Positions 1-64,000 of a DNA stretch of 64,000 nt are shown piece by piece. Made by a program: the position numbers and the translations under genes. Positions within the stretch are counted from its first letter, which is position 1, and the number at the start of each line of letters is the position of its first letter. Source of the stretch: Opeltia flavorubescens (Eukaryota > Ascomycota > Lecanoromycetes > Teloschistales > Teloschistaceae); assembly GCA_000442125.1 (NCBI GenBank), contig KE546982.1:519889-583888 (forward strand). Direction: 5' to 3'. Under the pieces are notes generated by a model. That model saw only the letters and a list, made by a program, of their open reading frames with translations. It was not told the DNA's origin and searched no databases.

Positions 1-171
1 CAACGACTCCATACCCCCCAATCAACCCCTACACCACCGGCTCAAGATCTTCAACTACAACGACTCCATACCCCCCAATCAACCCCTACACCACCAGCTC
101 AAGACCGCCCGATGTTGAATGATCTTCAACGACAACAACTTCCCACGCCAGCGTCCACGCCTGAACGTTCG
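1..171 (+). repeat. 57-bp in-frame coding minisatellite
   Basis: Bases 1-57 and 58-114 are near-identical 57-bp units, one 19-residue repeat each (QRLHTPQSTPTPPAQDLQL type). A degenerate third copy follows to about 171 (DLQRQQLPTPASTP). More units may lie beyond the left edge. Unit length is a multiple of three, so copy-number change would keep the reading frame. Confidence 0.85.
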
Positions 172-1359
172 GACATGATCCAACCATGGGAGAACATTGA
201 ATGCGAGGCGAGAGATGGATCGGAAGTGAATGACTCGCACAAAGGTATTGAATTGCCCTAAAGCATTAAAGCTCGCTTTAATTCCATCCCAAATGTCAAT
301 CAAATTCACCAGGAGATGATGAAAGCTAGGTTTTATGTCTGGNGATCTGCTATCTACACATTCTCTTCTCACCTTCTTGTTAGTGTCTTTGGCTGATTAT
401 GACCCTCTTGAAATTCAGGACCCGCCCATGTATTTTTCTGGATGGTCATATCTTCGCTGGCTATACTCATGATGGCGATGGCTTTCATGTACTTCAAGCC
501 GAGCAAATCTCTACCAGTTGCTCAAAATGAACCAACTTCCTTCGGGGACTTCATCCGACCACCATCTACAGATACTCTCTCTGCTATCGCAAAATCTCGT
601 GACAGACGTCAGAACGATCCAAATTCTCTGTTGTCATCGCTACTCGAAGAAGCATCACCGATCGACGCCCTCGGCGATCTGGAGACGCAGTTTTCGAATA
701 TCGGCGCGGCGATTGGCCTTCTTAACCAACGACTTAAGCAAGATCTTCCCTGTTGCTTGAAGGAGTATCAGGAATCAAACCGTAATCATCCGGCCAATGA
801 GAGAAGTAGAAATCTGCTAGCCGCCGATCTGAAATCCATTGGCGCAGGTTGTCATGATTTGGGTAATCGGATAACATCCCTCCAGCCATCGCTAAATACG
901 ATTGTCGCTGCTTACCATGCGTACAACTTCAATCTTACGAATGAATACGAAAATCTAATGCTGGAAAGCTCTCATCGGAGGATTACTTACATCATCAATG
1001 AGATCGTCTTTAATATGACTGGGATATCACCACTACCCGAGCGATCGTACCAAATTCAAGTTGAAAGAAATCGTCAGGCACGGTCCAAAATCCAGCCTGA
1101 GATACTCGTCCTAGACACGGCTTCTAGTGATCTAAGCAGAATCACAAAGTTGGCTCCGGAGATCGGCTACGAACTTGATGAGTTGATTGTGCGATTAGGA
1201 GCAGGAGGAAATCCAGCTTTTCCTTCCTCATCATCCCTTGAGGCTAGTGCAACGCCTCACGATTGGTATTGGCAGCTCGCTCGAAAACACGGAGTCGGAG
1301 GTCACGCGCAGCTCGCGAAGGAGAATTTTGAAGCTTGGTGGGATCGTCTCGAATGCTAG
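1..1359 (+). CDS. Membrane-anchored helical protein with aromatic C-terminal module (5' partial)
   Basis: Unrecognised orphan, cut by the left edge. Frame 1 is open from base 1 to a stop at 259, encoding a Pro/Gln-rich low-complexity region. A donor (GTATTG at 245) and acceptor (TTCAG ending at 418, with CTGAT 22 bp upstream) keep frame and join it to an ORF ending at 1359, giving 394 residues in the window. A hydrophobic helix lies at about residues 86-106, then a long helical domain. The end carries DLSRITKLA and, 40 residues later, WYW then FEAWW-DRLEC. The same order occurs in the genes at 36000-36980 and 62539-63498, so I infer a paralogous family. The 174-bp intron is long for this window and contains an N. 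If it is wrong, the conserved part starts at ATG 442 (305 aa) and the left ORF is a separate gene end. Confidence 0.55.
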
Positions 1360-2428
1360 TGTACTCGAAAGAGAGAAGTCAATGCAGCTTCGGGTTATGG
1401 TATCAAACAGGTCGCAATCCGATCAAGAAAGAGCGATGTCTTTTGATTGCTCTACACTTCAGGACATGCAGCCGAGATGACCAGCCGTTTTACCGTTGGA
1501 GAGCACGGCAAGATACGTACAGTTTATCCGCAATTCTCAATCGCAAATATTTCCAGAGACTTCAATTCTAATCCGCAATAGCGCTTTCTCGAATCCGACC
1601 GCAGCTTTCATACCAGAATTATGCAGTCAAACATCGCGAACGCGTGGAAATCATGAAAGATTCATGAGACAATGGAGCGAGTTGCAGTCAGCGATTCACC
1701 GCATACCTCGCCAATAGTTCGCACACAAATACTATTGCTGAGCTCATTAGCTTGTCAGGGTCTTAAGTTCGAGNATACCGGGTAAGAATCCTTGAGGATG
1801 ACGGTGGACTTGCAGGCTCCGAATCTCAGGTATGCGCTTTTTCTACTTCCTTTGGCAATTATATCTTCATCTTTCGAGCGGGGAGCTTGCATGGCACGCA
1901 TGAGATACTAGGCACTCCGAACGAAAGACATTTCCAATCACGGCGCTTTGGTGTGTACTTCCCCCCTTGTCGGTCGTAGGGGGAGTGAATTGCTATGCCT
2001 GAATAGGAGGTTTGGATTACCTTTCGAGCATTGTATGATCTGGAAAGACTTTACCACAACCATGTATTGGAAAGCGAAGCAAGGTATCGAAAGCGTCAAT
2101 TTTGCATGACATGAGATGTTACAGTAGGTGACAAAGGACTCGTTAATAGGGCAGAAAAGTTACTGTATCTTAGCTGTAGACCGTGAACTATCAAATCGGC
2201 TGCATAAAGAACAGATTGGAACTACGAACCTATTGAATTACCACTGCCTCGGTATTGTCTCGACGAACGATGCAGATGATGTAAGGTCCTACCGCGGCTA
2301 AACCCCTCCTCGAGCTCTAGCGTCGAAGCTCAAAAGGTCGTTCCTAGAACCTACCAGACAGATATCTCTCATCCGGGAATGTTGTCCGAGAAATTGTATC
2401 ATATCCGTACCAGCTACCTATCGCCGAA
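1360..2428. other. No convincing gene; possible gene debris
   Basis: Short plus-strand frames at 1384-1717 switch frame and lack splice sites that would join them. They look like debris of a decayed coding sequence but match nothing I know. An isolated N is at 1774. Nothing else is supported. Confidence 0.4.
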
Positions 2429-3329
2429 ATGTCCATGTCAATTCTAACCGCAATGCTATCTTTTTCAATTTCTTGCCTCAAGTGGGGGCCCTTCTGCATC
2501 TTCTACCTTTTCGTGTTCCTGAAGGTGTTTCTCAATCCTAAAATCGAGTTCTTTGAACGAGAATCGATCAAGGCTCAAAATCCAGTAGATATACCGCCAT
2601 TTACAAAGTACGAAGGGATCATGGCGTTTGTGCTCCTCGTTATTTTGGGGATCTCCTACCTGCAAACTCTGTGGCTCTTAGGAATTGGATACCGTTATTT
2701 CATCAAGCGATCATCAGACACGCGCCAAGTGTACAAACCAGACAAGAATCTGGAGCACGAAGCAGCAGCTCAAGCACAGGAAAACAGTGCGCAGCAGGAA
2801 GTGCATGACTCCGCAGCAGTTGACGCACAAGTACGACACACAGCTCCGGAAGTGGATGACCCAGACATTCGTCCAGATCATGACGCAGCAACACAAATAC
2901 CTGATTCAAAAATTCCTCCAAAGCAGCGCACTGTAATTGAAGTATATGATGAGCTCGACGCAGCTTCGGAATATCACTCAGCAGCTGAATACTTGGATGA
3001 CACCAGCCCAGAAATAATTGATGATGTTGAGAATAACGCCGCAACGGAGGACTCTGCACCACCGAAGCGGGGGACCATATCACTACCCCCCGAAAACCTC
3101 CAAATAAGCGACCCACAGGAGGAATCAGAGCGCGAACTCCAACAGTCAAGGTCGCGAGAGCCAGCAGACGTGAGTGGATAAAGCCTATTCTTCGTGAAAA
3201 CATTGACGAGTTCTAGAGTCAACTGGAACAGATTTCCTGTGGGATACCTCCAGCTTGCCATGGCGATTACCAGGAATCCACGTTGTTACCATCGGATGTT
3301 GAGGCAACGTTTATCGACATAGGCGAAGG

Positions 3330-3363
<34 letters not shown>

Positions 3364-4078
3364 CATGATGATGATGATGATGGGTGGGAGCCAGTGCCGC
3401 GGTCGTGCGATGTATGCACAGTACATCGATATGTAATCCTGCAGAATAACTGACGTGGCGTAGAACGAGTTTGAGAGATATATGGGGAGCGAGGCTGGCG
3501 CTCGGTATACGGCTTCAATCCATTCGCCGATTTTCACTGGCCATAACGAAGCGCTCGTAGACGATGGGAGCAGCCCAACTCAAATCAGCAGCCACAGCCC
3601 ATTGGGTCACGTGGCCTCAACCTCCACGGATAAAGGCACACATAATCGAGTTCAGTCAATGACTGCGCCGGAAAAGATCTCCGAACCTTCCGTGGCCACC
3701 GAATCGTCGACCAATCAATTCGAAGCCCTCCAAAGCTTCATCAAGCGCCGTCGCTTGGATCTCACTCCTGCTAGATTTTCAAACCGGCCGAGGAGGGACC
3801 GGGACCTTTTCAATGCTAGACGCGCAGCGACAGTCTGTCCCAATTCTCCTGCCCGGAATCGACTAAATGGAGACCATTCGCCATCACAGTATCAACCAAC
3901 AAGCCGAGATACTCCCAAGGGTGTCCTTACTCTGGGACAGCATAAGGAGCTTCGCTTACGCCCTGGTACAGTCCCTCAACGCCGATGTTCCTCTCTACCA
4001 ACGGTACCTTCCTACGGTGACTCTGTATCTCCAGAGTCCGAGATTAGACTCGTCATAATCACCGAGCCTAAATGCTAG
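2429..4078 (+). CDS. Two-TM protein with acidic, poly-Asp and Ser/Arg-rich tail
   Basis: Unrecognised. Three exons: 2429-3169, 3217-3411 and 3464-4078, with 47- and 52-bp introns (GTGAGT with ATTGAC and CTAG; GTATGC with CTGAC and GTAG), all phase 0, giving 516 aa. Two hydrophobic segments (about residues 15-36 and 63-90) precede a Glu/Asp/Ala/Gln-rich region to residue 247. Exon 2 carries D11-H-D5 near residues 286-302. Exon 3 is Ser/Arg/Pro-rich with a basic KRRR patch and ends in Cys. The continuous frame over two independent junctions, each dodging a stop, is the main support. If unspliced, the first ORF ends at 3181. Architecture resembles the gene beginning at 63596, but no sequence identity is evident. 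Likely an integral membrane protein with a long disordered cytosolic tail. Confidence 0.65.
3331..3381 (+). repeat. (GAT)n microsatellite coding poly-Asp
   Basis: Eleven GAT codons, one CAT, then five GAT. It is in frame in exon 2 of the gene at 2429-4078 and encodes a poly-aspartate run broken by one His. Confidence 0.95.
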
Positions 4079-4718
4079 GACTTAACCGCCTTGGTGGAAA
4101 ACATTCTCGCCATCATAGAGAGAATCTTTGCAGCCAATGTTGTTCTTCAAACGGCGATAGGCAAATCATGGTCCTTTCATGAGATGCCATCCTTTACCGT
4201 TACCAATGGTTTCCACTTAGTAACCAAACCAGTAACGCTCTCTTCCAGGAATAGCTNAGAGATTCGCTCGGTCGTTCCCAAGTTTTTACAGTATTGGAAT
4301 ATAACCCTTTCTTTCTTCGCTTCTTTGTACAGCATTATGTCCAATTTGCTGATCTCGAGCTTCTCGAATTTTACAAACATTCCCGCATCCTGCCGGAAGA
4401 ATTATGGTATCCTAAGAAAATTAGGTAGTAAGGTTCAGAACTGTAATAATCAAGTATCTCGAACTATTCGATATGATCGTTCGTGATTTCTTTGTATTAG
4501 TAAGAATAGCGTGATTCCTACGTTGGATTAGATGATGTGCCCTGAGTATAATTCTACCCGGTAATTTGGGAATTACCTCATCCAGGCTAAATCAAGAATA
4601 GATCTCGCTTGGCGTGAAGTAGAAAGCACCAATCTAGAATACGTGCTACCCGGAAAGCAACCAATCTTCGCCAGCCTACCTGTTCACGTCGCCTGTACAC
4701 GGAAGCCACCGATAGGAT
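4079..4718. other. No supported gene
   Basis: An open frame around 4091-4486 has only a TTG start, contains an N (4257) and shows no splice context. I treat this stretch as intergenic. Confidence 0.5.
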
Positions 4719-5749
4719 ATGGGCAAGGTGTCGTTTGCGAGTCCTCTAGACGCTCGAATTCCCCTGACGCCACGATCCCCACGCTATGCTGGCAGTATCA
4801 CAAGAATCAAGCGGCCGGTATCTGCTACCAAGAAGCAGAGGCGTCATGCAAATGGCCGTGAAATACCAAAATCGCCGATCTCCATATTGAAGAAGAAATC
4901 GGGAAAAGACCGAGGTTGGTACTCTGGGTGTGCATTTTAAGCTCCTACGCTGATAAAGTAACAGTATCTAAACCTCGATCGAGGACTCATCCACGACCCC
5001 AGAAGTCCCCAAATTCACCACCACACCATCATCCACTCCCTTCGTACAAAGTCGCAGATCCTAGTGCAGGTACGATCGGCAAGAATAAACGTCCCTCGGA
5101 CAAGACCGGTCAAGAGGCAAGCTCGAAGAGAACCACGAAGGATCGAACAATCGTCGCGGGCGAGCAGCTCTACATAAAACACAAGACCAAAGGCCGAGCG
5201 TCTACTAGCGAGCAGTCATCTACGAAAAAGATTGCTAAGAACGAAACGATGATCACTGGCAAGCAGTCCTCCGCGAAGCAAAAGATTAGAGATCGAGCAG
5301 CAATTACCAGCGAACACTCTCCTACCGAGCAGCGAGCAGCATCCGTCATCAATGATGACGATACCGGAGGGCTGAAATACACCGGAGACATCGCCGTACT
5401 CTTCTCGGCTCCGAGTCTAATCCTGGGATTAGGCCAAGATCTACGACGAAGTCTGTTCAAGCACCTGGATTATCTGATAACTTCACAAGCGGCGCGGAAT
5501 CGCAGCCGACGTCGTCGATCCACAATGGGCTTGAAGAATGCAGGAGACAGACCGTGGATTAATATTCGCGGTGCGATGAAGATGCCGACCAAGACGAGTG
5601 AAACCATCCGGCAGATTCGTTTCGGCGATACCGAGGCAATGGCAAAACGAAGGATGGAAAATCTTATCAGCCTGGTCAATGATGAAGCGAAATGGGGACA
5701 GGAGGATCTCGTCACGAAGTTGGAACTGGAGCGGAGGATGAAGGGGTGA
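4719..5749 (+). CDS. Basic, repeat-containing probable nuclear protein
   Basis: Unrecognised. Exons 4719-4914 and 4965-5749 give 326 aa. The 50-bp intron (GTTGGT donor, TAACAG acceptor, phase 1) is needed to escape the stop at about 4940; the donor is weak. The first 70 residues are Arg/Lys/Ser/Pro-rich (KKQRRHANG, LKKKSGKDR). Residues about 120-205 are an imperfect tandem array of 16-17-residue units, and the C-terminal third is more ordered with RSRRRRS and a helical end (KLELERRMKG). No TM segment. Composition suggests nucleic-acid or chromatin association, which is inference from charge alone. Further 5' exons are possible. Confidence 0.6.
5138..5338 (+). repeat. 51-bp imperfect coding tandem repeat, four units
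   Basis: Units at 5138-5188, 5189-5236 (48 bp), 5237-5287 and 5288-5338 encode diverged 16-17-residue repeats: a basic start such as KDR, KGR, KNE or RDR, then a Gly/Ser-Glu/Lys-Gln/His-Ser-Ser core. A further decayed unit may precede them. Confidence 0.7.
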
Positions 5750-6742
5750 TGGGAGGCGAAGACTTGGAGGAAGACAGAGCTTGGTTCTTCGATGATGGTG
5801 AGCGTCACTGCTTGGCCTAGAGTGGCCATTGTAAGTTTTGATGGTCACCCTGGTCTGCAACATCAACGTAGAAAGCAACTCTCATTCTCAAGAGCTTTAT
5901 GCCATGGTCTAACGAGGGGAAGGCAAAACCGCCGTCGTTACAATTCGGGGGAGAAGCATTAAAATGCGTTGCTCCATTTACTTTTTTCAACTTCACTCGG
6001 CCGCCACATTTTCACCTTGGTTCAGATTCTGTCTGGAAGGAGATCAACGTTCAAGATTCAACAACCATACAGATAGACCTCCTTTGAATCGGAGTAATAA
6101 TCATCTGATAAGCTGCGAATTTTGATCGACGTCGATGACTAAAAATAATTTATGGCGGTACATAACAATTTCAATATCAAAAACATTCCCTATGTAGCAA
6201 CATACATCCTTTCTTCAAGACATTCTCATCTAAAACGAGACATTAGATGGGATGTCTGTCTAAGTAATACCCTGCTACGCTAGCCCTGGAAATAAGAACT
6301 CGAAATAAAATTATTTCAAGATTTACGATGAGGTCATCTAAGCGGAGAATCCGGATTTAAGTTCTTTTAAAGACCTAGGCAGGGATCCCAGATACTCGGT
6401 AAATGACCATCCAATGATTGGCCTGAGGAGCCGTAATGCAAGTGACGACTCGGGTTTAATCGGTTGAAGTATCGTTTAGTGCTTCGCACATGAAATGGTA
6501 GATTTCACTCCTCTTTCTAGTCTCCCTTCTTCAATTCGACAGAACGTAATTGGATTTGGAACTACCCATACCCCATCATTTTACCACATCCTCAAACCAT
6601 ATCCTCACACTGTTTCCTCATGATTGAACATCGTTAGAACTCTCCATACTTCAAAGTGTCAGATTTCAAAATTGGCCTGAGAGACCTGGACCATTCTTCC
6701 AAGATTACTAATTGATTAGATTCATATCATTTACTGTCAAAA
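5750..6742. other. AT-richer intergenic stretch
   Basis: About 1 kb with no long ATG-led frame and no convincing splice-linked exons on either strand. It presumably holds the 3' end of the gene at 4719 and the promoter of the gene at 6743. Confidence 0.6.
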
Positions 6743-8384
6743 ATGGATGCAGGAATCGCACAGGTATGCTTGTTGGCCTCCAAACAGACCGGAAATGTGG
6801 ATTGACACGTGATAGCCTGCGAGCCGCATTCCCAGACCAAAAACCCCGGTGCGTGGAAGCGAGAGGGCAAGCATCCCGGTGACACCGTCAGCTCGGGTCA
6901 ATTGTAACCAAGCGGCGCCAGTGGGTGGTATCAATGCAGTGCCCATCAACCGCAATGATGAGGAGACCGGGCGTCAGAACGAACCTGGAACTCGAAGAAC
7001 ATCGAGCTTAACGGACGCGAGCACGAGCGGTATGAGTGGCGTGAGAGGCCGGCATTTGGCACACCCACCCGTGCGTCAGCGTTCCTCTGGTCGTGTCGGA
7101 TACCCGGGACGCGTGGATTCAAACGGGAACGAAGACTCCGCCGAAGGTCAGATCACTGAGTCAAACGGAAGAAAGGGTAAAGAGCCGTCGGGGGGAAGTA
7201 GGAGCCTAGGACAGACTGCCTCAAGTAAATGGTATGCGGCTGCTAAGATCATCGCAGTCCTGTTCCTGATGGTACTGTTCCTAACCATGGCGATGTATAA
7301 GTTCGCATACGTTTGTGCTGCTGCGGATTTTGTTGGTACTCTTACATGCCTGTTGCCCGGGTTCGGGGTTGTCTGTAGAGCTACATGTAGCTCATCGTCG
7401 TTCCCTACGATGTATGTGTTCGCGGAGACTTGTTCGAAATACCCAGTTGCAGGAAGAAATAAGCCAATGCCCGCAGACTGGAAGGCGTCACTATATACTG
7501 ATGGCATCGACCTCAATTTGGAACAGCTTGTTTCGGACCTCGCCAACTGTACTTCCTATATGCGGCGATTAGAGACACTCGAGGTCGCCACGGAGGTCCA
7601 AGCTGCTTTGGCGGAAATTCCAATGACAGAACCTTGCATAGGTATACACAAGTTGACAAGTTCTCTGCCACAGCTTTACCAACACGTCACCCTTTTCGCT
7701 ACGTCGGCTCTTCAGTACATCCGAGAAGCCGAAAAAGACAGCGTGCGATTGTTGTCCAATTCCCTTGGTGGTCTTTCGAGGGACGATTTGGTCGAACAAC
7801 AGACACTCTATACTCGGCACGACGCGGTAAAACCATGGCTTGAAGAACATAGCCATCTCCTCACGTTCGCCGAATCGCTCACAGGAGATCTCATTGCAAC
7901 TCTTCGACATCTGAATGAATCTAAACAACACGTATCCTATGCCCACAAGCAAATCCATCGATTCGAGAACGAGGCGATGAAGAAGTTGCCATTTTACAAA
8001 CGCTGGTTTTACAAAAGACCCATGGAATTGGACCGAGCATTGAAGATTCTGACGAACATCTCCGATGACTCGGAAGTGACAAGAACTCACTTAGTCACTA
8101 TAGTAGACCACATGGATCAGCTAATGCCACCACTGAAAAACCTCTGGCAGCTTGTATTCGGTGAAGAACTACACTTCGAGCTCGGCAGCGGTGGCCTTAG
8201 GATGTTTCACTCCATGTGTCAAAGACTTGAGACCCTCTGTTATCAGACTTTACAGCGAACTGACGACGCCAAAGTGATTCGACGCGTCAAGAGCGGGAGC
8301 GAAAATCCGCACGGCGTCGTCGGTGAAAATCCAAAGAATGATGGTGGAGAAGGTCCTGCTGGGGAAGGGGTGGATACAGCATGA
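6743..8384 (+). CDS. Single-pass membrane protein with large Cys-containing helical domain
   Basis: Unrecognised. Tiny exon 1 (6743-6763, MDAGIAQ) is followed by a 52-bp intron (GTATGC, ATTGAC, GATAG; phase 0) and exon 2 (6816-8384), giving 529 aa. No ATG is available in frame at the head of exon 2, which supports the micro-exon. Residues 8-145 are disordered and Arg/Gly/Ser-rich. One TM helix lies at about 148-170, followed by a Cys-rich stretch and about 330 residues of helical domain, then a Gly-rich tail. Near the end, WQLVF and, about 20 residues on, a FHSMCQRLETLC segment occupy the place of the aromatic module in the gene at 1-1359, so it may be a distant relative. Topology and ligand unknown. 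Confidence 0.75.
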
Positions 8385-9121
8385 TGAGAACTAGTATTTG
8401 GTTCTTTATCTGAGTTGTTCATTGTCTTGGTATCGCCGGCAAGCTGAAATCGTCCCACCCTCTGCCCTTCCGTTCGCGGAGAAGGTTTGGAGTGAAACTC
8501 AAAGCGTAGCTTCTGATCACGATGGATATATGAAGGAAGGGCGTAATGAGTGAATGTAATTTTAATCTACGTCGATCGTGGCGTTTTTCTTTGTCTGTGT
8601 TGGCCGGCTATGAGACTTCAGATTAGCCCGGTCGCGCTTGGTAGGCGAATGTATTCAAGTGTTACGGACTCAATTACGATGCGAGGCGGTACCCATATCT
8701 CACTGATTGGAGTTGAAATACGCGAGTTCGGAGAATTCGTTCATCGGTCGTCGCAAATTAAAAAAGCATGAATTGAAAATCTATGAAGTCTACCTGTGAT
8801 GATTCTTCCCCAGCAGATCATGGTGATCTAGGGCTTACACTCCGACACGGCCTAGACCAGAGATAACCCTCCTCAACGCTATCATCTGGGATGCTATGCC
8901 TTGCAAAATTGTTGGTCGCCGATGAGCTGAGAAGCCACAATAATATCCCGTGACCGTTCGATGCCAGTTCCGCCCACGGAGAGAATCCACCTTCATGTAT
9001 CAAACGTGTCGTACTGACTCCTCAAGTGGGCGGGGCTTGGAAATTGTGTCCTTTGCTATATCCCACAGATGTCTCATGTTAGACTCTGTTCCATTCGCGA
9101 AGCAAAAGATCAGAAGGGAAT
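8385..9121. other. Intergenic, with one possible gene relic
   Basis: Apart from the minus-strand relic at 8818-9077, no coding signal is visible. Confidence 0.5.
8818..9077 (-). pseudogene. Possible frameshifted small gene relic
   Basis: From ATG 9077 a minus-strand frame encodes about 25 protein-like residues (MRHLWDIAKDT start) and stops. An overlapping frame continues with about 60 more (IHEGGFSPW start) to 8818. One frameshift would link them. No suitable intron was found, so I read this as decayed, but chance is possible. Confidence 0.25.
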
Positions 9122-10119
9122 TTAGGTAGACGAACCGGAGTTTATTGCCGATGCTTGCATGACTTGATAACGCTCAGCAGCTCCATACCCTCGCGGCAAC
9201 CCGATCTTTGACTTCGGGAGTTCCGTATCTAAACGTTTTCGATCCTCATCAAGGACACGTAGCTCGTCCGTGAGGGCTTTCATTTGAGACTTCAGAAGAT
9301 TCAGCTTCTGGGCCCGGGCGCTACGAGGTTGGTTTTCCATGACGCGATGCTGCTCCATCTGCGCTGGATTGTCTTGAGTTCGTGCTGGATAAACTTGGGT
9401 CGGAGCTGGGTTATCCTGGTTTCCATCATCAACGGAGCGGGTGCTATGTGTGGGAGTAAAGTGTGTCGAGTCTCTGGAAGAGGACGTGGAGGGGAGAGGA
9501 GGCTGTGTGGATACCTGGTTTTTATCTGCTCGGGATCTGATCAGTCTGATTGGAACTTCCTGCAGAGAGACGTGGAAATACCTGTGTGCTGCCCAACGGA
9601 GCATGAGAATTCATGTGCGTCTTTACCCAAATCATGCATCTTCTCCTGCACGTTCATTGCATCTACTCCAAGAGCGTCGTGAGCCAGCTTTTTATACGCC
9701 AGCATTAAAGCCGTAGCCTGCTTCGCATCGGACAGGTCCATGGCCGCTTCTAAGTTCAAGTTGGTCACCAGGCCCTCCAGCCCACATATCCTCTTCAACA
9801 TTTCCTTCTCGGCTTGCTTGCTCTCCTGCTGCTGCCGCTGTTGCAGTTCGTGCTTGAGATCTCGAGCACGCTGACGCTCGAGCTCAAGGGCGATGGGGAG
9901 ATAACCTGGTCTCATTTCGAATGCTCCGGCTTGTTGACTTATCCGGGACTCGGGTCGTTGAGATTGACGTTCCATATTGGAAATTGTCTCAACGGGATAC
10001 TATACTCTGGAAGGTCGACGTCAATTTTACCACAAGAGTAAGGAAGTGGTAGAGCTTAGAGGTGGTTAAGTGCTTACATCTGCAGGAGGGTATCCTCTGG
10101 AAGAAAAGAGTATTGACAT
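9122..10119 (-). CDS. Coiled-coil protein, Gln/Glu-rich
   Basis: Unrecognised. Three minus-strand exons: 10078-10119 (14 codons, MSILFSSRGYPPAD), 9582-9999 and 9122-9525, giving 287 aa. Introns are 78 bp (GTAAGC, ATTGAC, TATAG; phase 0) and 56 bp (GTATTT, CTGAT, GAGCAG; phase 1). Each junction removes an in-frame stop. Residues about 45-120 form a strong coiled coil (LELERQRARDLKHELQQRQ and onward). A Thr/Pro/Gln-rich linker with a repeated QDNPA element follows, then a second short coiled coil (LKSQMKALTDELRVLDEDRK). No TM or signal peptide; probably soluble. First of three minus-strand coiled-coil genes (9.1-12.7 kb) that share small first exons. Confidence 0.75.
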
Positions 10120-10641
10120 TTCCAAGGTCAAGTCTGTGCTTTCAGGATCTCGCTTCAACGTAAGCAAGCGTCCTCTTGGCATGGATTGTGTAGGCTGATA
10201 AGGAGGGGGTCCTTATGAGGTCATCTCCGAAAATCTTGCAAGGGGTGAGATAAGCAGCTGGCGGATCGCTTATTCAATTATGACATGTGATTCGTTCAAA
10301 CGGTGACGTAGATAGACTCATCGATTGTGAGGACTTCGCGTCCTCGAAGATGGAGATTCAAAGCGAGGCCTAAATGTGGGCGGATCCAATGGAAAAGTCG
10401 GCATGGAGGTTTTGCATAGCCTTCTAGGTTTTTACGTCATTTGTCAACGAGCGTCAGGGGATCTCCCTAGGATCTCACTATTTTTGAAACAGTTAGCTTC
10501 ACTTGAAAAGGAAATGCAAGTCCAGAAACCAGGGCAGACGGTACATTCTCCAAATTGGTGATCGTCAAGACTAGTAATATATCTCTAGATGCGGATTGCT
10601 CTCGCTCCACCATAATTGTTAGGATTGCCAAAAACTTTCCC
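10120..10641. other. Intergenic, no supported gene
   Basis: One plus-strand frame near 10376-10561 has only a GTG start and no neighbours. Likely the promoter side of the gene ending at 10119 and the 3' side of the gene at 10642. Confidence 0.5.
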
Positions 10642-11209
10642 TTACTTCGGAAGCTGTACCAATTCCACTGCAGCGTTGACCCCATCTATGATCTTGGCAA
10701 TAGCAGCGCCATTTTTCCCGTATTGCGAGAGCCCGCTTTCCGCCCTCTTGACATCCATTGCGATCCGTTGCACCGTCTCTGCCCTCTGAGCAACGACTTT
10801 CTCGCGATTCTCGATGTTCTTTTCAATCCGGCCACGTTTGGACCACGGCTTCTTGCTGTCAATCTTGTAATTCCTTGGGTTCTTTATAAGCTCCTTCCGC
10901 TCGGCCTTAGCTGCCTTAAGTTTTTTCTTGGCAACCGCAAGGTCTTGCTTGCATTCTGATAAGACTCCCTTCCGAAATGCAGTTATCTTCTTGTATGTCA
11001 TGTAATTTTCATTGTATTGTGTGCATTGGGTGATCAGATTGTCGGCGGTGGCTTGGACGGCGCGTAACTCTTGCGTCGGGGTATCAATCTCTTCACGTTC
11101 CTTCGTGTTGTCCTGGTCACTGGGAGACTACAAATCCGGTTAGTAGAGCGACGACAGCAGCGGCAGAGGGGAAGAGTATGAATCTTACATTGGAAGCTTC
11201 TTTCGCCAT
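10642..11209 (-). CDS. Lysine-rich coiled-coil protein
   Basis: Unrecognised. Exon 1 is 11189-11209 (MAKEASN). A 61-bp intron (GTAAGA, CTAAC, TTGTAG; phase 0) leads to exon 2, 10642-11127, giving 168 aa. The exon 2 frame runs back past the internal Met to the acceptor without a stop. Residues 10-135 are highly charged and helical, with KKKLKAAKAERKE and a basic KKPWSKRGR break, followed by a second helix. No membrane segment. A soluble, possibly nuclear, basic coiled coil; function not inferable. Splice signals are close to consensus, so I trust the model. Confidence 0.75.
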
Positions 11210-12077
11210 TGCTGCAAAATTTGCTCACAGTTGTCGGTATGCAGGAAGACGTGTGCTGCGGATCTCTATTGTTTTTGAGATGATTTTGGCAGGATCAGAA
11301 AGGAGATAAAGTTCCGTCTAAGAGAGATATGGTGGGTCTCCGAGTCAGCCACAATCTTTTGGTTGAGCAGGTACAATCTACTTTCAAGGCATATGGATAC
11401 CAGATACAGTGTTCACTGGCCAGATATTGAACACTTTCATCCAATCAAGGACATGTAGTGCGTGATTTATTGCCACTGAATGCTAAATACAGACTGGTCA
11501 ATGGTGGTAATGTAATCGCTTTTTAATTATCAACTCTTGCCAAATCAATGAAAAGCATGGAAAACTATTATGACAAAGAACAAAGAAACATGAATTTAGC
11601 TGGAGATGCATGATACACAATCCAGCACCAAGAGTAGCTGGTCAGACCAAATGCTTCTGGGCAAATAGAGGATCACAATGCATGAAATCGTATGAGATCG
11701 TCGTGGGCAGTATACTACCCATAGAATGGAGCATAAGATTGGAAAGCAAATCCACCATAGGACTACCATAGATATCTTGTGGAAGGTCAAGCAAGATTCT
11801 ACTCTCCATCGAAGCCTCCAAGGATTACGATAATGCATACCCTGTGACCTCCGAAATTTTTCAGCCCCTCTCCTTCGAAGATGGATGGAATATGTACGCG
11901 TTGAAGGAAAATGGCAGGCTTCACTCGAGCGACGGGAAAGGAAATCTATGACAAAGTTCCAGGGAGTGCCATCCTTTCCAGCAGAAATTGGGGGATTGTA
12001 GGCCAACACAGCATCTCTAAATACAGCTTGTTGGTGGTAATCCTCCACCAAGGATGGCCATGAGTCTGATCTGAAGC
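11210..12077. other. Intergenic; one doubtful minus ORF
   Basis: A minus-strand frame 11596-12084 (162 codons) overlaps the stop region of the gene at 12078. It is rich in Trp/Arg/Ser with a poorly protein-like composition and no splice context, so I did not call it. Confidence 0.45.
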
Positions 12078-12722
12078 TCACCATAATGACACTTCTTCTT
12101 TGATGGTGTCAATAAATGTGTGTATCTTCTCGCGAGACGTACTCTCCTTTGCTTCATCCATCCTTGCCTGTCGAGCTTCGTCTAGCAAAGCCTCTAATTC
12201 CTTCTTTGTTGCGGCCATAAGCTCTTTCTTCTCCACATAAGTAGATATTGCCGCAGTGAGATCTGCTGATGCCTCTCCGCCGCGCACAAAGGTCCTTGCT
12301 TTCTGAACCGCTGCCTCAAGGTATGCGGTCATCTCATCATTGAATTGATTTTGGTCAAAGATCGTGACAAGCCTGTCACACGCCGCTTCGTTTTTTTCAA
12401 CTTGGTTAGCACGCCGCAAGGCGTCTCTTGCTTCATCTACCGCGTCATTGCGTTCTGCTAATTCTCGTCGCTTGTTGAAAATGTTGGTGTACCGGCTCGG
12501 ATTTACTCTCGTCGCTTCGCCGGAATTAACAAGGGGTATCGCGACGATGTAGCGTCGCTGTCGAGAGACATCGTGCCATTTTGCCTTCAAGTCGATAAGC
12601 ATCTCTTCGGCCAAAGATTGACCAGGCTGTGTATTCATTCAGCAGGATCAGCAGACGCGCGACACAATACTCACCTGGGAAGCCTCAAATTCTTCGAGCT
12701 TTCGCTTCTTATTATCGTCCAT
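12078..12722 (-). CDS. Coiled-coil protein with N-terminal NLS-like motif
   Basis: Unrecognised. Exon 1 (12675-12722, 16 codons) begins with NKKRKLEEFEASQ, a monopartite NLS-like cluster. A 48-bp intron (GTGAGT, CTGAT, ACACAG; phase 0) leads to exon 2, 12078-12626; total 198 aa. The rest is almost entirely helical and charged (RRELAERNDAVDEARDALRR; KKELMAATKKELEALLDEAR). No TM segment. Likely a nuclear or cytosolic oligomeric coiled coil. It matches the style of the genes at 10642 and 26847 (short basic first exon, phase-0 introns of 48 bp), though identity is not evident. Confidence 0.78.
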
Positions 12723-13916
12723 GATGTTCTATATCAGTATTACTGTCAGTGGTCAAGACGATAGCAAATTAGTGTAGCATGGTGTTACCTGACTTGTGTG
12801 TGCGTGATTTCTCCTCAATAGAATATGTTTGCTGCTGCTGGGATAGGTAAGGAAGAGAAAAAATTGCTTCGGACGTGACTCTGAAGGTGGAGAGTTGGGG
12901 ATGACGGAAGTGGATCCCAAAGAGGCATGCTGCATGATCACAATGTTTGTGTAGAGCAAACATTGTACCTTTGTTGCGTAATTGATTGCTACACACCATA
13001 TTCACCACCCACCCAACAGAATGTAGTTTTTGATGCATCACGGACCTGCTCCGGAGCAGTGAAGATGGTACCATACCGTTTAGGTCCATGGCATAATTAA
13101 TGATTGGTAAGGCTTGGGATAGTTAAGTCTTGAAGGACGTGATCAGTTGAATGTAAACGTTTTAATCGTCTTAGATGGAGAATAAACGACCGAAGGAGGA
13201 GCGAGGCCAAGCATGTTTAAAATAGGGACCATTCGGACGACCAGAATGGAAGAACACGTACTATTAAGCACTATGTTTGGCCCTGGCAGAGTCAAATCTG
13301 CGGAGGAAAGTGTACAGACTATTATCTACTACCGCTTAACCCAGTCGAATCGTCTGGAGAGCAAGGTCTTCTTTTCTTTACTGTTTAGATGCAAGCTTGC
13401 CAGCACCTGTTGCCTTGGCCAAATAGATAGATGGTATGATACAAGACGCAGAGTCTAAAAATGAGCACCAAAGCCTGAGAATCTTGGATTTCACGTGAAA
13501 AAGGAAAGATCTTTGAAAGGTGGGACAAAGGTTTTGAGAAAAGAGAAAAAATGGAATGAAGAAAGACATGTTAAAAGCTTTCATCTCGGTCGATCCAAAG
13601 ATATACCTAATAAAAGTGCTTCTTTTATTGCAGAAAATTCTCATTGATAGCATGACAGATACTGGGACTACATTTTAGATGAGAGACTAACATCTGTTGG
13701 ATCCTTCTAAGGACGGAAGCGAACCTACATCAGAGGAAAGGAGATCGGACGACTGTAAGTGCAAATAAGATGAGATGTGTAAATTTACTCAGGGAAACAA
13801 ACATACTGCCAATTTACATGGTCACCGATCATCTCGGACAACTTCGGGATTGGTATTATAGTATTATCTTTCCATCGCCTCTCAATAAACTCCAACATTA
13901 ATTTGTTTCGTGTGCA
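12723..13916. other. No supported gene
   Basis: About 1.2 kb of AT-leaning sequence. Open frames on both strands are short, lack protein-like composition and have no splice partners. Confidence 0.55.
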
Positions 13917-14395
13917 ATGGATCGCCCAGCGCGAACAACCACAGTGTCACGTTGGCAGAAGCGTCTGAGGAAGTTCTGGAAATTCGCTCGCATCGGAAGG
14001 TTGTTCCCTAAGCCCAAAGACTCACCTGACATCGAAGGTATCAAACCATTGCTGAGTCTGGAGCCGTTGCGCCAAATAGAAGAGGAGGATCAAGAGGAGA
14101 ATCTTGGAGAAGTAGCAATACCTGACTGGAAATCCAACCATCAGGACAATGATGATCGGCCCCCAACGCCACGCAGCAGAATACCAGACTCCCCATGGAA
14201 GTACCCTCTCCCTACTCAGGTCTCCCTCTCACCGTAGCTTCTCCTACCGGCAACTCTGCGCTTCAGCGGCGCTACTCACAAACGCAGTATCTCGTTCCAC
14301 CCTTCTCAAGCAGTACGGCTTTAAATAATCATACGATCAGCACTACACGAAACACAGCACGCGCCGTCCCCTCCTCGGACCGGGGTCTTGAGTGA
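13917..14395 (+). CDS. Small basic/acidic disordered protein
   Basis: Unrecognised. ATG 13917 opens a frame with a basic amphipathic start (RWQKRLRKFWKFARIGRLF), then an acidic Glu/Asp-rich and a Pro-rich part. Unspliced it stops at 14235-14237 (106 aa). A 47-bp intron (14220-14266, GTCTCC to TTCAG, phase 0) would extend it with a Ser/Thr-rich tail to 14395 (143 aa). The donor is weak, so the 3' half is tentative. No TM segment. Confidence 0.45.
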
Positions 14396-14900
14396 TCATT
14401 CGCAATGGAGGTGGTAGTGGAACCCATGTCCCGGGGGAGGAGGCGAGGACTTTACTGGGCTTCACAACATACAGCGTGCTTTTTACTTGAAAGCCGGCAT
14501 TGGAGGAAAATATTGGACTTAATCTAGTCACGATCAAGAGACTACTTCTGAACTGGGATGAGAGTACACGTTCGCGATTGGCATCCAGCTCCACCTGAAA
14601 ATCTTAAGCGAAGCAACGATTTGGTGCTCGTCATACTACATCGCAAATATCATCACTTCAATCTATTCATGTAAGGAGCTTTGATCAGATCAGTAATCTG
14701 TTCTTTGCGTGGAAATCTATCTCTATTAGGACTCTGTGCCGGAGATCTGGGGTATTCCAAACTCTATTCCTCCTACAGTTGAATATCATACAGCGTAACA
14801 CCGTTTTGCCATTCTCTGCCCCGCCCTTTTGTATTAATATTTGGGTAGGCTCATAGCGGCAGATAGAGCGAAACCGTGCAGTCGCGTTTCGGATATTAAA

Positions 14901-15077
14901 ATGAGTGAGGGAAATGGAATGTTGCCGAACTCCACGCTGATGGAACTGGTTGAGAAAGGTGCATATCTGGCTGCTGTCATCTACCAGTTCAAAGTCGAAC
15001 TCTGGCGGCTGGAAGATGCTCTAAACCTGCGGAGGATATGGGTCGTTCTGGCGTCAAGTCGAGCATACTCGGTGTAG
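14901..15077 (+). CDS. Small ORF, doubtful
   Basis: ATG-led 58-residue frame with a helical, protein-like centre (AYLAAVIYQFKVELWRLEDA). No homologue recognised and no exon partners found. It could be an exon of a larger gene or chance. Confidence 0.3.
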   Translation: MSEGNGMLPNSTLMELVEKGAYLAAVIYQFKVELWRLEDALNLRRIWVVLASSRAYSV

Positions 15078-15133
15078 GAGTACACCATCTGCCGTGGATT
15101 CAAGCCTGATACCAGATCAGCTTGGTTCCCTCA

Positions 15134-15430
15134 CTATCGACCTTGCTGTCTTCGAAAAGACCGCCAGATGGTACGGACAGTCCAAGTAATAATAACCATC
15201 ACCGCCCACCAGCTCACACAGAACACCCATAAATTCCAATCGAACATGAAGTTGATGACATCATTCATCCGCGCTTCCCACCATTGTCTCGCAGCGGCTC
15301 TTTCTGCCTGGAACATGAACATGAATCTTAAGATTCGCATACAAGACCGCATGACGAGTTCGAACAAAAAAGTCACGTAGAGTACCAGGCAAATTTTCAG
15401 AACATGAGCCAACAGAAGTTGAACGGCCAT
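15134..15430 (-). CDS. Small two-TM membrane protein
   Basis: Unrecognised, 98 aa from ATG 15430. Hydrophobic helices at about residues 5-27 and 66-86 are separated by a short loop with Met/Phe-rich and ARQWWEAR segments, and the protein ends in a basic tail (RSFRRQQGR). Hydrophobicity is too regular for a chance frame. A possible acceptor (TTGACAG) upstream of the ATG leaves room for a further 5' exon. Probably a small integral membrane protein with the basic tail cytosolic by the positive-inside rule. Confidence 0.5.
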   Translation of the reverse strand: MAVQLLLAHVLKICLVLYVTFLFELVMRSCMRILRFMFMFQAERAAARQWWEARMNDVINFMFDWNLWVFCVSWWAVMVIITWTVRTIWRSFRRQQGR

Positions 15431-16289
15431 TGAGATAGGGATGTTCGAAAGTTGCTGCTGTCAAAGAGAGAAATTAGCGTGCTCTTTGACTAAGCATGCA
15501 AGATTGTGGGAGATATACTGATAGTCTTTCCAAACAATAAATGTTCTCCGTTTCGGTGATGTATAGGGGTGGGAGCACGTTCTTTTGAAGATAGAATAAG
15601 CCTTGAGGGTTTTACTTCTGGTGCTTTTTTGATCGCTGATGAGCAATGTTGATACGAGGAAGAAGAGGGGTGGAGTTAAGACGCGTAATAAAATTAGTCA
15701 TCTGCCTCAACATGCGCGACTCGATTGAGATTCGAGTATTTATAGTCGATCGTCGGCAGAGTCTACGAAGACTTCGAAAATGGTAATTACACTGTATTTC
15801 TCCGCGTCTTTAAAACACACTGAACCGCTCGCTGGAATTACTTCGATTGTTACACGTGCGGCGATAAGTGTAGCTTTATATGTAAAGTGAAGAATTTTCT
15901 GCATTTCTATCATCTAAGAACATGCTATTGAAAAATTGTGGTTGTCCACTGAGGCAGCAGCAGCCGCCGCTTGTTGCCGCAAGAAAGAAAGCTTGGGCAG
16001 AGCCGCAACATATGCCACCCGTCAGAAGCTTGTCGCCCCCATGCCACGGTAAAGGCCGCTGGCGTTCGTTGTAGAGCAGCGCCCTAAGGATAACTGTACT
16101 AGAGACTGTTCCGTGTGCAGTGGCATGAAGCCGCCGACTGGAATGACATTGAAGAAGAATAATCGATGACGGGGTTCCAAAACCAAACAGGCTTATTTCC
16201 CGCATCCAATCTCGGAGGGACCAAAGTCACTGTAGCTGTTAGCGTTACTGTCGACGTCAACCTTATTATCATGGGGTAATCATTGGCAC
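15431..16289. other. Mostly intergenic
   Basis: A minus-strand ATG frame at 15876-16205 (109 aa, Cys/Gly-rich) lies just downstream of the gene at 16290 but has no convincing features. I did not call it. Confidence 0.4.
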
Positions 16290-17015
16290 CTACGATCCAT
16301 GGTATACATCAAACCACCCTCCCTCAAGAGAATCTCCTTCGGAAGATTGTTTGTCAGAGGCCTTGTCGCTGGTGCATCTCTGCGCCTCTTCCTGCGCCTT
16401 CCAATAGGCTTCGAAGACTTTGAGTCCTTCAATTAGGTCTGCGCCTCTCGATCTCTGCTTGTCCTTAGTGTCATTGGAGTCTAGCGTCGGTAGTTGTATC
16501 TTGCGACGGCGTATCGGGCGGATTTCCCTCTCTGGCAGCTTACACGCGATGTCGGCATTTTGCAGGAAGTGAATGATTCCAGGAAGTCTAGATATCTGTA
16601 AGTATACACCTGTCAGGCAGGAGGAGGTTTGAGGAACCTACGTGTCGACTGCCACCAAAGCAGCGATCAAAGAAGCGACCGCAAACAACTGCTTCCATGT
16701 GAAGCTGGAGAGCATATGAAATATGAGAGCGAGCTTGATGATACCTTGTGTATAGTGGTAATAAGTCAGTCGTTCCACCATTATCATGATGATTACTAGA
16801 CCGATCATTTTCAGCCTCTGCGTCGATAATCGGTTCCTTAGCAGGTGTCAGTTTCAAGCTGAATTTGAATCTTGAAGAGTTTTTCTTATTGTGGGGATCA
16901 AGCGGACTCGAGGATCTTGGCAGGCTAGACTGATGCAAGCAAGCACGAGATATCTTATCGTCAATATCACGTCACTTCGAAACGCGGGACTTGGCGGGGT
17001 GCAGATTCCAGGCAT
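16290..17015 (-). CDS. Four-exon single-TM protein with the TM helix on its own exon
   Basis: Unrecognised; visible only after splicing. Exons 16971-17015, 16745-16929, 16642-16704 and 16290-16587 give 196 aa. Introns are 41, 40 and 54 bp; the last has GTAGGT, CCTGAC and CTAG. Residues 16-76 are disordered and Ser/Asp-rich. Exon 3 (63 bp, phase 2 at both ends) encodes almost exactly one TM helix (FTWKQLFAVASLIAALVAV). Exon 4 adds a soluble tail with a basic IRPIRRRK patch, a charged helix and an acidic C-terminus. The 298-bp last exon has no internal ATG. The two shortest introns are near the lower limit for fungi, so the 5' half is less certain. Confidence 0.6.
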
Positions 17016-20000
17016 GATTGAACCAGCTTTAGAGTCAGCGGAGGAAGGTTGGTAGGATGTCTAACAACACTCCAGATATGAAGGTAGCCGGAGTGCAGAA
17101 CTTAGTCCATGAAAGGAGATCTAAATCTTTTATTTTTGATGACCTCTCGCGCATTTATCCTCCAGAACCGGTTTGATTCCCGACCCAAGATCCTTCGATT
17201 TTCGTTCAAACGATGAGCCGGGTATGTAAAGGTATTCTGTCACCTTAAAGCGAACCGTAAGACCTAGTCACCCCCTATAGACCATTACTCCCACCTGGAA
17301 TCATATGGGCGCTCTTTCTAATGGAGAGAGAAAAGACGGTCTTCGAAAAATCCCCTACTCCTGCCGTGATTCTTAAACACGGCCATACCAGAATTCATGT
17401 CGCGACATGCAGTAATTTCAGTACGGCAGCCGACTGCAGCCTTTCGAATAAACATACTAGACAAGGTATAAAGCTGATAGGATGGCTGCGCGGAGAGCAA
17501 GCCGATCTCTGAAGCCTGTGAGATGATCGGTTTCCGGCATTTTTTCAGGGTTTCATAACGAGATGGTTTTGGTTAAAGGTACGATGGCGCGCCGTCCTTT
17601 GTCCGATTTGATGACTTGTGTATTAACTGGCCAGGTAGTCATGTGAGAGATAAAGGTTTAGCTCTCTCGTTCTCGAAATCCGCTGTTGCTTGGATTGGGT
17701 ATTCGACTGGTAATGGGCTGGTTTTTGCTTGGTGGATAAATGATACGGGGAAGCTCTTTCACGTACCAATATTGAGATTTTGAAATCTTCGGTAACTCTT
17801 CGTAGCAAAAAATTTTGTCCACCACGCTTTGGTACAATTGTTATGATTTCGAGACCACGACATGACCAAAAGTCGATGTGGATGGGCAGTGGTTGACTTA
17901 CTCGCGAATGCTCCGAAGTTTTGCCGACAAGTATCCTCGTACCTCCGCCATAGTATGCGGTCGCTGGAATTACCCACCATCTCCGTTGAAGCTATTCATT
18001 CCTCCTTCATTTGTCAACGCACAGCATGGTGAACCTGTCATGCATATCCCTTTGCTCTCATAGACTCTGATGTGGTAGCCTCGCGCCAGCGTCCTAATCC
18101 CCCGGAAAGCCGTGATGTAAAGACGCTCGCCCCACAGTCTGTCAAATGGATTACATCAAAGAAGTACCTGGTGGGTCAGTCAGCTGTCTAAAGTTCAGGT
18201 ACGGACTTACTGCTATACCTGATGAAAACATATGCTGACAAAGGAACAAAGAATCAGATTGAGGCACATATTCTGCAACCCAATACAATGCCAAAAAGCC
18301 AACTTTACCAAGGGCCAACTTGAATACTCTCACTCCCGGTCAACTCACATTCCAATCTCACTACCTAAATTCACCCACACNGAGACGGCTATACGAAACC
18401 CCTACCCAAGCAAATTTCGCATACTGGCCCAGAGACCATGCATCCCCAAGACAAAGACATCGCACAGGCCCTATCACTCACTACTCCTATTTTCAATTAT
18501 TTGATTGGTTCAAAACCAGCTTTTTTGTCGTATATGGGTACCCTGACTACCTTCTAACATTGAAGGCCTGAGGGAGACCAGTCACCTGTGCGACAGATTT
18601 TTACTAGCATCTGTCCTCAGCCCTCATCTCATCGGTGGTACATTTATCGGAAGCTAGCCGCCATGCAGAAGTTATCGGATCTAGCACCTCTTATCTGACT
18701 TGCGACCTGTTTCCCGCTCTCAGGACCCAAGTGACTACTCAAGAAATTGATTTTTCAAAGAGCGAGGATTCGATTGATTTCTACGGTCTCCTGTACCCGT
18801 TCTCTTCTCTATGATCTCCGCCGGTCTATTCTATGATCCGACCGCAGAAGAACGAGACCAAGCGAGATGGGGTCTGTAATGGCGCCTCCAGCGATTCGGA
18901 TCATCTTTGACGATCCCATGAATCAACTCTGCACCAAAGCCCCGGAATGACTTTCAGACCGCGAAAGTTTGTAGCTGCTTACCCACAGACAGCATACAAC
19001 CCTGAGGAGAGGCACCCAAAAAGCGCTGGCAAGCGGATAAACCCAAGGAGAAGACATTCGTGGAGCTTAACCAAATACAAGTAGTATTTAGGCATCACCT
19101 TCCGGAAAATGCATGCCTTGCCCACAAAGATTCTCCTCAAATACCTTACTCCATAGGCACATTGCTGTTTGACGTGCACAAAAGTCAACCAAGAGCTCTC
19201 CAAATCTACAAAGGCATGAGACGGAGCTACCTGTGTTTTGGAAGAAAGGCAAGAATACCTGCAGCCCACAAAGTCTCAAGATCGCCCAGGGAGGAATGAG
19301 CGATGGAACAAAAAAGTTCTGGCGTACATACTGCCAATAATTTCATTTCCTTGGGAAAGTCCAATTGCAATTCGAACGAGATGACCTGCTCGACCCTCGT
19401 TTCCAGAAAGGATCTCCGACAACGGTGGACTGAAGCAGCAGTAGATTATTTATCAATAATACGGCTTTTCTCCACCCATATATCACGACCAAATGTCCAT
19501 CAACTTTCAAGGTACTCAATCCTCCATTCATAACGCAATCCACAACAACAGGTATCAAGGGGCGTCGTACCGTGCACTATATGCCCTTCACGACATGACA
19601 AGCTTCAAAGAAGCTATGTAATAGGGACTATAGTAGATTTCTTTCTGATGGAGATGTTACATAACGATCAAGCCAGCAGGTTACGAGATTCTCAAGACTG
19701 GCCGCCAAGCGGATACCGTGAAAAGATACGTGCTACAATTATTGGGGACCGCAGCATGCAGTGGCCGATGTATGGCTTCGTTCAATCCACCGCCTTTCTC
19801 TTTTGATTTCCTGGGTCCTGCATTCAATGGAGTATCAATCAGTCGACTTTTCCTTAGAATTTACATTCCAGGCAGTCATCATCTCCTCTACCTTTTTCAC
19901 CAAATGATTGATTTGGGAAACTTCCAACTTCTCTCAATAAGGTTTGCATCCATCAAACAACATCGGGTTTCGAACGTCAGTAACGATTGTAAATCCTCTT

Positions 20001-20553
20001 GAACCTGAAATAGTCAACGTATTCCTCTCATCGACTGCGTAGTATACCCTATCTTTCTGAAATTTTCTCGCACTTATCATGTTCGTCTGTCAACTTCATC
20101 TTCTTCCGTGGACTTCACTCCAGCAGCTGCTTTCATCATCATCGAAAACCTTCGTGGATCTTACGTCTACCTTTTACTAATTCCACAATTCCCTACCATC
20201 AAGTTGAGCAGCGTCGTAGAGCCACGAGCAAGCCATTCAGGACCGCCTTCAAAGGGAATTGGAATTCTGGTACAGACGTTGTAATACTTCGAAAGTCCAT
20301 CAGCGCCTAGGAACATTTTTACAAACTCTACTCAATTAACGAGAAGGCAGCCAGTCAAGGAATAAGACGGTAGGAGCCCCAGTTTTAAGAGCGGTGTAGG
20401 ATGTACTCAACCTATACCTCCAAATACCATGATTTTTCGATTGGTATGATTGCTTAGACTAATGTATCTGCCTAAGTGCCATCTTCAGACCTTGTGATCC
20501 ATCGATCTTTCGGACCATCATCCACAAGTACGCGCTGCGTTGCGTCTGCCAGT
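17016..20553. other. Large gene-poor stretch
   Basis: About 3.5 kb with no splice-linked coding model I can defend. Weak frames occur near 17878-18063, 18232-18571, 19030-19299 and 19718-20002. The 19.03-19.30 kb plus frame is open about 90 codons without ATG, with an equally open minus frame opposite. An N lies at 18381. I see no transposon ends, long repeats or RNA genes. Confidence 0.5.
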
Positions 20554-22684
20554 ATGCCACCTCAACCAAACAATCACCGCGAAACTAGCATCCATGCTTT
20601 GAAAAGATTATGGAACGGCAACTATCTTCCTAAAAAGTATCCGGCTGAAAATCTGGGCGATACGGTGATAATGGAATATCTTGGTCTCACGAAAGACACC
20701 ATTAAAGACAATCGCTCATTGACCTGCCTCTGGGAAGGCGATGATGCTATTATTCCCCGAGTCATCAAGAGTCAGAAGGGTACCGGGAAGCAGTGTCGCC
20801 TCACAGCAGCCGTCCTCAAGCTTGCAAGGCAGGAAATAACAGGCATCAGTGGCAAGAAGCGACCTCAGCCAGCTAAGGACCCCAGCTCGAAGCGCCTGCG
20901 TCGCGAGAAATCCTACGCCAGAATATCCGACGTACAAAGTTCGGACGATGCGTCTAATACAGACAAAAACGGCGAAATCGCCGACGGGGAGGATGATCAA
21001 GGGCGTGACGATGACGAAGAAGATACCCCTGTCAAGGTAAATACTTGCCGCTTCATATTTGCAAACGAATCTCTGTCGTCTCTGCTCTGGCTCCATTGTG
21101 ACTTCGAACACTCATTTCCAAGTAATCCTGGCTGACTGTGGATTTTAGGGTGTTGAGCAGAGCCCAGCATTCGCCCAATCTCCTTTTGAACCTGTCTCGC
21201 CCGTCTCTACCTTAACCCACTCAACCACGCGGTCCTTATCGTCGGTCTCTAGACTCAGTGGCACACCCCCAAATGACAATGAGATGTCGAAACGATTGAA
21301 GATCAGTTCTTCACAGCGGTCCGGCACCGATCAGACCTCCTTCAATCCTCTGAAAGAGNATGGCTTCCTTACAAAGGACTTTCTAATGGATGAAAATGGC
21401 GCTGGAAATCTCAACTGTCCATCGGGTAGTGCTACATCTGGTCAGGCTGACCGTCTTCCTTCTACATACTTGGAAGATCAACTGTCAGATGAAGAGCAGC
21501 TGGGATTGAAAATACCAGAACAGCCGCCATCAGAACTATATGAGCTAGCCAACAATGATGGGACGGACAAAGATGCTGTCCCAGCTATAGCTAATTCAAT
21601 ATCGTCAGTCGCAAAGCTGCCGACAACGGATATTGAGGGTGCGGTCGCTTCATTGGCACCGGGGAAATGGGTCTCAGCATCCGCCATCGAGCTCATACTC
21701 CAGATGTTCCCGCACACCGGAACTCGGGTAATCAATCAGTTTGACATCCCCCAACCTCAGAAAATCTCTTGGAAGAAAGATGTAGATAGTATTCTGTTGC
21801 CAATCTTCTATTCTTTCCATTGGATACTGGCACAGATTGATACCGTCAATGGTATAATCACTATCTATGACCATCTGTCTAACAAGCATATCAAACCTAC
21901 AAAGCAGGCGTTGCAGTCATCGCTTGCCAATTGGGATAGGAAAGACTGGGCGTGGGCCACTGTGCATAGCCCACCGCAACAGAACTCGATAGACTGTGGA
22001 GTCATCGTCGTCAGAACCGCCATAAGCATCCTCATCGGATCTGATCTCCCTACGTCACACAACAGCGATTTTTGGAGACCGATATTCGCTGCGATACTTG
22101 GTGGCGGTGATCTCACTTTACCTCGTCCCACACATGGAACCTACGTGGGAAAAGGTGGACCCCGACCTCAAGCAGCTCGACAAGAGCTGGAGTGGGCCAG
22201 GAACGAATCGTTCAAGTGGAATACCTATTGCGCCAACCTTAATTTAGCGTCAAATACACTGAGTTCTCTGCTGGACTTAGCAACACAGCATCAACGCGCA
22301 AAATCCGGAGAGTTAGAGACCGCTAAAAATCACTGCGATATCATAGATCGGTCCATTACGGAATTTCATCAACTACCTTCGACCTCATATAACGATGCCA
22401 TGAAGGAGCAAGTCCAAGCTACATATGAACACAATGCCGAGAGGGTTGCAACACTATCCGACCAGAACAAAGAACTTCAACGCAACCTACTTAACGTCCA
22501 GCGTGCCACCCAAGCCATTAATGAAGAACTCCGGTCCAGTACCCTGACCTTCAATCAGGTCAAGTCGAACCGAACCGCCGTACAGGCGAAGATTGGAGGG
22601 CAAGCGCAGTTTATAAAGGAAGATCTGGAAGGGCTTGAATCAGCCATCGCCGAGGATGCCAATAACTCCGAACAGCCATCGTAA
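20554..22684 (+). CDS. Ulp1/SENP-like (C48) cysteine protease with coiled-coil tail
   Basis: Deconjugase/isopeptidase-type protease of the SUMO-protease fold. Exon 1 20554-21036 and exon 2 21149-22684 are joined across a 112-bp intron (GTAAAT, GCTGAC, TTTTAG; phase 0), giving 672 aa. ATG 20554 is the first in frame; upstream only GTG exists. The order of catalytic motifs matches C48: HWILAQID (His about 385), IYDHLS (Asp about 402), then PQQNSIDCG with Gln about 438 and Cys about 444. So it looks catalytically intact. The N-terminal 160 residues carry a small folded part and a basic/acidic linker (KRLRREK; EDDQGRDDDEED). About 170 residues after the protease are coiled coil. An N at 21359 makes one residue ambiguous. 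Substrate (SUMO or another Ubl) is not decidable; some fungal C48 genes travel with transposons, but no element ends are seen here. Confidence 0.85.
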
Positions 22685-23529
22685 CCCCCCCTACATCAAA
22701 AAGTCCGCTATTCGATGTAAGATACTGCACTGGTTGTCACAAAGCTTTACATTTCTGGAAAGGGATACTACTCTTCCGATCATTTCTTTTTTCACGGCAC
22801 TGAAACAATAACGAAAGCTTTTCCCGCTAAGATCTGCTGGATGCTACATCCTCGTCCACAACAACTCTTTTTCTAGAAGGCAGCTACGAGACCCTTTTCA
22901 GTCATCCTGGAGAGCGATCTTGGTGGCCAGCTGCCACTCATGGAGATCACATCTGACGGGCATGAGGCGTCAGACTTTGTATGGGAGCATGCCATCAGAG
23001 CGTCAGTGTATCACGCACGGCAGAATGCTCCGGTAGGAGCAAATCAAGGTTACTCTCTTGGAATTGATCTTGTCGAAGCCAAGCCATATCTGACGAGGAA
23101 CCGATATTTTTTGCTGGTGGAATGGAGGCTTGGTTACCTGAAACAATAATAGCCTGAGCGATACATAAGTCTTCAGCCACCGGCTAAAAGATTTCATTGC
23201 CTTTGTATTTATACTACGTGATTTGGTTCTTAGCATCTCAATGCCGTTCTTTCCTCCGTGACTACTCACATGAACGTCCAGAAACAGTCGACTGTACTGC
23301 CTAGATATCTCGTAGAACAGGTTCATTCCTCTACTGTCCCCGTCGAGCGAGGTATAGATTCGCTCTAAACGTACCTAAATCGTGATAGCATCACGTACTC
23401 AAGCATCTCCTTTCCCCCTATCGGTAGACTCGCAGCACTTAGGAAACATGTGCGCAGCTGAACTTCAAAGGGATACTATATTCATTTGTATGGAAATCTA
23501 AGCTTATATGTGATGTACTTGAAATCCAT
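22685..23529. other. Mostly intergenic; weak ORFs on both strands
   Basis: Besides the doubtful plus ORF at 22940-23149, a minus frame from ATG 23326 reads about 64 codons to a CAG/GTAACC donor, but no acceptor in phase was found. Confidence 0.4.
22940..23149 (+). CDS. Small ORF, doubtful
   Basis: ATG-led 69-residue frame with balanced composition and no recognised motif. The opposite strand is also open, so chance is a real alternative. Confidence 0.22.
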   Translation: MEITSDGHEASDFVWEHAIRASVYHARQNAPVGANQGYSLGIDLVEAKPYLTRNRYFLLVEWRLGYLKQ

Positions 23530-23781
23530 TCACTCCTCGTAACCATATGTGTTGTCAGGTGGGGTGACGTGTAGAGACATTCCATATGAAAGTAGCCACT
23601 CATCATTACCTAGAAATATACAAGTACTGCGGCTATCGTATCCTAATCGATCTTGATCCACGCTCCGTTTCTTAACAAGATAAAACCAATGGCAGAAGTT
23701 ATGCGTGAAGCTAGCGTTTTGACAGCGAAGAGAGTCACAATTACGGCGTACAATGGGAAAGCTCGTCTTGTCGACGTACAT
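23530..23781 (-). CDS. Small globular-looking protein, uncertain
   Basis: Unrecognised 83-residue frame from ATG 23781, Cys-containing, ending in CIFLGNDEWLLSYG and a Pro/Tyr-rich tail. The end resembles ATLGSNDGWYERILI in the minus-strand gene at 43559-43891, where both have L-G-(S)-N-D-x-W close to the C-terminus. That resemblance is short and could be chance. Its start abuts exon 1 of the plus-strand model at 23780, so one of the two models is probably wrong at that end. Confidence 0.35.
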   Translation of the reverse strand: MYVDKTSFPIVRRNCDSLRCQNASFTHNFCHWFYLVKKRSVDQDRLGYDSRSTCIFLGNDEWLLSYGMSLHVTPPDNTYGYEE

Positions 23782-24343
23782 GCCAAGCTGCCCGAGCCCC
23801 GGATGTTCACACCCGAGTATGTACAAAATCCTCCATGATATCAATCTTCGCTAGAGATGAAGAGATTGGCTAATCCTTGACTAGGGAATTACTTCATCAC
23901 CTCGACACGCGGCTAGACGTGTTGGACGCCGCCATCGAGCGTCTTCGGCGGGATATTCAACTTTTTAAGCACGAGATCGAGGAGGCGTTGAGACTCCTGT
24001 CCTTCGACCGCCACCCACTTCGTAGGAAAAAGAGAATGGAGTTTCACAAAGACAGTAAGACTTGCAAACATCCTCTTCTAAACACGTGGTAACCTTTTTA
24101 TCGGAGTAGACTACATGAATCAAGCTTGAAGAGAGGTGTACTATGGCAAAGGACGGCGAGGGCGCTGCTCAATATTCATACGTTAGCGGAAGGGGCTGGA
24201 GGAAGAATGAAAAGTTAACATCGGATAAGGGCTGTGTCTTTGATCTTGTGGTAGTCTTGGGACGAATAGCAAAAGCATACGAGACTTCAACACCAGAAAA
24301 AAAATTCTGCATTAATGGGCTGCTAGACAGCGTAAACTTGTGA
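23780..24343 (+). CDS. Small coiled-coil protein
   Basis: Unrecognised, 140 aa. Exons 23780-23820, 23885-24054 and 24132-24343. Intron 1 is 64 bp (GTACAA, GCTAAT, GACTAG; phase 2) and intron 2 is 77 bp (GTAAGA donor, TTGAAG acceptor; phase 1). Exon 2 is a clear coiled coil (RLDVLDAAIERLRRDIQLF) followed by a basic LRRKKR patch. Exon 3 is soluble with no motif. Exon 2 is the firm part, as it has no ATG and is bracketed by stops. Exon 1 was chosen because it alone gives the right phase. No TM segment. Confidence 0.5.
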
Positions 24344-24528
24344 TGCTACCAATTTCATAGTCTCAAGAAATGCCGACAGAGGTTGACTTTGAATCGACGT
24401 GTTTGGACTTGACACTCGAGGTATTGCTCGCGAAGGTGTGGACCGCGCAAGACATCGACGGTATCGGTCATCCTGCCCGCTGTGTGAGCAGAGTGAATTA
24501 CCTGTGTTGAATCCCCTTCCATACATAC

Positions 24529-25119
24529 CTATACCCCATGACGGATCCTCCTTCTGTACACCCGTGCCTTATGAAAGATCCTCATACCATACAGCGCTGC
24601 CCAGTACTGGAGGCAGAGTTCAAGATATTCGTAGATGTATGAAGCTGCCACGGCGACCAGAATAACCAATGCCAACCATTTCCAATAAGCTTGGTATGGC
24701 CGGTATAACAACAGCCAGAAATAAAGTTGCCCTATCTTGCCATTCGGGAACTGTGCCGTACGGTCATGCAGATAATGGAGGGTTTGCTGTGTCGTCAGAT
24801 CATCCGTGGCGCGACTGATAGGGAAATAAGGTAGCTTCGTCGGCATTGCTGTAGTTGTGCTGGACACGCGCATCGTGGGAAGCTCCTGGATGTTTTTTGG
24901 CAGAGCCGACTCTTGGAAGCTAACGTTGCTGGTGTCTGAGCCATTATTAGTGCAGTCTTGACGAAGGAAATGGCATTGACAGGTTATCTTACTTCCTTCG
25001 TTCACCGAGATGCGGAGACTGATCTCCAAATCGAACGGCTTGATGCCGTGAAGAGTGACTGACAAGATCGAGACCGCCAGCATAATTAGTGCGATTGACA
25101 ACATTTTGGACTGAGCCAT
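24529..25119 (-). CDS. Membrane protein with N-terminal anchor/signal and C-terminal TM
   Basis: Unrecognised, 196 aa from ATG 25119. Residues 5-24 are hydrophobic (signal peptide or anchor). A lumenal-type region follows with three Cys (CQCH, QDC) and several N-x-S/T sites. TM segments lie at about 131-139 (short) and 147-165, before a basic tail (KARVYRRRIRH). Upstream, a GTACGT donor and TTAG acceptor (25136-25182) would join an open Ser/Arg-rich stretch in phase 0 to the codons before the Met, so an extra N-terminal disordered exon is quite possible. Confidence 0.6.
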   Translation of the reverse strand: MAQSKMLSIALIMLAVSILSVTLHGIKPFDLEISLRISVNEGSKITCQCHFLRQDCTNNGSDTSNVSFQESALPKNIQELPTMRVSSTTTAMPTKLPYFPISRATDDLTTQQTLHYLHDRTAQFPNGKIGQLYFWLLLYRPYQAYWKWLALVILVAVAASYIYEYLELCLQYWAALYGMRIFHKARVYRRRIRHGV

Positions 25120-26846
25120 GATGATGAAGTTGCCCTAATCTAGGTAAGCTTCGGCAAGCAAGTAGGGAAGACAGCACGTACGGCAATTCGAATCTTCTTC
25201 TGCAGGTTCCGGCTTGGATGATGGAGAGTTCTGGTTGACGCGAAGTTTGGAGATGTAGAAGCTGTAAAGGAACGCGATTCTACTCGCGTAAAAAATTCTT
25301 CCAGACCTAATCCAAATCAGGCGAAGCATGCAAGTCCTCATTGTTGATGATTATGTAAATGAAGGGCCTATGACGTATGTCCTGACTCTCTGTTGCTTTA
25401 CCCTTGAGAGAGGAACATGAATCTTAGATCGGGTGAGTCCTTCCTAATTGTGGGCCGTTCGGACCTCGATGCGAATGCCATGATCCGAATGCAAAAGTTT
25501 ATGACCACTTCTGATAGATCCGCCGAACTTTGTCCCCAGTCCTTATGAGCAGCGTAAAGTCAGATCTAGGGTTTACTGCCAGGGACAAAACCCGAAAAGT
25601 CCTGTGCGATCTGCGTAGGAAGAAGACATTCAATGCTCATCGTGATGAAGACTCGATAATATATTAGATAGGCACAATCGATTTGCTAGCAATTTCTCTG
25701 GTCTTCGCGCCTCTAAGGCTCGGTATTATTCATGAGGAATGTCAAAATTACCCTTGAGGGAAAGGCTTAGGACTTAAAGGAGGCGGTCAAACAGCCAGGA
25801 TAATTCGCTTCTGATTTATATCTAAAGAGTCAATCAATACTCGTATTAGATGAGTCTCGCAGACCTTTATAGACTTTCCTGGGCAATATATCGCTACTTC
25901 TCTTCTTTTCAACTTGCTCAAAAATCACCCGTGGGTGACTATACATTAATAGGACATGATAGCTTCAAATCAAGAATTTAGAGGATAAAGGGATAGGAAA
26001 TCCTCCGTATTAAACATTGGAGATGTCAGCTGACGCTCTTAGAAACGAGGTGGTCTTCTGAAACGTGTACTGAACATATTTACATCGAGGTTCTAGATAC
26101 TCGATACTCTTTCAGTATTTCACCATTATTTTCAGGTCCTCGTGGTATATTGTAGATACTCAAGTCGACTTGGGACGTACGGTCGTGATGGACCACCGGC
26201 TCGGAAGACAGGAGAGTTGAAGCACGTACACACTGCCGTTAACAGTCTGTGGAAAATTTGACTGAAGAGCGAGTTAGGGACGAGGAGGAGGGGAGGAAGA
26301 GAGCTCGATGACCGGCGTAATATATAATAAGGATATAATAAAAATCGAGTCCTACAGAATTATTTTGCTTGATCGGAACAATACGCGGTCCAATGGGATA
26401 ATAATCTCTACAAGAAACTTCGAACGTTAGAGCATTGCGAAAGCGCAAGATACTAAACTGCTGATGACATGAATTTTGACCACAATGAATGGGCTGTCTC
26501 TGAGATCTAAGTAAGGCAGTAATCCACATGACGTAAAAGATGTCGAAACTCTGAGATCAAGGCGTGTGGCCCAATGCTTTGACTGGGGCGTCATTCCGAC
26601 AATTTGAATATCATCAAGAACTTTAACACATCCTTGTTACACAGTCTGATCCTGCCGTCTTGGGCTCCTACCACAAGACATCCAAAGCTTTCACCTCGCC
26701 ATGGATGGAAGTCCCAAAATTTCGGTCCACTGCATGAAATTCCCGAATGCCTGGTACACTTTGACAAACTCTTGCCCGATGGACGAAAACTCGCTGCTGT
26801 CCTTTTCTAGGACACTTAAATCCTCCTCCAGCTTCTCAGCCATCTC
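25120..26846. other. No firm gene; possible 5' exon at the left end
   Basis: The first 200 bp may hold an upstream exon of the gene at 24529. The rest (25.34-26.85 kb) is AT-leaning with only short frames on both strands, and I see no repeats. Confidence 0.5.
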
Positions 26847-27629
26847 CTACCATGTTGACTCCTTGTCGTTTGCCCAATTGATACTCTCCCCAGTACCATA
26901 TCTCGACTGTTCTGCCGGCTGAAAGGATGACACCACACGTTCCATCATCTCGTTGTTGATATGGCTTGTCTCAGCCGCGCTGGCGTTAGGTGTTTTCGTT
27001 TCCTTTGCTTTTATTTCAAGCAAGATCAATGCTGCTTGCATCTTCTCGACTTCCGCCAGTTCCACTTTCTTGGCGTTGATGAGTGATTTATACAATGTCG
27101 TTGTGGCTAACAAGCCACTTTCATACTCTTGTAGTTCGTTAAAGATATTTGCTTCTTTGATGAGCAAGTTTTGCATGTATTCTTTTAGAAATTCGAAGTC
27201 ATCCTTTATCCGCTGTATGCCCTCTTTCGCTGATGGAATATTATATGGACGTATCAATCCAGGAGCGGAGGACTATATTTCTGATTAGCTGAAGAAGTAG
27301 AAAGATGGCCGAAGACCCACTTGCGAGGCACCAGCGATTTGGGGGTTGTCTGCGGCGCCTAAGACGCAAAATTCGTCTTCTGTTGTGTCCATATTACCTC
27401 GAGACTATACGTCGGATTAGCTGAGGAGTACCAAAAGCCTCGACAGACGCACCTTTGAGCCTTTCGAGGTGTTAGATGTGGTCGATTCTGAACTTCTTTC
27501 GTAAGAAGACTCCGACTCGGAAGGTTTCCCTCCACTGATACGTTTGGATGGTCGCATCTCCGGGGATTCTGGCGGAGTCTTCGAGGCCGAATGTAGAACA
27601 TTCGCTTTCCTCTTCATGCCGCTGGCCAT
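26847..27629 (-). CDS. Coiled-coil protein with NLS-like, Ser-rich N-terminus
   Basis: Unrecognised, 228 aa. Exons 27453-27629, 27321-27404 and 26847-27272. Both introns are 48 bp, phase 0, and share AGCTAATC branch sites and ATAG acceptors (donors GTGCGT and GTGGGT). Exon 1 starts MASGMKRKANV and is Ser/Glu/Pro-rich with another basic PSKR patch. Exon 2 is short and acidic. Exon 3 is a long coiled coil (IKDDFEFLKEYMQNLLIKE; KKVELAEVEKMQAALILLE). No TM segment; probably nuclear. The clean, twin introns make this one of the best-supported models in the window. Confidence 0.8.
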
Positions 27630-28747
27630 GGTTCATGAAATAGTGGAAGGAGGTTCAAAAACCTGTAGCGAAGGTGCGAAGGTGGGTGTCGCCTAGATAA
27701 CAGCAATCTTTGTGTAGAGCAAATGATCTTCATTTCTTATCATGGTGGTCGTCACATTTACACTGTTGACTGGCCAAAATCATCACATGAATGCAGCTCT
27801 ACAGCTTTAGTATCTGGGGCTTTAGGCATTCGTAACACAAGCCAAAACATCTCTGACCCATGGTCGAGGTGTACTATTCAAGAGATAGAGATACAGCAGA
27901 GGTCGAATAGCATAGTAAATGCACGCTTAGGAATATATGTGACAGCCATATATATAATATAATTCCTTTCATCTGTATGAGGACCGGTCACTCAGACGTG
28001 GGTAAGATACATCGGCACAGTCTCCGGGTAGTGAGTGGCGCATTGATAACAAAATCAATCAACCAACCAAGCTTATGAAAAGCTGAAAACTCACGCATGT
28101 TAATGATCGTAGCAAATTAATCGGATAGAGTAGGTTGTAAAGTCTCTGACGCTGGCGTGATTTGATTAGAGAGTAAAAGGAGATAATGCATAGTTCACTA
28201 TACACACCATATTCTTAAGCGCTCCATATTTGAATTGGCTTGAAAGATCGTTGTAGTCCAATGAATGCATACCGAAAGGAATAAGATGAGTGTTGGGTGG
28301 ATCCAAGTGGGATCATTCTAAATACAGCACCGCCATCGCCCTGGGTGAGAATTCCATCGTTTTTCTCGAAGCTGCTTTGAAATTCAAGGAAAAGAAATAA
28401 AATCTATGAACTCGGCCAGAACATGTGCAGCTCTAAAGAAAGCTCCTACTAATTCCTCAGGGTGTACAAAAAATACCACCTCCGCAACTTAAAGCACACT
28501 CAATAATCGTCCATCGAATTCTCTTCCTTCCTATTCACAAGTTTTCAAGACACGGGTGACAAGACTCGTACCAGGTGGTACAGAGTCAGAGTGAGGTCGT
28601 ATTCCATGTTTAGAAGCCGCCAAAAAGGGCTGTAATCTTGCTGCTCTTGGCTGATCGGAGAGCATTTTGCCCCTGCGAAAATATCAGTCCTGTCGATGCA
28701 GACTTTCATATGCCTACTCTGGACGAGCGACAGGTCTAACTCACATT
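27630..28747. other. Intergenic, no supported gene
   Basis: Short frames only. It holds the promoter of the gene starting at 27629 and the 3' region of the gene at 28748. Confidence 0.55.
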
Positions 28748-29302
28748 CTAGTCCTCGTGGACGGTCGAGCTGTCACCTCCAACGAGACTACCTGATATGA
28801 CCCCGTGCTCGTCTTCGTGTCTCTCGTATTGTACCTGTAATGCTTTGACGTCTTCGTAAATTTCTTTCAAAACCTGTAGTACCCGGCTGAGGCGGCTATT
28901 GGCTTCACTAAGCTCGTTCCTGAGCCGGGTGTTCTCAGTCACTAGACTCTTGCCGAAAAGAAACCGGATCAAAATAGATCTAGAAGTATAGTCAGTCCAG
29001 CTTTTGCAAAACAGAGAAGAAGTGAGACTTAACGTGGAAACCATCACGGCAAAAGCGGCTAGGAATGTTATCATTATGATGGTCAAAAGACCAATGGCGT
29101 CTGTTTTCTGCTGGAAAATTTGGAATCTTGTGGTTGAATTGGTCTCTGGATTGAAGAGGATAGACATTGCATGAATAATGGACGGTATGAATTGGAACAT
29201 GAGCGATACCCCAATGACAAGTGGGAGAACCGTTATACTGAGGAATATCAGGGCTTCCAAGAAAGTCTGTGGGACTGGCATTCCCTGGACTGTAAAGAAC
29301 AT
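28748..29302 (-). CDS. Two-TM protein with cytosolic coiled coil
   Basis: Unrecognised. ATG 29302 (an upstream in-frame extension has only TTG). Exon 1 29034-29302 and exon 2 28748-28979 give 166 aa. The 54-bp intron (GTTAAG, CTGAC, TTCTAG; phase 2) contains no stop and is a multiple of three, so retention would add 18 residues after TM2. TM helices at about 15-40 and 68-90; a coiled coil at 101-147 (LVTENTRLRNELSEANSRL). Likely a membrane-tethered oligomeric coiled coil. Its start faces the gene at 29542 across about 240 bp. Confidence 0.65.
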   Translation of the reverse strand: MFFTVQGMPVPQTFLEALIFLSITVLPLVIGVSLMFQFIPSIIHAMSILFNPETNSTTRFQIFQQKTDAIGLLTIIMITFLAAFAVMVSTLSLTSSLFCKSWTDYTSRSILIRFLFGKSLVTENTRLRNELSEANSRLSRVLQVLKEIYEDVKALQVQYERHEDEHGVISGSLVGGDSSTVHED

Positions 29303-29541
29303 TTTTGAGTGTTTGAACGGGTGCAGAGTATTGAAGTAGACTATGATCGATAACACGTGGCTGGTGGAAAGGTAGAATACGTTGAGAGGATTGAGAATTT
29401 GCAAGCCCAGATTTTCAAATTCGAAAAACCCGGACCAATGTGGGAGCCAAGTGGTGATCTTGGCAATCTAGACCAAGAATTGAATGGCTTGCCCTTATCA
29501 ATAGCCGAGTTTATTTTCATGAAAGTCTCGCAGCCTTATCG

Positions 29542-30562
29542 ATGGTGCGGTGATAGCCTCACACGTCGCCTTCTTGCAATTCCCCCTGTTTTTCAACCCC
29601 AAAAGAAAGCGGATTTCTGAACCAACTGAAACAATGGAAGAGATTGGAGTAAGATCTTGTGTTTCGTTTGAGAAGGACGGGGAGCTACCGGCCCGGAAGA
29701 TGGTCATTGAAGGGTCAATGGGAGACTGTACTCCCTCTCATTCCGTTGAGTTGTTGCCTGCGCTGCAACGAGCTGCTGCTAATGCGCCTGATTAGGATCT
29801 CGAAAACCTAAGCTATATGCTGTCGATGTGTGACAACACTCAAATCATCGCTGGACCTGATCGAACGCCGTCGGAGGAGGAGTCTGACAATTTTGACCCT
29901 GAATCACCAACTCTAGCATTCAGTACCAATTTCCCCATGCAGAGCTCAGAGCTGGACATTCCTCATTTAAGAAGGCAAGTGGGTCACAATTCGTTCGTAA
30001 AAATCAAGGGATTCCCGAATTCAGTTCTGACCTTGATACCTGCGGCAGCTTAAACAACGAAATCAAGCAACAACTTGATTACACAGTGAACGATTGTAAT
30101 CTACTATACGACAGCGGAAAGCCTCCATTGATCGTGGATACAATAGAACCCAGCCAATTGTCCGCCGATTTTTCTATCCCTGCAGCTCACATCCAGTGGT
30201 CAATCGAAAACTGCGAAAAATCGCTTGCTGCTCGAGCGGTACAACTAGCGGAGTCTGGACAGACGTACAATGATCTATCAAATGATCATCAGCAGGCGCA
30301 CGAAGAGGTCGTTGATGAGATCTTATGCCTATTCTCTAATCACGTGGATACCTCACTCGGTGACGGTTCCTGGCTTCCGGAGGTAGAATTAGCAGCCTGG
30401 GACATTGTGACTCGTCCTTTGGTGGACAATGCTCTAAATGCATGGAGTAGGAAAGATATGGCAGAATGGGAATACTATGACCTTAAAATGGCCGATGACG
30501 AAGAAAGACGCCGCCTCGCTTTCACACGGACTTTTCTAGACGGAACAGCTCGGGATGAGTAA
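29542..30562 (+). CDS. KRISEP-motif soluble protein, probable nuclear
   Basis: Unrecognised. Firm exons: 29796-29974 and 30025-30562. The stretch ending at 29744 joins across a 51-bp intron (GTTGAG, GCTAAT, GATTAG; phase 0). The intron 29975-30024 is best explained as GC-AG (AAG/GCAAGT). The first exons are tentative: an 8-bp exon (29542-29549) joined to 29606 gives MVRKRISEPTETMEE and keeps frame; total 287 aa. The basic-SEP motif matches RKRRRTSEP and RKRRRASEP in the duplicated pair at 59212-62051, so I infer a dispersed relative. The C-terminal half is helical with conserved-looking Trp (HIQWSIENCEKSL; EVELAAWDIVTRPLVD). No TM segment. Confidence 0.55.
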
Positions 30563-33500
30563 GGATCGCCACTTGAACCTAGCTGTAAGGATCTCCCTGT
30601 CCGAATCGCTTGGTATCAGAAGCTGATTGAGTGGTAGACGACCGTGGTAGCCCGCGTGATTATTCTTGTCAGATACTGTTCCAATGTCGAAGGGTCCTAA
30701 GCGATACGCTGCTACGCCGAAAAAGCAAGCATCCGTTCAGTTACGAGAAGTGGCTCAGACTGTTTTCTCTTTCGCGTTGATCAAGCACTGTTCACCGATC
30801 TTAACTTTTCTTCCTTATTGAATGCAGTACTTCCTGCCAGGGACGTTTGTTGGTACTTCAAAAGTCTAGTGTACTTGTCACCACATAGGTATTTCGAATG
30901 TCGGTGCACTGTATGAAGGGTACAATGGATCTCTGTTGGCGAATTGAAGGCTGTTTAATAGTATCGGAGGAGCTTCAGGATTCTGCATTCTTTCATCGAC
31001 CCATGTATTTAGACCAAATCACTTCGCACTGGAAATTTCTCATCCATGGCTGACCGTACTTTGAACTGGGTCTTAGGGTAGGATCCTCTTCGAATCATGA
31101 TTCACCGCNGCCCAGCGATACTCGATTCTACCCAAGATTCGTGTGCTAGCTTATCGCTTGAGAGCAACAGTTCCACATCTCCGTAGCTAATTCATGGCAG
31201 CTCACTTAGGCAGCATATCATCCTCTTGTCCGCTATATATGATGCGATATTCGAATTTCGACTGCGGACGCCCAAATAGCGCATGTATGCGTCGCTCCTG
31301 CCACCATGCGTGTGTTCGCCGTGGTCACCGATCCAGCCATGACCTGCAAGTCTCCAATAGTGAATCCGCCTCAGTCTTCCCCATGATAGGAATCCATACT
31401 AGCTCGGCCTTGAAACCAATCGGCGTAGTCTTGTTCCATTCCAGGGTTGCTTAGGCTCTGTTATTTACTGTATGCTGTTTCAATACCGCTCGCATGGTTC
31501 AACGCTGCGTTCGCTTACCATAATATGCTTGGCTACCAACGTTGCCACGCATGACACCCTTAAAACACATCCGGCTGTTTCATCGCCCGCCTCTTGCTCA
31601 ATATGCAAGGCTGGTACAAGTCGTGCTCCTGAAACCATTCTTCCCGACCCGTAGCTGGGCAACCCTGAACTCTTGGCTCCGATCGGTCAAAATGACATTC
31701 GGGAAGGTGGACCCTATTGCTGGAACCTGAAACGTGCGGCCGCCCTCGTCGCAGAACTCCGTGTGGAAGACGACCGTGAATGCATCTGGGTGGGATGGCG
31801 TGCGATACTGAGGGTTCATTTAAGTACTTATTACCATGGGTGCATGGCGCAATGTAATATAGCCTGCAATAATCCTTTTTTCAGCGTTAGAGAGACCCTA
31901 TGGGCTGGTGGCTGTATTTCATCGTGGAGGGGACAAAAGTTGGTGTTTCGGAGCACGACTGTGATATAGTGAGCCTTGTAAATATCACCAAGCTGGAAAT
32001 CACATGTATCGTTACCTAGGATGGTCTATGTTGGAGATATAATGGGGCCTCCACAAGACGCGGTCTCGAGCCTTGTTTGCTGAGAATAGTTGAAGGTAAA
32101 GTGCGTCTCAAACTCCGATCGTCAAGTCGTCAGGTCGAATCTATGGTCTTGGCGGTGCTGTTAACTGCGGGCGCATACTCTTCAGCACCAGAGACCTTAG
32201 GATTGCCATTCCTTGAGACGGCGCAGTGGTGCTACAGCTGGGAGATAACAACATAGGGTGCGTGGCTCTCGCCCTCCTATGTCCGCTCAAGATTCAGGGC
32301 CGGTGCTGACGGTGACTAGAGAATGAGATAGATGTATTGTGGTATTCTCAAATTCCTAAAACATGAAGCCGAAGCGCGTTCATCCTCCACCCTCCAGCAT
32401 CAGCGTGTTTTCCAGTTCCTGGTGGATACTCTCGCCAACGTGGATCATGGCAACGCTACCAGCCCTTGTTTCTCCCGTCCTGCTTACATTCCATACTCCA
32501 TGGTATCAGCACCGGCCTTTGCCTGCCGCTCAACACCGTTGGAGAATGGGTGCACCCTGATAACCTTCTGGATATCGCAATATGAGCTTGGAGAAGGACT
32601 TCGAGATCGTTTCTAATGTCAGAGTAAAGGTTCCTTGCCTTGCGGTTGCGCATAGGGGGAAACGGGGAGGATGAAGGGATACGCTTAGAAAAGAGGATCT
32701 TGATTGACTTCAAGCAAGCGAGTGGAAGGACAAAGGGAGCAGACCACCGGCCTAGGTAGGTCACTTCGGAAAGTCCACGGACAAAGAAACTTAGATGTCA
32801 GCAAACTTCTTCCGCTTTTTAGCCGGAAGTCTGCCGGACAAGTATACTTCTTGTTGGTTGAAAGCTACCTCCCATCTTGGGGATTACAACCACACCGCCA
32901 TTGGAACGTCATACATTCAATCCAGTCTACAACAGCCTTTTCTTTTGATATATCGCAGCGCAAATGCGCCACTGTCCCCATATTGGATTCAGCTTGTGCA
33001 GAAAACCATTGCGATATTTCCAAAGCAGCGTCATCATCAAGGTCCAGGTCGGTACTGCTTTAGTGCCAAAATCTTGAGAAGACGACAAAGCGTGGTGTGA
33101 CCGAAATGCGCATCAGTAGAGGGTCTCACACCTACATGAAACTCTCACTCATTAGATCATGGAAAACAGTTTCAGATTACGTCTACGCAGCTTAAGATCC
33201 ATCGGGGTATGAAAGCTTCTTCCAGCTGCAGATATCAAGACACCTTCCTACCCCCACCTCAGAAGACGACGCTTTCGCAGCATTGGAGAGCCTGTAGGGG
33301 CTTTATCGACTGCCTGACCAGGCGGACTTCATGGTTGTCGGCTTGGGGGGTATCTTTGAACTAGGACGAGTCATTGCCTATAATTCCAGTATCCATCTCA
33401 TGCAAGCATCGCTTCGGGGGCTCCAATCTGCTTGCGCTACAGCGCTAGCGCGATTATAAGCCCTTGTCCTCTGCCAAACCCGTTAGCAACTTCTTCATAG

Positions 33501-34568
33501 CCAGACTCTCTCCAGCAAAGGGTGCACTTCCATGTAAAAGACTCAAGCGGTGTGGGGATACGTCCAAACATTTGCGAACACGGGAGGAGTGCTGGAGGAA
33601 TGATCTTCACATATCTGCAACTACTTCCATGTCAACCCGCGACAGACCCCCGATAGTCTTAACAACTACTCATATGTAAGTCCTTTTTGTTGTCTAATAT
33701 CTTGGAATTAACCGAGTTCCTCTTAGCCTCCAGACTTATCGCATCGAGCAATACGGCTGAAAGGAATCGGAGGATGATGCTAAGCAACAAATCCGATGGC
33801 TCGCTCGAGAGCATACTTATTCGATCTTAATAATCCATCCTTCGGTATCCCTTCGTCATCTATTCATGCGAGATCGGCTTTGTGAACGAGATCAGGCGGC
33901 AGTGCACCTAGTAGCGGAATTTGTACTATCATCAAGCAGAAGTTCACACGAATGGAAATTGCTAGTGTCGGGTGTCCGTGATTTGTATTGACGGCACGGC
34001 ATGGCTCTGACCTACGGTCCACGAATATATTAGTGCTCCCATCCTCGTTACAAAGATCATCCAGCGGTATCCTACTGAGCTCTCTACAGCTGTGAATCAC
34101 AGGATGAAACTGGCAAACTCTGGTGGAAATATCGGGCGGCTGGTTAAACTCGAGCGCTGAGATAAAGCTCGTTACATTATGGAATATGTGGTCTGCAGAA
34201 GCTTTCCAATCATGTTGAGATGTTAAGAAGCTATGTTAGCAGAGAGGTATTGAAGCGACAGAGGGGTAATAGTCCGAGATACTGAAAAAAGAATCGTCAA
34301 AGCGTCTCTTAGCATTCGAGGCCGATGAGCGGAAATTCACTGCTACTTAATCACGTGTCACGTGGAGGAAGCTTGACTTGCTTGGCAGCAGAACCTAGAA
34401 GTCATCACTTCCTATTCACTCGGATTGTTTTATTCAAGGGGCTTCGCTCTTGTTAGACCGACCACCCTATCTCTCGTTCGGTCGCCACACAGACGCTGAA
34501 GCAAGATTTCTAAAACTATCCAAAAAACTCCGAATCTCTATTTCAGTAACCATACCCGCAATCTGACA
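30563..34568. other. Large gene-poor stretch with one decayed gene
   Basis: About 4 kb. A minus-strand relic is at 31519-31819. Weak plus frames at 31194-31454, 32332-32616 and 32704-33063 lack splice partners. An N lies at 31109. No transposon hallmark was seen. Confidence 0.5.
31519..31819 (-). pseudogene. Decayed or unresolved minus-strand gene fragment
   Basis: ATG 31819 opens a protein-like frame (FTVVFHTEFCDEGGRTF; AIGSTFPNVILTDRSQEF) that ends at 31598. A second frame overlapping its end continues with LVPALHIEQEAGDETAG to a GTAAGC donor at 31518. The two frames need a shift or an unseen intron to join, and no clean continuation downstream was found. I read it as a broken copy of an unidentified globular protein. 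Confidence 0.35.
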
Positions 34569-35107
34569 ATGCCGTCCGTAAGTCTTCAGAGGCTCTGACG
34601 CCTATAGCAACAATGCTAACGCTGACTATAGGTTCACACCATGGATGAACTCATAGATCTATTGATAAAGAAAAACTTCCCAGACGTTACAGGGATCAAG
34701 AAAAAATGGGAGCGGCAGGTTCGCTCTGAGCTGTTCATGCTAGAAGATAAGCTAGAAGACTTGCTAGTCAATGAGTACGAAAAGGATCTGATCAGACAGA
34801 GTATGGAAAATTCACTGACAAGATTTAGACCGAACGTCCGTAACGACCAAAATCTTCTTCGTCAAATGCATGTCGTGAAATACATGCGAGTCACTCTGGA
34901 TAGCGCGGTGACACCAGGTGGGCAGAATTCATTCCTGAAACAAATATCTTACTAATGATGCTAGGGGGCGTATACAAAATTGTTCAGACGCAATATTTTA
35001 CGATAGCCTGCCCTCAAGGTTTCATGACCTTCCTGAAGATCCTCCTTGGACTCGCGCTTTGCTTCCTGCAAATTGCTGTAATTCTCAAAGTTCTCGGCGC
35101 TTTTTGA
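34569..35107 (+). CDS. Tail-anchored helical protein
   Basis: Unrecognised, 145 aa. Exon 1 is only 9 bp (34569-34577, MPS). A 54-bp intron (GTAAGT, GCTGAC, TATAG; phase 0), exon 2 34632-34917, then a 47-bp intron (GTGGGC, ACTAATG, GCTAG; phase 1) and exon 3 34965-35107. Exon 2 is charged and helical (ELFMLEDKLEDLLVNEYEK). Exon 3 carries a TM helix at about residues 119-141 (LKILLGLALCFLQIAVILKV) almost at the C-terminus, which fits a tail-anchored topology with the helical domain in the cytosol. Without splicing exon 2 runs to 34955 and the TM is missed. Splice signals are near consensus. Confidence 0.72.
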
Positions 35108-35999
35108 TATGGCGCTTCTAGCATAGTGCGTCTGTTCGGGAAATGATGCCATCAACCTAGAAGGCTTTCGAGCATCAGAAAACCTCGGAGTCGTGTTAAT
35201 TAACATTCTGGCAACAATATTTCCTGGCGAGTCACTTCATGAGCCAGGGACGAGGAACATTCTAGAAATCTTCTGTCTCGGACTTCACTGATCGTCGATG
35301 AGATACATAAGGCTCGAGCCAGTAATACAATTGACAAACTCAAATCCACTTTAGCAAGCGTCCCATCCCTCCCCTCCAATCTTGACTGTACCCCTCCCCC
35401 TAGAAAGCTCTGGCTCTCCCAGCTACTGCTGTCGTTTCAATTCACATCTTGACCGGAGCCGCCGACGCCCTCGGCTTCTAGTACAACACCTCCTGGGCCC
35501 TATTTCCAAAGAGCGAGGAACAAATTCCATGTTGATTACGATATTTAGCTTGTCAAGGAAATGCTAGATATCAGAGATTACTAGGATGCATAAGGCTAGA
35601 TGAATTTGGGGTAGCCGAGGCATCGGGCCAAAAATACTACCTGCTGATCTAATCATTGGCGTTCGCACATTCAATACGCGAAAGTAGCCGAAGTAGACCT
35701 GATCAAACATCCAGCCTCAATCACCAAATAACGCAAGACTTCACGATACAGCTGCCGACCAAACAATGCGATAAATTGACTTGGACCAGAAGTTATCAAG
35801 AACGACGGCCCTTAGTTTCGCCAGCTTTGTCCCAGCCACAGTCCCAGCAGATTTTTCTCCACAATATCTTGAGCTACCTGGCAATTAATAATCCAGCTAC
35901 GAATCTGTCGTTCCCATAGACCCCTCAGAATTCACCCAAGTTCTCAGTCTCTCGCAACTGTGTCACCTACTGCCCAGGGTGTGGAAGCAGACAGCAACC
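35108..35999. other. Possible 5' exons of the next gene; otherwise intergenic
   Basis: The frame of the gene at 36000 stays open leftward to about 35896 with protein-like content. An acceptor (AATCCAG) sits at that edge, so a 5' exon may extend it. A further plus frame (35656-35919) is only TTG-led. Confidence 0.4.
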
Positions 36000-36980
36000 A
36001 TGTTCCTTTGTCGGAATGTCATGATCACATTAGCAACCTTGATCTTGGCCTGGTTAATATACAACCTCATCGGTCCTGCAGGCTTTCGAGGTCCACCCAC
36101 CGTGTCCAGCCCAATCTGGTGTCAGATGCTGGCATCTTTAAATGTTCCTCAGACGCTGCCTTACCTTCATCAGCCCGCATTTCGGGCTCACCGGGTTGTC
36201 CTTGAGGAGATTGGTCGCCCAGCGATGCTCACGAACCTTTCCGATGCTCATGCAGCGGTTATGTTGAGTATCAATACCACGAGCCAACATATGGTGGATT
36301 TTGTCAAAAATGTACCGCGAAAAACTATGTCTCGAGGACGGTACAAGGAAACGGACTTTGAGGAGGATATCAATTTATTACGAAGGGATATCCAGGACAC
36401 AAAAACTAAAGTTCATCGCAGTATCGATCAACACGAAGCGATACGAGATCCATATCAATTTCATCGTTTGCTTGCAGAGCGAGACCTCGAATCTGGCCAG
36501 CTGAACCAATTGTATGAGTTTCTAGTCTATGTGAATCCCAGGTCATTACGTTACAACCCCTGGATCGATCATCATCCTAGAATCCTAGCTCCATTTGAGG
36601 TTAAGATGTTAAAGCTTCGAGAAGCGCAACAAGCTGTGGACGCATGGAGATCAGAGCTATCTCAACTAGAGCGAATCGAGCAAATGGGAGAAGCAGTACT
36701 TGAGAGGTTAGATTGCCTTGCGACGCCACTTCCACTGCCGAGAACGGACGCAGGCAATCCTCCTAGTCTGACTACTCTTACGACCATCGCTATCGAATTG
36801 TTGGAGAGATGGTGGCAACCGTACATATTGTTCAATAACAGAGAAGCTCAGGACAAGTCTTTTGAATGGTTACTGCAACGGTTTCGGCACTGCATTTTTG
36901 AGAATGAACCATTCAAAGTGAAATGGAACGAGAACATTGAGTCCATAGCGGCAGAGAGGAAACGACCACTTTCTCATTAA
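36000..36980 (+). CDS. Membrane-anchored helical protein with aromatic C-terminal module
   Basis: Unrecognised; 326 aa from ATG 36000, possibly longer at the N-terminus. TM helix at about residues 5-25. A long helical, charged domain follows (RRDIQDTKTKVHRSIDQHE; RDLESGQLNQLYEFL). QLERIEQMGEAVLERLD at about 222-238 closely matches RLERIEKLGQALDDEFR in the gene at 62539-63498. After about 45 residues comes ERWWQPY (about 269) then SFEWLL (about 287), equivalent to WFW and FNAWWDDL there and to WYW and FEAWW in the gene at 1-1359. I infer one paralogous family spread over 63 kb. Topology is probably type II or type III, with most of the protein on one side. Confidence 0.75.
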   Translation: MFLCRNVMITLATLILAWLIYNLIGPAGFRGPPTVSSPIWCQMLASLNVPQTLPYLHQPAFRAHRVVLEEIGRPAMLTNLSDAHAAVMLSINTTSQHMVDFVKNVPRKTMSRGRYKETDFEEDINLLRRDIQDTKTKVHRSIDQHEAIRDPYQFHRLLAERDLESGQLNQLYEFLVYVNPRSLRYNPWIDHHPRILAPFEVKMLKLREAQQAVDAWRSELSQLERIEQMGEAVLERLDCLATPLPLPRTDAGNPPSLTTLTTIAIELLERWWQPYILFNNREAQDKSFEWLLQRFRHCIFENEPFKVKWNENIESIAAERKRPLSH

Positions 36981-37557
36981 GTCACGAAAAGGTGCCAGCA
37001 CTCGCACTGTTCGCCTCTGAATCGCTATTAGGGGACGGGCGTGGCAAATATAGTCCTTACCAAGCAGCACATTTCTACCGAACGATAATTTGACTCGGTT
37101 AGAGATTGTGATGGTGGGGAATGATTCAGCAGGACGGCCTTTTTTTGGAATCGTACGGATAGAGATGAGACGGCTTTGGCGATGTGATATCACAATGGTC
37201 CCTTCGTCTATCTACCATGGCTTGTGGCAAGCGAGGATGAGCCATTCTTGGTACCCCAGTCGTTTTAATTCTCCATTCCTAGACTTGTTAGATAGCTGTT
37301 CCGAGGTGGGTAGCAGCAGCTTGATAGTTCAGAGACTTGAGGTTCACAAAATAGAATAATCAACTCTAATGGTATTGCTGCCGCTCCATCAAGGCCTTAT
37401 CTCGAAGTAAAGCTTGCGCAATTTCCCTCCCTCGTAGATCGTCCATTATAGATACGGTATCTGAGTGATATGTAAAAGACGTCTTGGTGAAGCAATGAAG
37501 ACTACTTTCCAGGGAATGACCCTAGTCAAGTAGTTCCGTGCTACCAAGGATTCTAAT
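36981..37557. other. No supported gene
   Basis: Both strands have moderately long frames (minus 36870-37193 GTG-led; plus 37090-37359 TTG-led), neither with an ATG start nor a splice partner. Confidence 0.4.
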
Positions 37558-37920
37558 CTAGAGATCTAACGAGTAGTCAAAACGATTGAGTACCTCGAGG
37601 AGCAAAGCTATCTGCCTTAATGCTGTCCTGACACAGAGAATACCAGAAGCTGCGACAATATTTCCGTCTAAGCGAGGTACCGACGACTTCACGTATGGGA
37701 AATGTAGACCTGATAAGATAAATAGAGCATTTTCTCCCGGAAGACCTTGCAGAATTACATATCCACTACCTACCTGCATTGTTCGGTAGCCCTTGATATC
37801 TAAAAGTCGCTGAACATTGGTAAGCGAGATACTGTCTGTACCGTTATCGATGAAACTGACTTCAACATTGCCTTTAAGCAATTTGCCAGCTCGCTGCTCT
37901 GGTCGCCACTCCATCAACAT
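37558..37920 (-). CDS. Small globular protein, unknown
   Basis: Unrecognised, 120 aa from ATG 37920. Mixed alpha/beta-like composition (VEVSFIDNGTDSISLTNVQ; YVILQGLPGENALFILSG; ILCVRTALRQIALLLEVL). No TM, signal peptide or motif. A CAG/GTAGGT donor-like site inside does not find an acceptor in phase, so I left it unspliced. It starts only 54 bp from ATG 37975 on the other strand. Confidence 0.42.
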   Translation of the reverse strand: MLMEWRPEQRAGKLLKGNVEVSFIDNGTDSISLTNVQRLLDIKGYRTMQVGSGYVILQGLPGENALFILSGLHFPYVKSSVPRLDGNIVAASGILCVRTALRQIALLLEVLNRFDYSLDL

Positions 37921-37974
37921 CTACCCGACCCTTTGGCTTTTTCCATCCCGCAGAACAAAATCATTCCTGGTAGA

Positions 37975-38769
37975 ATGAGAAGTACAGTCTATTATCGGTG
38001 GGGAACTTGCCTCCCAGTTCCATGGATCTTTATCATCACGTTCTTCGAGCTTTTTCCCGGAGCCGACAGTCCTGCAGCCATTCGGAAACGGAGATTATTC
38101 ATCTGGTTGGATGCGCACGTTGGAATCCGAAGACTTTTTGGAGACACCGCGGCCGATTGTTTGAGCTTGTTCTGGTACAAGGCGATAGCACCAATACCCT
38201 CATTTATTGCTGGATGTTTCAAAAGCCTCGGTCATCATATTGTCCAATTTACAAGCAATGTCCTCCATCGGATCTGGCAGATGCTCACCGACACCTCTGC
38301 TGCTCTGAAAAGCCTAGGGAGTACAATGATACAACGCACACACGTTTTCTTGGGTTCTTCCTTGCAGTCGCTAAGCTCATTGATAGCTTCTCACTTGTGG
38401 ATTATACTTGCATGCATTATCGGTTCAATAGGTCTTTGGGTGCTCTCCAAGCGAAAGAAGTGGAACCTAACGCGAAAGGCTCGAAAATACAGGACCTGGA
38501 TACTATGGAGTTTAAGCCTTGCGGTGATCCTGATCGGCATCTCGAAGTATACGTCCATCGGTCACGACGTCCTATCTTGGTTACGGCCGCAGGGTAAGGG
38601 CGTGCTGGACGGAACAGGTTGGTTGGTAGATCAAGCGCAGGAAGACAAGGGTTGGTGGGAATGGTTGCGAGGGAATGGTTCGACAACACCAGCTGTACGG
38701 CTCGAAGAGCGCATTCTCCACGACATTCCTCAAGGTACGGACTCGAAATCTCTGTCTGAATTGGAGTGA
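37975..38769 (+). CDS. Multi-pass membrane protein
   Basis: Unrecognised, 264 aa from ATG 37975 (the open frame extends upstream to a TTG; an acceptor CCGCAG lies 25 bp before the ATG, so a short 5' exon is possible). Hydrophobic helices at about residues 13-28, 140-158 and 174-190, with amphipathic, Ser/Leu-rich helices between (LKSLGSTMIQRTHVFLGSSLQ). A basic loop KRKKWNLTRKARK separates the last two. The C-terminal 70 residues are soluble with GWWEWLRG and an acidic end. No transporter or enzyme motif seen. Confidence 0.65.
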   Translation: MRSTVYYRWGTCLPVPWIFIITFFELFPGADSPAAIRKRRLFIWLDAHVGIRRLFGDTAADCLSLFWYKAIAPIPSFIAGCFKSLGHHIVQFTSNVLHRIWQMLTDTSAALKSLGSTMIQRTHVFLGSSLQSLSSLIASHLWIILACIIGSIGLWVLSKRKKWNLTRKARKYRTWILWSLSLAVILIGISKYTSIGHDVLSWLRPQGKGVLDGTGWLVDQAQEDKGWWEWLRGNGSTTPAVRLEERILHDIPQGTDSKSLSELE

Positions 38770-39378
38770 TCACGATACCTTCGCCATTCAGTTCTTTTAC
38801 TAATACATCAGGGGGGGCAGGTTTATAGATTTACTGATTTGGAATGACTTGCCATCCTTTCTGCTGCGGTGATATCTCCTACGCATTCATTCTACATATC
38901 AAATGAACCCTCTAGAGGGAGTGTTACTGGAATGAATGCAAGACGCAGGATTCTTTATTTCAAAGGGCAAACACAAAGAAAGAAAATCAAAGGGAAAAAT
39001 CACCCGCCAAGACTATTAGAGCTTGACAAACTGGACTTCTAAAGAGGATACAGAATGCATGCAGGGAATTCCAATATGCTCCAGGAGTGGGACAATGTAT
39101 GTCCCCAGCCGTTGATCTTTGACATTATGATACCGCCTTGTCAGCCCAGAAATCCTTCAACATCTCTCCCGGCTAATCCTCTTTGGTGTGTTGTAAGGCG
39201 ATGTCTTACACAGTGCCGCTTCTGGTATCGCAGTGGATTGTTCTAGATCAGCGCCGTATCAGTCTATGGTTTGCTATTGTAAAATATTGACGACGATAAA
39301 GAATTTGAAGATGTGAGTTTGACACATCTACTCATCGATTACATTCTCGTACCGGGAGGGTGACCTACAAGTCATCTT
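38770..39378. other. Intergenic
   Basis: One ATG-led 63-codon frame (39055-39246) without features; otherwise nothing seen. Confidence 0.5.
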
Positions 39379-40113
39379 TCAATCTAATGTGATCACGTCG
39401 TTGCCGTTGCTGTTACCGTCGATCATGTCATGATCATCGTTTGTTCGATCGTGAGAATTTTTGACAACATCATGGCCATCCTCACTGTCACCATGACGTT
39501 CATCCTTATCTTTATGGTCATCATCACCCTCTTGGACACCATCATCAACCGTGACATCGCCGCCCTCAGTGCCTCCAGTAGCGACCGCGGTATCATGATC
39601 GTCATCAATAATAATGACATCGGCACCTTGACGAGCCCGCGGGGGGTCTGCCCAGAGGAAACGCTCGTAGATTTGGCGCATCGCTTTTTTCTGATCTTTA
39701 CGGTACGTATCGTGGCGTATAGTGGGGATGAGATCACGGTTCTGAACGTCGTTAGTATGCTCGCCCTACGGTTGAGGAGAATTGGGCGGTGGAGCTCGCT
39801 TGCCTCTGGATCGCATATAAATCTGAGACTCTCGCGAAACATACGCGATCTCGCACTCTCGGGTTCTGCCATGATCTCGCAGAACGTATTTCTCGATATC
39901 GGATATGGTACCCAAGAAAACACTTTGGATTTGAATCCTCGACAAGAGACCAAGGCTGTAAAGAAGAAAAAGAAGGAATAGAAAAAGAAGAGAAAAGCAA
40001 AGGGAGTAGGAGGAGGTCGCTATCAGATAATCACGTCAATCACGCCAGATTTTGTTTGTGTAGAGTCAGCATCATAAAGGAAAGTCACAAAGAACCTGTT
40101 GTCCATAGTCCAT
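39379..40113 (-). CDS. Basic protein with Asp/His-rich acidic tail
   Basis: Unrecognised. Firm last exon 39379-39741: a basic helical part (RKDQKKAMRQIYERFLW) followed by about 80 residues dominated by Asp, His, Glu and Gly (EGDDDHKDKDERHGDSEDG). A 103-bp intron with GTATGT, ACTAAC and TTCAG (phase 0) leads back to exon 39845-39955 (37 codons, SLVEDSNPKCFLGYHIRYRE). A 140-bp intron with a long pyrimidine tract and TTTACAG leads to a six-codon first exon 40096-40113 (MDYGQQ), with a weak GTTCTT donor. Total 163 aa. Overlapping frames on both strands are also open, so the 5' half is tentative. The acidic tail recalls the poly-Asp tract of the gene at 2429. Confidence 0.45.
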
Positions 40114-40373
40114 ACAATCTTCACTAATCCTGTTAACTGTTTCCCACATTGCTTACTAAATAACAAATGCCACAAACGATGGAAGTATAATCCCGAGCTT
40201 ACGTCACGTCTAATTATCTAGATTACAACAAAGGGCTGTCAAAAAGTCTATGCAGGCGCCTCAGGTATTCAGTAGTATGCGAAGTTGGTTGAATATTGTA
40301 CTATTTTTGATCGGTGATTCAGAATTTTTCGACTGAACAAGCAATCATTTTCCAACAATCGCTATTCTCCGCA

Positions 40374-41384
40374 ATGCCAGCTCTAAAAGCTCCCACGATC
40401 AAGGAATCCTTGGAGGTCTGGAGCACTGTCGTGAAAACGTGGAGGGACGAAGAAAGACGCGCCGTCGACGAAATAGAACTCTATAAGCTCGCGGAAGCAT
40501 GCCCGTACCTGATACGACACCTTGTGGATAGGCTCAAAATCCAGGATCCGAGGGCTATCGAATTGACCAAGTGGTGTGCTTGGCTGAGTAACGAGATATA
40601 TTCGACGTATGAAGACCGTCCTAGCGGTTTGACCCCGTCCACGTTTGTCAAGAATTTCGCAAAGGCCAAGAGCTTCTCGTCCAATCATTCCGCATCGTCC
40701 ATCCTTGCGTGGGCGATCATGGCTTTGGTTTATGTATACGCCTGCAGAGAGATCTGGAAACAAACGACTCCTATTCGGACCGGGGTATGTCTTAACGAGA
40801 ATGGTGTTGAATTACGTCGGAGCTGAGTTTCGCCACAGATACGCCGCAAACTATCTCCGAGGCGAGATAAGAAGTTGGAGCTCAGGATGAGGCTTAGACA
40901 GCGCGTAGGTTTCAATGACAATATCAAATATATCCGCGTAGAGTCTTACGAGAAACAGGAAAGCGAAAACCGTGAAGATGGTCAAGAAGGTATCCCTATT
41001 CAGGAGAGAACCAAAGAGCAAGAGAGGGTGAACCAGGTGGTAGAGAGTCATGAGCTGGAGCGAGAAACGGAAGGCGAGGGGAGAAATCCGCAGACCACAG
41101 CCGAGAGTATCGACTCCGAGGACGATCACTCAACAGATAACGCAGAGTTAAACCGGGAAGGGTCAACGGAAGTGAACTCTGAGTCAGGAAGCGACCAACT
41201 CGGAAGAAAGCATGCTCCGGTCAGTTCCAAAGATGACGACGAAACCTCAGTGGTGAGAGACGAGAACCAAAGCTATGAGTCAATAACCTACGCCTCGAGC
41301 CGGTTGGTTTCGCAGTCCATTGGCGCAAATTTCGCCACAAAAGCGTTCAAAAGGCTTCTTCCACGACCGGTGACCCACAATTGA
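40374..41384 (+). CDS. Single-TM protein with helical N-domain and acidic disordered tail
   Basis: Unrecognised, 318 aa. Exon 1 40374-40784 and exon 2 40839-41384, with a 54-bp intron (GTATGT, GCTGAG, CCACAG; phase 0) that removes a stop. Residues 1-105 are helical and charged (WRDEERRAVDEIELYKLAE). A TM helix lies at about 108-125 (ILAWAIMALVYVYACREIW). After it come a strongly basic juxtamembrane stretch (IRRKLSPRRDKKLELRMRLR) and about 140 residues rich in Glu, Ser, Asp and Gln. By the positive-inside rule the tail is cytosolic. No motif recognised. Confidence 0.75.
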
Positions 41385-42336
41385 TCAATAGCCATCGATC
41401 TACCATGATGAAGGTTTCTCAAACCATACCCCTGCCTTCTTTCTTGAGTCAGTAAGGGCACCTCGGCCATGTCAATTTCGACTTCTTACCCGACCTCTTT
41501 CTCCCCGTGGAAACCCTGCCAAATAGACAAGAAACCGATATCCCTCTCTTTGGATCGCCAGTACGATCCTTCTTCACGCGCTATCTCGGGCCATAGGCTG
41601 CCCAACAATTCCCGGTTGAGCTCCGGACAAGTGATAGACGGAGGGGACTCTGCGATTCGGTACTTCCTAGCTCAGCAGAGAGAGAATGTGCTGTAGGCAT
41701 AAGCCATATCGCTTCGCAATCCGGTGGCCAATTATTCCAAAGTCGGATCATCAACAGCAATCGCTGCGTACTCGCCGAACACCAGATGGACAGCGCCAGC
41801 TCCAAAACGACAACAGAAGGCTTCTGTATCTAGCAGAGTAGACCGCTCAAAGCGAGCCGCATGTCACCTCTCTCCGTACAATAAACGATGACAGCACTGC
41901 CCGCAGAACGAGTCTAGCTTAGATGTTACTATTCAAGGAGATGTCCTCGAACCTCTCTCCACGCGCGCATGGTTTAACCTCCCTACGACCCCTCTCTCCT
42001 TGAATACAACTCGAATCGCGCCCTCGATACGAGTACCCAGCAACCTACGATTGCGCTGGCAGCTCGGGAATTGAACCCTTTGGATGTCCTGTCGAAGAAG
42101 AGCACTCCACATCGGCGCATTCAATTGTCGAATTGGTACATCCCCTAGCGTCTAATCGCCTCGCAGGATTCTTTAAGTCACAAACTCTCACGGACCATGC
42201 ATCCCTTCAGTCTCAGAAATCTTGGTGATAACGAACTAGTTCTGGTGTCACGAACGGTAGATCACCCGCCGGCTCTCCTCCGAAAACAGGCTTGTCGCCG
42301 AGAAACGTCCTTTTTTTCAACACCGAAATCACAAGC
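41385..42336. other. Mostly intergenic with weak frames
   Basis: An ATG frame 41469-41696 (75 aa) and an overlapping ATG frame to about 41840 could be pieces of a frameshifted ORF. The minus strand at 42059-42126 has a tRNA-like T-arm only, and I do not call it a tRNA. Confidence 0.4.
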
Positions 42337-43473
42337 ATGGCTCAACAACATGCCATTCAACCTTACGAAAGCATGTTTTCAATAATATCTTCTGCTCTAT
42401 CCACCCTTGGGCTCATGTCCTATTTAATACTCCTCCATTCAAGCCCATGGACTCAATTAATCTCCGTTGAGTCATTGTACGAAAAAGGTCCTTTGGTTTC
42501 CCCCATTCTGAGGACCACAGGGAGAAATTTGAGCAGCCACACCGGCATGGGTCCCTCCAATCTTCAAGGTGTAGATGGATGAAAGATCCACCATAAAGCT
42601 CAAGATCAGGTCTCGTGCTTAAGCTATCCAGATTAACCGAGCAAGTCGATCCTCCAGACACACCGTTTACAACCCTCACCGGTGTCTGCTTCGAAACACT
42701 TACCTTAGCCTAAGAAAAGGAATCATCAACGTGGGCTGTTGGAACCAAACCTTCGGCTTCATACGTCATCTTCCGCCAGCAATTCGACCCAGGAGCGCTC
42801 GACCATTACCTTGGTGCGATATCGAGAAAGGATTTCGAATAGGATAGATTTGGAGCTACTGTTGACTTCTAGCAGCCCAAGTATAGCCCAAAATGAACAC
42901 CCCAGTCTCGCTGGCCGCAATGAGGTCGCTACCCACCCCGAGTAACAACCGCAACATTCCCGAATGGAATACACGACCATCAGCGATGCCCATACAAGCT
43001 TTCTTTCATTCGCACGGCGTTCAAGGACGTCATTTCGATGTGACTGCAACCTCACGTCAGCGATCCAAACATCTACCATCTCCGATATCTTCGCAACATA
43101 TGATAGTCACATTCTCACCGCGGGATACGCAACGATTTCCTTGTCGAAGCACCCAAGCCGCGGCGAATACTTTGCATTCCTACGCCACCACAGCTTGGTC
43201 ATCCCCAGTGATATCTCTACTATCATCCCCTCATTCGACGTCTTCGGAAGACGGCACAACGGCTTTGAACGCAGCATTCGCCCTGTTCTATACACTCGCA
43301 TTTTCCGTCAAATCAGATCGCGATTCTCGTTGCCTTCTACTACGGGGCATCAATCGGAGTTGCAAATGCAAAGAAATGATACTTGGAATGCAGAGAGCCT
43401 TTACGACAAGCTTAGTGGAGCTTCCTCTGATACAAGCCTCGATTACGAAATCTCAAGGAAATGTAGTCATTGA
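42337..43473 (+). CDS. Single-TM protein with basic tail (tentative three-exon model)
   Basis: Unrecognised. ATG 42337 has good context and the first exon has a TM helix (FSIISSALSTLGLMSYLILL). All three parts lie in the same frame, separated only by stretches with stops: exon 42337-42570, a 138-bp intron to 42708 (GTAGAT, CCTTAG), exon 42709-42941 (PKKRNHQRG, then Ser/Arg-rich), a 57-bp intron to 42998 (GTAACA, ACAAG; weak) and exon 42999-43473. Total 313 aa. The last exon looks globular (SDIFATYDSHILTAGYATIS). Alternatively these are separate small ORFs, or the stop codons are real and the gene is decayed. A 199-codon frame from ATG 42893 overlaps it. Confidence 0.4.
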
Positions 43474-43558
43474 ATTCGTTGCATGTGCTTGAATTTGTAC
43501 CATCCTATCTATCACCCTTTTTGACAATTCTCAAGGTGGTTCACCTGCTGTACTTGCT

Positions 43559-43891
43559 TTATTCGTGGTCACTGCTTAGATGGCGCATTCCGAATGGCTC
43601 TTGGTAATTAGGGTTTTCTACCGCAATTAAGATTCTTTCATACCATCCATCATTACTACCCAATGTAGCTAGTGTAGCACACCCCCAGCTCTTGACCACA
43701 TCAAAGGAGAAAGATTCATTACCAGGCCGTCGTCTATCATTAAACGTCTTGTCTAGAAAGTCGAAAAGGCAGTCGGTTCGCCAAACATGAAGATCGAAGA
43801 TTATACCACGATTCTTGACGGAAAAATGGAATTCCTCCGTTGTAAACTGATGAGAAAACTGCTCAGACGTGATCTCGTATCGAGAAATCAT
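43559..43891 (-). CDS. Small globular protein, unknown
   Basis: Unrecognised, 110 aa from ATG 43891. Composition and periodicity look like a folded alpha/beta domain (FHFSVKNRGIIFDLHVW; CATLATLGSNDGWYERILI). No TM or signal peptide. The GSNDGW segment near the end resembles GNDEWL in the minus ORF at 23530-23781. Short introns were not needed to keep the frame. Could be a single-exon gene or the last exon of a longer one. Confidence 0.5.
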   Translation of the reverse strand: MISRYEITSEQFSHQFTTEEFHFSVKNRGIIFDLHVWRTDCLFDFLDKTFNDRRRPGNESFSFDVVKSWGCATLATLGSNDGWYERILIAVENPNYQEPFGMRHLSSDHE

Positions 43892-44090
43892 TGTCGGTTG
43901 CACGATTAATAGTCTAAACCTCTACCCTGAAAATCTGAACAGTATCAGGCAGACCACGAAAGCTCTCAATACACCATTCAATCATAGATTCGGCCCCTTG
44001 ATTCACAGATAGCGTCGCGAGTCGAAGGCTGAGAGAATCCGAAAAGTCAAGGCCTCGAGTGTCTGATTTGTAGCCTTGTATTTATGAATC

Positions 44091-45116
44091 CTAGCCCCAG
44101 AAAGAATTCACGGCGCGTTGAACAAGACCAGTGGTCCAATCAATGGAAGCTTCGAGGTGTGCTTTGAGCTCGGATATCTCTGTAAGCACTGACAAACAAA
44201 CCAGAACCGAACCCATTGGCAATATGCGTATAGGAAATAGTATCATGAGAATCACCAACACCGAGTGTAGCATGACCTGCTTCGGTAATATCCTGACCTC
44301 CAGCATTTTTCCCAGGACCACCAATATTTGCAACAGTGTGAGACACCTCTTGAAACTTCCTTCTACGTACCAGGCGAACCCTTTCGCGATAACAAGCATG
44401 AGTATGATAGCTAGCAAGATCGTATTGATCATTCCATGTAGCTTCAAACCCACCCGATGTAAAAGCGCGACGAAGCGTCTGTACATCATCCCGAAAAGCC
44501 AATCGTGTACCGATCTCACCAAGTCGTAAGTGGGCAACAGCGGAGATCGACCGGGGATTTTCTTCAGCGTCCGAATAAATGGATCGATAGCTAGGACGAT
44601 GGCAGGAACCTTTTCCAAGGGAACTTTGGCTTTCCGGGCAGTTCTTCGCTGCTTATCCTCCAGCGTCTCGACGATGGCTAGGGACGTTTCGGATTGAGAG
44701 AGACTTTCCTCAGGCGGTGCCCTCCAGAAGCGCCATTCGATACCAAGCACTTGCCTCCGGCCGGGAAGTGTCGCTTGCTGCGCTTGTCTTTGATGGTGCT
44801 CTTCGATATTCTCCTCGTAGAGGGTGCACAGGTATTGGTAACCTGCGCCAGCCGAGCTGACAAGAGATGCGGCCTTGGACCATACGGCGTGATATGAATG
44901 CTTTGCGTAGGATATAGTGACTAGATACCATCTCTTAGGACCGTGAGTTTCTTGCATTTGGTGAGCGTCAGATTTTGTATCGTTGGCTTGAGAATCTGGC
45001 AAATTGGCGGCCGTGATGACAGGAATCGAACTCTCTATTTGGGAGCGTTCTATTTCCGCTACCGTGATCATCAGGAAGAATACGATAAGGATCAGGGAGT
45101 AGAATAATTTTGCCAT
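44091..45116 (-). CDS. Multi-pass membrane protein with N-terminal signal/anchor
   Basis: Unrecognised, 341 aa, unspliced from ATG 45116. A hydrophobic N-terminus (FYSLILIVFFLMITVA, residues 5-20) could be a signal peptide or anchor. About 200 residues of mixed hydrophilic sequence follow. Three to four hydrophobic segments lie between residues 229 and 312 (NTILLAIILMLVIAKGFAWY; SVLVILMILFPIRIL). The end is amphipathic. No family motif seen. Alternative minus frames around 44140-44502 are shadows. Confidence 0.65.
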   Translation of the reverse strand: MAKLFYSLILIVFFLMITVAEIERSQIESSIPVITAANLPDSQANDTKSDAHQMQETHGPKRWYLVTISYAKHSYHAVWSKAASLVSSAGAGYQYLCTLYEENIEEHHQRQAQQATLPGRRQVLGIEWRFWRAPPEESLSQSETSLAIVETLEDKQRRTARKAKVPLEKVPAIVLAIDPFIRTLKKIPGRSPLLPTYDLVRSVHDWLFGMMYRRFVALLHRVGLKLHGMINTILLAIILMLVIAKGFAWYVEGSFKRCLTLLQILVVLGKMLEVRILPKQVMLHSVLVILMILFPIRILPMGSVLVCLSVLTEISELKAHLEASIDWTTGLVQRAVNSFWG

Positions 45117-46384
45117 GGCTACTGAAATACTGGTGTCAGGATACTCTCAACACGGATGTCAGCTTTGGGTTTCACCAGATACTTACGGGGCGAAGTTGCG
45201 ATAGGAAGACGTTGTAGAACTGTCAATAGCCTCACAGCTGAGAAGAGCCCACAAAGCTAGCAACGGTATATTCCAGACTTGAGTTTCCGTGATCTCATTA
45301 GAACCATGGGAGTGGCAACATGTCCGAATTTTAGGTGGCAAAAATGATCCTAGCGGAAACTGATTGCACGTGCCTCGTTTTCGTTATCTGTGATAAGAAA
45401 TNCCCGCCTCAAATCGTATCTCGGGATTATCCAGGTCATGTTACTTAACTTAAGGCCAATATCGAATCCGAAAGATGAGCGTGGATGGTAAGCTAGCTCA
45501 CGAGCTTTGATCACGCAGCGTCAAGATTTCGACTGGCAGTATGATTGCGAATATTATCTCTACAGCCTCTACCATCCCGAACGGTTACCATCATGACCGC
45601 CAGCATAGCGCATGAATATCCATCACATCACCGACTAATTTACACAGCTAGACTATCGCAAATGCATCTTCCTTCCTTTTGATGACTTCAAAATCAAGCG
45701 TAAATGCGTTCCTTCCATCACGTGGCTGAGGATCGCTGGCAGGATCGTGAATTCGATGTAATTACTCGGTGTCGATAAAGGTGCCGGAGATCGGCCAGAC
45801 TTCTCCTCGGGTTCCCTGCTGCGTGGCATGAATCCTTTCTGTTGTGTGTTAGAGCCAGCATTGTATACGAATGAAGTGAAGGAGGTGTTTTGTTTCGGGA
45901 TCAGAGGTATACAGCAGGTTAAAAGAGTGACCATATTTGCGCGCAGTCGGGTGTGGAAGGTGGAGGGACCTTGAAGGGGGGAGGCATCGGAAAATGAATC
46001 ATCGAAATTGCCGAAAGGAAAGTATCTCCAGGATGTCACCTTTTGTAGTGAATGAGGAAGAGGCAGCGGGATAGGCTTATTGTACCCGCCTAGGAACAAG
46101 GAGTTGCTTCGGAGTGATCTTCGACAGTCCAAGGTGTATAAAAATAAGTGATTCGTATGGAAAGATCCCCGTTCTTGACGGTAGGAGAGCCATCGTTGAG
46201 CGGATTCGTAAATGATTCATCGCAAGTGCAAGGCCGTTCCTAATGTGCTACCTGACAAAATCATCACTGGTACCGTTTGATGCCGATTCTTTCCCGTGCT
46301 GCAGTGTGTAAGAGCCATTCGCCGGGAATAAGCCGACAATTTCTGCAAGCATTGCCGTTGCGTGTCTGGGGCCGATTCCGAATA
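45117..46384. other. Intergenic with one doubtful minus ORF
   Basis: Besides the weak frame at 45653-46132 nothing is supported. An N lies at 45402. Confidence 0.45.
45653..46132 (-). CDS. Doubtful ORF
   Basis: 159 codons open but led by TTG. It has a protein-like C-terminal part (NYIEFTILPAILSHVMEGTH) and several GT/AG pairs that could be introns without giving a clear model. First in-frame ATG lies about 65 codons in. Kept only as a candidate exon. Confidence 0.25.
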   Translation of the reverse strand: MDCRRSLRSNSLFLGGYNKPIPLPLPHSLQKVTSWRYFPFGNFDDSFSDASPLQGPSTFHTRLRANMVTLLTCCIPLIPKQNTSFTSFVYNAGSNTQQKGFMPRSREPEEKSGRSPAPLSTPSNYIEFTILPAILSHVMEGTHLRLILKSSKGRKMHLR

Positions 46385-48008
46385 TCATAATATCTGATTA
46401 GCATCCGACGGCGCACCACCCATGCTATGTTCCCAAAGATGCAAAGCCCAGTCTTTGTTCTCCTTCACAGCAGTCCCTAACTCTGATTCGATACGGCGAA
46501 TTACGTTGTCACGTTCCATTACCCAGCTTCTGTCAAAGATTTTTGAATTATGCCCGTTAATCTCCGGTGAAATTGTTCCTACGACAAGCCTTCGGCAGAG
46601 AACCGCCAGTTCCGATGAAAGGGTCTTTACGGGGCTGGTACTCCTGCAAAGTTCCCCTACAAAGTTGGATATCCAATCATCGGGGTTCATATGAGGAGAA
46701 TAGACCGATAGATCTCGGAGACGTTCATTTCCGATTGCTGGAAGCCGGATTGAAACGGGCTTCAAGAGGTTCTGACTCCAGAGACTGATATGATTGTCGA
46801 TTCTCTCAAAAAAATCGAAGTCGCTCGTAGTATGACCGTCCAGCTTTCTTAGAGCTGTCTTGAGGTCCTCGGCTAGCGCATGAGCCTTGCGTCTGCGCAC
46901 ATCGGTATTTTCTTCGACGATTAGCCACCGTATCCAGCTTTGGGACTGGACTTCTTCCTCGAGTTTAAGGACTAATTCGCCGGTCGTATTCAGCGCGATG
47001 CCTAAAACTTGACGCATAGATAGGTAATTCTCGGTAGGGCGTGCAGATCTGATCTCAGCTATTTTCATTCTTACATTCTGGACGAATGCTGTGTCCAGCG
47101 AGCGAATTTGTGCCTCGAGGTGGTGGGTGTATACTATTGGCTGAGGGAGTAGTCGGTGGTTGACGTCCTTGTTGAGTATCCTCAGCACATCGATCCACGG
47201 GTATGCAAAAACGGACCTCCAGGTCCTCCTCTGATGATCTATCGACATAGCTTCCGCTATAGCGATGAAGACGAGCTTGAGTTCTTGGTTAATTATATCT
47301 TTCCCCATACAGTAAGTCGCCGAATACATCTCCACTTGATTAGCGAGATCATTGTGGGCCAAGGCACTGGATTCTGATCCAGACAAATAAATCAGCATGA
47401 TCCAATCGCACACGGAGGCGGCCAGACATCGATTACCTACCGGTAACATTTTTGAGCTTCTCCACCAAGGGATCAGTCCCCTTTAGGGATACAATCTCCA
47501 ATACGATCTCCCGCAGCTGCGTTGTCTGAACTCCGTACCTCAAATGGCTGCTCAGGAAATCTGTCATAGATTCAGATAGGGTGGCGGCGTAGTCATGGTT
47601 GGTTTTTTGATAGTCCCAATGGGCCACGGCCCAATCCGCGGAAAACTCGACATCGGGCCAGCACCAAGCGCCTAAATATGGCCGGCTTACATCCCACTGG
47701 CATGGTCCTTCATAAAGGGCCTCCTGGGCCCCCTGAATGAGCCATGAGCCACAATGGAAGGGGAAAAAGCCGAAGGCGAGAACGTGCCACCAAAATTGCA
47801 TGACATCGCTGAATTGGAGCTTGAAAGGCGCGTGTTTAACGACCTTTTTGACAAATATCCAGACCAATATTGTACATATTTGCTCGTAGACGTAGAGGTA
47901 GAAGCCGGATATTGCTGCGATAGTCCAGGACGCAAGCCAAACTGGTAAGGAAACCCAATTCCGGGGTGCGCGTATTATGTTCGAGAGGAAGCCGAGTGCT
48001 CCTGCCAT
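46385..48008 (-). CDS. Large multi-TM-start membrane protein with helical domain
   Basis: Unrecognised, 518 aa. Exon 1 47441-48008 and exon 2 46385-47373, with a 67-bp intron (GTAGGT, GCTGAT, GATCAG; phase 1) that exactly restores frame between two otherwise truncated ORFs. Hydrophobic helices at about residues 20-40, 43-54 and 72-91 (FWWHVLAFGFFPFHCGSWL) are followed by a Trp/Tyr-rich stretch. About 390 helical residues follow (DTAFVQNVRMKIAEIRSARP; RRRKAHALAEDLKTALRKL). The end (KDWALHLWEHSMGG) is aromatic but not clearly the module seen in the gene at 62539. Likely an integral membrane protein with a large soluble domain. Confidence 0.78.
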
Positions 48009-48378
48009 GATCCGCCGGCTGGATGCTTGAAGAGACCTAACCGTGGATTACAATCTCGGAATTTTCTTTGGTTTCAATCAAAAAGGCTGAAGGGTAATTT
48101 GGGAGATAAAGAGTCAAAGCCGACTATTCCTAGAATTAACGCGTCAAACCCCTTGTTTCAAATATTAGGGCAGCCGCTTCCTTTGTCACGTCATATAATG
48201 AAAGCCCTAGCCCTATGCCATTCTCCACGCGGAAGACTTTTGCTTTCCTCAATCTTCAAAATCCGCATCTACATCTCAAAATATTGTGACTACTTCAGCC
48301 ATCTGTACACCAGCCAACCGTACACCAGCAATCTACCCATTAATTCAGAATTTCACCTTCCAAGGCATTCATAAAAAC

Positions 48379-49744
48379 ATGGCAATTATCATAGCTTGCA
48401 AGCAGATACGGTCGATTGGCCATCTGCTGGGGAGGCAGTTACTCTGCATCCTCCTAGTTATACTTATGGATCATCTGATTGCAGTTGGCATCGCAGCTTG
48501 GTACTGGAATACTCCCAAACGTAAAGAATTGGGTCCTCGGACTTTCAGAAAAGAAACAGATGCATTGGCCAACGTACTCCTCATCACAGCGGCTTTTTTA
48601 ATACACATGATTAGGTACGTATAACCCTTTCAAAATCGCTTGGAAATCTACATCCCGCGCGCTCCCTGCAATGCACATTACTGATAACTATAGGCACCTC
48701 GACATCTCATACATATCTTCTTCACGAATACCTGTGGCTCTTCGGGAAGGGACGCTATCCTGCTTGGGTCGTACTTCGATGTCATCCCAAGAGCGCGTTG
48801 ATGCGTGGAATATTGATAGACTCGATACACATACCGATCATCAGCAGGTAAGTACTTACAACCATACTCAATTCTTAATAGCAGAGCACTTACATGTAAT
48901 TCAGTCGCCGTGTCAAAGTCTCATCATTCCAATGCAGGCTCGGGTTGACAGCACAAGTCGTGATCATGATCATCGACTTTCAGCTAGACCACGTTTCGAT
49001 GCAGCCATAAAACAATCGCTACGGTCCTTGTGCTCGGGGCTCGAGATACTCCTTCCCGATTGGAATGCAATCAGGGGATGTCAATCTCCAACCGTAAAGA
49101 GACCAAGCCCGGTACGGCGGGAGGATCTACGCCTGACCCTAGGGCCCTCGCATCTTAGTGTTGTATTGCACCCTCAATCATCTGGCGATCGACAAATCTC
49201 GCCAAGAGGGACGGAACCAGCTGCTGGGTGCTCTCTCCCAACTGGAGCTGAAAAAGATGCTCGAAATGCTCATGAAAAAGCTTTAGTAGCCGTCTTACGA
49301 GACCTCAAAGTCGACTTGCTCCATACAGCGATCGCATGGAATGTGCCTGGCTACGGGGAGAAAGAATTGAAGACCTTACTCAAATTTGACGCCGATGAAG
49401 ATGCGCATGCTTTGAGAATTCCCGATGACTCGAAGCTGAAGCGTTTCTGGGCAGCAACGGAGCAAGATGTTCGGAACGGAGAAGTATTTGATACCATGCC
49501 CATGCGGATATATCCCCGGGAGGATCTGAAACCCTTGAATGAGCTAAGGTTTTGGAGGAAGATCAATGCGCATCGCTTCGGACCCACAACGGAAGACGGC
49601 TTTCCTCCTGGCTATCGACAATCATATCCAGACGGACCTAGCAGCACGGATTCCGGCTCGTCCATGGGAGAATACGATCGGCAAGATGGGCTTTATAGAA
49701 AGGTCTGTCGATGGTTTTCATCTGCAAAGGTATCCAGCACTTGA
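48379..49744 (+). CDS. Two-TM protein with large soluble domain
   Basis: Unrecognised, 409 aa. Exons 48379-48614, 48694-48847 and 48905-49744. Introns: 79 bp (GTACGT, CTGATAAC, TATAG; phase 2) and 57 bp (GTAAGT to TTCAG; phase 0). The second is a multiple of three with no stop, so retention would insert 19 residues. TM helices at about 20-43 (LLCILLVILMDHLIAVGIAA) and 61-78. The soluble part has a disordered Ser/Arg segment, then a helical globular domain (KALVAVLRDLKVDLLHTAIA; DLKPLNELRFWRKINAHRF) and a Ser/Gly-rich tail. A GTATCC donor-like site at the end leaves open a further exon. Confidence 0.75.
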
Positions 49745-50303
49745 TCTAGGGGCAAGGTGGATTAGGGACGAGTCACCGCTCGATATGAACGCCACTACAA
49801 TCTCTAGAGATGTACCTTCGATACTTCTCCGTTCGGGGAACGTCATAGCCGTTCAACGAGCATCACCCAAGGAAGTCACCCAAGAGATCTCGCACCTACT
49901 GCTGATACACTGGAGAAATCTTCGTCTATACTCGAAGCGTCACCAAGGATGCTTCTTGTTATCGTCGCCTGAGAACCTCAGAGGTCCTCGTTGGGTTCAC
50001 TCATCGGACGTCAGATGCAGTGTACTATCTACGACCTGTAGCCTTGGAGTCACCAGCGAAGCATTTAGTGATCCCCGCAAGAGTGCTTCCAGTATAATCT
50101 ACAACTTTCTGACCCGATTGCGCCCACCTCAAGGGTGGACCGATGCAGAAGCAATGTCATCTGTTGAATGGCTACAAGATACATCCACCCAGGCGGTACT
50201 CAAAGACTCGCTCCGAGGGCCCAACTTCTCCTCGATTCGCACCCGCTCGGTCACTTTCGCCAGCTCTGGCCGTTCAAGTACGGGACGGCCAATTCGACGA
50301 TAA
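49745..50303 (+). pseudogene. Open but frame-switching coding debris
   Basis: One frame is open across the whole stretch, to 50303, and ends in a plausible basic Ser/Arg tail. A second frame at 49906-50096 looks more protein-like (SEVLVGFTHRTSDAVYYLRP). No splice pair links them in phase, nor to the gene ending at 49744. I read this as a decayed gene or unresolved 3' exons. Confidence 0.3.
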
Positions 50304-50645
50304 TCTTTGTGGCTCGAATCTATTGAAACTACTACCAGCAGCGAGAGGAGAAACTTAAGCGAGAGCAAATGCCGATGGAAACATAGTTCAAGCCTTCTGA
50401 AACTCGGGTCCCTCCACGGTCAGCCACGTCGAGTGTGCTTCATTGGATCAAAGACGAGATGGCTACCAAATCAACATGGGTCTAAGACCTCATTCGAGAA
50501 CTGGCGAAAATGCAACGATGATTAAAAAAAGAGTTGGAAGCTATTATCTCCGCGAGTCGCCTGGGATCTGGAACAGCAATGACTAGTACCCCCTTGCTTG
50601 TACCATCCGCTCGTGAACCATGGTGTGTTCAACTTTTGCAATGCG

Positions 50646-50855
50646 ATGCAAAAGAGACTCCTTGTCTTCAAATTGAGCGTCGACTATCCAGAACTTACCG
50701 CCCTTAACTTCACAACAGCCGAAAGACATGGACACCAAGTGCTGTTGCCCCTGGCCGCGCCAGGACGATCAATCCTGGAATGGGAGAGCCGTCCGATCGA
50801 TTATCTACTGGTGTACAACTTCTTCAATGCCTTGTGGGTCTTTTTTCAACAATAA
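50646..50855 (+). CDS. Small ORF, possible exon
   Basis: ATG-led 69 residues with convincing folded-protein composition (HQVLLPLAAPGRSILEWESR; YLLVYNFFNALWVFFQQ). The frame is open back to about 50598. No start or splice context upstream was convincing. Confidence 0.3.
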   Translation: MQKRLLVFKLSVDYPELTALNFTTAERHGHQVLLPLAAPGRSILEWESRPIDYLLVYNFFNALWVFFQQ

Positions 50856-50910
50856 TCTAAGTTCATCATTCAAGCGCCAGCGAAATTACATCTCACCCAA
50901 CGATGCCCGG

Positions 50911-51226
50911 GTTTCGAATTTATTTCAACTCAGGTGACAAGCCTTGTCTCAATCAATCGTCTTGCATCATCCAATTAGTCCAAAAATCGCAATCTCCATA
51001 CCATAAGTACCGAATTTCAACTCAGGTGACAAGCCACGTCTCAAAGAAACGTCTTGCGTCATCGATTCGAGCCCACAAATCTCCTTGCCATAAGCACTGT
51101 GTTTCGAATATACTTCAACTCAGATGACAAGCCTTGTCTCAACGAATCGACCCGCTTCATCGTTTTCAGCCCAGAGATCACAGTCTGCTTGCTATAAACA
51201 CAGAGTTTCGAATATACTTCAACTCA
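50911..51226. repeat. Non-coding minisatellite, about 95-104 bp unit, 3.2 copies
   Basis: Starts of successive copies lie near 50911, 51006, 51101 and 51205 (last copy partial). Each begins with GTTTCGAAT-like sequence, then TTCAACTCAGGTGACAAGCC and a (T/G)TCTCAA-rich core. Copies are diverged by about a quarter and contain no consistent reading frame. Confidence 0.8.
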
Positions 51227-51653
51227 CGATGGCATCCAACCCTAGGGGCACGATGAAGTTCAACGACGTTTGTTCAGTCAATGGGTATCTCAGCTAGAAA
51301 AGTTCATGGCTCAGACCTTTGGAACCCCAGTACTGGAGATTACATATCGCGGTGAATTCAAGATTTAGCAAGAGGCGATGGAAAAACGACGATCAACGCG
51401 GATCCACCAAACTACTTGTAAATATCATTGAGAACGATCCACCGAGTTGCAATGCGTAGTCAATGCGTGGTATAAAGATACAAGATCACATTAAAAATCC
51501 CTCAAGAACGTTAATTACAATAGCATCAAGGGATCATTCAGCAAACGAGAAGTCAAAAAGACACGCGAGTTTGTCTCTACCAATTACAGCCCTCGACATT
51601 GAATTTGCTGTTCGGCACTTTCTTGGCCTGCTAAGTTTCTGGAAGCGCTTGCA
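51227..51653. other. Intergenic
   Basis: Only a short ATG frame (51463-51657) with no support. Confidence 0.5.
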
Positions 51654-52107
51654 ATGAAGGGCAAAGCGCCAGCATCAGACAATTATACGATGTTGAAGTC
51701 GAGTATCCTTGGAGACGTGCAATCAGCAATATTTGAACAGCCGCCAAAGACCCATAGCGACAGTGATTTTTTCGTCACCCTATCATCCCGCATCTTGTCC
51801 TCGACACAGAAAAGCTTGAATTTTGTCAAGAACTACTCAATCTCATTCACTGCCGGGAGTCAAACCTTCGATCGGATTTCCTGGTCCTCCTCCCGCGGGC
51901 GAGAATCCCATTCGGAAGATCGAGCTCTTGCTTGCAACTCTTCGGGAAACAATGACTACTGTGAGGGTACCTGTAGTTTCTAGGACATCAGCTTGTTGTG
52001 GGAAGATTTTCCACTCCCAACCTTCAAAACATTATGACTTTTCCTTTCCGTCGACCCAAGGAGGCCCCGTCTTGAGAGCACAGTCATTACATCGCTGTGG
52101 CAAATGA
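51654..52107 (+). pseudogene. Probable frameshifted gene
   Basis: ATG 51654 opens a protein-like frame (SSILGDVQSAIFEQPPKTH; ILSSTQKSLNFVKNY). Near 51850 a second frame takes over the coherent sequence (GFPGPPPAGENPIRKIELLL) to 52107. No GT-AG pair in the overlap fits, which suggests an indel. Not recognised. Confidence 0.4.
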
Positions 52108-53610
52108 AATGCCTATTTTGCAGAAGGATATTTCATGGCGTGCTGTTGCCACAACTCGCAAAGAAGAGATCTCATTGTTTAGGCGGTCTAGTTGCTTAAC
52201 ATTGGAGCGCAGTTGTCGCGTCTGCATCTACTTTCGAGCAGATCGTTTTGTCGGATAGACTTCTTTAATTCTCGTGTAGTTAGCAAACGTGTTCTTCTGT
52301 AATAAATCGGTTTCATTTGAGCACGGTCTCATCATCAACCTCGCGATCTCACATACATATTCCGAAGTACCTTCGTGCTACTTGGTCGTTAGTTGCTGTG
52401 TATTCAAACTTGCCCACTCGAAGGTTTATAGATGGCACTCCCTGTCTTGACTTCGATATGTAGCGTCCATAGTCCGAACCCTGGTCTCAGTCAGGATATC
52501 GCACCATATTCATGAGCTCCAACAGTCGATCCTGCACCGGAAATGAAACCCAGGAATTACTCCACAGACATACGGGAGATAGTAACAGTAGTTGAGCGTA
52601 GAAGGCAAGCGATGAAACCAAGTAGATCTAACATGAGTCTTTCGAAGATTAAGACTCGATCCGGTAAGATACTTTCAACAATACAAAGAAGATGATTCCT
52701 GAGCGGAGAGAAATCATCTCGGGGGAGAATGAATTTCATGACAGCTTATCAGAGATGAACGTGGATAGGAAGTAGTGCAGCTCCCAAAACTTACCAGCGA
52801 GAAAGTTCCCCGTGGTAAAGCCATGACGGTTCTTAGCCGGTATTTTCAATTGACGAGAAGGAAGCTGTAAAAAAGTAGAGGAGATCGAATTACGGTATCG
52901 AAAGCAGTAAGTACAAATCCGAGGGGGGACGGTAGAGTATCGATGAAGGCATGCTGGGGTAAGAGGAGAACAGGCATGAGCTTTCTTGTCTGCACGACTA
53001 AAACATTTCAAGACTACATTCTCGATACTCCGGATTCGAAATCCAACAAGGCCAACAAGCAAGAAGCACCTAGTATCAGGCGGAGTTGGCTGATATACCG
53101 AAGCCTTTCGACAGATAACATGACAATAGTATAGTCCCTCGATACCACCTGAAGTATGGAAAGCTGACATTGAATCGATCACGAATCCTGTTTCACGGAG
53201 ACCTTGCACGCCTAATCAACAACACGAGCACTAGTAAATAGCTCCCCAAAGGGCTACTAGGATCGATAATACTCAATGCACGCATTTCGGCACCACAATG
53301 GGATCAACCTTGCATGCAGATTTTCTTTCCCGGAAACGGAGATGGCGGGTGGAGGTAATGACCGAGCATATCGATCCGGAGTAGCAAAAGACTAAAAAGT
53401 CTTCCCATCACTGAGTATCATTCAACGGGAAGGAGTTCGATATCGGATCGGTAGAACCAGTGACCAAAAATAACATCGAATTATTACATGATAATCTGTT
53501 CAACGCCATGATCTTTGTTATTTTACACCTGATTTATTATCAGTGCATCCCATGTTTCATAATGTGTTTTAGGCAGCTACGTACCCCGAGGTAATGTCTG
53601 TAACGAAGGG
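52108..53610. other. Mostly intergenic; one doubtful minus ORF
   Basis: A minus frame 52736-53209 (157 codons, GTG-led, Cys-rich, with a short hydrophobic stretch) has no ATG near its start and an internal intron-like tract. It was not called. Otherwise nothing seen. Confidence 0.45.
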
Positions 53611-53907
53611 ATGGAGGAGGTACTTCAACTATTGAAAGCCAAGGCAATCGAGTCCACCGCGAAGATTCTTGAAGATTTCCCACACAAGGGCCCGTCACGC
53701 ATCGAATCTGCATTGTTGATTCCGCTGGAGATAACTTCGGCGAAGACATTTGCGCATGGAATGGTCCGTAAAGTCGGCTCGGTTCTTCTTCGACTACTCG
53801 CAGCCGTATACTTCCGTAATCAACGGCCCTGCCATCTGTACCCTCCGCCCTCTGTTGTTGCCCTTCTCGAGCTAAGATACATCGCAAGCATCATTACCAC
53901 GACCTAG
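53611..53907 (+). CDS. Small helical ORF, doubtful
   Basis: ATG-led 98 residues, helical N-terminus (VLQLLKAKAIESTAKILEDF) and a moderately hydrophobic centre. The minus strand is open opposite, so a chance frame is possible. Not recognised. Confidence 0.3.
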   Translation: MEEVLQLLKAKAIESTAKILEDFPHKGPSRIESALLIPLEITSAKTFAHGMVRKVGSVLLRLLAAVYFRNQRPCHLYPPPSVVALLELRYIASIITTT

Positions 53908-54965
53908 GCATCTTCCGTAGGCTGATTCACAAGTGTCTGTCCCCTCAGTCAGGATCCAGTCGATCGTTTCCCTCACGTGCCGATCCAGTTCAACATGCCA
54001 CTTCGCCACTACCCCTTCGTCTGGGCATTTCCACCCTCCGTCGTCCCTTGAAGCCCTATACTCCTTCCCTCATCGGCCTGCCATATGTATTGCTGAAGGG
54101 CCCACGGATCGAACAATTACGGTTCCGTTTAGATTCCGGCGGAGGAGATGAAGGGGCCGCTCAGATCTGACTATCAACGATTGAAGACGGTGTGTGTACC
54201 AGGGAAGGGGCGGTTGGACAGAGCGGATTCTAGCGTGAAGTCGAAGGAGGGATAAGGTGAGAGTTGCAGAATTTGTCCCGTCAAGAATGAGAAGTCATGG
54301 GCCTCGTGTTTTGGTAAGGTGCGATACGGTGCGAGGAAAGCGGAGTAGAGGTAGGTGCGCTGAGAGGGTAAAAAAGGCAGGTGTATGTCTCTCTAATCCG
54401 TGAAATAACTTTCGATACCGGTTGCTCTAGGATCACCGCATGTTTAGTAGGATCGTGGTACTGAAAAGGACGCACCACAGCTCGACTGTGTCCTCGACAG
54501 ATATCGTTTGCGCATCCTCTCTAGATATTAACGCTAGGAAGTTGTGTTTTAAGCTGCAGTTTTTTCAGCAATGGACGGAATGCTTAGTCGAAGAATACTT
54601 TCGCAATCTATGCTATCAATACCTCGTACAATGATGGCATTGTATCATCGCAAGCGGAGGATATCAGCTTGTATTACTTGAAAAGTAAATATCTGTACAA
54701 CACTCATCCCTTAACGTCAAAGAGCTTGGGTTCATGTGCATTGCTGGTATCTGGAGATAATGATAAAGAAATTATGTACATGCATGATTTGAGAGGCTTG
54801 GCTTGATGAATCATAAGGGAAATTGACTGCAGGGGAATTATCTGTATCGGTACATCGACTTCAATATTACCCTATTATCTCCTAGCGCTTGTAGCCAAGC
54901 ATGGGCGACACATTCAGAAAACACACCGCCCAAAAACCCAGCTCCATTGGGAACTATACTTCACA
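53908..54965. other. Intergenic
   Basis: Short frames only (for example ATG 54440-54634). The last 300 bp should hold the promoter of the gene at 54966. Confidence 0.5.
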
Positions 54966-55683
54966 ATGTCACAGACAGACAACTCTCAGCAGGTTACCCC
55001 AATCCACCCAGCTTCGATGTCACCGGTGACCGGTCCAGTGGCCATCCGTGTAATGGAAGCAGCAGATTCATCGACGCAATCGTAAGTTCAAGTAGCTAAT
55101 TCTAGTCACTTCTCGTATTTTGGACCGCAGCTAAAATCGATTAATAATATTTCAGTTCCGGGTCGAAGGAAGAGCAACCTAGTCATGAAAGACCTCCTAC
55201 TTCAATACCCTACGTCGGAACCTCCCACTCCTCTTATTCTTCATCTACGCCTCAACGCCTCCCTTCCTCTTCCACGGATCAAGTCACTGCGAATCCGGAT
55301 GGGATGGCTTCGAGCCATCCTAGCAGCGATAGATCACCGCTCGAACCCGCCCGGATTATTACCGTTACCTGGGCCGACATTAAAAAGAGGTATAATATAC
55401 CCGACTACAGGGACTACAAGAGGCCGACCCGCCCTCCTCCACCACCGCCACCCCCAAGAAGTAAGCCATCCCCACCCCTCACATTTTATCTTTTGATCTC
55501 CTATTTTTCCACCTTGTCACCGCCGGCCACTCTCTCTTTCCCCAACTTTTGAGTCAATGCTCGGATAATCTACTTTTGCTGATCATCTATGTAGCTCCGG
55601 AAATGGCTGCTCTGATAGGTCTATGGGAATTACGAATCCAAAGTCAGGGATTCACACCGGTTGACTATTCGGGGCTCTGGTGA
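54966..55683 (+). CDS. Proline/serine-rich disordered protein
   Basis: Unrecognised, 169 aa. Exons 54966-55081, 55156-55460 and 55595-55683. Introns are 74 bp (GTAAGT to TTTCAG; phase 2) and 134 bp (GTAAGC, GCTGATC, TGTAG; phase 1). Exon 2 has no usable ATG, so it appears only on splicing. Residues 1-95 are Ser/Thr/Pro/Gln-rich. A compact motif follows (RIITVTWADIKKRYNIPDYR), then P8 and a short ordered end (MAALIGLWELRIQSQGF). No TM. The poly-Pro run beside an ordered segment suggests a short interaction protein; this is inference only. Confidence 0.72.
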
Positions 55684-55727
55684 GATTCCGCGAAGGTTCC
55701 TGACATCTGGATCCCAAATCCCGGATC

Positions 55728-56204
55728 ATGTCAATCAATATTTATTCAAAGGGCGGAGATTCATCACGAGAGCATAGTTTGAGAATAGTGTGCAAGGCTT
55801 ATGGTCGAGAAATTAGAGAGTTATCGGCTGTTTTAGGAACAATTCACCATGAAATATTTAAAGTGGACACGGTACTGGTGACACGTGTAATCGCAGAGTC
55901 TGAGATCTATGGACCGTCTACTTTGCCAGTATTTCACGAGATTGACCTTGACATTTGTCTTCGTTGCTTTCGCCGCCACCATTTCTGTCGTATTATAGGT
56001 CCAATCGAGAGCATTCCTACAGTGACGCAAGAAGAGTCGAATCACCTGGCCATTGTTCTAATTGACAAAGGTTGGAGTGGTTACTGTAAAACAGTGGTTT
56101 CGAATCCATCCTCTTTATTCAATTCAATCTTCTTTACTCTAAGTTGGGTACATTTCAAAACGTGCAAAAGTGACAAGAGGGCAAAAATGATGAAAAATAA
56201 TTGA
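55728..56204 (+). CDS. Small globular protein, unknown
   Basis: Unrecognised, 158 aa, ATG 55728, only 45 bp after the stop of the gene at 54966. It looks folded (RIVCKAYGREIRELSAVLG; HEIDLDICLRCFRRHHFC) with Cys/His clustering around residues 75-90 that could bind metal, though spacing fits no zinc finger I know. C-terminus is Lys-rich. Could be continuous with neighbouring exons if either stop is spliced out, but no junction was found. Confidence 0.45.
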   Translation: MSINIYSKGGDSSREHSLRIVCKAYGREIRELSAVLGTIHHEIFKVDTVLVTRVIAESEIYGPSTLPVFHEIDLDICLRCFRRHHFCRIIGPIESIPTVTQEESNHLAIVLIDKGWSGYCKTVVSNPSSLFNSIFFTLSWVHFKTCKSDKRAKMMKNN

Positions 56205-56480
56205 TGAAAGCTACGATAATCAACAAGAATGGACCATTCATCACTACATCTCCCTCTAGATCCCTTTGTCTTCCTGCGCCAGTAACATTGACGACCCCGT
56301 CGCTTACTCCCGTATCATGGTAAATCGTGCAGAATAGTTGGCAAGAAGAAGGCGTTCTCATTACCATTTCTCTCCTCCCCTAGATCTCGGTCTAAATCTA
56401 TCACAAGCAACTGCACCTCCGGAAAATTCGCTCCATCACTGTCGGGATACTTTCAACTCGTAGGGCAAGAAAGCCTCGAA

Positions 56481-57678
56481 ATGCCGGTGAGAACCTTTAA
56501 GGAATAATAGGGATTCTGTTGTCAGTGAATTGACATTCGTACTGCAGCCTCAAGCCAAGGTTCACGACGTTCGAAAACATTTGGAGCGACACAACATATG
56601 GCTTGAACATCCCAGCTTCCACCAGTACACCAAATTACACGATTTGATCATGATAATCCTTGACAGGCAGCCAGAGAAAGGATTACGAGCTATTTCCATG
56701 AAAAAACTCCAACAGACTATCCCATCCCAGATCACTGATGGCACTCAAAAGCTTGGCGCACTCAAATTGCTAGAGGTTACCCCTGAATTTAGTNCCATGA
56801 CCTGGGATGGGATAGGCGAAAACACACCATTCGACCAATTTGCGTTTTCGAAAAGCGCCCTCGACGCGATTATTGCAACACAGAAGACGAGTATTGATGT
56901 CATAGAGGAGACAGGGGAATCTATCTACTTTAGTTCTGTCGGTCTTGAACGAGTACACAATCGATACTTCTTACCCGACTTTGTACCAGGGAATCGCGAG
57001 GAGGATAAGTCACTTGGTTTGACAATACCCAGGCCAGATTATGCGTATGGATATAAAAATACTTTTGTCAAACAAGATGGTGGATCCGTCTCACTAGTAG
57101 CTAGGGGTATCCCCGGAGACATGGTCTCCGTTTGCCCCAATATCATCCACCCATTCATGGTCGTCGAGTTTGGAGGGACAGACAGAACATTAGAAGCCGC
57201 AGAGAACGAAGCGATCCGCGCAGGAGCAGCGCTCGTCAATGCTCACCACGAGCTTCGAGTCAAAGCTGCGGAAGCAAAAGCCGCGAGATGTGCCGAACCG
57301 GAACCAAAGGTCTTTCCTATCGTCCTTATTGAGGTCGCTCAGCTACCACCGGCGCCCGCATCCCACTTCCCCGAACCTGAACCATCTGCCGAGCTCGAAA
57401 CGATCGCCTTTTCGTTCGCATGGGTCCCCCAGATGGCGAACCTGTTCGTGCACTGGTACGAGGATCGCGGGCCCAGACTTCCACCAGCATTCCATGCGAC
57501 GCGTATCAACTCGTACCTCTTTTGCAAACCAAGCGATCTTGACAAATTCCGTGATGACATCATCAATATTCTAGAGTGGGCAACGAAGACGCGTCAAGAC
57601 GACATTGTGAAGATGATGAGGGACATCTTTCCAGACGATCGAGATGGGTCTGGAGCTTCGATTCCAAAGCCAGGATGA
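56481..57678 (+). CDS. DUF7924-like fungal protein (PD-(D/E)xK-like)
   Basis: Two-codon exon 1 (56481-56486, MP), a 61-bp intron (GTGAGA, ATTGAC, CTGCAG; phase 0) and exon 2 56548-57678 give 378 aa. The layout recalls the fungal DUF7924 group: PRPDYAYGY (about 162-170), then HPFMVVEFGGTDRTLEAAEN (about 203-222) with AGAAL, and at the end a Trp-containing strand (NLFVHWYED) and DIINILEWATKTRQDDI. These could be the PD and E positions of a PD-(D/E)xK-like fold; the Lys expected after E is replaced by Phe-Gly-Gly, so activity is doubtful. I assign the family from memory of its pattern, without a search. An N at 56794 affects one residue. Function of the group is unknown to me. Confidence 0.65.
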
Positions 57679-58010
57679 GGTTGGTCTCGATACTGGCCAA
57701 CATTTTGGAAAAAGTGGGGAGTATTAGGTTGGCACACGAGCGTGAAGGGAATTGATTGGGAAGCTATAGAGATCATGCTTTAGCAAGTTGATACTCTGAT
57801 CTCGATTGTTCTCTACTGCACCATCCCAGTAAATAATTGCTGGTCTTAGGAGTTGGCGCACAAAGCATGTCCCTCTATTTCGTGTCAAGCATTCAGTATG
57901 GGATATGATCGAGGAGATTTGGGTGATCATTCTTCCATTGACCTTAGTAGAGTCAGCCTCTTTATTACAAACTTGGAGTTCATGCATTCATGTAGGCCTT
58001 TCACTGACAA

Positions 58011-58141
58011 TCTCCTTTGCTACGCGGCCCTCCTGCCGCGAAACCGCCTTTGCTGCTGCATGGTCTTCTTTGATGCCGAACCTCCATTGCTGCACGGCCT
58101 CCTTTGCAAACTCTGTTTTGTTGCAAAACCTGCTTTGTCGC
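58011..58141. repeat. Degenerate tandem repeat, about 33-37 bp unit
   Basis: Four diverged units with CTCCTTTGCTGC-like starts and GGCCTCC-like centres. Read on the minus strand they give Ala/Lys/Glu/Gln-rich helical units (FAKEAVQQ, AAAKAVSRQ, VAKEIV), so they may once have been coding. Confidence 0.45.
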
Positions 58142-58508
58142 AGAGTCTGCGCTATGCAAGCACCCGCAGCTCCACAGCTTCCGGCTCTCCTGAGCATGGA
58201 AGCTTGCATAAGGCCAGCACAGTTTATGGAGAGCTAGGGCTTAAAATCTCATCTCACCAGTCCTCGTGATTGAAACATACATTTGGGAAAATACAGGCTG
58301 GCGATAAGATCTTCGGCATCAATCGCTGGGGAAGGATTATTTTGCTGAGCGACCATAGCTCGCTGTTCTCAGACGAGGACGGGTTGAGTATGCCCAGTGC
58401 TATTTGAGAAAATTATGTACTTTTTGATGTCACCCATGCTGTCTTATCTGTTCATTGGTATATGATGTCTTCTCCAGATGAGACCTTTCAATCGAGAGTT
58501 CTGCGAAA

Positions 58509-58913
58509 CTATGAGCCCTCCTCCGGCGTGTCGGACTCCTCGGAAAATCCGTACTCCTCCCTGCAGTCCGATGGATGTTGAGTAACAGCGGCCGAAAGCG
58601 ATCGCGCAGGTCCCTGCAATCCTATATATTCCGTCTTTGTCGAACCAGACCTTGGGCAAAGTCTGTTACCTACATTCGGTGCTGGTATCTTTGCGGAGGA
58701 TGGCTTTGGTACCCATTCCAATATGAAGAATTCTTGGAAAAGCTGAGCTGCTACGGTGAAGCAACACGGTGATCTGGAGAAGGTGTCAGGACCCTCACTG
58801 CACGTCCTGTACGATGCGTTAGGAGATACGGGAGCAGAAGAACTGCTATCTCGTCTGCGCAGCAGGCATTGAACTGAGTAGATCGTTGACTGGGGAGTGG
58901 CTGGTGGCGTCAA
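58509..58913 (-). CDS. Weak minus-strand gene candidate
   Basis: 134 codons open but TTG-led. A 48-bp internal segment (GTGAGG to CGTAG) behaves like a stop-free intron in phase 1. The end is acidic (EESDTPEEGS). A second minus frame (58444-58659) overlaps and looks more folded. I cannot choose between them. Confidence 0.28.
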   Translation of the reverse strand: MTPPATPQSTIYSVQCLLRRRDSSSSAPVSPNASYRTCSEGPDTFSRSPCCFTVAAQLFQEFFILEWVPKPSSAKIPAPNVGNRLCPRSGSTKTEYIGLQGPARSLSAAVTQHPSDCREEYGFSEESDTPEEGS

Positions 58914-59030
58914 GGAAATTTTTCACGCGACGAGCAACGTTATATGGTCAGCAAGAGGAGAATTCAACGCAAGGCATTTGCCTTTCAAATTACAGAATTA
59001 GTCTAAAATAGAAATCAACTCCTCGACAGC

Positions 59031-59222
59031 TGCAATTGATCTCGATCAATATTGAATAACACCGGAGAGGACGACAAGCACGTGTGGCTTATCCGCAGTT
59101 CCAAGGTCTCCTTTCAGTGTTTCAAATCCACGACAAAATCTGCACACATTCCCATCTTCCACATCGAAAACCGGGAATGTAGTGACGCACACACAACCAA
59201 GCGTACCTTGCCTATTGCGTAC
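59031..59222. repeat. Duplicated downstream flank, copy 1
   Basis: Aligns by eye with 60913-61122: CAATTGATCTCGATCAA / CAATTGATTTCGATCAA, then TTGAATAACACC, CGTGTGGCT(T/C)ATCCG, CTTTCAGTG / CTTCAGTG, CACATCGA and ACCGG. Each copy lies just 3' of a member of the duplicated minus-strand gene pair. Confidence 0.8.
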
Positions 59223-60358
59223 TACATCGTGCCCACTTTCTGGGTTGGTTCCCTGCTGGTTGCTGCTTCGCATTCGAACCTTCCTCGTCGGCTTGGTCTG
59301 AAGCGCTGCGATCAATGTGGCGATGCTTCTTGCGCGAAGCGTTGGGGCTTCCTTCTACATCAGAAGGTTCTGATGTACGACGTCTCTTGCGCTTCTCTTC
59401 GACCTGCTTCCCCTTCACCTGCTCGTCATCCACCTGCTTGCCTTGCACTCGCTGGTCTTGCACTTGCTGGTCTTCCACTTGCTGGTCCTGCGCCCGTTTC
59501 TCCTCCACCTGCTTATCTTCTACCTGCTTGTTTTTAGGCACTTCCTCCAGCTGGCTCATCGCACGAATCTTGTCCCCCTCGTCTTCCAGAATATCTTTAT
59601 AGGCGAGCTGGAGTACTTGTGCGTGACTTATACCCGGGTGTCCTCGTCTCTATAGAAGAATCAGTATTCTACTATATACGTTTCAACTCTTCTGAAGGTA
59701 CTTACGACATCCTGGAAGGAGTCGAACACTTTGGGATGTATCTCCCGGACTTGGTCGAGTATAGATGCCATCAACAATTCAGTATCAGGGATTTTCGAGT
59801 CTTTGTTCTTCCCCTGAGCGATTGTGATATTCGGGCGGCGTTTTGGAATGGAAACAATGGCATAGTGTCTCCCAGGGGGCATCTTTGGATATGGTATGAA
59901 CAAGCCCGGCTCTCCATCTTTCATTCCCGAATCTACCAGTGAGGCATTGACCGAAGGCGCTGGCATTTTATTAGGTCCCAGCTGAGGAAATTCAGCCTGA
60001 GCCCGATCTGCCAAGATACTAATCTTCTTGTAGATTGAGAAATAATCCACCAGAGGTACCTGTGGTCTTTGCCGCGAGGAATTTTGACCCATCTGGTTGC
60101 TTGTATCCGTTGGAAGATTGAAGGGAGACGGAGGCGCTGCTCGATTCTCGGGAGTAACATTCGTAGATGCTGCAAGTTCTACCTCCTTTAGTACTCGTTC
60201 AAAAGGTCGTACGATATACAGGAGCTCTTACCAGCCGATCCGCGATTTGGCCCATGGGCGACACATCCTGAAGACTTTGTGCCTAGAGTGTGCCCAACAG
60301 ACATCTTGGGGCCCTTTGGAGATCCCGAGGTCTTTGAAGAATTCTCTGCCCTAACCAT
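59212..60358 (-). CDS. RKRRRTSEP nuclear-type protein with pentapeptide repeats (duplicate copy 1)
   Basis: Unrecognised, 345 aa. Exons 60232-60358, 59706-60178 and 59212-59649. Introns are 53 bp (GTAAGA, TACTAA, GGTAG; phase 1) and 56 bp (GTAAGT, CTGAT, CTATAG; phase 0). Residues 1-85 are Ser/Pro/Gly-rich, then a helical-globular domain with LLMASILDQVREIHPKVFDS. Exon 3 has an N-terminal helix, nine KQVED-like pentapeptides, then EKRKRRRTSEPSDVEG and a second basic patch (ASRKKHRH). No TM; two basic clusters suggest nuclear location. The neighbour at 61134-62051 has the same exon order, the same intron phases and matching motifs, so the two are tandem paralogs. Confidence 0.85.
59395..59529 (-). 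repeat. 15-bp coding repeat, nine KQVED-like units
   Basis: 135 bp in frame in exon 3 of the gene at 59212-60358. Units read KQVED, KQVEE, KRAQD, QQVED, QQVQD, QRVQG, KQVDD, EQVKG, KQVEE. The paralog at 61134 lacks the array at the equivalent place, so it expanded after duplication or was lost from the other copy. Confidence 0.9.
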
Positions 60359-61133
60359 TTTTGATGGTGCAAATCTCGACAGAACGTTAATATGTAAGCG
60401 TCTATGTGAGTGTATTGAAGAGGGAGAAGTCTGCTGTGACTCTGGAATGTGTGCGATGATCAGGAACCAGGAGTATCCGGTAAAAAGAGTAGCAGAAAAA
60501 AGGTTGGAAAAAGAAAACGCGTTTCTTTTTATTTTTATTTTTTAATGCGTGGTGTTTGTTACCACCACAAATATTATAATCGCGTTTTCCACCATCATAT
60601 ACATCACATTTATGAATATTTTACCAACCCTACTAACTAAGGTTACCACAGCTATGATCGAAAGCAGCCAATGGATAGAATCTTTATCTCGGCGAGCCAA
60701 GCTACGAAACCAGTGTATGCATCGCCTACAGTGCTAAAGCTGTCACATTGGAGCTGTAACAAAAGAGCGGCTCCAAGAAGGATACTGGGTCGTGAGCTTT
60801 TCATGGCGACGAGGAATCAATTTCAACATCTGCTAGAACGGAATCCAACGCCATGTATTTGCCCTTTGGGTCACAGGAATCTATCGGTAAAGAGATATCA
60901 TCTCCGTAAGAGCTACAATTGATTTCGATCAAGCTTGAATAACACCAACAAAGAAGAGAAAACCGTGTGGCTCATCCGTAATTTCCTGGACTCCCTTCAG
61001 TGTCGAGGGTCCATATTCCCCTTACTTTCTTGAGTCCATACCACGAATTGCACACAATTCCAACTACCACATCGACGACCGGAGGTGTATTGACTGGCAC
61101 ACGGCAAGCGCACCTAGCCTAACGCTTGCGTCT
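60359..61133. other. Duplicated intergenic segment
   Basis: No gene. The part around 60550-60780 resembles 62190-62400 (ATACATCAC, ATTTTAC/ATTTTGC, TTGTAACAA-like blocks), i.e. upstream flanks of the two paralogs, and 60913-61122 is copy 2 of the downstream flank. A T-rich run lies near 60525-60543. Confidence 0.6.
60913..61122. repeat. Duplicated downstream flank, copy 2
   Basis: See the copy at 59031-59222. Shared blocks keep order and orientation, ending with C(A/G)C(A)CC(T)AGCCTA-type sequence just 3' of the paralog stop codon. Confidence 0.8.
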
Positions 61134-62051
61134 TCATACATCCGCCTGCTTCCCAGATTTTTCGTGCGCGGCCGGGTCTCCGATATCTGAGACTTGGAGT
61201 CCGGCATCCAAACGTTTTGCGCGAGGAGCGGCAAGGTCTTTTCCAATATCGATTGGTTCCGACGCACGGCGTCTCTTTCGCGTTTCTTGAAGTTCTTGTC
61301 CTTCAAGATTCTCATCCTCTTTGCGCCTCTTCTCCGCGAGATCCTTCACAATCTGGCGATAGTCCATATGAGGATTCTTGAGCTTCTACAAAGCTGTTAG
61401 TATCATATCATTCGCATCACGTTGCGTTCTTTATAATACACCTACATAAATCTGCAGCGTGTCAAATGTCTCCTTATTAATCTCTCGGAGACCGTCCAGC
61501 ATTCCTGCCATCAACGTAGCTTGAGTACGAAACTCCTCCAATCCCATACTCTCTTGTGGGGATGCAGACTCCTTGCACTCGTCAGCGTGCTCTAGTGTAG
61601 GTTGAGTGAGATCTACCTTAAAGGAAGCCGCTGACATTCTGTCGCGAAGTATCGAAGGTCTGTTAGTACCATACAGCCGATGTATCTTTCCAAACCGACG
61701 CGCGACAAGCGCCCATTTCATGAATTCTAAATCTGGGAGTTTCAAAATGCTCTCTGGACTCGAAATGCCTGCCATTTGAGCTGGAGTAAGACGACTCGGT
61801 GTCAGCTGAGTTGGCGAGTTTAGGCAGTCTTGAGCGGTTGCCCAGCTCTCGCGAGACGGTGATCTTGATACGATAGGCCCTGCTTCCTTCAACGCGCATT
61901 CAAAATGCTTGGATGATATTCAAAAGCTCTTACCGGCTGGTGAGACGTAATCTGATGAGTTTGTATTCATAATGTATCCAAGGGATAATTTGTAGTTTTT
62001 GGGCGAACTTGCGGGTTTGAAAGAATCTTGTTCTTCAGCCATGTTGGACAT
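61134..62051 (-). CDS. RKRRRASEP nuclear-type protein (duplicate copy 2)
   Basis: Unrecognised, 267 aa. Exons 61934-62051, 61446-61879 and 61134-61385. Introns are 54 bp (GTAAGA to GCAG; phase 1) and 60 bp (GTAGGT, TACTAAC, TTGTAG; phase 0), the same phases as copy 1. The start is MSNMAEEQ; a second Met three codons on is possible. Exon 2 has a Ser/Thr/Pro-rich half then TLMAGMLDGLREINKETFDT, matching LLMASILDQVREIHPKVFDS of copy 1. Exon 3 has a charged helix (LAEKRRKEDENLEGQEL), then TRKRRRASEPIDIGK and PRAKRLD. Probably nuclear. Relative to copy 1 it is shorter mainly because it lacks the pentapeptide array. Confidence 0.85.
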
Positions 62052-62538
62052 CGGACTAGATGACTGGCTGAATGAGGCCGCTCTGGTGGATACGAGCAAG
62101 AGAAGGTCCAAATCACTATGAGAAAGAATACAAGATAGAAGGTTCGCTCGGCAGAAGAATGTATGAAGAAAGAAAATGTTTTTGACTACGGATTGTGCGT
62201 GTCACTACCACATACATCACCTTTACCGAGATTTTGCTAATTTTACTTATCGATGACTCCGAAGCTCCTATCTCGAGTGGCTAACCTAAATCAGCTTTGG
62301 TTTCCTAATTTCGGCGAATCTACCCGAAGGAGCCAACAATGTGTAGACCGCCTATGATACCGAGGCAGTCTAATCGGGATTGTAACAAGACCACTGAATC
62401 CCGAGAATGAGATTTGATAGATATAACCGTCAGCGTGGGAATATGGTATTTTTGCTGATATAAAGCAATTGTTCAACCAGTATAAGGTCCCGGCAGAACC
62501 AGGTGACAAAAAAACGGTGGGAAATCATCGCCTGGATA
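62052..62538. other. Promoter side of copy 2; no gene
   Basis: Contains the counterpart (62190-62400) of the 60550-60780 flank. Short frames only. Confidence 0.6.
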
Positions 62539-63498
62539 CTAATTTTCTCGTCTCAAGATCTGCCGCCAAGACCTGTTCAGCCCTTCGAGATATCCCTTGG
62601 AGTTCTCATGCTGGCAAACTAGATCGTCCCACCACGCGTTGAACTGAAATTCCGAAAGCTTTGTACCACCCTTCACCGCCACGCGAAGCCAGAACCATTC
62701 TTTACCCAAGGTCAAGTCAAATGATCCCATGTCTAAGGAGGACAGTAGCTTTCGGAACTCGTCGTCGAGTGCCTGGCCTAGCTTTTCTATTCTTTCGAGT
62801 CGAGCCAAGGCTTCCATTAGGATAAGTCTACCAGACTCAATCTCCGCCAGCTCGCTGTCCATCCGGTCGAATCGAGCTTGGAAGGTTGTGCTGAAGTGAC
62901 CTACCCCTGGCAAGGGTGGTACGTGACAGTTGGCAAGTACTTTCTGCCAGGAGATTGAACTCAGATCTCGGTGCTCTAGTGATTGACTCCGATAATGGGT
63001 ATCGACAGCTTCGATTACTTGTTCATATGTTTTCCGGAGTCCAAGTACGTTCCTAGCGAGGATGTTGATTGTTGCGCTAGCTATGCTGGCCCTGGCGTAA
63101 AGGTTTCGATTCACCATCCCTGCATCGATTTCCTCGGAGGACCTTTTGAGCGCACAAGCCAAGTGATTAGAGAGTTGGAAATCGACGCTTATTACACTTG
63201 AGTTGGATGATACCTCCTGTTCTTGCAAATAGACCAAGACACGTGTGTCTAATACTTCAAGATCCTGTAGCCTTTGGAAAAATGGATACTTGGTGAGGGA
63301 TCGATTCAGCGGTAATTGTGATAGGTCTTCAAGCTTCAAGATAAAAGCTGAAACGGCAAGCACAGTACAAAGGGGCAAGAGGACGTATGTAGAGAGCATC
63401 GCTCTGAATCTCCGATTATTGCTGGCAAAGCAATTAGAGAAGGTAAGCCCCAAGCCTCTCGATTTGTGTGCCAAGCCGCTCCCCTCTGTTTTGGCCAT
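62539..63498 (-). CDS. Membrane-anchored helical protein with aromatic C-terminal module
   Basis: Unrecognised, 319 aa, unspliced, ATG 63498. A basic N-terminus (residues 1-33) precedes a TM helix (about 34-54, LSTYVLLPLCTVLAVSAFIL). The helical domain includes RLERIEKLGQALDDEFRKLL (233-252). EWFWLRVAV starts at 267 and FNAWWDDLVC ends at 295, followed by a Trp/Arg tail. These elements recur in order in the genes at 36000-36980 and 1-1359. By the positive-inside rule the short N-terminus is cytosolic and the helical domain lies across the membrane. Its start faces ATG 63596 on the other strand across 97 bp. Confidence 0.8.
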   Translation of the reverse strand: MAKTEGSGLAHKSRGLGLTFSNCFASNNRRFRAMLSTYVLLPLCTVLAVSAFILKLEDLSQLPLNRSLTKYPFFQRLQDLEVLDTRVLVYLQEQEVSSNSSVISVDFQLSNHLACALKRSSEEIDAGMVNRNLYARASIASATINILARNVLGLRKTYEQVIEAVDTHYRSQSLEHRDLSSISWQKVLANCHVPPLPGVGHFSTTFQARFDRMDSELAEIESGRLILMEALARLERIEKLGQALDDEFRKLLSSLDMGSFDLTLGKEWFWLRVAVKGGTKLSEFQFNAWWDDLVCQHENSKGYLEGLNRSWRQILRREN

Positions 63499-63595
63499 CT
63501 TTTATGGGCCGAGGTCAATCTCTCGAAAGTATACCTGGCGGACATATGCACATGACTACTCATACATCGTTGCGCTTCATAACGTGGCCGATACT

Positions 63596-64000
63596 ATGCA
63601 TCGTCTCTTGATCGTGATTACCAAAGTCTTGTTCGTCTGGCTTCTCCTTTCCCTAGGCTTGATATCAGTGTCCGCCTATTACTCCTCCGTGCAGCCGTAC
63701 GCTTCCATGAGTCCGCAGCAAGTGAAAGAAAAATCCTGGCCCGCTACTATCGCCGTGTGCTATCTCTGTCCATGTTTTCTGCTCGTCGTTGAGTGGATAA
63801 GGGACTTACAAGTGGGCTATAGAGGTCGACGCAGGCGCAACCCAACAGAACGTCAATCGAACCAGATCCATCAGTTTCCAGATTCTCTAGAGAGCGAGAT
63901 GATTCCCGGTCGTGGCACCGAAGACCAGCAGTGGCTCTACAGATACGGCGACCGTATTGTGGATACAGAAACACTACATCCCGATGACTCCATGTCTCAG
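63596..64000 (+). CDS. Two-TM protein with basic/acidic tail (3' partial)
   Basis: Unrecognised; the frame is open from ATG 63596 to the window edge (135 codons). TM helices at about residues 7-27 (VITKVLFVWLLLSLGLISVS) and 49-67 (ATIAVCYLCPCFLLVVEW), then a basic YRGRRRRN stretch and a hydrophilic Gln/Asp/Glu-rich tail. Layout matches the gene at 2429-4078 (two N-terminal TMs, long hydrophilic tail). Shares a 97-bp divergent promoter region with the minus-strand gene at 62539. Confidence 0.7.
   Translation, partial: MHRLLIVITKVLFVWLLLSLGLISVSAYYSSVQPYASMSPQQVKEKSWPATIAVCYLCPCFLLVVEWIRDLQVGYRGRRRRNPTERQSNQIHQFPDSLESEMIPGRGTEDQQWLYRYGDRIVDTETLHPDDSMSQ

Follow-up and report, generated by a model that had tools for sequence, protein, structure and literature searches.

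Fast-evolving gene clusters restricted to certain lineages have been the source of new recognition and killing systems in fungi. The wtf genes of Schizosaccharomyces pombe encode fast-evolving membrane proteins and are found mostly on the smallest chromosome (PMC5478263). In Neurospora crassa, cwr-1 and cwr-2 are two linked allorecognition genes, one of which encodes a membrane protein. CWR-1 belongs to the chitin monooxygenases (AA11), and CWR-2 crosses the membrane with eight transmembrane segments (TMs) and carries PF11915 (PMC9550227).

The window analysed here is a stretch of 64,000 nucleotides of Opeltia flavorubescens, located on a 0.87-Mb contig (C18). Plain coordinates refer to the window and those with the prefix C18: to the whole contig. 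As listed in Table 1, the window carries three genes (A, B, and C) together with their neighbours. The three encode membrane proteins with a single predicted TM, probably of type II topology, and a long domain of helices. Among the neighbours, the members of family M carry a C-terminal TM. No published description of such a cluster was found in open-licence papers with narrowly worded queries.

Table 1. Features of the window, with window coordinates unless prefixed.
Feature	Position	Strand	Description
Gene A	1..1359	+	Subfamily F1; 5' incomplete; TM and helical domain; paralogues found
End module of A	1264..1341	+	W-Y-W ... F-E-A-W-W-D-R-L; pattern match
Two-TM gene beside A	2429..3181	+	Same strand as A; placed beside F3 hairpins in alignment
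Gene D	6849..8384	+	One TM, Cys-rich, helical; own partial paralogues, one at C18:690834
Two overlapping coiled-coil ORFs	9122..9999	-	Same order repeated at C18:692293-693082
ORF of family P	29903..30562	+	Repeated at C18:698359; fragment on C14
Gene B	35979..36980	+	Subfamily F2
Gene Q	44091..45116	-	N-terminus hydrophobic, TMs in the C-terminal part; two paralogues close to F2 copies (C18:293819 and 329056)
Gene R	46385..48047	-	Overlapping ORF pair, splicing probable; hydrophobic N-terminal region plus helical domain; oriented head to head with H-G
H	48379..48621	+	Two-TM part of presumed R partner
G	48611..49744	+	Presumed continuation of H (putative splice); cytosolic domain common to F3
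End module of C	62629..62697	-	W-F-W ... F-N-A-W-W-D-D-L; pattern match
Gene C	62539..63498	-	Subfamily F1; intronless ORF
F3-type partner of C, start	63596..64000	+	Two TMs; head to head with C

The original prediction placed three ORFs with one N-terminal TM helix each at 1-1359, 36000-36980, and 62539-63498. They are present at about these places, and one TM is predicted in each protein. Gene A follows a 6.5-kb run of N, either a gap in the assembly or withheld sequence. The first part of the gene (1 to ~242) is a 5'-incomplete exon in which a 19-aa, Q/P/T-rich repeat is encoded twice, followed by an apparent intron to ~419. The main ORF spans 412-1359 with an ATG at 442, giving a coding part of 442-1359 on the forward strand.

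Paralogues of these genes form two subfamilies: F1, which includes A and C, has five open copies, every one on C18, and F2, which includes B, has six copies, one of them interrupted by a stop. Hydropathy and charge alone predict one TM apiece for ten F1/F2 proteins (the 275-kb copy is outside this count); the 605-kb copy has one further window over the cut-off, and the TM segment of the 686338 copy is weak (mean 1.65, below the cut-off). In these ten proteins the net charge is +15 before the TM vs +2 after it, and N-glycosylation sequons after the TM number 34 vs 19.7 expected (Poisson P 0.002), in keeping with the predicted topology and a helical domain outside the cytosol. Such a non-cytosolic domain with sequons also fits surface receptors or adhesins for an algal partner or microbes, diversified in an arms race, with a two-TM protein as the signalling subunit. 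A lichen setting is suggested by a neighbouring protein with 20 matches, as all 17 named ones come from metagenome-assembled genomes assigned to genera of lichen fungi, Caloplaca and Gyalolechia among them. That origin, however, is drawn from a single protein whose best named relative is 49% identical, and Pfam finds no carbohydrate-binding or cell-wall domain in A-D, leaving a receptor or adhesin role improbable.

Kinship of A and C is seen directly in whole-genome searches (query C finds A at E 5e-4, and query A finds C at E 1.9e-3). Gene B is tied to them through profiles. F1 and F2 match in hhalign with 92.1% over 268 colinear columns, and with 90.2% over 161 columns in another comparison. 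The score is 57.5, while the best of 100 heptad-block shuffles reaches 28.7, reversed profiles reach 20.0 and 17.7, and eight other local families compared with F1 or F2 stay at or below 18.5. When the fifth copy is included in F1, the probability is 86.8% across 155 columns, and the reversed control scores 22.8. The likeness could instead come from helical, coiled-coil-like composition shared by non-homologous subfamilies. This would suit the pairwise identities of only 20-26% in the three-way alignment of A, B, and C, and also the leave-one-out range of 65-92% (scores 43-57), where 65% is obtained without C. Shuffles, reversed profiles, and other local families score far below, however, and colinearity holds across 155-274 columns, making a compositional origin very improbable. 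The controlled profile comparisons support A, B, and C as distant paralogues, as their proposed common descent implied. The LERIEKLG-type segment, also proposed as a shared mark, is in register in the alignment of the three proteins but is not conserved among paralogues. Each of eight paralogue pairs shows the most differences at third codon positions and the fewest at second ones, a result favoured by protein-guided alignment; the third positions seem to be close to saturated.

For the A/C subfamily, the sequences give good support to a conserved end domain with a function. The exact aromatic module occurs in A and C (two DNA pattern matches vs 0.01 expected), and W-x-W...F-x-x-W-W-x-x-L is kept in all five open F1 copies. 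Genome-wide, the pattern has 19 matches (8 in the reversed control), and the five on C18 are exactly the five F1 genes. Six of the 12 invariant columns of F1 fall inside the module. The original prediction extended this domain to B, with the same order of motifs at the same distance from the C-terminus. Order and distance are exact for A and C but loose for B, because the motif of B is blurred and the alignments partly stop before the module. B has only WW...FEWLLQRF..C in place of the exact form, and the F2 subfamily has at best a blurred version. This motif is aligned with the module in the 268-column match and in some leave-one-out runs; the alignments over 161 columns and with all five F1 copies end before this region.

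The gene at 6743-8384, suggested as a diverged fourth member, is not supported as one by sequence: profile comparisons of D give 0.3% and 0.2%. Gene R is likewise rejected as a member (at most 0.4%).

That no known family is recognisable, as first noted, holds in Pfam, in PDB sequences (nothing below E 0.07 among solved structures), and in a word-limited search of 5.8 billion proteins. Scans of A-D and of the other ORFs covered matched no domain known from recognition, cell death, or signalling; in particular, HET, NACHT, and HeLo had no match in A-D, and none of them is among the 10 Pfam families to which the scanned ORFs (115 of 205 selected) gave matches. The captain of Starship-like giant mobile elements is a tyrosine recombinase, DUF3435, which is not among the Pfam matches of the 115 of 205 ORFs, in a scan that took in about a third of C18. 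Phage-like or prokaryotic defence kinship was rejected (A, B, C, G, and R matched nothing in PHROGs or PADLOC), as was a mating-type-linked region, the one MAT alpha match detected in the genome being on C10 at 884 kb, not on C18. Structure models of C (pLDDT 48.1, pTM 0.39) and B (pLDDT 41.9, pTM 0.25), which rest on three sequences, are too poor for a conclusive comparison of their folds.

Genes of F1 and R are often found beside genes for two-TM proteins. Counting eight F1 and R entries, two of them fragments (C18:667 and 674 kb), six lie within 1.5 kb of a two-TM gene vs a random mean of 1.18, a number reached in 0 of 20,000 placements by a statistic devised after the pairs had been noticed; in two of the six (503 and 674 kb) the neighbour was recognised by its two-TM part alone. 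Five of the six pairs are oriented head to head. Most of these neighbours have one cytosolic domain in common. The gene for the candidate partner of C continues past the end of the window to ~C18:584279, and the domain lies in that outer part; in the two-TM neighbour of A none was detected. G and F3 share this C-terminal domain with 80.6% (score 46.5), and with 57.7% (score 40.9) after one more sequence was added, the best of 60 shuffles scoring 23.0. Hairpin similarity between the two-TM families is weak (22.6%; reversed 0.1%). Whole-genome searches made after the pairing idea found two further R copies on C18 (302.5 and 336.6 kb), each head to head with a G match 2-3 kb away. A two-TM ORF exists between the first of these and its G match. 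No R match adjoins the G copy located at C18:424 kb. For F2, pairing is not significant (one of four within 1.5 kb, P 0.47; two of four within 2 kb, P 0.15). The original prediction of an undescribed system with interleaved coiled-coil proteins fits in that the family lies in a repeated cluster with candidate partners; the clearest of these are two-TM proteins, several of them with the common cytosolic domain, and not soluble coiled-coil ones.

Full-length copies were found only on C18, other contigs having fragments or broken copies, and the cluster is adjoined at C18:635-660 kb by AT-rich sequence resembling a centromere. Both would suit a selfish spore-killer cluster, in which a poison and its antidote, or the components of a killing complex, are encoded by linked genes that multiplied on one small chromosome near its centromere. 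Pfam includes a WTF model, yet scans of A-D and 115 of 205 selected ORFs gave no wtf match, and a wtf killer is one gene encoding several TMs, not a gene pair; a spore killer is rather unlikely. Alternatively, the proteins may be structural or trafficking components of internal membranes, evolving fast without conflict. Proteins of the ER or nuclear envelope could also be expected to show long helices and repeat-rich N-termini and to have neighbours that end in a TM, such as family M. Copy-number turnover and restriction to one small contig would, however, be unusual for housekeeping parts, and this explanation is about as improbable as surface receptors.

The explanation favoured here, tentatively and at somewhat less than even chance, is a lineage-specific superfamily in a conflict-driven two-component membrane system, most likely for allorecognition at the hyphal surface, with a linked killer/antidote as the second option. 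The N-terminus of the helical protein, either short or rich in repeats, would lie in the cytosol and be followed by one TM; the long domain beyond the membrane would consist of helices throughout, with a probable disulfide closing it and, in the F1 branch, the aromatic module at its end. It may work in physical partnership with the product of the adjoining gene, a hairpin protein that in several copies has the conserved cytosolic domain. The helical domain would sense or bind, and the two-TM partner would pass a signal or effect to the inside of the cell. Pairs appear to have been copied, with fast divergence on a single small chromosome and decay elsewhere, and this fits the expectation under conflict. 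Their role would be recognition between individuals, with each linked pair functioning as a matched set. It is possible, with lower probability, that matched pairs of a helical type II protein (ending in the aromatic module in one branch) and a two-TM protein with a new cytosolic domain form an undescribed system that decides self/non-self or kills cells without the matching partner, the small chromosome serving as its breeding ground. Matched sets, if true, would make this a candidate allorecognition or drive locus in a fungus that is probably lichen-forming. In any case two protein families without known relatives are defined, and they can be tested gene by gene.

ClyA-type alpha-pore-forming toxins (AhlC, MakA, ClyA, Hbl-B, and YaxB) were compared by fold with the low-confidence model of C (pLDDT 48.1), against a background of unrelated helical bundles. 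The cluster resembles wtf spore killers in being a fast-evolving membrane-protein family on a small chromosome. It differs from them in that wtf are multi-TM single genes, while here single-pass proteins with no Pfam match adjoin two-TM proteins. Dual poison/antidote transcripts and drive are further features of wtf. Unlike cwr-1/cwr-2, it matched neither AA11 nor PF11915 (Pfam; A-D and 115 of 205 selected ORFs), but like them it has a linked gene pair that includes a membrane protein.

A, B and C, the three ORFs named in the original prediction, are all present in the window (see table). The genome comprises 34.4 Mb in 23 contigs, and about one third of the contig carrying the window (C18; 870,562 bases), including the window at 519889-583888, was examined. 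Gene A is incomplete at its 5' end. Two 19-residue Q/P/T-rich repeats are encoded in its 5' part, which borders on 6.5 kb of N, either an assembly gap or withheld bases; an intron seems to extend from about 243 to 419. The copy at 275 kb of C18 also has short repeats beside a run of N, so that both genes likely have long repeat-rich N-termini beyond the sequence available. The ORFs at 503381 and 686338 (paralogues are named by C18 position) have no ATG ahead of the transmembrane (TM) segment.

Features discussed, by position in the window (W) or on a contig
Feature	Position	Strand	Description
A	W:442-1359	+	subfamily F1
C	W:62539-63498	-	subfamily F1
B	W:35979-36980	+	subfamily F2
D	W:6849-8384	+	proposed fourth member
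P	W:29903-30562	+	ORF family
R	W:46385-48047	-	helical membrane gene
H	W:48379-48621	+	presumed two-TM partner of R, with G
G	W:48611-49744	+	presumed two-TM partner of R, with H
F3 gene	from W:63596	+	presumed two-TM partner of C; runs beyond window
Peptidase ORF	W:21284-22684		Ulp1-type C48 domain, E 5.6e-9
DUF7924 ORF	W:56530-57678		E 6.7e-13
DUF7924 paralogue	C18:613672-614745		about 28% identical to the former
Head-to-head pair	C18:510466-512517		F3-like two-TM ORF (E 1e-9, iterated search); mate with N-terminal hydrophobic stretch
Family M	C18:502003, 285654, 672217		small proteins, TM near C-terminus
929-residue frame	C18:629388-632174		database relatives carry PF27653
AT-rich stretch	C18:635000-660000		GC 0.15-0.31
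MAT alpha-box	C10:884015-884398		sole match found in genome
Broken or fragmentary relatives	C10:1477000-1525000		several, grouped; related to D, F2 and R

Searches within 2443 ORFs from the examined sequence (at least 50 residues, stop to stop; those with more than 30% X dropped) part F1 (A, C, 503381, 686338) from F2 (B, 491232, 288237, 330433, 585611, 605078/605639), and an iterated search from A pulled in three F2 members as well. In the whole genome, C finds the A locus (E 5e-4) and A the C locus (E 1.9e-3); these searches also reach additional C18 copies and, on C21 and C17, broken ones. B recovers a C18 set of its own, the best match at E 7e-58. Profile-profile comparison matches F1 to F2 at 92.1% probability, with 268 columns colinear; a different alignment yields 90.2% and 161 columns. 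The score is 57.5, whereas reversed profiles reach 20.0 and 17.7, the best of 100 heptad-block shuffles 28.7, and comparisons with eight other families from the region no more than 18.5. With a fifth F1 copy included, the probability is 86.8% and the match spans 155 columns (score 51.8; reversed control 22.8); leaving out one sequence each time gives 65.2-92.0%. The match with its controls lends good support to a common, though distant, descent of A, B and C. The proposal of one family is supported for A, B and C, whose profile comparison stands above reversed and shuffled controls. D, which had been suggested as a diverged fourth member, is rejected at 0.2-0.3% profile probability and has partial paralogues of its own. 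R, also compared with F1/F2, is unrelated to them by profile comparison.

Alignment of the five F1 copies that are open (A, C, 503381, 686338, 275330) leaves 12 invariant columns; six make up the terminal W-x-W, F and W-W-x-x-L, and another is the Cys of LPC/LAC. A Cys follows within a few residues after this aromatic module in all five. As a regular expression the module matches four of the 2443 ORFs (a set without the 275-kb copy), all F1. As a DNA pattern it has 19 matches in the genome versus 8 for a reversed control; five of the 19 fall on C18 (2.5% of the genome) and are exactly the five F1 genes, and the other 14 are raw pattern matches. The window holds two, with 0.01 expected. In B and its nearest paralogue, WW or WRW precedes EWLLxRF..C, a stretch aligned to the F1 module in one profile alignment (92.1%) and some leave-one-out runs. 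The 161-column (90.2%) and five-copy alignments end ahead of it, and other F2 members do not retain it. Judged from these alignments, the module characterises F1, and B may retain a trace of it; the predicted shared end module holds for all five open F1 copies, A and C among them, and is inexact in B.

A hydrophobic segment lies near the N-terminus in all ten F1/F2 proteins counted (275-kb copy left out); that of 686338 is weak (mean 1.65), and the 605-kb copy has an additional stretch above the cut-off. Net charge summed over the ten is +15 before the segment and +2 after, the N-flanks of A, 503381 and 686338 being shortened because their segments lie close to the ORF start. Sequons after the segment number 34 versus 19.7 in shuffled sequences (Poisson P 0.002). 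Both biases fit an N-in, C-out orientation.

A known family had not been recognised for A, B and C, and none came from the databases searched. Pfam gives no match above curated cut-offs for A-D. In a Pfam scan of 115 of 205 selected ORFs from the examined part of C18, ten families had matches, none in more than two ORFs (DUF7924 in two), and none of the ten is known as a recognition or cell-death domain. A search of 5.8 billion proteins gives no match with C, and with the F2 alignment just B's own protein, no source given; this search needs shared 5-residue words, which fast-evolving homologues can escape. As a positive control, the 929-residue frame finds 20 proteins among the candidates with most shared words: three unnamed, one of them 100% identical, and 17 named (best 49%), all from metagenome-assembled genomes whose genera, Caloplaca, Gyalolechia and Seirophora among them, are lichen fungi of Teloschistaceae. 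The database thus covers lichen fungi, but the search brought up no relative of the A/B/C family. The fungus itself probably belongs to the Lecanoromycetes.

Another finding, which was unexpected, is that F3 and G, two other families, have a common C-terminal domain (80.6%, 59 columns; with one sequence added 57.7%, score 40.9, best of 60 shuffles 23.0). Its core is roughly Y-x-T-x-E-x-Y-x-x-D-L-I-K-x-W-x-x-F-x-G-W-R...F-P-P-G-Y. The domain profile finds 10 ORFs above the inclusion threshold in nine places (one seen in two loci), seven being its own seeds and two new, one weak (E 0.0038). Both families have two TMs with a short loop within, or just ahead of, the domain ORF, a splice presumably joining H and G; hairpin similarity between the kinds is 22.6% (reversed control 0.1%).

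These two-TM genes adjoin helical membrane proteins, in the window (C with F3, R with H-G) and elsewhere. Of eight F1 and R entries, which include F1 fragments at 667 and 674 kb, six have such a gene no more than 1.5 kb away, five of the six head to head; for the 503- and 674-kb genes the neighbour is recognised by its two-TM part only. Random placement gives a mean of 1.18 and reached 6 in none of 20,000 trials, in a test framed after the pattern had been noticed. F2 is not enriched (one of four within 1.5 kb, P 0.47). Further searches found two extra R copies on C18 (302.5 and 336.6 kb), head to head with G matches at 305.6 and 340.8 kb; in the 302.5-kb locus, which was read, the G side begins with a two-TM ORF. 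A G match at 424 kb has no R match alongside. Two of the family M copies are found near F1 and F3 copies; the one at 672 kb contains an additional hydrophobic stretch.

C18 carries repeated sets of several families. The series F1, two-TM gene, D, two coiled-coil ORFs and P is found both in the window (0.4-30.6 kb, its two-TM gene only putatively F3) and, in unchanged order, at C18:686-699 kb. Among the best-scored candidates of the whole-genome search, full-length copies are seen on C18 alone; off C18 there are only fragments or stop-bearing copies, on C1, C5, C10, C14, C15, C17, C19, C20 and C21 (weak on C15 and C20, E 0.02 and 0.09), and the counts are lower bounds. The C10 group of broken relatives resembles a decayed cluster copy. 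C10 also carries the MAT match; the strain is probably MAT1-1. Third codon positions differ most and second least in all eight paralogue comparisons (one the DUF7924 pair), an order which protein-guided alignment favours and which fits coding sequence under constraint. Because an ORF at about 625 kb has a VID27 PH domain, it is doubtful that C18 is purely accessory. The AT-rich stretch next to the cluster is centromere-like and contrasts with surroundings of about 47-50% GC.

The family itself is established, as are the conserved end module of one branch and, for F1 and R, a non-random adjacency to two-TM genes. The helical domain would face outward and bind a ligand, or a counterpart on another cell, and the two-TM partner would transmit. 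Of the defining features of the cwr-1/cwr-2 recognition locus (PMC9550227) and of the wtf killers (PMC5478263), those tested are lacking in the C18 genes examined. Allorecognition is tentatively ranked first and selfish killing, with similarly low confidence, second; linked, co-copied and diverging genes are the pattern expected from both cwr-1/cwr-2 and wtf.
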